Below, piece by piece: positions 1 through 35,368 of a stretch of 35,368 bases of DNA. Position numbers and translations under genes: made by a program. Position 1 is the stretch's first letter. Every line of letters begins with the position of its first letter. The notes under the pieces are model-generated. The model made no database searches and had not been told where the DNA came from. It saw nothing but the letters and a program-made list of their open reading frames with translations. Origin of the DNA: a virus; IMG/VR virus record IMGVR_UViG_3300020180_000065, positions 1 through 35,368 of that record. One strand, written 5' to 3'.

Positions 1-213
1 TTGCTGGATATAGAGCTCGAAACGGGCATCAAATATCAGCGAAGAAGGATTCGGGCGCGGCCGAAGTTGTGGTCGGGTTCGAAGTCGGGGTCGCGGTCGT
101 GGTTGTGGTCGCGGTCGGGTTCGAAGTCGTGGTCGAAGTCGGGTTCGAAGTCGTGGTCGTGGTCGGGGTCGAAGTCGTGGTCGTGGTCTAAGTCGGGAGC
201 GGGGTCCATTTGA
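1..213 (+). CDS. 3' part of Ser-X dipeptide-repeat protein, copy B
   Basis: This is the C-terminal part of a gene whose start lies at the other end of the window (35292-35368). After a short charged segment (ETGIKYQRRRIRARPK) the protein becomes a Ser-X alternation, with X being Gly, Lys, Trp or Arg, from bases 70 to 195. It ends KSGAGSI. It is a paralogue of the complete gene at 34975-35295: the flanks are almost identical but not the same (GAAACGGGC against GAGACTGGC), and this copy is 12 residues shorter within the repeat. Rejoining the window ends restores LV-LLDIELE only if one A is inserted, so a base was probably lost at the cut. The function is unknown. A basic, tryptophan-rich, low-complexity protein could bind nucleic acid or membrane, but this is a guess. 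Confidence 0.6.
   Translation: MLDIELETGIKYQRRRIRARPKLWSGSKSGSRSWLWSRSGSKSWSKSGSKSWSWSGSKSWSWSKSGAGSI
70..195 (+). repeat. Hexanucleotide (TCG-NNN) minisatellite, copy B
   Basis: TCG alternates with GGG, GGT, AAG, TGG or CGG, giving an imperfect 6-bp tandem repeat 126 bases long. The matching tract in copy A (35116-35277) is 162 bases, a difference of exactly six units. This is the pattern expected from slipped-strand or unequal-recombination events that keep the reading frame. Confidence 0.85.
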
Positions 214-437
214 AATCATTAGTTGGAAGCCAGGTTATTGTTTTTGCTGCAAATTATATTTACACGGGAGAGCTTGTAGAAATTACGCACGATCTGGTTT
301 GGCTAAAAGAGCCGAGCATCGTGTATGAGACCGGTGCGTTTTCTGAGAAGTCTTGGAAAGACGTGCAGAGAATGCCTGTCAATATGCTGCGTATCGAGCG
401 CAGCGCGATTGAGTCGATGGGCGAAGTAGCGCGTTGA
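210..437 (+). CDS. Small conserved-looking phage protein, possible Sm-like fold
   Basis: This 75-residue protein starts at TTG, overlapping the stop of the preceding gene as TTGA. The sequence reads as short beta strands: VGSQVIVF, YIYTGELVEI, HDLVWLKEP, IVYETG. It ends with the helix-like IERSAIESMG. The pattern V-x-V-x-F then Y-x-G-x-L-x-E-I resembles a small SH3/Sm-type barrel, but this is an impression of fold and not a recognised family. It lies in a chain of translationally coupled small genes upstream of the helicase, so it is probably an early accessory protein. Its first residues, MKSLV, match MNSLV at the start of copy B (35292), which shows that the tandem duplication breakpoint falls in this gene start. 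Confidence 0.7.
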   Translation: MKSLVGSQVIVFAANYIYTGELVEITHDLVWLKEPSIVYETGAFSEKSWKDVQRMPVNMLRIERSAIESMGEVAR

Positions 438-631
438 AGCACTGGGAAATAACCAGCGTGCGATGGGAAGTGCGGACGAGTGACAACGAGACGCTTGTCG
501 TCCGATCGAAAAATAATGATGGGCCTTATTGGCGAATGCGCTCTCTCTCTGAAGCGAAAGATCTCGCTGTCGTCAGCGGTCGCAAGAATCTTGTTTTCGT
601 CCGCATCACAACGAAGCGCAGGGCTAAATGA
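434..631 (+). CDS. Small hypothetical protein
   Basis: This 65-residue protein starts at TTG inside a TTGA overlap with the previous stop, and its own stop overlaps the next ATG as ATGA (628-631). The composition is beta-rich and basic at the end (KHWEITSVRWEVRTSD, then ITTKRRAK). No family is recognised. The strict 4-base overlaps on both sides are the main evidence that it is translated. It is expected to be co-expressed with the downstream helicase. Confidence 0.6.
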   Translation: MKHWEITSVRWEVRTSDNETLVVRSKNNDGPYWRMRSLSEAKDLAVVSGRKNLVFVRITTKRRAK

Positions 632-717
632 GACTCCTCCGCGCCATCCTTCGCTACCTGCGGCGGCGCAAGTGCCGTGCAAGCGGAGTTGATCATTCCC
701 CGGGGTGGGCGTCGTGA
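628..717 (+). CDS. Micro-ORF, 29 residues, bridging two genes
   Basis: An ATG at 628 overlaps the preceding stop (ATGA), and the ORF's TGA at 715-717 overlaps a GTG at 714 that begins the helicase (GTGA). The peptide is very basic in its first half (RYLRRRKC), and no domain is visible. It may be a real micro-protein or only a device that delivers terminating ribosomes to the helicase start. Two similar bridging ORFs occur at 30881-30982 and 34046-34117. Confidence 0.4.
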   Translation: MRLLRAILRYLRRRKCRASGVDHSPGWAS

Positions 718-2018
718 CGCTCCGCCCCTACCAATCCGCCGCACTCGATGCGGTTGGCGAAGCGTTCACGTCAGGTCGCGAAGCGGTGCTTTTGGTTGCG
801 CCGACCGGAGCGGGAAAAACTCGCATCGGATTAGCCGCAGCAGCACGCGCCATCGCGCGTGGCAAGCGCGCCTTGTGGCTCGCGCATCGTAAGGAGCTCA
901 TCGAACAGACGTACGACGCTGCCACATCGCTCGGCATCGAAGCGGGCATCATCAGCTCCGTCCAGTCCCGTCCGGTACGTCCCGCTCCGCTGCAGATTGC
1001 GATGCTGCAGACACTGCTCGCGCGCTCGCTACGTCCTGAGGCGGACTTGGCAATATGCGATGAGGCCCATCACCTGGCCGCTGACGAATACAGTAATATC
1101 GTATCTGGGTACCGCTACCGCCTCGGCCTGACAGCAACACCCGAGCGCGCCGATGGGCGCGGCCTCTTCGAACTGTTCGACCATATGCACGTCGTGGCGT
1201 CTATCCGTGAGCTCACCGCAGCGGGCCATCTCGTTCCCTGTCGCGTCATCGGTCCGGACCGTGCTTTAGAGTCCGGACAGCTCGCGCAGCATCCCGTCGC
1301 TGCGTACCGCGCGCACTGCGGCGACCGGCCTACCATCGTGTTCGCGCCGGATATCGCCAGAGCTGAGGAGTGGGCGGGCGAGCTCGGGGCGGTCGTCGTG
1401 CACTCGAAGATGCGAAGCGAGGACCGGACGGCTGCGGTCGATGCGTTCCGGGACGGTACGGCTCGCGTGCTCGTGAATGTGAACGTCCTCACAGAGGGAT
1501 TCGACGCGCCCTCCACATCGGCATGTATCCTTGCCCGTGGGTGCGGCTCGCCTGGGATGTACCTGCAAATTGTTGGACGCATCCTACGCCCAGCGCCGGG
1601 CAAGACCGACGCTCTCCTCGTCGACCTCCGCGGCGTTTCGCACGTCCACGGCGCGCCCGATGCGGAGCGAGAATTCAGTCTGTTCGGCAAGCCTATCCGC
1701 TTGAAAGACGACCTAAAATTCTGCGCATGCTGCGGTACCAGCATCACGGAATACCCGTGCTCGTCGTGCGGCTACGCTCCGGACACGGTCGATGGCGTGG
1801 AGATTAAGATCACGGGCGACGCGATGCGAGCGATTCGATTCGCAGCGAAGCGTCGCGAGGACGATCAGACGCGCGCCGACACGCTCACGCGCTGGCTTCA
1901 GAACGCGCGGGAGCTTGGATACAAGCCCGGTTGGGCGTTCGCGAAATACCGTGCAGTTTACGGTTCGCAGCCGTCTCAGGCGATACGTGCATTGTGCAGC
2001 GGAAGGAGGGCGGCTTGA
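714..2018 (+). CDS. Superfamily 2 DEAH-box DNA helicase with zinc ribbon
   Basis: This is a 434-residue helicase of the ResIII/SSL2 type that should unwind or remodel phage DNA during replication or recombination. Visible motifs are Q-like RPYQ (4-7), Walker A APTGAGKT (29-36), DEAH (116-119), motif III TATP (140-143) and motif VI QIVGRILRP (285-293). A CxxC pair at 337-340 and 349-352 forms a zinc ribbon. The C-terminal region (YKPGWAFAKYRAVYGSQPS) is seen in other phage helicases. A start at 714 is preferred over the GTG at 705 because 714 makes a GTGA overlap with the upstream micro-ORF. It is the first large gene of the replication block, with the next start overlapping its stop. Confidence 0.92.
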   Translation: MTLRPYQSAALDAVGEAFTSGREAVLLVAPTGAGKTRIGLAAAARAIARGKRALWLAHRKELIEQTYDAATSLGIEAGIISSVQSRPVRPAPLQIAMLQTLLARSLRPEADLAICDEAHHLAADEYSNIVSGYRYRLGLTATPERADGRGLFELFDHMHVVASIRELTAAGHLVPCRVIGPDRALESGQLAQHPVAAYRAHCGDRPTIVFAPDIARAEEWAGELGAVVVHSKMRSEDRTAAVDAFRDGTARVLVNVNVLTEGFDAPSTSACILARGCGSPGMYLQIVGRILRPAPGKTDALLVDLRGVSHVHGAPDAEREFSLFGKPIRLKDDLKFCACCGTSITEYPCSSCGYAPDTVDGVEIKITGDAMRAIRFAAKRREDDQTRADTLTRWLQNARELGYKPGWAFAKYRAVYGSQPSQAIRALCSGRRAA

Positions 2019-2299
2019 GTAAGAACGATACCGGCAAACCCAAATGGCATCTCCTGCGCGGCATGTTCGGCGCGCTCGACTGCGTCATCCGAGTCCGAGA
2101 ATACGGCGTTCATAAATACGGCGATCCAGACAACTGGCTGCTCGTCGAGGACGGTGAGCGTCGGTACGTCAACGCGGCGATGCGGCATCTCGCGCGGGTC
2201 ATCGAGGGCGAGCACGCCGATCCAGAATCAGGCCTCCCACATCTCGCGCATGCGGCGTGTTCGGTGTTGTTTGCGTTGGCGCTGGAGCGGCCGTCGTGA
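2015..2299 (+). CDS. dATP/dGTP diphosphohydrolase N-terminal-domain-like protein (DUF5664)
   Basis: This 94-residue protein starts at TTG (TTGA overlap with the helicase stop) behind a strong ribosome site GGAAGGAGGG. The pattern GKPKWHLL, EYGVHKYGDPDNW, RYVNAAMRHL and GEHADPESGLPHLAHAACSVLFAL matches the small all-helical family often labelled dATP/dGTP diphosphohydrolase N-terminal domain. Conserved E/H/D residues there would bind metal. Its probable role is nucleotide-pool adjustment during phage DNA synthesis, inferred from the family and from its place between helicase and nuclease. No companion such as PurZ is present, so a modified-base genome is not suggested. Confidence 0.75.
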   Translation: MSKNDTGKPKWHLLRGMFGALDCVIRVREYGVHKYGDPDNWLLVEDGERRYVNAAMRHLARVIEGEHADPESGLPHLAHAACSVLFALALERPS

Positions 2300-2592
2300 G
2301 TGAAACCCCCCTCATGCGCAGCATCTGGCACGCCCTCTCTAAGACCCAACGCGTCGCGCTCTGGCGCAATAACGTCGGCTATGACGGCGAACATAAAGTC
2401 CGGTACGGCCTGGGTGTGGGCAGTCCCGATCTCGTCGGCATCGTCGACGGGCGGTTCCTTGGACTTGAGGTCAAGACCGCGACGGGGCGCGTCTCGTCTG
2501 AGCAGCGTGCATGGCACGAGCATGCGCGCAAACACGGCGCACTGATTCACGTAGTTCGAACCGTTGAGGAGGCGCTGGAATGTCTGCAGTAA
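2296..2592 (+). CDS. VRR-NUC family nuclease
   Basis: This 98-residue protein starts at GTG with a GTGA overlap to the preceding stop. The core GVGSPDLVGIVDGRFLGLEV followed by KTATGRVSSEQ has the PD-(D/E)XK arrangement of VRR-NUC nucleases: D in SPD, E-x-K in LEVKT, then a conserved Q. These phage proteins act on branched or structured DNA, as stand-alone resolvase-like enzymes. Its position between the nucleotide enzyme and the primase-helicase fits a role in replication or in resolving intermediates before packaging. The last 13 bases overlap the start of the primase gene. Confidence 0.85.
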   Translation: MSETPLMRSIWHALSKTQRVALWRNNVGYDGEHKVRYGLGVGSPDLVGIVDGRFLGLEVKTATGRVSSEQRAWHEHARKHGALIHVVRTVEEALECLQ

Positions 2593-4661
2593 ATTGGTTA
2601 CCCACCGACGGGCATTCCGTTTTTGAAGCGGCTGTACTCTACACGGAAAACAACTGGCCTGTCATCCGCGTGTACGGTGTCACGCCGCAGGGCGTCTGCC
2701 TCTGTCCCGCTGGCTCTCAGTGCAAGACGCCAGGCAAGCATCCCATTGGCGTGAAGTGGGCAGATAAAGCAGCGCGCACGCCTGATGAAGCGCGTGACAT
2801 GTTTCGTAGCCATACGGGCAATATCGGCATCCCTATTCCGCCGCATCTTTGCGCGCTCGACACGGATAAGGAGGCCACCATCGAAGCGTGGGCCGCCGAA
2901 GGTAAGATTCTTCCTGAGACGCTCACGGCCTTCTCAGGCTCTGGACGCGGACGGCACTTGCTTTACTCGTTGACACCAGCGCAGCGTAAGTGCCTCGCAA
3001 ACAAGCGCATCGCGGATGGGATCGATCTGCGCGTAGGAGGCGGACAAATCGTCGTTGCGCCTTCTCAGCATTACAAAGGCGGACAGTATTCATGGGGACC
3101 CCTTGTCCCGATCGTACCCATACCTGACTGGCTCTTCGCTATAGCATCAGCCGCGAAAGACACGCTCGTTCAACGACCCATGCGCGTCATCGCTGGCGGC
3201 AAATCCAAAGGCTACGTGTCCGCAACGCTTGATGGCGTCTGCGCGGACATCGCGTCGGCTGGCGATGGGGAACGCAATCACACGCTGTTCTCCAAGGCAA
3301 CGCACGCGTTCGAGGTCCTGCTCTCTCACGACTTAGATCCAGAAGCTCACGCCGGTCCCATCGCCGATGCTGCTCGCGCAGCAGGGCTCGATGATCTGGA
3401 AATCGAAAAGACCATCGCATCGGCGCTTGCGACCGCGCGAAAATCGCCCGCTAGCTCTGTCACGAACATGCGCATTCCCGTGATGCCGCCGCCAACGTCA
3501 AGCCCTGGCGACGAATGGCGCAAGCTTCTGGCGTACTCCGAGAAGGGCGGACTTTGCAAAACCTACGGCAACGTCGCGCTCATCTTGCGCCACGATACGG
3601 ACCTCGCCTGGAACGAAGTAACGGAAACGCCAGAGTGGAAAGGGATCGCACTGACCGACGCACGACTCGGCGAGCTGAGAGAGCAAGTGTTTGCCAAGAA
3701 GCATGGGATGAACGTGGCGCTAGACATGATGTGGAATGGGATTGTGCACATCGCATCTGAGCGTTCGTACCATCCCGTTCGCCGCTACCTCGAGGCATTA
3801 GTGTGGGATGGCAAGCCGTGGATCGGGCGCATCCTGCATCACATACTCGGGCACATCGACCCAACCGAGGTGAACCAAGCCATGCTTCGTGCGTGGCTCA
3901 TCAGCGCCGTTGCGCGTGCCATGCGTCCAGGCTGCAAGGCCGATGCGATCCTAGTCCTCTGCGGGCCGCAGGGGTACTTCAAGTCGAGCTTCTTCGATGC
4001 GCTCGCCTCGCCCTGGTTTTCTGACACGTTCATGACGCCTGACAGGGACGGGATGCTTAGGCTCCGGAGGACCTGGATAACCGAGCTCGCCGAAATCGAC
4101 CAGCTGACCACCGGATTCGACGCTGGCAAGATCAAAGCGTTCATTACCACGCGTTCTGACGTTCTTCGCCGATCGTATGGCCGGATCAACGAAGCGCTCG
4201 ACCGGCACTCGGTCTTTGCTGGTACGACCAACGAACTACGGTTCCTCTCTCAGGACACCGGCACCAGGCGCTTCTGGACGATCGAGGTTACGACCCCCGT
4301 GGACCGAGCCCTCGTCGCCGACTGGCGAGACCAGATCTGGGCCGAGGCCATGGCGGCGTACCGGGGGGGCGAGCCCTGGTGGCTTGCTGTGGACGTCGAG
4401 TCAATCCGCTCAGAGGCGGCCGAACACTTCGTCGCCGGGGACCCGTGGGAAGCCCCCCTCCACGAGTGGCTCGCCCAACGCCCCAACGACCCGGTGACCA
4501 CCGTCCAGGTGACGTCCACGTGTTTGGGCGTCGACCTAAGCAACCTCGACATGAAGCTAAGTAAGCGTATTGGCAAGATAATGCGGAAATTGGGGAGGGT
4601 TTACAAGACCATCCGACAGGGGGAAAAAACGTTCAAGGCATGGGTCCCGTCGCGTGACTAG
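2580..4661 (+). CDS. Prim-pol / VirE-type primase-helicase
   Basis: This 693-residue replication initiator is built from two modules. The N-terminal archaeo-eukaryotic primase-polymerase domain has a Cys/PGKHP segment (40-55), the catalytic CALDTD (91-96), GSGRGRHLLYS (120-130) and DLRVGGGQIVVAPS (149-162). The C-terminal VirE-like ATPase has WDGKPWIG (409-416), Walker A CGPQGYFKSS (461-470), Walker B WITELAEID (499-507) and FAGTTNE (546-552). The domain pair occurs in phage and plasmid replicons where one protein primes and unwinds. The ATG overlaps the nuclease stop. Its stop lies inside a nested dyad followed by an AT-rich tract (4651-4773), which suggests that it acts at that site. No family A or B DNA polymerase is present, so the host replisome or this prim-pol must extend. 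Confidence 0.92.
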   Translation: MSAVNWLPTDGHSVFEAAVLYTENNWPVIRVYGVTPQGVCLCPAGSQCKTPGKHPIGVKWADKAARTPDEARDMFRSHTGNIGIPIPPHLCALDTDKEATIEAWAAEGKILPETLTAFSGSGRGRHLLYSLTPAQRKCLANKRIADGIDLRVGGGQIVVAPSQHYKGGQYSWGPLVPIVPIPDWLFAIASAAKDTLVQRPMRVIAGGKSKGYVSATLDGVCADIASAGDGERNHTLFSKATHAFEVLLSHDLDPEAHAGPIADAARAAGLDDLEIEKTIASALATARKSPASSVTNMRIPVMPPPTSSPGDEWRKLLAYSEKGGLCKTYGNVALILRHDTDLAWNEVTETPEWKGIALTDARLGELREQVFAKKHGMNVALDMMWNGIVHIASERSYHPVRRYLEALVWDGKPWIGRILHHILGHIDPTEVNQAMLRAWLISAVARAMRPGCKADAILVLCGPQGYFKSSFFDALASPWFSDTFMTPDRDGMLRLRRTWITELAEIDQLTTGFDAGKIKAFITTRSDVLRRSYGRINEALDRHSVFAGTTNELRFLSQDTGTRRFWTIEVTTPVDRALVADWRDQIWAEAMAAYRGGEPWWLAVDVESIRSEAAEHFVAGDPWEAPLHEWLAQRPNDPVTTVQVTSTCLGVDLSNLDMKLSKRIGKIMRKLGRVYKTIRQGEKTFKAWVPSRD

Positions 4662-4682
4662 TGACCCCTTGTCACGCGTCAC
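4651..4682. other. Nested dyad at the end of the primase gene
   Basis: Four 5-bp arms are arranged symmetrically: GTGAC (4654), GTGAC (4661), GTCAC (4671), GTCAC (4678), with spacings of 2, 5 and 2 bases. An outer perfect 8-bp pair, CGCGTGAC (4651-4658) and GTCACGCG (4671-4678), is also present. The dyad overlaps the TAG of the primase gene. A T5 run follows at 4689. It could be a terminator, but the double symmetry next to an AT-rich tract fits an initiator-binding site better. Confidence 0.6.
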
Positions 4683-4696
4683 TGGAACTTTTTCCA

Positions 4697-4773
4697 AAAG
4701 GTATAAAATATACAATATTCTATTTATTACTTATTATTATTATTATTAGTAACAATAGTAACAGTAATAACAA
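4697..4773. other. AT-rich tract, candidate replication origin unwinding element
   Basis: This is the only strongly AT-rich stretch in the window. It contains six TTA repeats (4731-4748), then trinucleotides with A in the middle (4747-4773), including the repeat TAGTAACA twice (4747 and 4756). Most of these fit the [T/A]A[G/A] pattern described for DnaA-trio elements. No clear DnaA box was seen. The location directly after the primase-helicase and beside a nested dyad supports an origin. The 190-base gap 4662-4851 has no convincing gene. Confidence 0.45.
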
Positions 4774-4807
4774 GAGGGATATTTGCAGGGTTTGGCGTGT
4801 TACTCGT

Positions 4808-4820
4808 GTGCACTCTGCAT
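4808..4820. promoter_or_regulatory. GTGCA-N3-TGCAY site
   Basis: GTGCACTCTGCAT is one mismatch from the perfect GTGCA-N3-TGCAC palindromes at 32578, 32594 and 34769. It lies 32 bases upstream of the first ATG of the middle/late operon (4852), where a regulator could act. Confidence 0.4.
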
Positions 4821-4851
4821 TAGTCACAATAGGTATCACTGGGAGAACATC

Positions 4852-5106
4852 ATGGTAGACAGGGCAATAATCGAAGCAATTGAGCGTTTAGCAGGGCGAA
4901 TAGCGTCTATTGAGGCGCATGGGAAGCCCGTTGACGGCCTCTCCCTGGCCGAAGCCCTGGTCATGACGGGCACGTCGATAGGCAATGCGCTGTCTCAGCT
5001 GGCCTCAGGCGTCGCCGACGTGGCCGAGGCCATCTCAGACCATGCCCGGGCCGTCGAGGCGCTTAGCGAGGCGCTGAGGGGCAAACGAAACGAACCTACA
5101 GTGTAA
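4852..5106 (+). CDS. Small helical hypothetical protein
   Basis: This 84-residue protein starts at the ATG preceded by GGGAG. It is almost entirely helical with heptad-like spacing (AIIEAIERLAGRIASIEAHG, then LSQLASGVADVAEAISDHARAVEALSEAL), which suggests an oligomerising coiled coil. No family is recognised. It is the first gene after the AT-rich tract and starts the rightward block of DNA-binding proteins. In-frame sequence continues upstream, but it is low-complexity and has no ribosome site. Confidence 0.6.
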   Translation: MVDRAIIEAIERLAGRIASIEAHGKPVDGLSLAEALVMTGTSIGNALSQLASGVADVAEAISDHARAVEALSEALRGKRNEPTV

Positions 5107-5117
5107 GCAACGGCCGG

Positions 5118-5357
5118 TTGATTGCGACGGAGACAGTTAGCGTTCGGCTGCCTGCCAAGATGCGTCGGCGGTACGAGATGTTGGCGGCGATCAACAAACA
5201 GTCAGTGACGGCCGAAATGCAGTGTTTTGCCGCGCACGAGTGGTCGGTGAGCGACTTGCTTAATGGATCCACTTCAACGCTAGAATGTCGAGTACAGGAC
5301 ATGCTGCATCCCTACTGGGAAGCCGCTATCGCGCTCTTCAGCGTAAATATGCGCTAA
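5118..5357 (+). CDS. Ribbon-helix-helix-like small DNA-binding protein
   Basis: This 79-residue protein starts at TTG. Its beginning, TETVSVRLPAKMRRRYEMLA followed by AINKQSVTAEM, has the beta strand plus two helices of Arc/CopG proteins, with alternating residues (T-V-S-V-R-L) that would enter the DNA major groove. The remainder (WEAAIALFS) is not recognised. Such proteins dimerise and usually repress or activate a promoter near their gene. It sits between two other putative regulators, so late-gene control is plausible. No good ribosome site is visible. Confidence 0.55.
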   Translation: MIATETVSVRLPAKMRRRYEMLAAINKQSVTAEMQCFAAHEWSVSDLLNGSTSTLECRVQDMLHPYWEAAIALFSVNMR

Positions 5358-5365
5358 AATAGAAA

Positions 5366-5397
5366 CCGCCTCACTCGGGGGGAATCGAGCGAGGCGG
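5366..5397. other. Hairpin before the HTH/AT-hook gene
   Basis: CCGCCTC-A-CTCG pairs with CGAG-C-GAGGCGG around an 8-base loop, with one internal mismatch. No U-run follows, so it may be a weak terminator, an mRNA-processing site or an operator between the RHH gene and the gene at 5446. Confidence 0.45.
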
Positions 5398-5445
5398 CAG
5401 GAGAACCGAACGAAGGACACCACCAGATTAAACCGGAGGTGACGT

Positions 5446-6039
5446 ATGAGCAAGCCTTTGCCGGCGGAGCAACGGAATCTATCGCGCGGTGAATTCGCCG
5501 CGCTCAAGCGCAAGTACGACGACCTGCTCGACTCGGGTGGCTACGTCGATGCGGAGTACCAGCGTCGGGACGGAGCAGACCCGCAGTGGCTCAAGACGAG
5601 CCCGGACTTGCAGCATCGGGACATGGAGTCTCAGCTCGAATGGCAATCGCAGATGGTTGAATACGCGGCTCAGGCCCGGTTCGAGACGCCTATGCATCGA
5701 GAGGTCTATGAGTCAGTCGCGAGGGGCGAGGCGTATCGGGATATCGCCAAGCGGGTGGGGACCTCGATTTGGACCATCTCGCAGATCAAGCAAGCGTACG
5801 AAAAGAAGCGAGAAGCATGGTGGGCCAGGACCGCTCCGGAGCGTGAGAAGGCGAGCAAGAAGCGCGGACGTCCCCCGACGCTCACGGGTCGCGAGCAGCG
5901 CAAGAAGACGATTGTGATTCGCATATCGGAGGCCGAGCTTTGCGTGATGAAAGCCTTTGCTCGCACGATGCGCATGAGCCCGTCGAGCGCTATCCGCGAG
6001 TACTTACTTGCGGTTTCTCGAGCCGTGCATTCGCAGTGA
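5446..6039 (+). CDS. Composite DNA-binding protein: HTH, AT-hook, ribbon-helix-helix
   Basis: This 197-residue protein starts at an ATG behind GGAGGTGACGT, a strong ribosome site. Residues about 85-125 (MHREVYESVARGEAYRDIAK then RVGTSIWTISQIKQAYEKKR) look like a sigma-region-4/transposase-type helix-turn-helix. KKRGRPPTLTGR at about 137-148 is a classical AT-hook core (RGRP). The C-terminus (KTIVIRISEAELCVMKAFAR, then SPSSAIREYLL) reads as a ribbon-helix-helix. Three DNA-binding elements in one small protein are unusual. It could be a late regulator, a chromatin-like protein or an atypical terminase small subunit. Its place just ahead of the packaging genes allows each of these. Confidence 0.75.
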   Translation: MSKPLPAEQRNLSRGEFAALKRKYDDLLDSGGYVDAEYQRRDGADPQWLKTSPDLQHRDMESQLEWQSQMVEYAAQARFETPMHREVYESVARGEAYRDIAKRVGTSIWTISQIKQAYEKKREAWWARTAPEREKASKKRGRPPTLTGREQRKKTIVIRISEAELCVMKAFARTMRMSPSSAIREYLLAVSRAVHSQ

Positions 6040-6096
6040 AAATACTTGAGCGCCGGAAAAGGCCCTAACAAACCGCATGACAGTTATCCGAGCGCT

Positions 6097-6118
6097 CTAA
6101 CGATTTTCCCAGGTCATG
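6097..6118 (+). promoter_or_regulatory. Start-associated sequence, copy 1
   Basis: CTAACG is followed by 13 bases (ATTTTCCCAGGTC) and then the ATG at 6116. The element is shared in position with five other late genes. No Shine-Dalgarno is present. The 76-base gap 6040-6115 holds no gene or clear promoter. Confidence 0.7.
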
Positions 6119-6517
6119 GCGTCGCACCCACCAATTGCCGAGCGGATTGAGATCATCGCCGACATGATGCGCCGTTGTGTGTATCAGCGTGGCAAGACGG
6201 ACAAGCATCTAGCACGTGAGTGGGGCCTGTCTCTAATCCAAGTGCAGGACGACACGTCTGAAGCGTCGCGTAGGGCGAAAGCGGAGATAGCGAACGAGAA
6301 CTACCTCGACGCAACTGTCGATTATCACTTGGAAAACGCGCTTATGATGGCAACGGAGAGCGGCGATCCGAGTGCAGTGGCGAAGGTCGCCGCTACCTGG
6401 GCGGCCGTGAAGCGAGCAGGGAATAAACACGTGGACTTTCATGGGGTTGCGCGGGCGAAGATTGAAGAGACGATCATCGAAGCGGCCGCGGCGTTGAAGG
6501 CGCGGGGCGAGCTATGA
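6116..6517 (+). CDS. Putative terminase small subunit
   Basis: This 133-residue protein has an N-terminal helix-turn-helix-like region (TDKHLAREWGLSLIQVQDDT) and a helical remainder (NYLDATVDYHLENALMMATE, DPSAVAKVAATWAAVKRAGN). The layout of a DNA-recognition module followed by an oligomerisation region, one gene cluster ahead of the large terminase, fits a small terminase that binds the packaging start site. The sequence itself is not a clear family match, so the call rests on layout and position. The gene starts at an ATG with the CTAACG element and no Shine-Dalgarno. Its stop overlaps the next start as ATGA. Confidence 0.6.
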   Translation: MASHPPIAERIEIIADMMRRCVYQRGKTDKHLAREWGLSLIQVQDDTSEASRRAKAEIANENYLDATVDYHLENALMMATESGDPSAVAKVAATWAAVKRAGNKHVDFHGVARAKIEETIIEAAAALKARGEL

Positions 6518-6903
6518 GCGATTCGGTCGGCGTCGGCGTGGCCGGGCCAGAGCACGAGCCGTTCGTTTTCGACGCATGGCGCATCGGAGCTCGCGAGTAT
6601 GCAAGGCGGACCGAACGACCATGGGATGCCGCGGCGCATAAGGAAGTGACGGAGGACGTGGTGCACACGGGAGTGATTCGGGTCGCGACGGTCAACGGCG
6701 TGTTCGCGGGGTTTATCGCTGCGCGCCCGAGCGATGGCCACGTCTACTACGTGTACGTCAAAAAACCGTTTCGTGGCTTTGGGATAGCGCGCAAACTGTA
6801 CGAGCACGTGAACCCGAAGCGCGAGCCGTGGACGACATTTTCGGGCGGCTTCGCGGTGAACGACGAGCTCCGCGACCGGTACCGCGTCCGGCTCCTGAGC
6901 TGA
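6514..6903 (+). CDS. GNAT-fold N-acetyltransferase-like protein
   Basis: This 129-residue protein begins in an ATGA overlap with the gene before. VIRVATVNGVFAGFIAARPS (54-73), then VYYVYVKKPFRGFGIARKLY (77-96), is the GNAT core: beta4, beta5 and the acetyl-CoA pyrophosphate loop R-G-x-G-I-A. The fold therefore predicts acyl transfer from acetyl-CoA to an amine. The substrate is unknown. Similar small GNAT proteins occur between terminase genes in other phages, and whether they modify a virion protein or a host target is not settled. The end (FAVNDELRDRYRVRLLS) is beta-rich and completes the domain. Confidence 0.8.
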   Translation: MSDSVGVGVAGPEHEPFVFDAWRIGAREYARRTERPWDAAAHKEVTEDVVHTGVIRVATVNGVFAGFIAARPSDGHVYYVYVKKPFRGFGIARKLYEHVNPKREPWTTFSGGFAVNDELRDRYRVRLLS

Positions 6904-6909
6904 TGTGAG

Positions 6910-6931
6910 CTAACGTCGGCGCCTGGGCGTG
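6910..6931 (+). promoter_or_regulatory. Start-associated sequence, copy 2
   Basis: CTAACG, then 13 bases (TCGGCGCCTGGGC), then GTG at 6929. The element decides the start of the next gene, because a second in-frame candidate (ATG 7004) would otherwise be chosen. Confidence 0.7.
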
Positions 6932-7330
6932 GAATACTCCGGCCCGCTCAAGCTTGTTTACTTTGCCAGCGCAGTTGCCTTCCCTCCGTCGCATCACGAG
7001 GCGATGACAGGCCCCGAGCGCGCTGCCGGATGGGACGTACCGTCGAGTGGCGATGGTCAAGATCCAACTCCGTTCGAGTTTTACCGGTTCAGCGACGGGA
7101 CGGTTCAGATCAAGCACAAGTCGACGGGCCTCTCGACGTTCGTCGAGCGCGCATCGGTCAAGTCTTGGACGCCTGCCATCCCGACGAAGCCCGAGCTGCA
7201 GTACGCCGAGGCCATCGACGCGCCGCTTCCGATGCCGACGGTTGCGGAAGCCATCACCGCAATCGAAACGCCCAAGGCCAAGGCTGTCACAAAGCGGGGT
7301 AACCGCGAGTTCGATGTCGACGACGATTGA
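6929..7330 (+). CDS. Hypothetical protein preceding the large terminase
   Basis: This 133-residue protein is not a recognised family. It has a beta-rich middle (PFEFYRFSDGTVQIKHKSTG) and an Ala/Pro/Thr-rich tail ending in REFDVDDD. The GTG start at 6929 is preferred because it sits exactly 13 bases after CTAACG, as five other starts do. ATG 7004 is the alternative. Its stop overlaps the TTG of the large terminase (TTGA), so the two are probably translationally coupled. A small packaging or head accessory role is possible but unproven. Confidence 0.6.
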   Translation: MEYSGPLKLVYFASAVAFPPSHHEAMTGPERAAGWDVPSSGDGQDPTPFEFYRFSDGTVQIKHKSTGLSTFVERASVKSWTPAIPTKPELQYAEAIDAPLPMPTVAEAITAIETPKAKAVTKRGNREFDVDDD

Positions 7331-8682
7331 ACCTCGCTTACCTCGAAGAGCTCTGCCGCGAGTTCGGCACGTCGACCGATGCGGGCACGCTCATCCAGTC
7401 CGCGTTCCCGCAGCAGCGAGCGTTTCTCGAGGATACGACGCGGTTCAAGACTGCCCTCTGCACGCGCAGAGCTGGCAAAAGCTACGGCGAGGGTCTCGCG
7501 CTCTTCACCGAGGCGCTCAAGCGGCCGGGCGTGTCGTGTTTGTACGTCTCGCTCACGCGGTTGTCGGCGAAGCGCATTATGTACAAGGACGTCCTTAAAG
7601 CGATCGACCGCGAGTTTCAGCTCGGGTCGCGTTTCAAAGAGACAGAGCTCGAGGTCACGCTGCCGAACGGCTCGGTGATTTACCTGCTTGGCGTCGACGC
7701 GAAGCCTGAGGAAGCGGAGAAGATTCTAGGCCAGAAGTTCGCCTGCGCGGTGGTCGACGAGTCGGCATCGATGCGTTTCGACCTGTCGCATCTCGTGCAC
7801 GCCATCTTGAGGCCTACGCTCGTGGACTACGGCGGATGGCTGGCGATGGTTGGCACGCCGGGCAACGTCAAAAACTACTTTCACGACGTCACAACGGGCG
7901 CCGTCCAGGGGTGGTCGCTGCACCGGTGGAGCGCCGCGGACAATCCGCACGTCGCTGCGCAATGGGAGCGTGAAATCTCCGAGTTGGTCATTGAAAACCC
8001 GCTCATCAAAGAGACGCCGCTCTTCAAACAGCACTACCTCGGCGAGTGGGCCATTGACCCGTCAATGCGCGTCTACCGGTACGAGCCGGAGCGCAACGAC
8101 GTCGTCGAGCCGCCGGTGTGCACGCGGTTTATCCTGGGCGTGGATTTGGGGTACACCGATGCGACCGCGCTTGTCGTATTGGGGTTCCGCGAGCGGGACA
8201 AGACCATCTACGTGCTCGAAGCAGAGAAGCGCTCGGGGCTCATCGTCTCGCAAGTGGCCGAGTGGGTTCGTCACGTCCAGGGCCGGTACGCGCTCGAACG
8301 CATCGTGGTCGATAACGCCAGCAAGCAAGCCGTCGAGGAGCTTGTGCAGCGTCACGCGCTACCCCTCGAAGCTGCTGAGAAGCGCGACAAAGCCGACGCG
8401 ATTGCGAACATGAACTCCGACTTGATCACGGGCCGTATCAAGACCGTGGCTGCTACCGCGCCGTTGCGGAAGGAATGGGAAGACCTGGTTTGGGATGACC
8501 GGCACTTCCACAAGGGCAAGCTGGTCGAGTCGTCGCAGTGCGAGAACCACCTAAGCGACGCGTGCCTGTATGCATGGCGGGCCGCAACGGCGTTCGCAGC
8601 GGACGAAACGGTGCCAGTGGCGCCGACCGAGCCTGAAGACGACGAGGAGAAGCCGAGGCGGAAGGCGTTTTGGGAGGGCTGA
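7327..8682 (+). CDS. terL: Terminase large subunit
   Basis: This 451-residue packaging motor and nuclease is complete. The N-terminal ATPase shows a deviant Walker A CTRRAGKSYG (45-54), Walker B AVVDES (141-146) and coupling motif GTPG (176-179). The RNase H-like nuclease has three expected acidic sites in GVDLGYTDAT (Asp 273), IVVDNA (Asp 329) and LSDACLYA (Asp 411). It pumps DNA through the portal into the prohead and cuts it. The start is TTG in a TTGA overlap. The acidic C-terminal tail (TEPEDDEEKPRRKAF) could contact the portal. Which packaging type it belongs to (cos, pac or direct repeats) cannot be told by eye. Confidence 0.95.
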   Translation: MNLAYLEELCREFGTSTDAGTLIQSAFPQQRAFLEDTTRFKTALCTRRAGKSYGEGLALFTEALKRPGVSCLYVSLTRLSAKRIMYKDVLKAIDREFQLGSRFKETELEVTLPNGSVIYLLGVDAKPEEAEKILGQKFACAVVDESASMRFDLSHLVHAILRPTLVDYGGWLAMVGTPGNVKNYFHDVTTGAVQGWSLHRWSAADNPHVAAQWEREISELVIENPLIKETPLFKQHYLGEWAIDPSMRVYRYEPERNDVVEPPVCTRFILGVDLGYTDATALVVLGFRERDKTIYVLEAEKRSGLIVSQVAEWVRHVQGRYALERIVVDNASKQAVEELVQRHALPLEAAEKRDKADAIANMNSDLITGRIKTVAATAPLRKEWEDLVWDDRHFHKGKLVESSQCENHLSDACLYAWRAATAFAADETVPVAPTEPEDDEEKPRRKAFWEG

Positions 8683-8688
8683 AACGTA

Positions 8689-8702
8689 CCGAATGCATTC
8701 GG
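8689..8702. other. Perfect 14-bp palindrome after terL
   Basis: CCGAATGCATTCGG starts 7 bases after the large terminase stop in an 80-base gap. It could be a protein-binding site or a short hairpin, since no U-run follows. Confidence 0.4.
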
Positions 8703-8743
8703 CAGATTTACGGAAGCACGTAGCCATGCATCGGACACGGTGA

Positions 8744-8765
8744 CTAACACCCGCCCCATGGCGTG
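8744..8765 (+). promoter_or_regulatory. Start-associated sequence, copy 3
   Basis: CTAACA, 13 bases (CCCGCCCCATGGC), then GTG at 8763. This is the only copy with A instead of G at the sixth position. CGCC and GGCG flank CCAT and could form a small hairpin touching the start codon. Confidence 0.65.
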
Positions 8766-8981
8766 GACCCAAGCACGGTAAAATCCCTCGCTCGCATCGC
8801 TCAACGGTACGGAATCACGCATCTCAAAGTCACTCCAGACGGCGGGATGACGATGGTTCGCGAGGCGGTGACATTGCCTAGCACGTTCGGCTCGCCTCCC
8901 GCGTTAGCCCGCCTGGCTGATAGCGACCGCCTCGAGACCGAAGACGGCTTTACCCCTGCATCGCTTTTGAGCGACGCATGA
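8763..8981 (+). CDS. Small hypothetical protein between terminase and portal
   Basis: This 72-residue protein begins at the GTG placed by the CTAACA element and ends in an ATGA overlap with the portal gene. The first half (VKSLARIAQRYGITHLKVTP) looks like a helix followed by a strand, and the rest is loop-rich. No family is recognised. Its coupling to the portal gene suggests a head-assembly accessory. Confidence 0.6.
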   Translation: MDPSTVKSLARIAQRYGITHLKVTPDGGMTMVREAVTLPSTFGSPPALARLADSDRLETEDGFTPASLLSDA

Positions 8982-10756
8982 GCTCGGCCGCCAAAGATTA
9001 CGAATGGCAAAAGGTCGACGAAAAGCAACTCGCGACGAGCGTATGGGGCGTCGCGAAGCGCATCGAAGCCAATCAAGCGTGGCGCCGTTCGCTCATGCTC
9101 CGCAACGCGCGGATGTATCAGAACCAAGCTATCAGCGGCTTTGGCTTTGGCGAGTACGGCAAGATGCTGGCTAGTCCGCAAAGCGACGCGCTGACGTTCA
9201 ACGGCGTTCGGTCCTGCGTCGATACTGCGGCCGCGCGTATCTCGAAAACGAAGCCCCGCCCACTATTTCTCACCGACGACGGCGACTGGAGCATGGAGCG
9301 TCGTGCAAAGGGTATGACCGCATACCTGGACGCGCTGTTCGACGCCTCCAAGAACTACCCCGCTATGCAGAGGCAGTTTCTCGACGCCGCGGTGTACGGT
9401 ATCGGCGCAAAACTTTGGTTCATTGAAGACAGCGAAGTGCGCCAAGAACGCATCGCGCCGAATGAGCTCCTTGTCGACGACGACGATGCTCGCAGAGGCG
9501 CACCGTGGCAGATGCACCGCGTTCGTCCGGTGCTCGCGGCCAAGCTCGTCGAGATGTTTCCGAAGCACGAAGTCGCCATACTCGCTTCGCAGCAACGGCC
9601 GAATGGTAGCGTATCGCCGTGGGTCACAACGCTTGAGAGCTGGCACGTATCGACGGCCAGCGAAGCGGAGAACGGTCGCCATTGCATCACCATCAAAGAC
9701 GCGGCGCTTCACTGCGAGGGCTGGGATTGGACGTGGCTTCCCGCGACGTTCTACCGCTGGGCGGACGATCTAGAGGGCTTTTGGGGAACGTCGCTCGTCG
9801 ACGAGCTCTACCCACTGCAGCTTGAGCTCAACCGCGTCCTTCGTGTTATTCAGCAATCGCAGCATTTCGCCTGCGTTCCGCGCGTCTTCATGGACGTCGG
9901 GACGCAAATCGCCCGCACGCTGTCGAACGAAATCGGCGAAGAAGTCCGCTACGTCGGCAAGCCGCCAACGGTTATGACTGCGCCCGCGCAGCCTTCGGAG
10001 ATTTACGCGCATGCGGAAAACATCTGGCAGAAGATGTTCTCCGTTTCGGGCATCTCTGCCATGTCCGCGTCGTCGCAGAAGCCGAGCGGTCTCGACAGCG
10101 GCGTCGCGCTTCGAGAGTACAAGGACACGGAGAGCGAGCGCTTCGCACTGAAGAGCCAACGCTACGAGGAACTCTCCGTAGCGGACGCGCGCATTGCGAT
10201 TGAACTGACGCGTTATCTCGCCAAGACAGACAAGGCGCCGAAGCTGCTCGCGTTGAACCACAACAGCGCGCGCGCGGTGGACTGGGGAACCGCGGACATC
10301 GAAGATTCGAAGTATCTGCTGCGCTGCTACCCGGTGAATTTCTTGCCCTCCCAGCCAGCTGGGAAGCTTCAATTTATCAAAGAGCTGCGCCAAGAGTTCC
10401 CGAACAAGTTCCCGGAAGAGCTTGCGATATCGCTGCTCGAGTATCCCGACCTGAAACAGTTCACGTCGATGGCGAGTGCGCCGGTCGATATGGTGAAGTT
10501 TCACCTTGAGATGATCATCGAACGCGGCCGCATGATTCGGCCGTCCAAGTTCGACAACCTCGAGCTCTGCAAAACGATGGGCCACCACGCGTTCCTTCGC
10601 GGCAGTGCTGACGGGATGCCTAAGGCCAAGCTTGACCTGCTCGTCGAATGGCTCGACCTCGTCGTCGAGGAAATCGAAGCGCAGATGCCTCCGCCACCAC
10701 CAGCTCCGATGCCAATGGGTCCACCCGGTCCCGAGATGCCTCCCATGGCGGCCTAA
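8978..10756 (+). CDS. Portal protein
   Basis: This 592-residue protein forms the dodecameric ring through which DNA enters and leaves the capsid. Support comes from its place directly after the terminase, its size, the long wing region (RFALKSQRYEELSVADARIA), the stem/crown-like helices (WADDLEGFWGTSLVDELYPL, QLELNRVLRVIQQSQH) and a proline/methionine-rich C-terminus (PPPPPAPMPMGPPGPEMP) typical of podovirus portals. The start is an ATGA overlap. The assignment is by layout and general resemblance, without a single diagnostic motif. Confidence 0.85.
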   Translation: MSSAAKDYEWQKVDEKQLATSVWGVAKRIEANQAWRRSLMLRNARMYQNQAISGFGFGEYGKMLASPQSDALTFNGVRSCVDTAAARISKTKPRPLFLTDDGDWSMERRAKGMTAYLDALFDASKNYPAMQRQFLDAAVYGIGAKLWFIEDSEVRQERIAPNELLVDDDDARRGAPWQMHRVRPVLAAKLVEMFPKHEVAILASQQRPNGSVSPWVTTLESWHVSTASEAENGRHCITIKDAALHCEGWDWTWLPATFYRWADDLEGFWGTSLVDELYPLQLELNRVLRVIQQSQHFACVPRVFMDVGTQIARTLSNEIGEEVRYVGKPPTVMTAPAQPSEIYAHAENIWQKMFSVSGISAMSASSQKPSGLDSGVALREYKDTESERFALKSQRYEELSVADARIAIELTRYLAKTDKAPKLLALNHNSARAVDWGTADIEDSKYLLRCYPVNFLPSQPAGKLQFIKELRQEFPNKFPEELAISLLEYPDLKQFTSMASAPVDMVKFHLEMIIERGRMIRPSKFDNLELCKTMGHHAFLRGSADGMPKAKLDLLVEWLDLVVEEIEAQMPPPPPAPMPMGPPGPEMPPMAA

Positions 10757-10774
10757 CGCGCGCGCCCGCGTATG
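10753..10774 (+). promoter_or_regulatory. Start-associated sequence, copy 4
   Basis: CTAACG, 13 bases (CGCGCGCCCGCGT), then ATG at 10772. The TAA in the motif is also the stop codon of the portal gene, and the same is true at 22412. Confidence 0.7.
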
Positions 10775-11584
10775 ACAGAGCCTGAGTCAAATGAAGCCGA
10801 AACACCCGTTGAGGCGCCCGTACCGGAAGCGCCTGCAGTTCCTGACGAAGACGTTCGCATCAGTCGCGGTCTCGCCGAGATTGCGCGCCGTGAGCGTTCG
10901 TCGCGCGAGCAGATGGCCGCGTTCGAAGCAGAGCGCGGAACGCTGACCGCAGCGAAGCAACGCGCTGAAGAATACGACGCGCTCCTGGCGCAAATCGAGA
11001 CGGACCCTTCGGCCGTGCTCTCGCTCCTCGAGAAGAAGGGCAAGACGTTCCAGCACCTCGTCGACCACGTGATTCAAAAGGACACGCCCGAAGCGAAGCT
11101 TGAGAATCTGCAGAAGGAATTCCGCGACTACAAGCAATCGCAAGACGACAAGATCACTGCAGCGCAAGCGAGCGCCACACAAGCGCAGCAAGAGCAAGCG
11201 ATTGCAGACTACACGAAGCAGCAACACGCGTTCGTCGAACAGAACGCCGACGACTACCCGCTGATCAACGCGATTGGCGGCCACAAGCTGCTCTATCAGC
11301 TCGCCGACGCACACTACAAAGAGACGGGTCAAATCCTCTCGCACAAGGACGCAGCTGACGCGCTCGAGAAGACCTATTTCGATAATCTTTCGAAGCTGAA
11401 AACGCACGACAAGGTAGCGGCCAAGCTTGGGTTCGTCGCAAGCAAAGAGAAGCTCAGTCAGACGACGCTGACCGCTGGCAAGACTTCTGGCGCCGCGCCA
11501 TCTGCCACATCCACACGAAAGGTGTGGACGGCCGACGAGGCGCGAGAAGCGGCGCTCGCGAAGATCAAGGGCCGGACGCCCTAA
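10772..11584 (+). CDS. Capsid scaffolding protein
   Basis: This 270-residue protein is acidic at its start (PESNEAETPVEAPVPEAPAV). It then has long coiled-coil helices (EIARRERSSREQMAAFEAER, KQRAEEYDALLAQIETDPSA, FRDYKQSQDDKITAAQASAT) and ends with a small basic segment (STRKVWTADEAREAALAKIK). This charge and coil pattern, between portal and capsid genes, is characteristic of scaffolds that guide shell assembly and leave or are degraded before DNA fills the head. No protease gene was seen nearby. The start is the ATG 13 bases after CTAACG. Confidence 0.85.
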   Translation: MTEPESNEAETPVEAPVPEAPAVPDEDVRISRGLAEIARRERSSREQMAAFEAERGTLTAAKQRAEEYDALLAQIETDPSAVLSLLEKKGKTFQHLVDHVIQKDTPEAKLENLQKEFRDYKQSQDDKITAAQASATQAQQEQAIADYTKQQHAFVEQNADDYPLINAIGGHKLLYQLADAHYKETGQILSHKDAADALEKTYFDNLSKLKTHDKVAAKLGFVASKEKLSQTTLTAGKTSGAAPSATSTRKVWTADEAREAALAKIKGRTP

Positions 11585-11602
11585 CGCCCGCGCCTCACTG
11601 AC
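11581..11602 (+). promoter_or_regulatory. Decayed start-associated sequence without a start codon
   Basis: CTAACG and the CGCGCC block are present, but the position where the start codon should be reads GAC. The next gene begins at 11695. It may be a relic left after insertion of about 94 bases in front of the capsid gene. Confidence 0.45.
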
Positions 11603-11666
11603 AGCGCAGAGCATCCCGCGAAGTCACACCGGCGCGAGAGCCAACACCGCCGACCCAACACGCACC

Positions 11667-11683
11667 GCGACCTCGAAGGTCGC
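11667..11683 (+). other. Hairpin in the capsid gene leader
   Basis: GCGACCT and AGGTCGC form a 7-bp stem around CGA, ending 11 bases before the capsid ATG. It may stabilise the mRNA or expose the start region. The 110-base gap 11585-11694 contains no gene. Confidence 0.5.
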
Positions 11684-11694
11684 CAGGGGTTCGC

Positions 11695-12918
11695 ATGGCT
11701 CTCACACTGACTTCGTTCGACGCATTTTTGAAGGATTACTACGAGAAACGCACGCCGGAGCAGCTCGTCTACAAGAACCGCCCGCTCCTCGCGCTTCTCA
11801 AGAAAAAAGAAAAATTCCCCGGACGCCGCATGCCGATTCCGGTGCTCACGAGCAACCCGCAATCGCGCTCGGCTGACTTTGCGACCACGCAAACGATTGC
11901 TGCGGCAACCTCGTCACGCGTCGACGCGTTCTATCTTACTCGCGTCAAGAACTACGGCACCGTCACGATCGACACCGAAGCCATGGAGGCATCGGGCGAC
12001 GACGAGGGCGCATGGCTCGAAGCGAAGACGACCGAGATTGACGGCATCCTCAACACGCTCGCAAATGACACCGCATACGACCTCTTCCGTGGTGGCTTCG
12101 GCGCGCGCGGTACAGTCGGGTCCGGTACGGCATCGCCCATCACGCTTAGCGTCATCAGCGACGTTCACGGCTGGGAAGTCGGCATGCAGTTCCGCGCTTC
12201 GTCCACGGAGTCGACCGCGGTACTTCGCGATGGCACCGGCACCGTAACGGCGGTTAATCGTCGTACGGGAGTCATCACGTTCAGCGGCACCATCACGGGT
12301 CTCGCTGTCAGTGACGTCCTCTTCCTCTCGGGCGACCGTCAAGACTCTGCAACACCTTCGCGCCTCAAGCTCACGGGCCTTGCTGGCTGGTGCCCCTCGA
12401 CGGCTCCGAGCGGTGGTGAAAGCTTCTACGGCCAAGACCGAAGCGTTGACTCGCGCCTCTACGGCAACTTCTACAACGGCTCTTCGGAGCCTATCGAGGA
12501 CGCTCTCATCGAAGCAGCGAACCGTCCGGCCGAGCTCGGTTTCGGTTTGACCCACTACATCGTGAGCTACCCGCAGTGGAGCAAGCTCACCAAGAACATT
12601 CACGACTCGCGGCGCTACATCGAGGTCAAGGAGAAGACGACGGAAATCGGTTTTCCCGGCTTCACCATTCAAGGCCCCATGGGTCCCATCACGGTTCTCG
12701 CCGACCAAAACTGTCAGCGAAATACCGCTTGGGGTCTCAACATGGAGTACTGCGCGCTCTACACGATCGGTAAGGCGATTCGACTCATCGAGAACGACGG
12801 CCAGTCGCTGCTTCGGCAGTCGAACGCCGACGGCGTGGAAGTTCGCGCGGGTCTCAAAGGCCAGTTCGGCTGCACGGCGCCCGCCTCACTCGTGCAAGTC
12901 ACGCTCGCGACGGTCTGA
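11695..12918 (+). CDS. Major capsid protein, HK97-fold type
   Basis: This 407-residue protein follows portal and scaffold. The start (FDAFLKDYYEKRTPEQLVYK then NRPLLALLKKKEKFPGRRMP) and the end (GADQ-like LADQNCQRNTAWGLNMEYCA, then LRQSNADGVEVRAGLKGQFG) are characteristic of podovirus HK97-fold capsids. Residues about 140-230 (ISDVHGWEVGMQFRASSTES, GTGTVTAVNRRTGVITFSGT) look like an inserted beta domain. There is no delta-domain protease signature, consistent with the separate scaffold. No clear Shine-Dalgarno lies before the ATG, although a leader hairpin does. Confidence 0.88.
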   Translation: MALTLTSFDAFLKDYYEKRTPEQLVYKNRPLLALLKKKEKFPGRRMPIPVLTSNPQSRSADFATTQTIAAATSSRVDAFYLTRVKNYGTVTIDTEAMEASGDDEGAWLEAKTTEIDGILNTLANDTAYDLFRGGFGARGTVGSGTASPITLSVISDVHGWEVGMQFRASSTESTAVLRDGTGTVTAVNRRTGVITFSGTITGLAVSDVLFLSGDRQDSATPSRLKLTGLAGWCPSTAPSGGESFYGQDRSVDSRLYGNFYNGSSEPIEDALIEAANRPAELGFGLTHYIVSYPQWSKLTKNIHDSRRYIEVKEKTTEIGFPGFTIQGPMGPITVLADQNCQRNTAWGLNMEYCALYTIGKAIRLIENDGQSLLRQSNADGVEVRAGLKGQFGCTAPASLVQVTLATV

Positions 12919-12919
12919 C

Positions 12920-13108
12920 ATGGACAAACCGTCTTTTGCCGTCGCGCTTCTGGGAAAGAAAAAGAGCGACGAAGAGGACGTGGACGAAGAGACGGACGAG
13001 CTCGGAGACGGGCTCGTTCTCTCTGCCAAGGCCGCGATGAAAGCTTTGAAGGCAGACGATGCCTCGGGTTTTGCGCAGGCGATGAAAGATTTCTTCGACC
13101 AGTGCTGA
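12920..13108 (+). CDS. Small acidic hypothetical protein
   Basis: This 62-residue protein starts one base after the capsid stop. A central acidic stretch (KSDEEDVDEETDELGDG) precedes a helix (LSAKAAMKALKADDASGFAQ) ending with FFDQC. Small acidic ORFs with this kind of tail occur after capsid genes in several phages, and their role is unclear. It may be a head accessory. The gene has no family match that I can name. Confidence 0.6.
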   Translation: MDKPSFAVALLGKKKSDEEDVDEETDELGDGLVLSAKAAMKALKADDASGFAQAMKDFFDQC

Positions 13109-13116
13109 GGTAACCC

Positions 13117-13779
13117 ATGACTGCCGTCTCGGTGACGACGCTCAAGACTCGTTCGCTTGAGCGAGCGCATATGGAAAACACCGGATTTATTTCCGGTGCG
13201 GAACATCTTTCGCTTATCAATAGCGAGGCGGCAGAGCTCTATGAAGAGGTGGTCTCTCGGTTCGAGGACGAGAAGACCACTTCGCTTCAGTTCACGATTT
13301 CGACGGGCAACACCTACGCGCCCGCGTCCACGGTATTCAAAGTCACGGGCCTTGATTTCCAGGACGGAAGCGAGTGGTACGAAGTCCCGCGGTTCGCGTT
13401 CAACGAGCGCAATCGACGCGCGTACAATTACGGCTTTCGCTCGCGCGAGAAGAAATACCGCTGGGTAGGTAACCAGATTTACATCACGCCTGATGACTCC
13501 GCGCTCGGCACGTACCGGCTTTGGTACATCCCTGCGTACGTCCCGCTCGCGCTTGACGCCGATGCGATCGACTGGCCCAACGGATGGGAAGAGTTCGTGA
13601 TCGATGGCGTTGCGGCTTTGCTCCTGCGCAAGGAAGGCTCGCTTGATATTGCTGCAGCGTGCATGCAACGGAAGGAAGCGCTTCGTGCGCGAATTCGTGC
13701 GATGGCGGCGAATCGAGACCTGGCGAACGCAAATAAGATTATCGACGTGCATCAACGCAACAGTGAGTGGGACGGCTGA
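13117..13779 (+). CDS. Head-tail adaptor (podovirus tail tube A-type)
   Basis: This 220-residue protein lies between capsid and nozzle genes, as the adaptor does in short-tailed phages. The N-terminal helices (ISGAEHLSLINSEAAELYEE) and C-terminal helices (WEEFVIDGVAALLLRKEGSL, CMQRKEALRARIRAMAANRD) with a beta-rich middle (YRWVGNQIYITPDDSALGTY) match the usual adaptor layout, which bridges the portal ring to the nozzle. GAGGTAACCC before the ATG provides a ribosome site. Its stop overlaps the next ATG (TGATG). Confidence 0.75.
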   Translation: MTAVSVTTLKTRSLERAHMENTGFISGAEHLSLINSEAAELYEEVVSRFEDEKTTSLQFTISTGNTYAPASTVFKVTGLDFQDGSEWYEVPRFAFNERNRRAYNYGFRSREKKYRWVGNQIYITPDDSALGTYRLWYIPAYVPLALDADAIDWPNGWEEFVIDGVAALLLRKEGSLDIAAACMQRKEALRARIRAMAANRDLANANKIIDVHQRNSEWDG

Positions 13780-16700
13780 TGCCGCAGTGGCAAACCATCC
13801 CCATTCCGATCACTGGCGGTATCGATCTCGATTCCGATCCACTTCTTTCCCCGCGTCCGCAAGCGCTTACGAATGTGCACTATGACCGTATCGGCTCGCT
13901 GACGAAGCGCGTCGGTACGACGTGCATCACGGGAACGAGCGTCACACCAAACCAACGCATCGGTGGGGCACGACCGCCTGATGCGAGCGGGAATTGCCCG
14001 ACGCCGGAGACGCTTTGCACGTACAAGGGCCGGCTGCTGCGCATCGGTAACGGCGAGCTCGACGCGCTTGGCGACCCCTCGTCGTCGACGCCATGGTCGT
14101 TTCGTGACTACGTCTCAGAGTGCGTTATCGACACGCGCACCATTGCGGCTGCAACACGTGGCGCCGCAAGCGGCTATGGGGTTCACGCTTCGTCCGCGGT
14201 GATTGGCAACGTCCGCATGACCGTGTGGAACAACGCGAACCTCGAGCTGCAGTACTCGCTCGAGCGCCTCGACACGGGCGCCGTCATCGGTACGGGCATC
14301 GTGAGCGGCAGCGGCGGGACGGCAAATCTCGTCATCTCCTGCAAAGTCGTCGCAGACCCGACGAATAACTTATTCGGCATCTTCTTTGGAGCGCTGACGA
14401 ACGCGTTGGCTGTCACCGGCATCCGCATGACCACGTGCCATGCGCTGACGCTCGCGTTCGGGACGACGACGACTCTGGCGCTAGGGACACTCGCATTCAC
14501 GGCGTTCGATGTTGACCTGAACGTCGCGAACCAGTGGGTCGTCGTTTACGAGCTCGCGGCTGGCGCAAACCGCATCCAAGTCCGAACGGTCAACGCGTCG
14601 TACACGCTCGGTACAGCTACGACGCTTGGCGCAGCACATACAAACATCACAAACTTTTCGATCCGCGTCACCAGCGCACGCGTGTGGCTCGTCTACAACC
14701 ACACCGATGGCGGCGCCACGCTCACGAGCCGTGGCTGGACGCTCACCGTTCCGCTGGTTGCGCTCGTGGGGCCAGTTTCGCTCGGGTCTGCACCCTATGT
14801 CACGTCCGGCCCGAACCGCATCGCGATTCAAGAGCTCGCGAGCGGCAGCGCGTACTTCGCGGCCACGTACAACGGCACGACGTCGTTCGCTCAGCTCACC
14901 ACATCCCTCGTCGCGTCTGGCACCATCGCGTACTCGTATTTGAACGTTGTTTCGCGACCTTTCGAGGACCTGACCGCAGGGCGCGTCTACTGCTGGACGC
15001 ACAACGTTCACTCGATTCAAGGCTCGTACTTCCTTCTCGACATGGGCAACGGGCTCGCAGCCACAACGCCCACGAAACAACATCGCATCGTTGCGATTGC
15101 AGGACCTGGAAAGCTCGCGACGCCCAACGCCGACCGGTACTCGGTCAACTGGCAAATCGTTGGTGACGTCGTCGCTACGTCGCGTGCGTACACGCTGCCG
15201 GTGCTTTTCAACCTCTCGAGCGAGGTAAACTTCACTATCAAAGACAGCCAAATTGCGCTGGTTACCGCCGACTTCGCGGATATCAAGCGCCACACTGTTG
15301 AGACTCCCGACCATCTGCTTTTCAGCGGCGGGCTCATGCAGGCTTTCGACGGCTCGACGGTGTTCGAGCTTGGGTTCGCGTATCCGCCTGATATGGCCGT
15401 GCCGATCGCATTCACGCAAGCCGCTACGGGCTCGCTCACTTTACTGAGCACGTACGGAATTCGATTCACGTACGCGTGGACGGACGCGCAAGGTAACCGT
15501 CACCGCTCCGCTCCGTCAGTCGCTAGGTCGACGCTACTCACGGGCGCGAACAACCGCATCCAAGGCACCGCGCCCACGCTGCAGATTACGAACAAGTACA
15601 ACGGTAACGACGAGCTTTTAAGCGACGTCGTCGTCGAAGTGTGGCGTACCGCCGCGAACGGCGCGACGTACTATCTCGACAGCGTCGTCGCGAACAATCG
15701 CGGCATTCCAACCGTCACTTTCGACGCGACGCAATCGGACGTGCTTCTGACGGCGCGCGAGATCTTGTACACGACTGGCGGCGAGCTCGACAACATCATC
15801 CCCTCCGGCCCTCGCGCGATCGCCTACCACCAGAACGCCATCGTACTCGCGGGCGAAGACGGAACGATTTGGTTCTCGAAGCCGTTCGTTAAAGGCGATG
15901 GCTACGGCTTCAACGAAGCGATTACGCTCGACCCGTTCGAAGGCGGATCACCCGTCGCGTTTGGTTCGCTCGGCGAGCTGCTCGCGGTATTCAAGTCCAC
16001 CGCGACGTACGTGTTCGCGGGGCAGCTTCCGGCCGCAAACGGCGCTTCGTCGCTCTCACTGCCGCAATATGTCCAGTCCGATAGCGGGTGCGTCGACCCG
16101 CGCTCCGTCGTGTCATGGGGCGAGGGCATCGGCTTCATGTCAGGCGCCGAGGTGCAGCTGCTTACGCGCTCGCTCCAGATTGCGCCTATCGGCCACCGCA
16201 TCCTGCCACTCATCGGGGAGGGTGCCGGCATCACATCAGCGGTTCTCATCCCGCACTCGAATCAGATTCGTCTGACCGGAACGTCCACCGTAGCGTTCGA
16301 CTACGATTACCGCTCTGGCAACGCGGGCGACCCGTGCTGGACGACGGGCACGTATTACAACGGGGCTGGCACGGGCACGGCGCAAACCATCCCAAGTGCG
16401 TGCCTCTACCAAGGGCTTTGGACGCGCATTCAAACCGACGGCCGCGTGTTTCAAGAGGTCCTTACAGATTTTTGGGACAGGCAAGGCTCGACAAAAGACT
16501 GGGTTCCGATCGGCGTGACGCTTCCGATTTTGGCGATGGCATCGCTCGCAGGTTACGGCCGCATGCGGAGCGTAGGATTTGTCGGTACCGCGTCCGCGTG
16601 CAACGTGATCCTTACTGTGACGAAGGATGGCGGAGCCTACCTTGCGACTACGAACGCAACGCTGGCGTGTTCAGCGTTCGCGTCGAAGCGCGTGCATCTT

Positions 16701-16859
16701 GCGTCGCAAAAAGGCCAGTTTTTCAGTGTCGTGATTGCCGATGCGTCGACTGGCGCCGCGGACAACGGCGCGGGTCTGACGCTGCGAAGCATCGCGAGCG
16801 AAGTCGCAGTGGATGGGAAACTCGCACGGCAGCTTCGGACTTCAGACAAAAACGCGTGA
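13779..16859 (+). CDS. Tail nozzle / stabilisation protein
   Basis: This 1026-residue, almost entirely beta-stranded protein starts at the ATG overlapping the adaptor stop. Its beginning (PITGGIDLDSDPLLSPRPQA then LTNVHYDRIGSLTKRVGTT) and the later IWFSKPFVKGDGYGFNEAIT and FGSLGELLAVFKSTATYVFA are typical of podovirus nozzle proteins (tail tube B or P22 gp10-like beta-propellers). These begin with a G-x-D segment and report gene start-like RPG/KR repeats. It should form the hexameric tip of the tail that contacts fibres and closes the DNA channel. It is longer than many relatives, with Thr/Ala/Gly-rich beta repeats at about 150-400 that may be an inserted domain. Confidence 0.82.
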   Translation: MPQWQTIPIPITGGIDLDSDPLLSPRPQALTNVHYDRIGSLTKRVGTTCITGTSVTPNQRIGGARPPDASGNCPTPETLCTYKGRLLRIGNGELDALGDPSSSTPWSFRDYVSECVIDTRTIAAATRGAASGYGVHASSAVIGNVRMTVWNNANLELQYSLERLDTGAVIGTGIVSGSGGTANLVISCKVVADPTNNLFGIFFGALTNALAVTGIRMTTCHALTLAFGTTTTLALGTLAFTAFDVDLNVANQWVVVYELAAGANRIQVRTVNASYTLGTATTLGAAHTNITNFSIRVTSARVWLVYNHTDGGATLTSRGWTLTVPLVALVGPVSLGSAPYVTSGPNRIAIQELASGSAYFAATYNGTTSFAQLTTSLVASGTIAYSYLNVVSRPFEDLTAGRVYCWTHNVHSIQGSYFLLDMGNGLAATTPTKQHRIVAIAGPGKLATPNADRYSVNWQIVGDVVATSRAYTLPVLFNLSSEVNFTIKDSQIALVTADFADIKRHTVETPDHLLFSGGLMQAFDGSTVFELGFAYPPDMAVPIAFTQAATGSLTLLSTYGIRFTYAWTDAQGNRHRSAPSVARSTLLTGANNRIQGTAPTLQITNKYNGNDELLSDVVVEVWRTAANGATYYLDSVVANNRGIPTVTFDATQSDVLLTAREILYTTGGELDNIIPSGPRAIAYHQNAIVLAGEDGTIWFSKPFVKGDGYGFNEAITLDPFEGGSPVAFGSLGELLAVFKSTATYVFAGQLPAANGASSLSLPQYVQSDSGCVDPRSVVSWGEGIGFMSGAEVQLLTRSLQIAPIGHRILPLIGEGAGITSAVLIPHSNQIRLTGTSTVAFDYDYRSGNAGDPCWTTGTYYNGAGTGTAQTIPSACLYQGLWTRIQTDGRVFQEVLTDFWDRQGSTKDWVPIGVTLPILAMASLAGYGRMRSVGFVGTASACNVILTVTKDGGAYLATTNATLACSAFASKRVHLASQKGQFFSVVIADASTGAADNGAGLTLRSIASEVAVDGKLARQLRTSDKNA

Positions 16860-16872
16860 GGAGGAAAATATC

Positions 16873-18144
16873 ATGGGACTCACGAAACTTGGACCGGACG
16901 GGCGACCCTCACTCAGTGACGAGTGGACGACGAAAACAGCGTCGGATAACCGCGGTTATAACAACCGCGTCAACGAAGAAATCGGCCAAGGCCAGACGCA
17001 ATGGCAGGTTGATAACAATCGTGGGCAACTAGGCCGCGGACTTGCGACTGGCGGCGACCCCTACCTGCAAAGCGTGCTTGGCCAAGCGGAGGCGGTCGGC
17101 GCCGCATCGGGCGACGCCGGTTACCACGGCATCAAAGAGGGCGCGTTCCAAGGCATGGCGCAAGACGCGCAAGGCCGCGGCGCTAACTTCGCGGACTACG
17201 GCCAAGCGGATCAGTCGCGTGACCTCGGGATGCAAGCTCGCGGTTCGCTTGTCGACGCCTTGAGTCTGCAGCGAAATGCAGCGATGGGCCTTGGCCCAAG
17301 CGCCGCGCAGTCACAGCTTCAGATGGGCACCGACGCAGCCGCACGCCAAGCGATGGCGCAAGCCGCATCGGCACGAGGCGGCATGGCACGAGCCGGTGCG
17401 CAACGCATGGGAGCGATGCAAGCGGGCGACGCAACGCAGAATGCAGCGGCCGGTGCGGCTTCGTTGCGTGCGCAGGAAATGAACCAGGCGATGGGGCAAT
17501 ACGGGCAATTCTCTGATGCGCTTCGTGGCCGTGATTTGCAAGCGCAGGGCATGGACGCGGCGCAGTCGCAGTTCCAAGCGCAGCAAGCGCAAGGCGCTCG
17601 CAACGCGAACGATCAGATGTCGCTCGGGTTGCAAGGCATGGGTCAAAAAGCGTCGCTCGCGCAGCAGATGGCGGACTTGCAAAAGCAGCAGAATTTCCAA
17701 TCCAACTTCCATCAGTCCCAAACGCACAAGAACGCTACGGACGCTGCCGCCGCGGGCGCCTCGCAAGGCGAAGGTGCGAGCAAGACGAACACCGCGATGG
17801 GCGTCGCGAGCACGATTCTGTCCATGGCTCCCATGCTGTTCGCGGCATCGGATGAGCGTCTGAAGACCAACGTTGAAGACGGCTCAAAGGACGTTCGCTC
17901 GTTCCTCGATGCGATCGGAACGCACAAATACGACTACAAGAACGACGCGTACGGCGAGCCCGGAAAGCACGTGTCCGTCATGGCGCAGGAGCTCGAGAAA
18001 ACCGAGCTTGGAAAACGCGCGGTCATCGACACGCCGATTGGAAAAGTTGTGAACTACGGGAAACTTTTGCCAACAACGGTCGCTGCGCAAGCGGACTTGC
18101 ACAAGCGCCTGAAGGCTCTCGAGCACAAGCTTTTTGCTGCGTAA
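16873..18144 (+). CDS. Virion protein with C-terminal S74 (intramolecular chaperone) domain
   Basis: This 423-residue protein starts at the ATG after GAGGAGGAAAATATC, the best ribosome site in the late operon. Residues 1-320 are Gln/Ala/Gly/Met-rich and helical (SAAQSQLQMGTDAAARQAMA, DAAQSQFQAQQAQGARNAND), as in ejection or internal virion proteins. From about 326 the sequence SDERLKTNVE, then HKYDYKN, then GKHVSVMAQELEKTELGKRA and VVNYGKLLPTTVAAQADLHK is a peptidase S74 domain. The Ser of SDERLK is where such domains cut themselves off. S74 domains normally end tailspikes and fibres, where they trimerise the chain, so joining one to a helical ejection-like body is unusual. Confidence 0.82.
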   Translation: MGLTKLGPDGRPSLSDEWTTKTASDNRGYNNRVNEEIGQGQTQWQVDNNRGQLGRGLATGGDPYLQSVLGQAEAVGAASGDAGYHGIKEGAFQGMAQDAQGRGANFADYGQADQSRDLGMQARGSLVDALSLQRNAAMGLGPSAAQSQLQMGTDAAARQAMAQAASARGGMARAGAQRMGAMQAGDATQNAAAGAASLRAQEMNQAMGQYGQFSDALRGRDLQAQGMDAAQSQFQAQQAQGARNANDQMSLGLQGMGQKASLAQQMADLQKQQNFQSNFHQSQTHKNATDAAAAGASQGEGASKTNTAMGVASTILSMAPMLFAASDERLKTNVEDGSKDVRSFLDAIGTHKYDYKNDAYGEPGKHVSVMAQELEKTELGKRAVIDTPIGKVVNYGKLLPTTVAAQADLHKRLKALEHKLFAA

Positions 18145-18152
18145 TTAGCCAG

Positions 18153-18174
18153 CTAACGGCCGCGCCCGTGCATG
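18153..18174 (+). promoter_or_regulatory. Start-associated sequence, copy 5
   Basis: CTAACG, 13 bases (GCCGCGCCCGTGC), then ATG at 18172. The motif lies in the short gap after the S74 gene and is separate from its stop codon. Confidence 0.7.
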
Positions 18175-20004
18175 GGCGTACTCTCTCCTGCCGACGCGGC
18201 CGCACTCCAAGCTAAGGGGCTAATTAACCCGCAGACAGCGGCGCAGTTTGGGCCCGCAGCGACACCAACAGCATCATCGGCGCCTGGGCTTCCGGCAAGT
18301 CAGTACGCGGGCATTGACTCCCGTGATTACGGCAAACTGAATGCGACAATCCCACAAGCGGGCCTCGCAGATGGCCTCGGGCGTCTTCTGGGCGTTGGCG
18401 AAACGGAAGGGTTTCAAAATAACGTTGCCAAGTACGAGGCCACGCAACGAGCTCTTAAGGAGCAGAACGCGAATACAGGCGCCGCTATCGATGCAGGCGC
18501 ACGCGACAATCCTTCGTTCGGCGTTCTTGCGACGCCCGATGGTCGCTCGCCCATCAACCCGAATAAAGCTGCTGACATCGACAAGGCCTCTCGCGCTGGA
18601 ACGCCGTTGCCTAGCAGCGTCGCAGGTTCGGCGCCTCTGCACCTGGCATCGGAGCCGGAGCCGGAGCTGCGGGTTGGCGGTGGGCCCGGTGGTAGTGGCG
18701 GCGGCAAACCGATGCAGGACCCACGTCTCGCCGGTCTCGAGCGCGACAAGCAACTTGGCGAGCAAGAAATTCGCAACATCGGCCAGCAACGCGTCAACGC
18801 GCAGGACGCCGCAGACGCAGAGTTCCAGTCGCGCGAGGCGTACCAAACGCGCATGCAGGCGAACGATTTCGCCGCGCAGCAAAAGCGCGACGCGGAAGCC
18901 GCCAGCATCGACAAGCAAGTCGGCACCATCAAAGGCGCGGTCGACGACTACAAAAACTCGAAGGTCGACGGCGCGAAGTATTGGAAAGACGCCGGAGTGC
19001 TCGGAAGCATTCTCGGCGTTCTTGGTGCGGCCATTGGCGGCGGCCTCGCAGCTCGCACGGGCGGTCCAAACCAGGCGCTCGCGTTTATGGAGCGCCAGAT
19101 TGACAAAAATATCCGCCAGCAAGAATCCGCCATCGACCGCAAGGGCAAGAACGCCGAAATGCAGCGGTCGCTACTCGGTGACATGCGCAACGTCACGCAG
19201 TCGAACGAGGCAGCTCGCCAAGCGGCGCGGCAAAAGATCTACGGTGACATGATCGACAACCTCGAGACGATGAAAGCCAAGAACAAGGGTCCCGAAGCGC
19301 AGGCGAAAGCCGATGCGATGATTGGCGACATCCAAGCGAAGATGAGCGCAGCGCAGACGGGCGTGCAGACGACGCTAATGAAAGAACATCAGGCGCGAGC
19401 AGCAGCCGGCGCGGCGCAACAGTACGCGCATCACCGCGACGATGTGAAAGACCAGCAAACCACCGCAGAGATACGCATCAAAGCGACGGAAGCAGGCGCA
19501 AAAGCGAACGAGAACGGCGGCGGTTCCGTTCCGGTGTTTGGCCAAGATGGGCAGCCGATGCGCGATGCATCAGGCGCCGTCGTCACGACCAGGGCGCTTT
19601 CCAAGGACGACGCCATCAAGCTCAAAGACTCCGGCGAAGCGTATGCGGACATGAAGCAGGGCCTCGAGCGCCTCAAGAATCTCCGCACTGAGTTCGGTCA
19701 CGAGACGTTCAACACGCAGGGCGCGGAGTCGATGAAGTCTGTTGCTGCTGGCTTGCGCCTGCGACTCAAAGACCTTCAAAAGCTCGGCGCTCTCAGTGGT
19801 TCAGACTACGACATGCTCGACTCGCAAATCCCCAAAGACCCAAGCTCAAACTGGACGGACGGGTCGGTTATCAACACGCTGAATGAGGTGGGCCGTCGCG
19901 TTGACGCTTCGTACCAAAACTCGCTCGATCAGCGCACGAAGGGCGCGCCGAATGTGACGCAAAACCGGCAGTCGCAAAACCTCGGCTTCACCGGAAAGAA
20001 GTAA
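18172..20004 (+). CDS. Internal virion / DNA ejection protein
   Basis: This 610-residue protein has a Pro/Ala/Ser-rich start, then long charged helices rich in Ala, Gln and Lys (EIRNIGQQRVNAQDAADAEF, MQANDFAAQQKRDAEAASID). A short hydrophobic glycine zipper follows at about 280-297 (VLGSILGVLGAAIGGGLAAR), with further helices after it. The length, helical character and one membrane-insertion-like segment suggest one of the proteins that podoviruses store in the head and eject to form a channel across the envelope. No enzymatic motif was seen. It starts at the ATG 13 bases after CTAACG and its stop overlaps the next start (TAATG). Confidence 0.7.
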   Translation: MGVLSPADAAALQAKGLINPQTAAQFGPAATPTASSAPGLPASQYAGIDSRDYGKLNATIPQAGLADGLGRLLGVGETEGFQNNVAKYEATQRALKEQNANTGAAIDAGARDNPSFGVLATPDGRSPINPNKAADIDKASRAGTPLPSSVAGSAPLHLASEPEPELRVGGGPGGSGGGKPMQDPRLAGLERDKQLGEQEIRNIGQQRVNAQDAADAEFQSREAYQTRMQANDFAAQQKRDAEAASIDKQVGTIKGAVDDYKNSKVDGAKYWKDAGVLGSILGVLGAAIGGGLAARTGGPNQALAFMERQIDKNIRQQESAIDRKGKNAEMQRSLLGDMRNVTQSNEAARQAARQKIYGDMIDNLETMKAKNKGPEAQAKADAMIGDIQAKMSAAQTGVQTTLMKEHQARAAAGAAQQYAHHRDDVKDQQTTAEIRIKATEAGAKANENGGGSVPVFGQDGQPMRDASGAVVTTRALSKDDAIKLKDSGEAYADMKQGLERLKNLRTEFGHETFNTQGAESMKSVAAGLRLRLKDLQKLGALSGSDYDMLDSQIPKDPSSNWTDGSVINTLNEVGRRVDASYQNSLDQRTKGAPNVTQNRQSQNLGFTGKK

Positions 20005-22415
20005 TGGCGCTTCCGGCCGCCACCTCGGCAGACGCCATCCTGAACGGCACGGGCGTTACCAGCGACGCGCTCACTGGCATCATGGCCGGAGCTCCCGCGG
20101 CCGCGCCTGGTGTTGCTCCGCTCACGATGCCCGTAGCCACCCCAGGCGTAGCGGGCCCCGCTACTCCGCCCATTCTGAGCGGCAAGACCATCTCCGTGAT
20201 CAATCCCGATGGCAAACCGGGCGAGGTGCCTGAGGAGAATATCCAGCGCGCTCTCCAGCTCGGCTACACGCTCGATACGCCTGAGAACGCAGCAGTGCGT
20301 GAGTACGTCGACGAGCGCAAAGGCCTGTCGGGAGCCGCTCAAGTCGCGCTCACGTCGTTCGCGAACCAGGCGCTTTTTGGCGTCCCGGAAATTATCCAAA
20401 ACAAAACCGGCTCGTCGCTCGAGGTCGCAAAACGCGAAGCGCTCGCAAAAGAACACGAATTTGCACAAGGTGTCGGTGGAGTTTCCGGATTCGGCGCATC
20501 GCTATTCGTAGGCGGGCCACTCTTCAAGGCTGGAGCAAAGGCCGGCGCTCTCGCCGAGCAAGCTGTTACACGTGGCCTTGCGGGTCGCCTCGCAGCGGAA
20601 GGTGTCGGCGACGTAGCGGCGCAGTCCCTCGCTCGTACGCTCGTTCAGAAGACAGCCGCGAGCGCCGCCAAGATGGGCGTGGAAGGTGCCACGGTCGCAG
20701 CGCCTCAGGCCATCACGGAAGCCGCGCTAGGCGACCCGGAGCAAGCCGCAGAGGCGCTCCTGTTCGGAGCCGGAGCAGGCGCAGCACTGGGCGTGGTGGG
20801 TGGTGGAGCAAAGGAACTTTTCTCCCGCGCCGTAAAGAAAGCTGGCGGCGCAGGTATCGCGCTCGAGAAGTACGCCGACGAGCAAGCGCTGAAATCGCTC
20901 GACCCGCTGAAGAAGATTTCCGATCGCCTTTCTGAGATTCCCGAAGCTGGCCGCACGCTCCGAGAGCTTGGCCTTACACGGCAAGTGAACGAAGATTTTG
21001 CAAACCTCGCGACGCGCGCGAAGTCCGCGAAAGGCGATGTCGGCGGCCGCATCGATGAGATTTACGGCGAGGTAAAAACGGGATTTAGCGGCGAGGCCAT
21101 GACGGAGAAACTCCGAAATGACATCCTGACGCCGCTCGCGGACAAGGTTGGTTACGCAGGCCACGCGAAGAAGGTCAGTGCGTACATCGATGACTTTGCT
21201 GACAAATACGGCGCTCGTGAAGTGAACGCGCAGGAGCTCGTGCAGGTTCGTCGAGACCTCGATGGGCTCATCTACGGCGAGCGTATGCCCGGCCCCGAGC
21301 AGATCGACAAGCAGTACAAGGCTGCGCGCGACATCTTCAAGGACGTTCTCGATTCGCGCGTGGAATCGGAACTCGGCGCCGAGAAACTGAGCGAGCTCAA
21401 GAAACTAAACAATCAATTTCGCGTTGCAGTGCTCGTCGACAAGGCGGCCGAACAGAACGTAGGCCGCGCCATCTCGAACCGCACGAACAGCCTCACGGAT
21501 TACATGCTCGGCGGCGCGCAGAGCGTTACCGGGGCAACCGTAGGCGGCGCGCTCGGCGGCCCCATTGGCGGACTCGTAGGCGGTGGTGTCAGCCAGCTCG
21601 TCGGCATGATGGGCAACAAATACCTGCGCTCGAATTACAACTCGATCGCCTCGTCGGCGGCTGAGAAGCTCGGGCTTTTATTCACCGAACAGACGATGCG
21701 AAAGGCCGCTCTCGAAGCGGACCGCATTCCTTCCGTGCTCGAGTCGCTTGCATCGCAGAAAACCTTCGTGAGCGGCGCTCGTAGCTCCCCCGACGGCCAT
21801 CTCGAAGCCATCTTCGGCACCAAAGAATACCAGGCGATCGCCGACAAGCTTTCGGCTGCGATGGCGAATCCCGAGTCGTTCGCAACGGAAGTGGGCAAAG
21901 TCTCCGCGGGCATCGCGGATGGTGGCGCGCCAGGTATCGCTAAGGCCTATACGCAAAAGCAAATCGACGCGCTGCAGTACCTGCATGATGCGCTACCGAA
22001 GCCGTCAGCGCCGCGCGATGCGTTTGCCAAAGCAGCACCATGGGCGCCGACCAAGAGCGAATGGGCGGACTTCTCAAGGCGTGCAGAGACCGTCTTGAAC
22101 CCCTACGTGGTATTTGACCGAATCGCAGATGGGACGCTCTCGCGGGCGCATCTCGAGTCGCTCGAGCGCGTCTACCCCAAGCTTCTAGAAGACGTCCAAA
22201 AGCGCATTGTTGAAGAATCCGCCCGGAAGAATCCTCCCGTGCTCGACTACGCCCAGCGCGCATCGATTCGGCTGCTCATGGGCGACGTTGCAAAGCCGCA
22301 AAATTGGCAGGCGACGTTCTCCGCTGGGCCCTCGGCTGCCGCACCTCGCGGTGGCAAAACCAGCAAAACTACAGGGCCTTTTGCGGCCACGGATATCCAG
22401 AGGATCACCGGCTAA
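20004..22415 (+). CDS. Large internal virion / ejection protein
   Basis: This 803-residue protein follows the other ejection protein with a one-base overlap. It has a low-complexity Ala/Pro N-terminus, several glycine-rich hydrophobic stretches (GGVSGFGASLFVGGPLFKAG, EALLFGAGAGAALGVVGGGA, ATVGGALGGPIGGLVGGGVS) and long charged helices between them. The repeated amphipathic or hydrophobic blocks are what a membrane-penetrating ejection protein needs. No lytic transglycosylase motif was found, in contrast with T7 gp16. It ends GPFAATDIQRITG, and its stop codon is part of the next CTAACG element. Confidence 0.7.
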   Translation: MALPAATSADAILNGTGVTSDALTGIMAGAPAAAPGVAPLTMPVATPGVAGPATPPILSGKTISVINPDGKPGEVPEENIQRALQLGYTLDTPENAAVREYVDERKGLSGAAQVALTSFANQALFGVPEIIQNKTGSSLEVAKREALAKEHEFAQGVGGVSGFGASLFVGGPLFKAGAKAGALAEQAVTRGLAGRLAAEGVGDVAAQSLARTLVQKTAASAAKMGVEGATVAAPQAITEAALGDPEQAAEALLFGAGAGAALGVVGGGAKELFSRAVKKAGGAGIALEKYADEQALKSLDPLKKISDRLSEIPEAGRTLRELGLTRQVNEDFANLATRAKSAKGDVGGRIDEIYGEVKTGFSGEAMTEKLRNDILTPLADKVGYAGHAKKVSAYIDDFADKYGAREVNAQELVQVRRDLDGLIYGERMPGPEQIDKQYKAARDIFKDVLDSRVESELGAEKLSELKKLNNQFRVAVLVDKAAEQNVGRAISNRTNSLTDYMLGGAQSVTGATVGGALGGPIGGLVGGGVSQLVGMMGNKYLRSNYNSIASSAAEKLGLLFTEQTMRKAALEADRIPSVLESLASQKTFVSGARSSPDGHLEAIFGTKEYQAIADKLSAAMANPESFATEVGKVSAGIADGGAPGIAKAYTQKQIDALQYLHDALPKPSAPRDAFAKAAPWAPTKSEWADFSRRAETVLNPYVVFDRIADGTLSRAHLESLERVYPKLLEDVQKRIVEESARKNPPVLDYAQRASIRLLMGDVAKPQNWQATFSAGPSAAAPRGGKTSKTTGPFAATDIQRITG

Positions 22416-22433
22416 CGCGCCCGCCAGGGCATG
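22412..22433 (+). promoter_or_regulatory. Start-associated sequence, copy 6
   Basis: CTAACG, 13 bases (CGCCCGCCAGGGC), then ATG at 22431. GCCC and GGGC around GCCA give the clearest small hairpin of the set. Confidence 0.7.
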
Positions 22434-22808
22434 CGGACAACGAACTTTCCGATCCAGATAAGCGGCGCCAACTTCAACCTCGCGAGTTCGCAAAACAGCG
22501 ACCCTATCAACTGCGACTACATCGACACGCTGGCCATACAGGCCGTGCTCACGGGAACGTCGCCAACCGGAACGCTGAAGCTGCAGGGCTCGTGCGACGT
22601 CGGCACAAGGACGCTGGACAACAACCCTGCGAACAACGCCGTTACGAACTGGACGGACGTGTCGGGAAGTTCCCAGGCGATTTCAGCGACCGGAAACTAC
22701 ATGTTCAACATTTCCGACATGAGTTGGAAGTGGCTTCGCGTGGTGTGGACGTTTACGTCCGGCACCGGCGCCGCTGTCATAAGGGGCAACGGAAAGTCGA
22801 AAAACTAA
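22431..22808 (+). CDS. Beta-rich virion protein, function unknown
   Basis: This 125-residue protein reads as a beta sandwich (IDTLAIQAVLTGTSPTGTLK, LQGSCDVGTR, YMFNISDMSWKWLRVVWTFT). The pattern of alternating strands with a TGT-LQGS turn is common in small phage tail or capsid-decoration proteins. It is not assigned to a family. Its place between the ejection proteins and a LamG-like fibre suggests a tail or head surface component. The start is set by the CTAACG element. Confidence 0.6.
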   Translation: MRTTNFPIQISGANFNLASSQNSDPINCDYIDTLAIQAVLTGTSPTGTLKLQGSCDVGTRTLDNNPANNAVTNWTDVSGSSQAISATGNYMFNISDMSWKWLRVVWTFTSGTGAAVIRGNGKSKN

Positions 22809-23609
22809 ATGACACTCCAACTGCCGCAGGGCGGTCGTGTCAGCGCAGTGGGCTGGGCCGAACTTCCTCAGGGGCGTCGCGGTAGCGCAACGCAGTGGAG
22901 CGAGGTGCCGGCGGCGTCAGTGTTCTCACCCACTCAGCTCCCGTCGCTCGTCGGTTGGTGGCGCGCGGACCTGGGAATCACCATCGCCACGGGCGTCAGC
23001 GTGTGGGCGAATCAAGTCGCTGGCGACTCAAATAAAGACTTCGTGCAGGCCACGACCGGCTTGCAACCCGTGTACAGTGCATCGGACGCTGCGGGTAACA
23101 ATCAGGCTTCGCTGCAATTCGACGTAGCTGGCGCGTCATCGAAATTTATGCCCGCGCGAGGCGCATGGGCGGCCAATATTTCGCAGCCGCTCACGCTGAT
23201 TATCGTCGCGCTTGAAATCGGTTCTGCTGCTGGTAACCGGTCACTTCTAGACGCACCAGCTGGGCCGCGTTTGACTCTCAACGTCGCTGGCGCAACCAGT
23301 ATTCCGGGGCTCTTGGGTAGTGCGCTGCTGAACGCGTCGGGAGGCACACTCTTGACGACGCCGAAGATTATTCTCGGTGAGTACAACAACACGACATCCG
23401 CGATTTTTCAAAACTCCGCGACGGTCTCGTCGACCGGCACAATCTCATCGACAAACGCACTCGGCCGTATGGCCGTAGGCGGCCAAGCAAGCGCAGAATT
23501 CCGCGGAAAAGTCTTTGAAATTCTGCTGTGTAATGCGGCCCTTGCGGTCGCGGAAAAGCGCTCTGTCGTCGACTATCTAGCCGCGCGATATGCGCTGACG
23601 GTGACATGA
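22809..23609 (+). CDS. LamG/concanavalin-like tail protein
   Basis: This 266-residue protein starts 1 base after the previous stop. From about residue 45, LPSLVGWWRADLGITIATGV followed by SVWANQ is the usual opening of a concanavalin/LamG-like jelly-roll. LTLIIVALEIGS, KIILGEYNNTTSAIFQNSAT and KVFEILLCNAALAVAEKRSV complete the sheet and the closing helix (VVDYLAARYAL). These domains bind sugars or proteins, so a receptor-binding or decoration role is likely. The N-terminus repeats LPQGGRVSAVGWAELPQGRR, a short internal duplication that may be an attachment peptide. Confidence 0.7.
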   Translation: MTLQLPQGGRVSAVGWAELPQGRRGSATQWSEVPAASVFSPTQLPSLVGWWRADLGITIATGVSVWANQVAGDSNKDFVQATTGLQPVYSASDAAGNNQASLQFDVAGASSKFMPARGAWAANISQPLTLIIVALEIGSAAGNRSLLDAPAGPRLTLNVAGATSIPGLLGSALLNASGGTLLTTPKIILGEYNNTTSAIFQNSATVSSTGTISSTNALGRMAVGGQASAEFRGKVFEILLCNAALAVAEKRSVVDYLAARYALTVT

Positions 23610-23866
23610 TGAAATTGCGCGGAACGAAATCGGACTTGGAAAAGCTAGCTGCTGAAATCGACAGAGTCTCCAAGGTCGCAGAGATTCAGCAAGTTGAAAT
23701 TGGAGGCGGCATCCACGGAGCTCCGCCAGTTCTGACTCGGGGCGTACCCGTGCTGGACGGCGCCGACATGGTTTACGCCGTGGACGAGACGCTAGATGCG
23801 AAGGTCGTAACGGACGCGGTTGCCACGACGAAGGTCGAGGTAGTCGAAGCCGAGCCCGTCAAATGA
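23606..23866 (+). CDS. Small hypothetical protein
   Basis: This 86-residue protein has an ATGA overlap with the preceding gene and another with the next. It begins with a coiled helix (TKSDLEKLAAEIDRVSKVAE), followed by a loop-rich, acidic half (AVDETLDAKVVTDAVATTKV). No family is recognised. Translational coupling places it in the tail and lysis segment. Confidence 0.55.
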   Translation: MMKLRGTKSDLEKLAAEIDRVSKVAEIQQVEIGGGIHGAPPVLTRGVPVLDGADMVYAVDETLDAKVVTDAVATTKVEVVEAEPVK

Positions 23867-24249
23867 ACGAGCACGAGCTGCAGCTTCTCGAGGGCATCAA
23901 CGTGACGATGAACCTCATGCGGCACGAGCAGCAGCGGCAAGGCTCCGAGTCGGCTCGGTTAGGCGTGCGAATGTCAGCGGTAGAGGACCGCCAACGCAAG
24001 CTCGACTCGATAGCGCCACGAGCGCTCCGTGCCGTCTCGGAATCCGTGCAGGAACATGACTCGGAAATGGCCGCGTCTGCCGTTTACATGGACGAGATGC
24101 ATGCGCGTCTTGCTCGCATTGAAGACGCGCAGGCCACGAACGCGAAGGCGTCGAAAGTGTCGCGGCAGAAGATTGCCGCTACGATGACGGTCGCGATTCC
24201 GCTGCTTGTTCGCATCTTCGATTGGGTCGTCACGGCAAGGGGGCACTGA
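23863..24249 (+). CDS. Coiled-coil protein with C-terminal membrane segment
   Basis: This 128-residue protein has an N-terminal heptad-like helix (LQLLEGINVTMNLMRHEQQR), a second coil (SEMAASAVYMDEMHARLARI) and a hydrophobic C-terminal helix (IAATMTVAIPLLVRIFDWVV). A soluble coil anchored by one C-terminal helix could be an inner-membrane lysis regulator. The topology is the reverse of a typical inner-membrane spanin, so it is not called one. It is coupled by ATGA and TGATG overlaps to neighbours in the lysis region. Confidence 0.55.
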   Translation: MNEHELQLLEGINVTMNLMRHEQQRQGSESARLGVRMSAVEDRQRKLDSIAPRALRAVSESVQEHDSEMAASAVYMDEMHARLARIEDAQATNAKASKVSRQKIAATMTVAIPLLVRIFDWVVTARGH

Positions 24250-24425
24250 TGTACCGCGACTATAAAGACCTGTGCAATTTCGCCGCGTGGCTCGTGCTGA
24301 CTGGCGTCGCTACCGCGCTGATTTGGACCGGCAAAGCCCCGTTCTACGCAATGCTCCCTTCGATTACGTGGCTCCTACCGACCGTCGATTGGATGGCTGT
24401 TTTTACACCGAAGGACATGAAATGA
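24249..24425 (+). CDS. Small membrane protein, holin candidate
   Basis: This 58-residue protein starts at the ATG overlapping the previous stop. Two hydrophobic segments (FAAWLVLTGVATALIWTG and FYAMLPSITWLLPTVDWMAV) and a charged C-terminus (TPKDMK) fit a small two-span membrane protein such as a holin. The endolysin lies about 1.9 kb downstream, and a second holin-like gene sits just after it, so which is the true holin is open. Confidence 0.5.
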   Translation: MYRDYKDLCNFAAWLVLTGVATALIWTGKAPFYAMLPSITWLLPTVDWMAVFTPKDMK

Positions 24426-24631
24426 AAAAGTTCGCACTGCCCATCGTCATACTCATCGGCCTTATGATCCCCGAGGCGCTGACTGCATGCGCGTCGGCGA
24501 AGGTCGACCCTCGCGCCGCATCGTTCACGTCGGAGCTCGTGTCATGCGTTGCTGAAGCGGGTACGCGCGAACAGTCGCGCTCATGCCGCGAAGCCGTTGA
24601 AGCGAAGTACGCGGACGGGGGTGCGAAGTGA
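24422..24631 (+). CDS. Small lipoprotein, possible outer-membrane spanin
   Basis: This 69-residue protein has a signal peptide (MKKFALPIVILIGLMIPEAL) and a lipobox (LTAC) near residue 23. The Cys would be lipidated and held in the outer membrane. Only about 46 residues remain after it, with two further Cys (SCVAEAG, SRSCREA) that could form a disulfide. Size, lipidation and position beside membrane genes near the endolysin suggest an o-spanin-like role in outer-membrane disruption. The start overlaps the previous stop (ATGA). Confidence 0.6.
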   Translation: MKKFALPIVILIGLMIPEALTACASAKVDPRAASFTSELVSCVAEAGTREQSRSCREAVEAKYADGGAK

Positions 24632-24864
24632 CTTCGCTTGCCGGAGTCGTCGAAGATCTGATCGGCATGTCTGGCTTCGCACGGCTCTTCGCAAGCGTCG
24701 TCGACTACGCCATCGAGGAAGGCGAGGACGCACCGAAGGCCATGCTTCGAATCCTGATCACCCGCCTTGGCCCGGACCTTGTGCGTGGCGAGCTTGACCA
24801 ATACGCAGCCGGTCGCGCGATCGCCGACATGGCCGAGGAAGTGAAGTTCGGCCCCGCTAAGTAA
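24628..24864 (+). CDS. Small hypothetical protein
   Basis: This 78-residue helical protein starts at GTG in a GTGA overlap (VVEDLIGMSGFARLFASVVD, DYAIEEGEDAPKAMLRILIT). It is not hydrophobic enough for a clear membrane protein. No family is recognised. Its last base is shared with the start of the tail-fibre gene (TAATG), so the two are co-translated. Confidence 0.55.
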   Translation: MTSLAGVVEDLIGMSGFARLFASVVDYAIEEGEDAPKAMLRILITRLGPDLVRGELDQYAAGRAIADMAEEVKFGPAK

Positions 24865-26141
24865 TGGCCATTCGGAACGACCTCAAGCAAATCGCTACCG
24901 AACCGCTTCAGGACCCAACCAATCCTGAGGCGGTGAAGCGGAGCGTCGACCAGCTTCGACAGCTCGTGCTCAACATGCAGAGCGGCTCGACGACGAACTC
25001 GACCGTCGTCACCTCGCCGTACGTCACGGTCGACTACCGCATCCGCGTCAAAGCCGTCGCGCGCGCGAACGTCGCGCTCACGGGCGTTCCGGCCGCGGCC
25101 TCCTTTGACGACGTGACCATCGCTGCGGGCGATCCGGTTTTCGTTTCGAACAACGCGCTCAGCACCGAGAACGGCACCTATCTCGTCGTTGCAGGCGCCT
25201 GGACGCGCATCGTGCTTACCGCCGGCAGCAACGCTTCAGGAGCGAACGTGGTCGTAAACCAGGGCACGCTCTGGGCGAACACGCGATGGTCGTGCACGTC
25301 CCTCATCGGCGCGGACGTCGTCGGCACGAACAACCTCACGTGGGTTCGCAACTCCGAGTTGCTTCCGGATATTCCGTTCGATGCGGACGATTTGTTTGCG
25401 CACTTCTACGACGAGGACCGCGACACGGCGATGGCGTCGTCGAGCAACGCGGTACCAGGCGGTACGGCGCAGGTGCTTACCGCGTACCAGGCGGCCGCGG
25501 CGACGTCGCTACCGGCCGGGTATGTCACCCGAGGCCCGTTCGGCAAAACGGCGGTATTCCTGCCGCAAAACTCCTACGGGTTCGCCACCGCTGCAAGCGC
25601 TATAGCGATTCCCGTGCAGTGGACGCTCTCGTTCTGGCTGCACTGGTCCTACCTCGGCTCGACGGCGTCGTCAGCGATGTTCGTGATTGGCCGAAGCAAC
25701 ACGAACGCGATTACCGCAGCGGGCTATTCAGCCGAGTGGGACGCATGGCTTGCCACGTCGAGTTCGAGCACCATCGGAGCAGGCACCGACGCGTACCGCT
25801 ACTACACGGTCAACAACAAGCACGGCGGCGGCACCGACGTCATCGCCGTCAACTCCGCGGCGCCCTACGGCACGATGACGGTCCGCCAATGGAACCACGT
25901 CTCGATTCGCTACGGAAACAACTATTTCATCCTCGCTATCAACGGCGTGACTATCGAAGGCATCGCAGGAAGCAACAACGTGGGGACCGCGGCCGGAAAG
26001 TGGGCCGTTGGCAATCCCGGCATTGTTCCTAACCCTCTCCGTGGCTCAACGTTTGGCATCCGCGGCGTTCGGTTTTCGAAGCGTTACTGGACCGACGCGC
26101 TCGTGAAAGAACAAGCGGAACGGGGGCTAGCATGGGTGTAA
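24864..26141 (+). CDS. Tail fibre/spike with LamG-like C-terminal domain
   Basis: This 425-residue protein has a helical start (RNDLKQIATEPLQDPTNPEA), probably for attachment. At about 55-155 comes a domain common in phage fibres (VKAVARANVALTGVPAAASF, TIAAGDPVFVSNNALSTENG, TYLVVAGAWTRIVL), a repeated fold that ends with the exposed W-T-R. The C-terminal half is LamG/concanavalin-like (WTLSFWLHWSYLGS, RQWNHVSIRYGNNYFILAIN, GIRGVRFSKRYWTDALVKEQ). It probably binds the host surface. It is the last structural gene before the endolysin, which overlaps its 3' end by 10 bases. Confidence 0.78.
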   Translation: MAIRNDLKQIATEPLQDPTNPEAVKRSVDQLRQLVLNMQSGSTTNSTVVTSPYVTVDYRIRVKAVARANVALTGVPAAASFDDVTIAAGDPVFVSNNALSTENGTYLVVAGAWTRIVLTAGSNASGANVVVNQGTLWANTRWSCTSLIGADVVGTNNLTWVRNSELLPDIPFDADDLFAHFYDEDRDTAMASSSNAVPGGTAQVLTAYQAAAATSLPAGYVTRGPFGKTAVFLPQNSYGFATAASAIAIPVQWTLSFWLHWSYLGSTASSAMFVIGRSNTNAITAAGYSAEWDAWLATSSSSTIGAGTDAYRYYTVNNKHGGGTDVIAVNSAAPYGTMTVRQWNHVSIRYGNNYFILAINGVTIEGIAGSNNVGTAAGKWAVGNPGIVPNPLRGSTFGIRGVRFSKRYWTDALVKEQAERGLAWV

Positions 26142-26716
26142 CGAGCGACATCGGCCTTCGCTTTATCGCGAACGAAGAGGGTTTCTGCAGTCACGCGTAC
26201 AAGGACACCGCTGGCTACGAAACCATCGGATGGGGGCATCGCATCATGCCCGGCGAGTCGTGGCCGAACGGCATTTCGCACGACGAAGCCATCGCGCTAA
26301 AAAAGCGGGACCTGGTGCGGTTCGAAGCCGTGGTTTCAAAGCTCACCCCCGCACCAGAGCAGAACCAGTTCGATGCTTTGGTAAGCCTGGCGTACAACAT
26401 CGGCGCGGCCGCGCTCGCAGCATCGTCAGTCAGGAAGCGCTGGCCCGGACCGGACACGGCCGATGCGTTCCTAATTTGGTGCATGGCGCGCGACGGCGCT
26501 CAGGGTCCTGTCGTCGTCAACGCGGTACTTGCGGGGCGAAGGTGGCGCGAGCGGTCGCTGTTCCTCGGCTCGACTGAGAGCACGTGGAAGGACTATCAGC
26601 AGGCGCTTTGGCGACTCGGGTTTTACAAGGGCGCCATCGATGGGCGCGTAGGTCCGCTCACGCTCGGCGCAGTGTCGAAGCTGAGAGAGTACGTTTCGAA
26701 AGGTGGAGCAGTATGA
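26132..26716 (+). CDS. Endolysin: GH24 lysozyme with peptidoglycan-binding domain
   Basis: This 194-residue muramidase cuts the glycan backbone of peptidoglycan at the end of infection. The T4-lysozyme-type catalytic triad is in place with the right spacing: Glu 16 (NEEGF), Asp 25 (YKDTAG) and Thr 31 (TIGWGH). Residues 100-140 complete the lysozyme lobe. The C-terminus (YQQALWRLGFYKGAIDGRVG, PLTLGAVSKLREYV) is a PG_binding_1-type helical repeat. No signal peptide or SAR anchor is visible, so it should need a holin. The start is the ATG overlapping the fibre gene end. Confidence 0.92.
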   Translation: MGVTSDIGLRFIANEEGFCSHAYKDTAGYETIGWGHRIMPGESWPNGISHDEAIALKKRDLVRFEAVVSKLTPAPEQNQFDALVSLAYNIGAAALAASSVRKRWPGPDTADAFLIWCMARDGAQGPVVVNAVLAGRRWRERSLFLGSTESTWKDYQQALWRLGFYKGAIDGRVGPLTLGAVSKLREYVSKGGAV

Positions 26717-26892
26717 TCTCTTTTCTCATAACCATGTGCATCTTTCTCATCATCGCATCGGTCGTACTCTATGCCGTACGGCTCATGCTTGGCTCGCTAC
26801 CCGGCGGTTTGGGGCTTTTTGCTTTTTGTCTTCAGCCATCGCTCGCACGCTTTTTCGATCCACGTGCTGCGCGGCGTAGTCCCGCGCACTGA
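26713..26892 (+). CDS. Small membrane protein, holin candidate
   Basis: This 59-residue protein starts in an ATGA overlap with the endolysin. MISFLITMCIFLIIASVVLY followed by AVRLMLGS is a single strong membrane helix, and a second weaker hydrophobic stretch (GGLGLFAFCLQPSL) leads to a basic tail. Position and topology make it the best holin candidate, although the gene at 24249 is an alternative. Its last 96 bases lie opposite the end of the leftward gene at 26797, so transcripts converge here. Confidence 0.5.
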   Translation: MISFLITMCIFLIIASVVLYAVRLMLGSLPGGLGLFAFCLQPSLARFFDPRAARRSPAH

Positions 26893-27243
26893 TTCGATGC
26901 GATCGAAAAGATCGCGCGTCATATGCCACGACACTTGCGGGCCTTTTTTTTCGCCACGCTCCGCATGAGTGAGCGCCTTTCCCTTTCCACTCGCACGCGG
27001 AGGGAGACTCCACGAGTCGACCCACTCGTTATCGCAAAAAAGCTTCGAGTCGCGGAGCGTGTAGAGCGGCGCACTGCCCGCGTTCCACTCCGCGCGCTGA
27101 TAGAGCGACGCGGTGCCGTCCGGCTTGATGACGCGTCGTACGACGATAAAGCCATGCTTGACGATGAGAGTGTGCGTCGCGAGGAATTTGCGACGCTGCT
27201 TCAGCAGAGGTGCTTTCACGCGCCCTGCGGATGACCCCATCAC
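26797..27243 (-). CDS. Hypothetical protein with ribbon-helix-helix-like C-terminus
   Basis: This 148-residue, basic protein starts at GTG 27243, or at ATG 27240 one codon later. The N-terminal half is beta-rich (HTLIVKHGFIVVRRVIKPDG, TLRDSKLFCDNEWVDSWSLP) and could bind an RNA or DNA ligand. The C-terminus (VSWHMTRDLFDRIESVRGTT, PRSTWIEKACERWLKTKSKK) has the strand and two-helix pattern of an Arc-like DNA-binding motif. It is the last gene of the short leftward operon and may be an early regulator. A 6-bp hairpin (GCGATC/GATCGC) lies at 26899-26915 within it. Confidence 0.65.
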   Translation of the reverse strand: MMGSSAGRVKAPLLKQRRKFLATHTLIVKHGFIVVRRVIKPDGTASLYQRAEWNAGSAPLYTLRDSKLFCDNEWVDSWSLPPRASGKGKALTHAERGEKKGPQVSWHMTRDLFDRIESVRGTTPRSTWIEKACERWLKTKSKKPQTAG

Positions 27244-27447
27244 TTAGACCGCTTCGACGAAGTGCGTGGTGCCGTGCTTCGACTCCTTCGACTTGACGAC
27301 GCGATACGATTTGCCGCTGCCTTTTTTGAGCTCAGCGACCGCCTCATCCGCGCTCATCGAGCCTTCGCCCAGCTCCATCTCGTCGCCTGTCACGCCGTCC
27401 ACGATCGCGCCACCATCCGCTTGCACGAAAAATACGAAGGTCTTCAT
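27244..27447 (-). CDS. Small hypothetical protein
   Basis: This 67-residue protein has a good ribosome site (GGGGAGAGAG) before its ATG. A beta-strand opening (MKTFVFFVQADGGAIVDGVT) leads to a helix (SADEAVAELKKGSGKSYRVV) and a last strand (HGTTHFVEAV), a compact alpha/beta layout. No family is recognised. Its stop directly precedes the GTG of the next gene, indicating co-expression. Confidence 0.65.
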   Translation of the reverse strand: MKTFVFFVQADGGAIVDGVTGDEMELGEGSMSADEAVAELKKGSGKSYRVVKSKESKHGTTHFVEAV

Positions 27448-27481
27448 GATGCTCTCTCCCCATCGGCTGAACTGCCGCCCG

Positions 27482-27499
27482 GTGCTCAGTCAAGAGCAC
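27482..27499. other. Hairpin between two leftward small genes
   Basis: GTGCTC and GAGCAC pair around six bases, 12 bases after the stop of the 27511-27777 gene when read leftward. No U-run follows, so it is not a classical terminator. It may stabilise or process the transcript. Confidence 0.4.
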
Positions 27500-27510
27500 A
27501 AGGCGATGGC

Positions 27511-27777
27511 TCAGGCGAAGTGCGCTTCAATCTCTGCGATCTGCTCCGTGGTGAGCGCTACGGCTGATCCGTGCGTGTCAGTGATCGCGCGACCGCCTGC
27601 GTAATCCAGCATCTCTCGCGCAGACTGAAGAGCAGCGATCGGTGCGCCGCTCGTGGCAAACACCGCGACGACAACGACTTTTTTATAAGCCCCGGCGTCT
27701 CGGCAGCCTTTGATGCGCACGCTTGATGTAATCGCCTTGATACTGCCGATCACTTGCTCGCTTGCTTGCCAATCCAT
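27511..27777 (-). CDS. Hypothetical protein, first gene of the short leftward operon
   Basis: This 88-residue protein begins at the ATG at 27777, chosen because AGGAGGA lies 7 bases upstream. A longer reading frame exists but has no ribosome site and would run through the promoter. The protein is alpha/beta (EQVIGSIKAITSSVRIKGCR, AYKKVVVVAVFATSGAPIAA, LQSAREMLDYAGGRAITDTH). No family is recognised. It is the first gene after the palindrome-containing promoter at 27823-27850. Confidence 0.65.
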   Translation of the reverse strand: MDWQASEQVIGSIKAITSSVRIKGCRDAGAYKKVVVVAVFATSGAPIAALQSAREMLDYAGGRAITDTHGSAVALTTEQIAEIEAHFA

Positions 27778-27822
27778 CTTGCTATCCTCCTGCGAGCCGC
27801 GACATCCGCTGCTCATGAGTAC

Positions 27823-27850
27823 AGAGTAGCGCTGACTAGTCAGCGCGCAA
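27823..27850 (-). promoter_or_regulatory. Leftward promoter with an operator filling the spacer
   Basis: Read leftward, TTGCGC (27850-27845), 16 bases, then TACTCT (27828-27823) resembles a sigma-70 promoter 46 bases before the ATG of the 27777 gene. The perfect 18-bp palindrome GCGCTGACTAGTCAGCGC (27829-27846) fills the spacer, which is the usual place for a repressor site. It differs from the CI-type operators, so another regulator is implied. Confidence 0.5.
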
Positions 27851-27873
27851 GGTGAGGCAGTCCGATTGTCCAA

Positions 27874-28016
27874 AGATGGGTGTGCGGGTGTACGCAGAAA
27901 CCATCGCTGGGCGCCCAGACATGGGATGATCCGCCAAGCCGTCGGCTCGCTTACACTCCACGCTTGCGAGACCGGTCCGATACCGACGAACTGCTCTACA
28001 GTAGAGCTAGGAAACC
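27874..28016. other. Noncoding gap with palindromes downstream of ssb
   Basis: This 143-base gap separates the recombination operon from the short leftward operon. It holds a 12-bp palindrome CTGGGCGCCCAG (27907-27918) and a 7-bp inverted pair GCTCTAC/GTAGAGC around one base (27993-28007), which starts 10 bases after the SSB stop. No gene is supported. It may hold a terminator-like signal or protein-binding sites. Confidence 0.4.
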
Positions 28017-28409
28017 TCAGAAATTCGGTTCATACGCATCGCCAGCGCTATCGGGGCGATCGCGTTCGGGCGACTTCGCTTTCGCGTGGCGCAATTCGGC
28101 GTTTCCGCCACCGTGCAAAGCGATGTCGCTCGCTCTGCACTCAAGTGACGTACGCTTCTCGCCGCTCTTATCTTGATACTCGCGCGTCGTGAATTCTCCG
28201 ACAACAGTAACCGCGGTACCCTTCGTAAGGTACTGCGAAAGCTTCTCGCCACGCTTGCCCCAAAGATGCACGGTGACCCATGTGGTCTCATCGCGCTCTT
28301 TGACTTTGCGGTTCGATGCGACCGAAAAGCTTGTGACAGTGTCGCCTGATGGTATCGCGCGCGTCTCCGCGTCCTTGCCGATATTGCCTGTAATCGTCGC
28401 GTGTATCAT
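28017..28409 (-). CDS. ssb: Single-stranded DNA-binding protein
   Basis: This 130-residue OB-fold protein starts at ATG 28409 behind GAGAGGAAAA. MIHATITGNIGKDAETRAIP, TSFSVASNRKVKERDETTWV and LSQYLTKGTAVTVVGEFTTR are the standard SSB segments. The C-terminus (DSAGDAYEPNF) keeps an acidic tail with final Phe, though weaker than the usual DDDIPF, and may recruit partner proteins. It coats single-stranded DNA during recombination or replication. It is coupled by ATGA to the Cas4-like nuclease gene, so the two are made together. Confidence 0.92.
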   Translation of the reverse strand: MIHATITGNIGKDAETRAIPSGDTVTSFSVASNRKVKERDETTWVTVHLWGKRGEKLSQYLTKGTAVTVVGEFTTREYQDKSGEKRTSLECRASDIALHGGGNAELRHAKAKSPERDRPDSAGDAYEPNF

Positions 28410-29434
28410 GCACTTTTCCTCTCTGCTTTTGCCTGTCGCCGATAGGTCGGCGTTGTCTTCTCCGACTCGCAAGCGAGTAGGTCTTCGTCAGTCGCGCCAC
28501 GCTTTCGAGCGAGCGCAGTGAGGCGCTCCACACTTGTGCCGTGCCGCTTCGTGGGTACAGCGTGATAGACGTGCGTCGGGCTGATGCGCACTTCCCCGCC
28601 CTGAGAGTCACAGAAGGCTTTCGCCTCTCTCTTCTTTGCATCTACCCAATTTCCAAGCAGCTCCAAAAAACTCAACGCTTCCCCGAGGCCTTCGCCGTCG
28701 ACAATTGGGTCGGTTACTTTGCGTCGCACAAGCGCAGTCGGCGCGATTAGCTGTACCGCCGATTCCGCTACTTCCACGTAGACGGGACACGTCCCACGAA
28801 GCGGACAGTAGTAGTCAGAGCAATGATCGCCAGGCTCTGGCTTAGAGCCTTCGACCGAAGCAAGGCGAGCGATGAGCTTGCGTGCGTGCTCGTCTGCGTC
28901 CCATGGATCTAGCGGCTTGATGTGATGCTCTTGATACGTGCCATCGGCGCGCAGCTCGATGGCGCCATAGCCATCGGCATTTGCGATGACTGCTAGCGTC
29001 AGTAGCTGAGGCTCCGCTTTCCAAGCGCTTCGGTCTGAGGTCTTGTAGTCCCAGATCCATCTGCGCGTTGGAGTCTCATCGAGCAAGTCTGCGGTGCCGT
29101 AGACGGCATGCTCTGGACCTCCCGAGTACGTGCGCCCATCGAGCTTTGCTTCGCCGCGCTTCGTGCCGCCGTTCCACCAGAGTGCGACTTCACTACGCGG
29201 TTTTACGCGCCAGTCTGCTGCCAAGAAATTGGCAGCTTGCCAGCGCTTCGCCGCATCGACATAGCCTTGTTCTTCGGCTGGCACATCAGGCCCGCCATCG
29301 ATTGCAGCGTGCACGCGAGTACCGCGCTCCGATGCCTCGCTTGGGACATCAGCGGGCACGCCGATGTCGCTGCGGAAAGGATATCGACATCCAAAGAGCA
29401 GCCCGGTTTTGCTCGCAGAAAATCGCAAGCCCAT
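28406..29434 (-). CDS. Cas4-like PD-(D/E)XK exonuclease with Fe-S cluster
   Basis: This 342-residue nuclease has the conserved Cys of FGCRYPFR (16), His 42, GTADLLD (Asp 116), DYKTS (Asp 129, Lys 131) and QLLTLA (143-148). The cluster Cys of CSDYYCPLRGTCP (205, 210, 216) completes the 1+3 pattern of a [4Fe-4S] RecB/Cas4/AddB nuclease. Phage versions make single-stranded ends for recombination. No Cas1 or CRISPR array is near, so a recombination role with Sak4 and SSB is preferred. The start overlaps the stop of the recombinase (TGATG). Confidence 0.88.
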   Translation of the reverse strand: MGLRFSASKTGLLFGCRYPFRSDIGVPADVPSEASERGTRVHAAIDGGPDVPAEEQGYVDAAKRWQAANFLAADWRVKPRSEVALWWNGGTKRGEAKLDGRTYSGGPEHAVYGTADLLDETPTRRWIWDYKTSDRSAWKAEPQLLTLAVIANADGYGAIELRADGTYQEHHIKPLDPWDADEHARKLIARLASVEGSKPEPGDHCSDYYCPLRGTCPVYVEVAESAVQLIAPTALVRRKVTDPIVDGEGLGEALSFLELLGNWVDAKKREAKAFCDSQGGEVRISPTHVYHAVPTKRHGTSVERLTALARKRGATDEDLLACESEKTTPTYRRQAKAERKSA

Positions 29435-30330
29435 CAGGCAGCCTGCGCTTTCGTGTAGAGCGCACGGAATTCCGCGAGTTGATCTTCAGTCAGCGAAGCG
29501 GCTCTGATGACGGCACCGATACCGTCCAGATTTCCAGCCGTGAAGCGGGCCTTGATGCTGTCATAGTCGCTTTCCGTCGAGACAGATCGCGGAGTGGCGG
29601 GGGCTGAAGGCGGTGCAATCGCTGGTGGCGGGCTCACCGCCCCTTCCGTTAGCCACGACTTGAGTATCGACCCAATATCCTTGCCTGGATTGCGGAAGGT
29701 TTTACCAGACAGCGCAGAGCAACGGCTCTTGCGAATCGCCATGTAGTGGCCGCCATCGTCCTCAATAATGGAGGCCTCGATGTCGAGCTCGTAGTCGAAT
29801 TGATCGCGCATCTCAGGCGCGAAGCCTTTCTTGTGAATCTTCCCCTTGTCGTCGCGTTCGTATTCCGTCTTTGCTCGCAGCGTCGTGATGACGTGCGAGG
29901 GGCACGCAAGAATCGCATCCACCATGCGCCGGTAAATAGGCGTGATGTTCTTCCACGCGGCGAATGTGTCGACCTTGCGTCCGGTTGCGATTTGCTTTTT
30001 GACCTCTTCGTCGTGCAACTCAAGTAGTCCACCGGCCCCGTTCCAAAACGGCGTAAGCCCGTCCACGATAATGACATCATAGTCGCCAAGTGTTGGGAGC
30101 GATTCGATGAGGAATTTCGGGTGATACGGCGGCGATAGCGGCGCCACGTCAAAGCCTAAATCGGCGTACTTTTCTGAACTGCTTCGCTCCGTGTCGATGA
30201 CCAATATCTTACTGCCAAGCTCTTTTGCGATGAGCACCGATGTCATCGTCTTGCCTGAACCGGATGGCCCGTGAATCGCCATACGAAGACGGGCCTGGGT
30301 CTTGGTTGCTTTACGAATTTGTAGAGTCAT
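29434..30330 (-). CDS. Sak4-like RecA-family recombinase / ATPase
   Basis: This 298-residue protein begins at the ATG at 30330, behind GGAGAAG. It has Walker A GPSGSGKT (21-28), DTERSSS (46-52) and Walker B DVIIVD (85-90), with RecA-like continuation (ITTLRAKTEY at about 155). Its tail is Pro/Ala/Ser-rich with a helical end. In phage modules this family promotes single-strand annealing or homologous recombination together with an SSB and an exonuclease, which are the next two genes. The upstream frame extension overlaps the HNH gene and is not credible as coding. Confidence 0.85.
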   Translation of the reverse strand: MTLQIRKATKTQARLRMAIHGPSGSGKTMTSVLIAKELGSKILVIDTERSSSEKYADLGFDVAPLSPPYHPKFLIESLPTLGDYDVIIVDGLTPFWNGAGGLLELHDEEVKKQIATGRKVDTFAAWKNITPIYRRMVDAILACPSHVITTLRAKTEYERDDKGKIHKKGFAPEMRDQFDYELDIEASIIEDDGGHYMAIRKSRCSALSGKTFRNPGKDIGSILKSWLTEGAVSPPPAIAPPSAPATPRSVSTESDYDSIKARFTAGNLDGIGAVIRAASLTEDQLAEFRALYTKAQAA

Positions 30331-30884
30331 ACGCTTCTCCAGTTTTTGCCATTCACGGCGAAGTTGATCGCGGTCCACGACACGCAAAACGCACGAGCAA
30401 GTGCCGCTCTCGATTCGCCAGCTGCCGCGCGTGCTCGAACCATTTGAACGTCGGCCGCCGTAAGTTTTGCGCGTCCGTTGGTTTCGCCCTTGTGGGCGCC
30501 GTGCCAGTGATGCGCCGCGCCCCTCGCGTAGCAAGGTCGAGCGGCTCCAAGTTGGCTCATACGCCCCTTCGAAAGAGCGTCACGAGTGTTGTCAGCAGGT
30601 GTCCCTAGAAAGAGATGACATGGGTTGGTGCACTGCGGGTTATCGCACGTGTGACACACGAACATGCCGCTTGGAATCGGGCCTCTGTGAAGAAGCCACG
30701 AGTAGCGTGAGGCCGCCATGCTTTTGCCGTGGTGACGCATGCTCCCGTATCCACCTCGCTGAACTGATTTTCCTCTCCACCCCCAACAATCGTTGTCGCG
30801 GCGCACCACGTAAAACTCAAACCTCTGCTCTTGCGTCATGTGTCGGTTGGCGCGATGTGGTACCGCTCGCTTGAACTCGATCAC
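30327..30884 (-). CDS. HNH homing endonuclease-like protein
   Basis: This 185-residue protein contains the HNH_3 core: RYSWLLHRGPIPSGMFVCHT, then CDNPQCTNPCHLFLGTPADN, which carries the histidines and Cys that bind metal. A following GRAKLTAADVQMVRARAAAG, then LARAFCVSWTAINFAVNGKN, is a DNA-recognition helix module. Such free-standing genes move by cutting alleles without them. It sits among tightly packed genes, with ATGA overlap to the recombinase. The GTG at 30884 is chosen because it forms a GTGA overlap with the micro-ORF before it. Confidence 0.85.
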   Translation of the reverse strand: MIEFKRAVPHRANRHMTQEQRFEFYVVRRDNDCWGWRGKSVQRGGYGSMRHHGKSMAASRYSWLLHRGPIPSGMFVCHTCDNPQCTNPCHLFLGTPADNTRDALSKGRMSQLGAARPCYARGAAHHWHGAHKGETNGRAKLTAADVQMVRARAAAGESRAALARAFCVSWTAINFAVNGKNWRSV

Positions 30885-30982
30885 GACGACGCCAAGCGCC
30901 GCAACGTCTCACTCACACTCATCAGCCAGCTTCGTACGATGAGCCACGGTACGTCGCGGACGCGTAAGCCCATGGGTGTCAT
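30881..30982 (-). CDS. Micro-ORF, 33 residues, bridging two leftward genes
   Basis: It starts with ATG overlapping the stop of the gene at 30979 (ATGA) and ends with TGA overlapping the GTG of the HNH gene (GTGA). The peptide has a hydrophobic core (VPWLIVRSWLMSVSETL). No family is recognised. The strict overlaps on both sides argue for translation, as at 628 and 34046. Confidence 0.4.
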   Translation of the reverse strand: MTPMGLRVRDVPWLIVRSWLMSVSETLRRLASS

Positions 30983-31152
30983 GCGACCTCCGGTGCGTCC
31001 GTGCGCGTGTTGACGAGAGCTTCCGCGTATAGCTCGCCAGCAAAATCAAGGTTGCCTTCGATGGCGCGCGCCAGACGCTTGTCCACTAGCTTTCCAGCCC
31101 GCTGATGTGCCATGCGCAAAAGCTCCATGGTTTCTTTGTATGTGTCCGTCAT
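30979..31152 (-). CDS. Small hypothetical protein
   Basis: This 57-residue helical protein (MTDTYKETMELLRMAHQRAG, KRLARAIEGNLDFAGELYAE, ALVNTRTDAPEVA) starts in an ATGA overlap with the zinc-ribbon gene and ends in an ATGA overlap with a micro-ORF. No family is recognised. Its position in the leftward operon suggests an early accessory protein. Confidence 0.6.
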   Translation of the reverse strand: MTDTYKETMELLRMAHQRAGKLVDKRLARAIEGNLDFAGELYAEALVNTRTDAPEVA

Positions 31153-31688
31153 GCGGCCACCAACGGGTCGGTCATGACGGCCCGTCGCTCGGCTGGTGTC
31201 GCGGCGTCGTACTCGGCGCGATGCTCCGCTTCCTCACGTGCGCAAGCGGGGCATGGGTCGCCGTCGTTCGCGTCGCACGGGTGACCTACATCTGCGTTGC
31301 ATTCGATAGTCATTTTGCTCTCCAGTTCGTCCTGTTTGCGTTGCCAACACCACTCCAACACCATCATCAGCCCCGGCTCGTCCCACTCGTCCGCGCACTC
31401 GACGATGTCTTCGACCGACTCGCCCGTCAGCGTGCACACGTCCACGAGATTCCACGTGCTGCCCGCGCGGAAGATGATTGCCGTGTCGCGAACCCGGCCC
31501 GTCGCGCGGCACACGAGGCAGCGCTCGACGACGTCGCAGTCGTCGTAGCCCATTACGATGTGGCCGAGGCCTTCGCATACCGGGCAGCGACGGGTCACGC
31601 GCGGGGCCGGGAAACGGGTTGCGTCGTCTGCGATTGCGGCGGCGATATCGTTCAGCGTCGCGGGGCATTCCGTCGTTGCGTTGCTCAT
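31149..31688 (-). CDS. Zinc-ribbon protein, first gene of the leftward operon
   Basis: This 179-residue protein has two DnaJ-like knuckles, CPVCEGLG (35-42) and CLVCRATG (57-64), and a third Cys group near the end (CPAC). The middle is acidic (SVEDIVECADEWDEPGLMMV). It probably binds two or three zinc ions, with protein or nucleic acid binding as the general role. It is the first gene after the pL-like promoter. The promoter -10-like box ends 6 bases before the ATG, so its mRNA may be leaderless. In lambda this position is held by an early regulator, but nothing more specific can be said. Confidence 0.7.
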   Translation of the reverse strand: MSNATTECPATLNDIAAAIADDATRFPAPRVTRRCPVCEGLGHIVMGYDDCDVVERCLVCRATGRVRDTAIIFRAGSTWNLVDVCTLTGESVEDIVECADEWDEPGLMMVLEWCWQRKQDELESKMTIECNADVGHPCDANDGDPCPACAREEAEHRAEYDAATPAERRAVMTDPLVAA

Positions 31689-31694
31689 GGGTTA

Positions 31695-31738
31695 GTTATG
31701 GTTCCAGATAGAAACGTTTGCAAATAGAAACGTTTCTA
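31695..31738 (-). promoter_or_regulatory. pL-like promoter with paired CI-type operators
   Basis: Two 14-bp operators, TAGAAACGTTTCTA (31725-31738, a perfect palindrome) and TAGAAACGTTTGCA (31709-31722), have centres 16 bp apart. Read leftward, TTGCAA (31723-31718), 17 bases, then CATAAC (31700-31695) forms the promoter, overlapped by the operators. Most of this unit lies inside the last codons of the repressor gene, whose stop (31698-31696) overlaps the -10 box. Confidence 0.75.
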
Positions 31739-32241
31739 GCTCCTTCAAATGAGTGTGCGGATGTAGGATAGAATTCACGTAAACGTCGCGAAGCGCTCGT
31801 GCGCGTGTCCCCAGCGGCGTCCAGGCGGGCGATGACCTTCGCCAGATTCGGGTAGCGCGGGTCGGGGTCCCACCACTGCGTGCGGGTCTGCTGGGGCGGA
31901 GGGGCGGCGCGGCGGTCGAGCTCGGCAGCGACCACCTGCTTAACGGCTTCCTCAGTCAAGCCGGGGGTGGGGTCCTTGCGCGCCATCGTGCCCTCTCCCG
32001 TGGCCAGCCATTGGACATCGCAACGGAGCGCCGTTGCTAGCCTTCCGATGATGGCGGCGGAGGCGTTGTCGCCGCGGTGTCCGTTTATCAGGCCGCTTAT
32101 GTAGCCGGGAAGTACGCCAGTTAGGCGAGCCACCTCGGCCGCATTCTTCACATGCCCAGCATCGACGGCTGCCTGCAGAGCATCGCTGACTCGTTTGCCC
32201 AACGCACCAATCGCAGGGCTTTTCTTCTTCGCGGCAGCCAT
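31696..32241 (-). CDS. CI-like XRE-family repressor
   Basis: This 181-residue protein has an XRE helix-turn-helix: GKRVSDALQAAVDAGHVKNA, then AEVARLTGVLPGYISGLING, then RLATALRCDVQWLATGEG. It should bind the AAACGTTT operators on both sides of its gene and silence the early promoters. The C-terminal half (about residues 85-181) lacks a LexA/S24 peptidase motif, so RecA-driven cleavage is unlikely. The start is ATG 32241, with an in-frame TTG at 32250 as the alternative. The last codons (RNVSICKRFYLEP) are written by the left operators, so repressor C-terminus and operator sequence are constrained together. No cI promoter could be placed with confidence. Confidence 0.85.
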   Translation of the reverse strand: MAAAKKKSPAIGALGKRVSDALQAAVDAGHVKNAAEVARLTGVLPGYISGLINGHRGDNASAAIIGRLATALRCDVQWLATGEGTMARKDPTPGLTEEAVKQVVAAELDRRAAPPPQQTRTQWWDPDPRYPNLAKVIARLDAAGDTRTSASRRLREFYPTSAHSFEGARNVSICKRFYLEP

Positions 32242-32272
32242 CGTTTCCAAGCGGTAACACGTCCTTTCGCGG

Positions 32273-32316
32273 GCAAAATGTTTCTACTTGCAAACGTTTT
32301 CAGTTAGAACCATAGT
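32273..32316 (+). promoter_or_regulatory. pR-like promoter with paired CI-type operators
   Basis: Operators GCAAAATGTTTCTA (32273-32286) and TGCAAACGTTTTCA (32289-32302) have centres 16 bp apart, like the left pair. TTGCAA (32288-32293), 17 bases, then CATAGT (32311-32316) is the promoter for cro. The unit aligns without gaps to the left promoter from GTTTCTA to the start codon. Confidence 0.75.
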
Positions 32317-32322
32317 TCTGGG

Positions 32323-32559
32323 ATGCTTCGAGATGTCACGCAGGGGTGCCTGTTGTTGCGAGCGGTGTTGGTCAAAAAGTCGTATCGCGACGTCGCCAAG
32401 CAGCTGGACTGCAGCCACGCGCAAGTCTTCCGATGGGTCGAGGGCGACCGTATGCCTTCGATCGAAATGGCTTGTCGGCTCGAGTCGCAGTTCGCAATTC
32501 CGGTGAAAGCGTGGCGAGAGCCCGCCTCCGAATCTCCCCCACCCGATCGCGCCGCGTAA
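32323..32559 (+). CDS. Cro-like helix-turn-helix protein
   Basis: This 78-residue protein is divergent from the repressor gene. LVKKSYRDVAKQLDCSHAQV then FRWVEGDRMPSIEMACRLES is an XRE-type helix-turn-helix, and IPVKAWREPA closes the domain. By position it should be the Cro of this switch, competing with the repressor for the AAACGTTT sites. The start codon lies 6 bases after the -10-like box, so translation may begin at or near the mRNA 5' end. Confidence 0.8.
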   Translation: MLRDVTQGCLLLRAVLVKKSYRDVAKQLDCSHAQVFRWVEGDRMPSIEMACRLESQFAIPVKAWREPASESPPPDRAA

Positions 32560-32688
32560 CTCCACCCCCTAGGGTTTGTGCAATCTGCACCTAGTGCAAG
32601 ATGCACGCAATTCCACGTGTCGGGTTAGCAGTGAAAAACAGCCACAAATTGTGGGTGCTTAGGCGCACCTAGTTGAACGGAGGGACAC
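32560..32688. promoter_or_regulatory. Regulatory gap with dyads before the antirepressor gene
   Basis: The gap holds two tandem palindromes, GTGCAATCTGCAC (32578-32590) and GTGCAAGATGCAC (32594-32606). It also has CCACAA/TTGTGG around one base (32642-32654), the inverted pair GGTGC/GCACC (32654-32669), and the direct repeat GCACCTAGT (32587 and 32665). Together these indicate a second, non-CI control point. GGAGGG precedes the TTG start at 32689. Confidence 0.6.
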
Positions 32689-33372
32689 TTGAACGAAATA
32701 ATAGTGCGAGTCGATGATCGGCAATACGTCTCCCGCAATGGGGAACTCTACGGATTGGACGTCGAGCTAGCGAAGCAGCTTGGCTACGCGCGTCCTGCGG
32801 ACGTTCGGAAGCTTGTATTCCGCCTGGTAAAAGCCAAAATCCTCAATGATTCTGAGGTTATCGCCATCGTGGCGCAAACCTCCACGCGCGGCGGCCGGCC
32901 CGCACTCGAATATTGGCTCAGCGAGTCCGGTGCGATCAAGGTTGCGGCGAAGAGCGACACACCCGAAGCAACTCGCGTGCTGGACAAGGTCATCCTTGTC
33001 TACCGCGAAGCCGTTCGGAGCTTCAGAGAGTCAACTCGCGTCCTTGGAGAGCCGGCACCCGCTGCCCCAATCGCTCATGACGAGGCCTCAACCCGCTACT
33101 GCGCTGGCGCGGTGTATATCGGGGACAATCCGCTCCTGCGCAAGCAGATGCAACGCGCGATCAGGTGGACCGCGACGCGCACGGGAGCGAGTCCCCAGAA
33201 GATAGCTGGTGAGGCTCGACGCCTGATGAAAGTGAATAGTCAATTTGCCATTCTCATCGATAGAGCGGAATTCGTTTTTACCCATCTAGAGGCCCTCGCT
33301 AGTGGGCAATTGCTTCTGGCCGTGGGGCCGGCCCGCTCCGACTCCAAGCAACTCAGGATGTTCGACTCCTGA
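32689..33372 (+). CDS. Rha/antirepressor-like phage regulatory protein
   Basis: This 227-residue protein starts at TTG with GGAGGG upstream. ELAKQLGYARPADVRKLVFR then VAQTSTRGGRPALEYWLSES and GAIKVAAKSDTPEATRVLDK is the pattern of Rha/KilA-linked phage regulators (GRPA-x-EY-x-L, then a helix with T-x-x-A). The C-terminal part is helical. Such proteins inhibit the repressor or act in early regulation. It lies downstream of cro in a gap rich in dyads. Because the CI-like repressor cannot be cut by itself, this is the natural inducer candidate. Confidence 0.72.
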   Translation: MNEIIVRVDDRQYVSRNGELYGLDVELAKQLGYARPADVRKLVFRLVKAKILNDSEVIAIVAQTSTRGGRPALEYWLSESGAIKVAAKSDTPEATRVLDKVILVYREAVRSFRESTRVLGEPAPAAPIAHDEASTRYCAGAVYIGDNPLLRKQMQRAIRWTATRTGASPQKIAGEARRLMKVNSQFAILIDRAEFVFTHLEALASGQLLLAVGPARSDSKQLRMFDS

Positions 33373-33416
33373 CCAGCAGCTGAAACCAAGTCTCAGAACC
33401 GATCAAAAGGAGTGCC

Positions 33417-34049
33417 ATGAAAAAGAAGACCCAGGCTCAAACCAACAGTGCGGAGAAGCGAGCTGTCGATTGCGTCGACCTCTCGCTCGGTCGCACAAAG
33501 GAAATCATTCGAGCTGCAAGAGGAGATGCAGCTCTCGTGACCCTCCACCTTCGCGTCAACGAGCCCGACGCCCGCGCAGAATACGATCGCGGCCGCTCCA
33601 CGAGAAAGCACTCGACCCGCGCCACAACGCAGCCTATGCGGCTCATCACGCAAAAGGAGCTCGCTGCCGGCGCTGCTCTCTACCCGTACCCCGAAGACGT
33701 AGAGCGCCCGAAGACGCGTAGTGAGTGCGGGACAGAGCGACCTTGTCCATTTGTTTCGTGCAAGATGCATCTTTATTTAGATGTCACCGAAGTTGGCAGT
33801 ATCAAACGTAACTTCCCCAATATCGAAGTAGAGGACATGCCCTATTCGTGCGCATTGGACGAAGCGGACAACGGTCCGCTCAATCTGCACGAGCTTGGAG
33901 CGCGCATGAACATGACTCGTGAGCGAGTTCGGCAAATCGAGAACGACGGCAAGGCGAAGCTTTTGCGTAAGCCGCTGGCGAGGCGTGCTCTTGAGTTGAT
34001 TGTCGAAGAGCCGACGACGACGGACAGCAAGCTGGCTGTGTCGCGATGA
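33417..34049 (+). CDS. Sigma-region-4-like DNA-binding protein
   Basis: This 210-residue protein has a good ribosome site (AAGGAG). A basic N-terminal half is followed by RPCPFVSCKMHLYLDV (Cys pair, about 109-124), then a region with CALDEADNGP and LNLHELGARMNMTRERVRQI, then ENDGKAKL, which is the sigma-70 region 4 signature. No regions 2 or 3 are present, so it is not a complete sigma factor. It may bind the -35 box and bring or displace host polymerase. I link the Cys/HLYLDV/TRERVRQIE layout with Myxococcota proteins, which is a memory-based clue to the host and not proof. Confidence 0.78.
   Translation: MKKKTQAQTNSAEKRAVDCVDLSLGRTKEIIRAARGDAALVTLHLRVNEPDARAEYDRGRSTRKHSTRATTQPMRLITQKELAAGAALYPYPEDVERPKTRSECGTERPCPFVSCKMHLYLDVTEVGSIKRNFPNIEVEDMPYSCALDEADNGPLNLHELGARMNMTRERVRQIENDGKAKLLRKPLARRALELIVEEPTTTDSKLAVSR
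33758..33770. promoter_or_regulatory. GTGCA-N3-TGCAY site inside the sigma-like gene
   Basis: GTGCAAGATGCAT shares the 11 bases TGCAAGATGCA with the sites at 32594 and 35307. It lies in codons for SCKMH, so it could be a codon coincidence or an internal operator. Confidence 0.35.
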
Positions 34050-34117
34050 CGATGCCCGCGCAGAAGCCAGGGTCGTCGCGCCAAGATATGGGCGTGGAGA
34101 GGAGGGTTTTACAGTGA
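34046..34117 (+). CDS. Micro-ORF, 23 residues, bridging two genes
   Basis: ATG at 34046 overlaps the stop of the sigma-like gene (ATGA), and TGA at 34115-34117 overlaps the GTG start of the next gene (GTGA). It encodes a basic, Pro/Gln/Arg-rich peptide with no domain. Within it lies GGAGAGGAGGG, the ribosome site of the next gene. It may exist mainly to couple translation. Confidence 0.35.
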   Translation: MTMPAQKPGSSRQDMGVERRVLQ

Positions 34118-34503
34118 GTGAAAAGAGTGCACGAGTATACCGGGCGACTATGCATCACCCTCGATATGTGGTGCATCGCGATTTTGGGAGTAAGCGCGAG
34201 CGCGACGAGTGGCTAATTACGTCTACGGAATTCAAGGCATCGCTCTCCCGTGTCCGCATCCGCGTGCTTCCGGTGAAGGGCAGGAGTTTCGCGTGGGCGA
34301 TTCGGAAGATGCGTGAGCGCAAGACTGTCAGGGCCATAGGCGGGAAGTGCATCTATCGAATTGAACTCACGGGAATCATGGCGCGCCCCGAGGAGCTCCA
34401 ATGCTGGAACGGCATCGTTTGGCGACGATGCGGGAGCGAGTCGTCGTGGACTGAATTTGAAATACTAGGCCTTTGGGTGCTCGCCGAAAAGGTGAAGACG
34501 TGA
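34114..34503 (+). CDS. Hypothetical protein
   Basis: This 129-residue basic protein starts at GTG 34114 with GGAGAGGAGGG upstream, and both flanks overlap (GTGA). Its opening MSEKSARVY uses the same DNA string, AGAGTGCACGAGTAT, as the gene at 34760 (QSARVW). The rest is beta-rich (ARVYRATMHHPRYVVHRDFG, FKASLSRVRIRVLPVKGRSF, GIVWRRCGSESSWTEFEILG). No family is recognised. Confidence 0.6.
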   Translation: MSEKSARVYRATMHHPRYVVHRDFGSKRERDEWLITSTEFKASLSRVRIRVLPVKGRSFAWAIRKMRERKTVRAIGGKCIYRIELTGIMARPEELQCWNGIVWRRCGSESSWTEFEILGLWVLAEKVKT

Positions 34504-34763
34504 GGCGAAACGCACGTGTCGAAGCGTTGGAAGACGAAGTGCGCCGACTTCGTGGCTTTATCCAACTGCTACAAACGCCACCGGGTGACTCTCCACTCGT
34601 GTCTTGCGGATCCGATTGCGTTGCTGCCTTGTCAGGCGGCGGGATGTCGACCAACGGCGGATGCAACTGCGACGAACGAACACTGCGCCGCGCAACGCGG
34701 TGGTGGCGCCGGGTAGCGGAGTTTCGCCAAGCGACGATACAGCAGATGCGCGGTGGGACGTGA
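34500..34763 (+). CDS. Hypothetical protein with Cys-rich middle
   Basis: This 87-residue protein starts at GTG in a GTGA overlap. It begins with a coiled helix (RVEALEDEVRRLRGFIQLLQ), then has Cys at VSCGSDC and GGCNCDE, and a basic helix (RTLRRATRWWRRVAEFRQAT). It could bind zinc and nucleic acid. It ends MRGGT, with the same DNA end (GGTGGGACGTGAG) as the next gene, a sign of local duplication. No family is recognised. Confidence 0.55.
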   Translation: MRRNARVEALEDEVRRLRGFIQLLQTPPGDSPLVSCGSDCVAALSGGGMSTNGGCNCDERTLRRATRWWRRVAEFRQATIQQMRGGT

Positions 34764-34978
34764 GCCGCGTGCAGAGTGCACGAGTATGGTGTCCGGTTTG
34801 CGAAGTCGATGCGACGTGGTCATCGTCACAAGAATTCTGGTATTGCATTGCGTGCAGAGTGAATGCGCCTCCGAAGGCATGGGCCGAGCTCATGACGCAA
34901 CGCTTGTATGCCGACGATTATCGATACGACGGTGATCAAGACGACAACATCGCCGCCGCGCTGCGGGGTGGGACGTGA
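34760..34978 (+). CDS. Zinc-ribbon small protein
   Basis: This 72-residue protein starts at GTG in a GTGA overlap. CPVCEVDATWSSSQEFWYCI then AC gives CxxC ... CxxC, a single zinc ribbon. The end is acidic (DDYRYDGDQDDN), then AALRGGT. It may be a nucleic-acid or protein-binding early accessory protein. Its start overlaps a GTGCA-N3-TGCAC site at 34769. Confidence 0.6.
   Translation: MSRVQSARVWCPVCEVDATWSSSQEFWYCIACRVNAPPKAWAELMTQRLYADDYRYDGDQDDNIAAALRGGT
34769..34781. promoter_or_regulatory. Perfect GTGCA-N3-TGCAC site
   Basis: GTGCAGAGTGCAC lies at codons 4-8 of the 34760 gene. It is the third perfect copy of this palindrome in the window, the others being at 32578 and 32594. Confidence 0.4.
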
Positions 34979-35295
34979 GTGACACACTTGAACAAATTAT
35001 CGATCTGATTCATCAGGCGAGATATGACGCATCGGCTCGCCTCGTATTGCTGGATATAGAGCTCGAGACTGGCATCAAATATCAGCGAAGAAGGATTCGG
35101 GCGCGGCCGAAGTTGTGGTCGGGTTCGAAGTCGGGGTCGCGGTCGTGGTTGTGGTCGCGGTCGGGTTCGAGGTCGAAGTCGTGGTCGAAGTCGGGGTCGT
35201 GGTCGGGTTCGAAGTCGTGGTCGAAGTCGGGTTCGAAGTCGTGGTCGGGGTCGAAGTCGTGGTCGTCGTCTAAGTCGGGAGCGGGGTCCATTTGA
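34975..35295 (+). CDS. Ser-X dipeptide-repeat protein, copy A (complete)
   Basis: This 106-residue protein starts at GTG in a GTGA overlap. The N-terminus is an ordinary helical domain (DTLEQIIDLIHQARYDASAR, LVLLDIELETGIKYQRRRIR), followed by a long Ser-X alternation (LWSGSKSGSRSWLWSRSG and onward) ending KSGAGSI. The second half is strongly basic and tryptophan-rich. The N-terminal domain suggests a real protein, while the tail may bind RNA, DNA or a membrane. The same DNA read on the other strand gives Arg-X or Asp-X repeats, which are treated as shadows. Its tandem paralogue follows immediately. Confidence 0.68.
   Translation: MSDTLEQIIDLIHQARYDASARLVLLDIELETGIKYQRRRIRARPKLWSGSKSGSRSWLWSRSGSRSKSWSKSGSWSGSKSWSKSGSKSWSGSKSWSSSKSGAGSI
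35116..35277 (+). repeat. Hexanucleotide (TCG-NNN) minisatellite, copy A
   Basis: This is an imperfect 6-bp tandem repeat of 162 bases, six units longer than the copy at 70-195. Changes between the two copies are mostly additions or losses of whole units plus a few substitutions. GGTTCGAA inside it resembles a tRNA T-loop only by chance. Confidence 0.85.
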
Positions 35296-35368
35296 ATTCA
35301 TTGGTCATGCAAGATGCACTCATCGATCTGATTCATCAGGCGAGATATGACGCATCGGCTCGCCTCGT
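35292..35368 (+). CDS. 5' part of Ser-X dipeptide-repeat protein, copy B
   Basis: This is the start of the second tandem copy, and it continues at base 1. The TTG at 35292 overlaps the stop of copy A (TTGA), giving MNSLVMQDALIDLIHQARYD, while the ATG at 35307 is the alternative start. MNSLV is nearly the same as MKSLV at the beginning of the gene at 210. The tandem unit therefore includes one repeat gene plus the first codons of the next gene. The last 41 bases are identical to the corresponding part of copy A. Confidence 0.6.
   Translation, partial: MNSLVMQDALIDLIHQARYDASARL
35307..35319. promoter_or_regulatory. ATGCA-N3-TGCAC site at the start of copy B
   Basis: ATGCAAGATGCAC shares TGCAAGATGCA with the sites at 32594 and 33758. 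It coincides with the ATG of copy B, where a bound protein could affect translation-coupled transcription. Confidence 0.35.

Follow-up and report, generated by a model that had tools for sequence, protein, structure and literature searches.

Short repeated sequences associated with translation starts have been described in cluster K mycobacteriophages (start-associated sequences, SAS/ESAS; Pope et al., 2011, PMC3203893; PMC12699233). The cluster K SAS is a short asymmetric repeat with 11–19 copies per genome, which closely precede start codons and nearly all point the same way; it prefers genes with an upstream gap and sometimes overlaps the stop codon of the previous gene (PMC3203893; PMC12699233). 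A role in translation is suspected, though unproven, and approximately one-half of the copies have nearby inverted repeats (PMC3203893; PMC12699233). The consensus, GGGATAGGAGCCC, contains the Shine-Dalgarno (SD) core AGGAG, is located 3–7 bp before the start, and belongs to the non-structural half of the genome (PMC3203893). Our literature search for other start-associated sequences returned essentially the cluster K work only. Initiation without an SD is characteristic of leaderless mRNAs. Phages also have translational operators in which a hairpin occupies the start codon, such as the MS2 replicase operator and the RegA and gp32 systems of T4. The T4 systems have been reviewed (PMC3014915).

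The DNA analyzed here, 35,368 bases long (the whole stretch is hereafter called the window), is a virus record in IMG/VR from a phage known solely via environmental DNA; its named genes are consistent with a podovirus-like phage. It carries an element, CTAACR-N13-RTG, which resembles the cluster K SAS in its position, its single orientation, its bias toward genes preceded by a gap, and its overlap with upstream stop codons. All six copies are on the plus strand at a constant distance from the start (13 nt to the AACR block vs. 3–7 bp in cluster K), and all six belong to genes separated from the upstream gene. In contrast, none of the copies, which read CTAACR-N6-CC-N5 before the start codon, matches the cluster K consensus within two mismatches, and the two share no sequence similarity. 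The window element contains neither AGGAG nor any other SD core, and it is found at late structural and packaging genes. The analogy drawn in an earlier note on this DNA holds for position and pattern only, the sequence being different: the element resembles the cluster K SAS and is not a member of that family.

Copies of the Element and Their Spacing

Each of the six copies is located at a genuine gene start (Table 1). Whole-window shuffles contain on average 0.3–0.6 copies, with a maximum of 2–3. A look-elsewhere test was run on 24 gene starts, allowing every offset and any hexamer with one two-fold position. The observed maximum of 6 was given by exactly CTAACR at distance 13; in 200 permutations the mean was 2.4 and the maximum 4, so that none reached 6. 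The earlier note had named a permutation test as a possible refutation of its six fixed-spacing copies; the copies withstood it, and all their coordinates proved correct. Coincidence in a GC-rich genome is an extremely improbable explanation. The hexamer CTAACG by itself is not over-represented (8 occurrences vs. approximately 12 expected), which would fit chance, whereas the fixed-distance association exceeds every permutation and all six copies fall on free-standing starts.

Spacer positions 7 and 8 are CC in all six copies and in a seventh, start-less copy at 11581, and CTAACA is used only once (at 8744). The TAA of the motif serves as the stop codon of the previous gene in two of the six (10753 and 22412) and likewise at 11581, which was confirmed to have no start codon. 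Apart from the CC and the stop codon at 11581, these details had been reported in the earlier note, as had the lack of conservation upstream of the motif. The flanks of the copies are not conserved, the remaining spacer is degenerate, and the distance to the start codon does not vary. Recombination linkers joining gene modules had also been proposed; such a linker, having no role in expression, would account for the placement at gene boundaries and for a near-repeated sequence along the genome. This proposal found little support and is very unlikely, as the copies are short with unconserved flanks and a degenerate spacer, they stand at a set distance from the start codon, and the gene blocks are syntenic between the window and its nearest relative, L007, rather than reshuffled.

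Table 1. Element copies and named genes in the window
Feature	Position	Strand	Details
Copy 1	6097..6118	+	CTAACG-ATTTTCCCAGGTC-ATG; start of gene 6116-6517; heads a block, overlapped by gene 6514
Copy 2	6910..6931	+	CTAACG-TCGGCGCCTGGGC-GTG; start of gene 6929-7330; block with terminase
Copy 3	8744..8765	+	CTAACA-CCCGCCCCATGGC-GTG; start of gene 8763-8981; block with portal
Copy 4	10753..10774	+	CTAACG-CGCGCGCCCGCGT-ATG; start of probable scaffold gene; motif TAA = portal stop
Copy 5	18153..18174	+	CTAACG-GCCGCGCCCGTGC-ATG; start of gene 18172-20004; block with 20004-22415
Copy 6	22412..22433	+	CTAACG-CGCCCGCCAGGGC-ATG; start of gene 22431-22808; block to 26716; motif TAA = previous stop
Copy 7, start-less	11581..11599	+	CTAACG-CCCGCGCCTCACT; TAA = scaffold stop; precedes capsid gene
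Helicase and VapE-type primase-helicase			Left end of window
Helix-turn-helix-like protein	5446-6039		Directly upstream of copy 1
Late gene run	6116..26716	+	Starts overlap or abut previous gene except 7 free-standing
Terminase large subunit	7327-8682		Late run; in block headed by gene 6929-7330
Portal	8978-10756		Late run; in block headed by gene 8763-8981
Probable scaffold	10772-11584		Late run; assigned by position
Major capsid	11695-12918		Late run; free-standing start
Internal virion and DNA-ejection-like proteins	13767-18144		Late run
Lysozyme	26132-26716		End of late run

Position at the Heads of Gene Blocks

Late genes between 6116 and 26716 overlap the previous gene (ATGA, TAATG, and similar) or abut it, except for seven free-standing starts (6116, 6929, 8763, 10772, 11695, 18172, and 22431) with gaps of 15–110 nt. 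Gene starts were assigned partly by eye in contigs that are incomplete, and the starts at 6929, 8763, 10772, and 22431 are backed by homologous or similarly placed L007 proteins (the short ones compared by eye). The region 24250–24864 is less certain; the short ORFs there start by overlap. The element is present at six of the seven free-standing starts, with gaps of 15–80 nt, and the seventh, that of the capsid gene, has the start-less copy 110 nt upstream. If six marks were distributed at random over 22 starts, all would land on the seven free ones with a probability of about 1e-4. Since six of the seven free starts are marked, the element heads blocks of genes with predicted translational coupling, the capsid block excepted. 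That the motif marks nearly every free late start was absent from the earlier note, as was the cognate element of L007.

Shine-Dalgarno and Promoter Signals

The six motif starts have no SD, as the earlier note had stated. No SD-like 4-mer is present, the anti-SD duplex energies range from +1.9 to −1.7 kcal/mol, no better than at positions picked at random in this genome (median −2.2 kcal/mol), and no complementarity to the 3′ end of 16S rRNA was found 5–10 nt before the start. Elsewhere in the same phage, anti-SD pairing reaches −12.2 and −10.8 at genes 2580 and 5446, respectively, and the capsid start at 11695 shows SD-like pairing (dG −6.0). Pairing of CTAAC with GUUGG of the 16S rRNA 3′ end was considered and discarded: it has the wrong geometry, and GAAAC, the form present in L007, would be unable to pair. 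A scan of the window against Rfam 15 returned no family at the gathering threshold.

Between 4600 and 24500, a sigma-70-like promoter (−35/−10 with 16–18 nt spacing) was matched only at 4709–4737, with no match in the late run or at the element, in agreement with the earlier view that such a promoter is unlikely. The strongest rival to an RNA-level signal, in itself rather unlikely, is a phage-specific late promoter in front of each block: the 22 bases would span both the promoter and the start site, and the resulting leaderless mRNAs would need no SD. Block heads are natural promoter sites, the conserved sequence is contiguous, the SD is absent, and the late run has no ordinary sigma-70-like promoter. 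However, three copies overlap the stop codon of the upstream gene, and among the long ORFs searched, none resembled a T7-type RNA polymerase. By analogy with leaderless mRNAs, the starts marked by the element would initiate without an SD, whereas a conserved block 14–19 nt upstream is unexpected for such mRNAs unless it is a promoter.

A Second Element in the Nearest Relative

The nearest relative found, L007 (IMGVR_UViG_3300005617_000450; 20,614 bases, 64% GC), shares 55, 41, and 48% identity with the window in terminase, portal, and capsid, respectively. It contains four copies of GRAACR-NN-GGTGC, on the plus strand only (3371, 5710, 12453, and 18690), compared with a mean of 0.035 and a maximum of 2 in shuffles. 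Each copy is upstream of a free late start (3394, 5730, 12475, and 18719), and a fifth free start, at 490, has GAAACA-N13-ATG. The element, noticed by eye before it was tested, is newly described here and does not appear in the literature examined.

Two of the marked L007 genes, 5730 and 18719, are homologous to window genes 10772 and 22431, respectively. The gene at 3394 is placed as 8763 and resembles it by eye, that at 490 is placed as 6116 without detectable similarity, and no counterpart of 12475 was found in the window. A second gene resembling 22431 (by eye) starts at 19075, an overlapping start that replaced the ORF first listed at 19335. The free L007 starts without the element are those of the capsid gene and of the gene at 8348, which has GAGGTG. 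Both phages follow one rule, whereby a free late start lacking the element bears an SD and vice versa; the capsid gene is the exception to the element in both.

The two elements are alike in marking free late starts that mostly lack an SD, with the capsid gene excepted, in placing AACR 13–14 nt before the start in three of the five L007 cases, and in having C followed by a pyrimidine at spacer positions 7 and 8. They differ in sequence (CTAACR-N6-CC vs. GRAACR-NN-GGTGC), and the L007 element has a strong covarying hairpin and a looser distance from AACR to the start (13, 14, 14, 16, and 23 nt).

Hairpins and Possible Common Descent

In every L007 copy, GCACC or TCACC pairs with the GGTGC arm, and the pairs inside (CAT/ATG, TCT/AGA, CCAT/ATGG, and TTC/GAG) vary between copies while staying complementary. 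By shuffling, p < 5e-4 was obtained for hairpin strength and p < 5e-5 for inner pairing. The start codon is located in the 3′ arm (3394 and 12475), in the loop (5730), or just past the hairpin (18719); at 18719 the start also scores as SD-like because GAGG sits inside its hairpin. Loop length varies and the inner arms covary, which suggests a hairpin formed in RNA more than a dyad in DNA; sequestered start codons would fit an operator or a factor-dependent switch. Similarly to the MS2 and T4 operators, the L007 start codon lies in or beside a hairpin, here common to several genes, as for a protein-gated start. Unlike those operators, the window copies have no significant hairpin, and the sequence is present at many late genes, not at one or a few.

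The short stems that the earlier note had observed in the window are indeed small and in different registers; as a set they are not significant (p ~0.05–0.09), and thus no common structure is shown in the window. With respect to the phage-specific promoter, the 16- and 23-nt spacings of two L007 copies and the covarying hairpins fit RNA better. A processing site or 5′ stabilizer, at which a nuclease would cut the polycistronic late mRNA, leaving short defined leaders and setting relative stability and initiation, would suit the junction position and the L007 hairpins. It is nevertheless unlikely, as processing alone explains neither the fixed 13-nt spacing nor the use of starts without an SD, and no nuclease candidate was found.

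When the twelve copies (seven from the window and five from L007) are aligned from AACR onward, spacer positions 5 and 8 are pyrimidines, position 6 is G or C, and position 7 is C. Scored with a matrix derived from the window copies, the five L007 sites rank 11, 114, 191, 192, and 444 among 41,200 positions. Taken alone, the broad consensus AACR-N3-SYSCY shows no over-representation in the window or in the L007 genome; it is notable solely for its tie to starts. These similarities are suggestive, and common descent of the two elements is likely but unproven, because the L007 sites were seen by eye before testing and only two genomes carry the elements.

Proposed Role of the Element

The sequence data favor, with moderate likelihood, a translation-start signal, or else a translational operator, that works in the mRNA and independently of an SD. 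It is probably a new kind of start signal and would act in translation rather than transcription. An RNA-level start element is preferred because it heads coupled blocks, replaces the SD, keeps a fixed distance to the start, and has a covarying hairpin in L007. The earlier note's main idea, SD-independent initiation or an RNA-protein switch, is supported by the SD-free starts, the SDs that most relatives have at portal, scaffold, capsid, and adaptor starts, the position at block heads, and the cognate L007 element with its covarying hairpin. A more specific version is tentative and somewhat doubtful: a lineage-specific, SD-independent signal (AACR-N6-CY, fixed in its distance and optionally accompanied by a hairpin) would be read by a dedicated factor and replace the SD at nearly all late-block heads, its sequence having diverged between the two phages while being kept at like starts.

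Late genes arranged in blocks of overlapping or abutting members could be translated by coupling, with the first gene of nearly every block using CTAACR-N6-CC-N5-RTG in place of an SD. Most likely, AACR and the following G+C-rich stretch would be recognized at a fixed distance from the start codon, the stretch forming a real hairpin in L007 and at most a weak one in the window. The ribosome itself, or a phage or host RNA-binding protein as a putative trans-acting factor, would be the recognizer. Recognition would recruit 30S subunits or gate them, as in a translational operator, and the outputs of the blocks would be coordinated. Against this mechanism stand the varying distance between AACR and the start in L007, the window copies with no significant common hairpin, and the fact that a promoter giving leaderless mRNA is equally expected at block heads and equally SD-free.

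If the RNA-level start element is real, an uncultivated tailed phage group has swapped the SD for its own start signal at block heads, and coupled genes within the blocks need no start signal. It would then provide a handle on late-gene output and help to annotate related phages where starts lack an SD. As most relatives keep SDs at comparable genes, it would also show how evolution can replace one start signal with another. Start-associated sequences, which in cluster K have an SD inside, would be extended to a case without any SD.

Start Signals in Related Viral Loci

Relatives were collected via terminase, with records very close to the window excluded from the scans; therefore, nearer relatives may exist. 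Single-protein scans with portal and with capsid found no relatives. As a repeated start motif, CTAACR-N13-RTG is absent from approximately 84 related loci (approximately 90 in the overall tally); exact copies in the 84 number at most two per locus, are mostly in low-GC contigs, and follow no pattern. A strict pattern scan of viral contigs matched L001 alone, so that the motif is not widespread; the L001 copy is isolated, and its contig has no detectable protein similarity to the window. The earlier note had considered that related phages lacking the motif would count against it. Taken literally, this is what was found for CTAACR; however, the relatives mostly use SDs and L007 has a diverged element.

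De novo hexamer-distance scans of the relatives gave mostly weak matches, and one very strong match (L079) has the appearance of a tandem repeat. A search for AACR plus a hairpin across all relatives returned many chance matches and was uninformative. The protein encoded at 5446–6039 was considered as a dedicated trans factor and rejected as not specific, because homologs occur in relatives without the motif (L043, L062, L004, L050, L061, L035, and L010); its AlphaFold model is of moderate confidence only.

Among the relatives, a plausible start with an SD-like 4-mer was seen for portal in 62 of 71, scaffold in 25 of 29, capsid in 54 of 55, and adaptor in 28 of 35, counts that are generous because the script picks among nearby starts; of these four genes, scaffold alone bears the element in the window. 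In a second GC-rich relative (G006/L081), several late genes have SDs and no clear element is seen. A single AACA-N13-ATG at 14498 of this relative may be due to chance or to an SD (AGGTG).

Leader of the capsid gene

The major capsid gene, which has no start element in either the window or its nearest relative L007, is immediately preceded in both by a common sequence, CCTCGAAGGT, with hairpins located upstream of it. The capsid gene seems to possess its own conserved leader of the Shine-Dalgarno type. The further related locus L097 encodes a remote relative of the capsid protein (30%). As judged by eye over the whole locus, L097 gene starts also seem to lack Shine-Dalgarno sequences, and hairpins often precede them, e.g., ahead of 3430 and 5850.

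Repeats and a putative operator

Repeats of the window and L007
Feature	Location	Remarks
CCTCGAAGGT	window 11675-11694; L007 6866-6887	directly 5' of capsid start
TGCATCTTGCA(-)	window about 32560-32600, 33760 and 35300	minus strand
Inverted repeat, 39 nt	window 31697-31735 and 32276-32314	82% complementary
Inverted repeat, 28 nt	L007 5485-5512 and 5672-5699	96% complementary, arms 159 nt apart
Direct repeat, 47 nt	window 34999-35045 and 35322-35368	perfect

On the minus strand, TGCATCTTGCA(-) is found at, or directly ahead of, the starts of three ORFs (32284-32565, 33393-33770, and 34936-35301); it is a possible second start-associated or promoter-associated repeat, serving the early strand. 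The arms of the 39-nt inverted repeat enclose a minus-strand ORF; the repeat includes several GAAACGTTTGCAA-like units and has the look of an operator region. The 28-nt inverted repeat of L007 is localized between the portal and scaffold genes, accompanied by repeated GGGCTCCTGAA-like units.

At least eight relatives have kept, upstream of their terminase, the protein encoded just before the first start element (5446-6039); by weak Pfam matches only, the middle part of this protein is helix-turn-helix-like and its C-terminus possibly ribbon-helix-helix-like.

The second copy of the 47-nt direct repeat forms the last bases of the record, and a TCG-type tandem repeat (35081-35306) lies between the copies; the direct repeat may be either real or an end effect of assembly.
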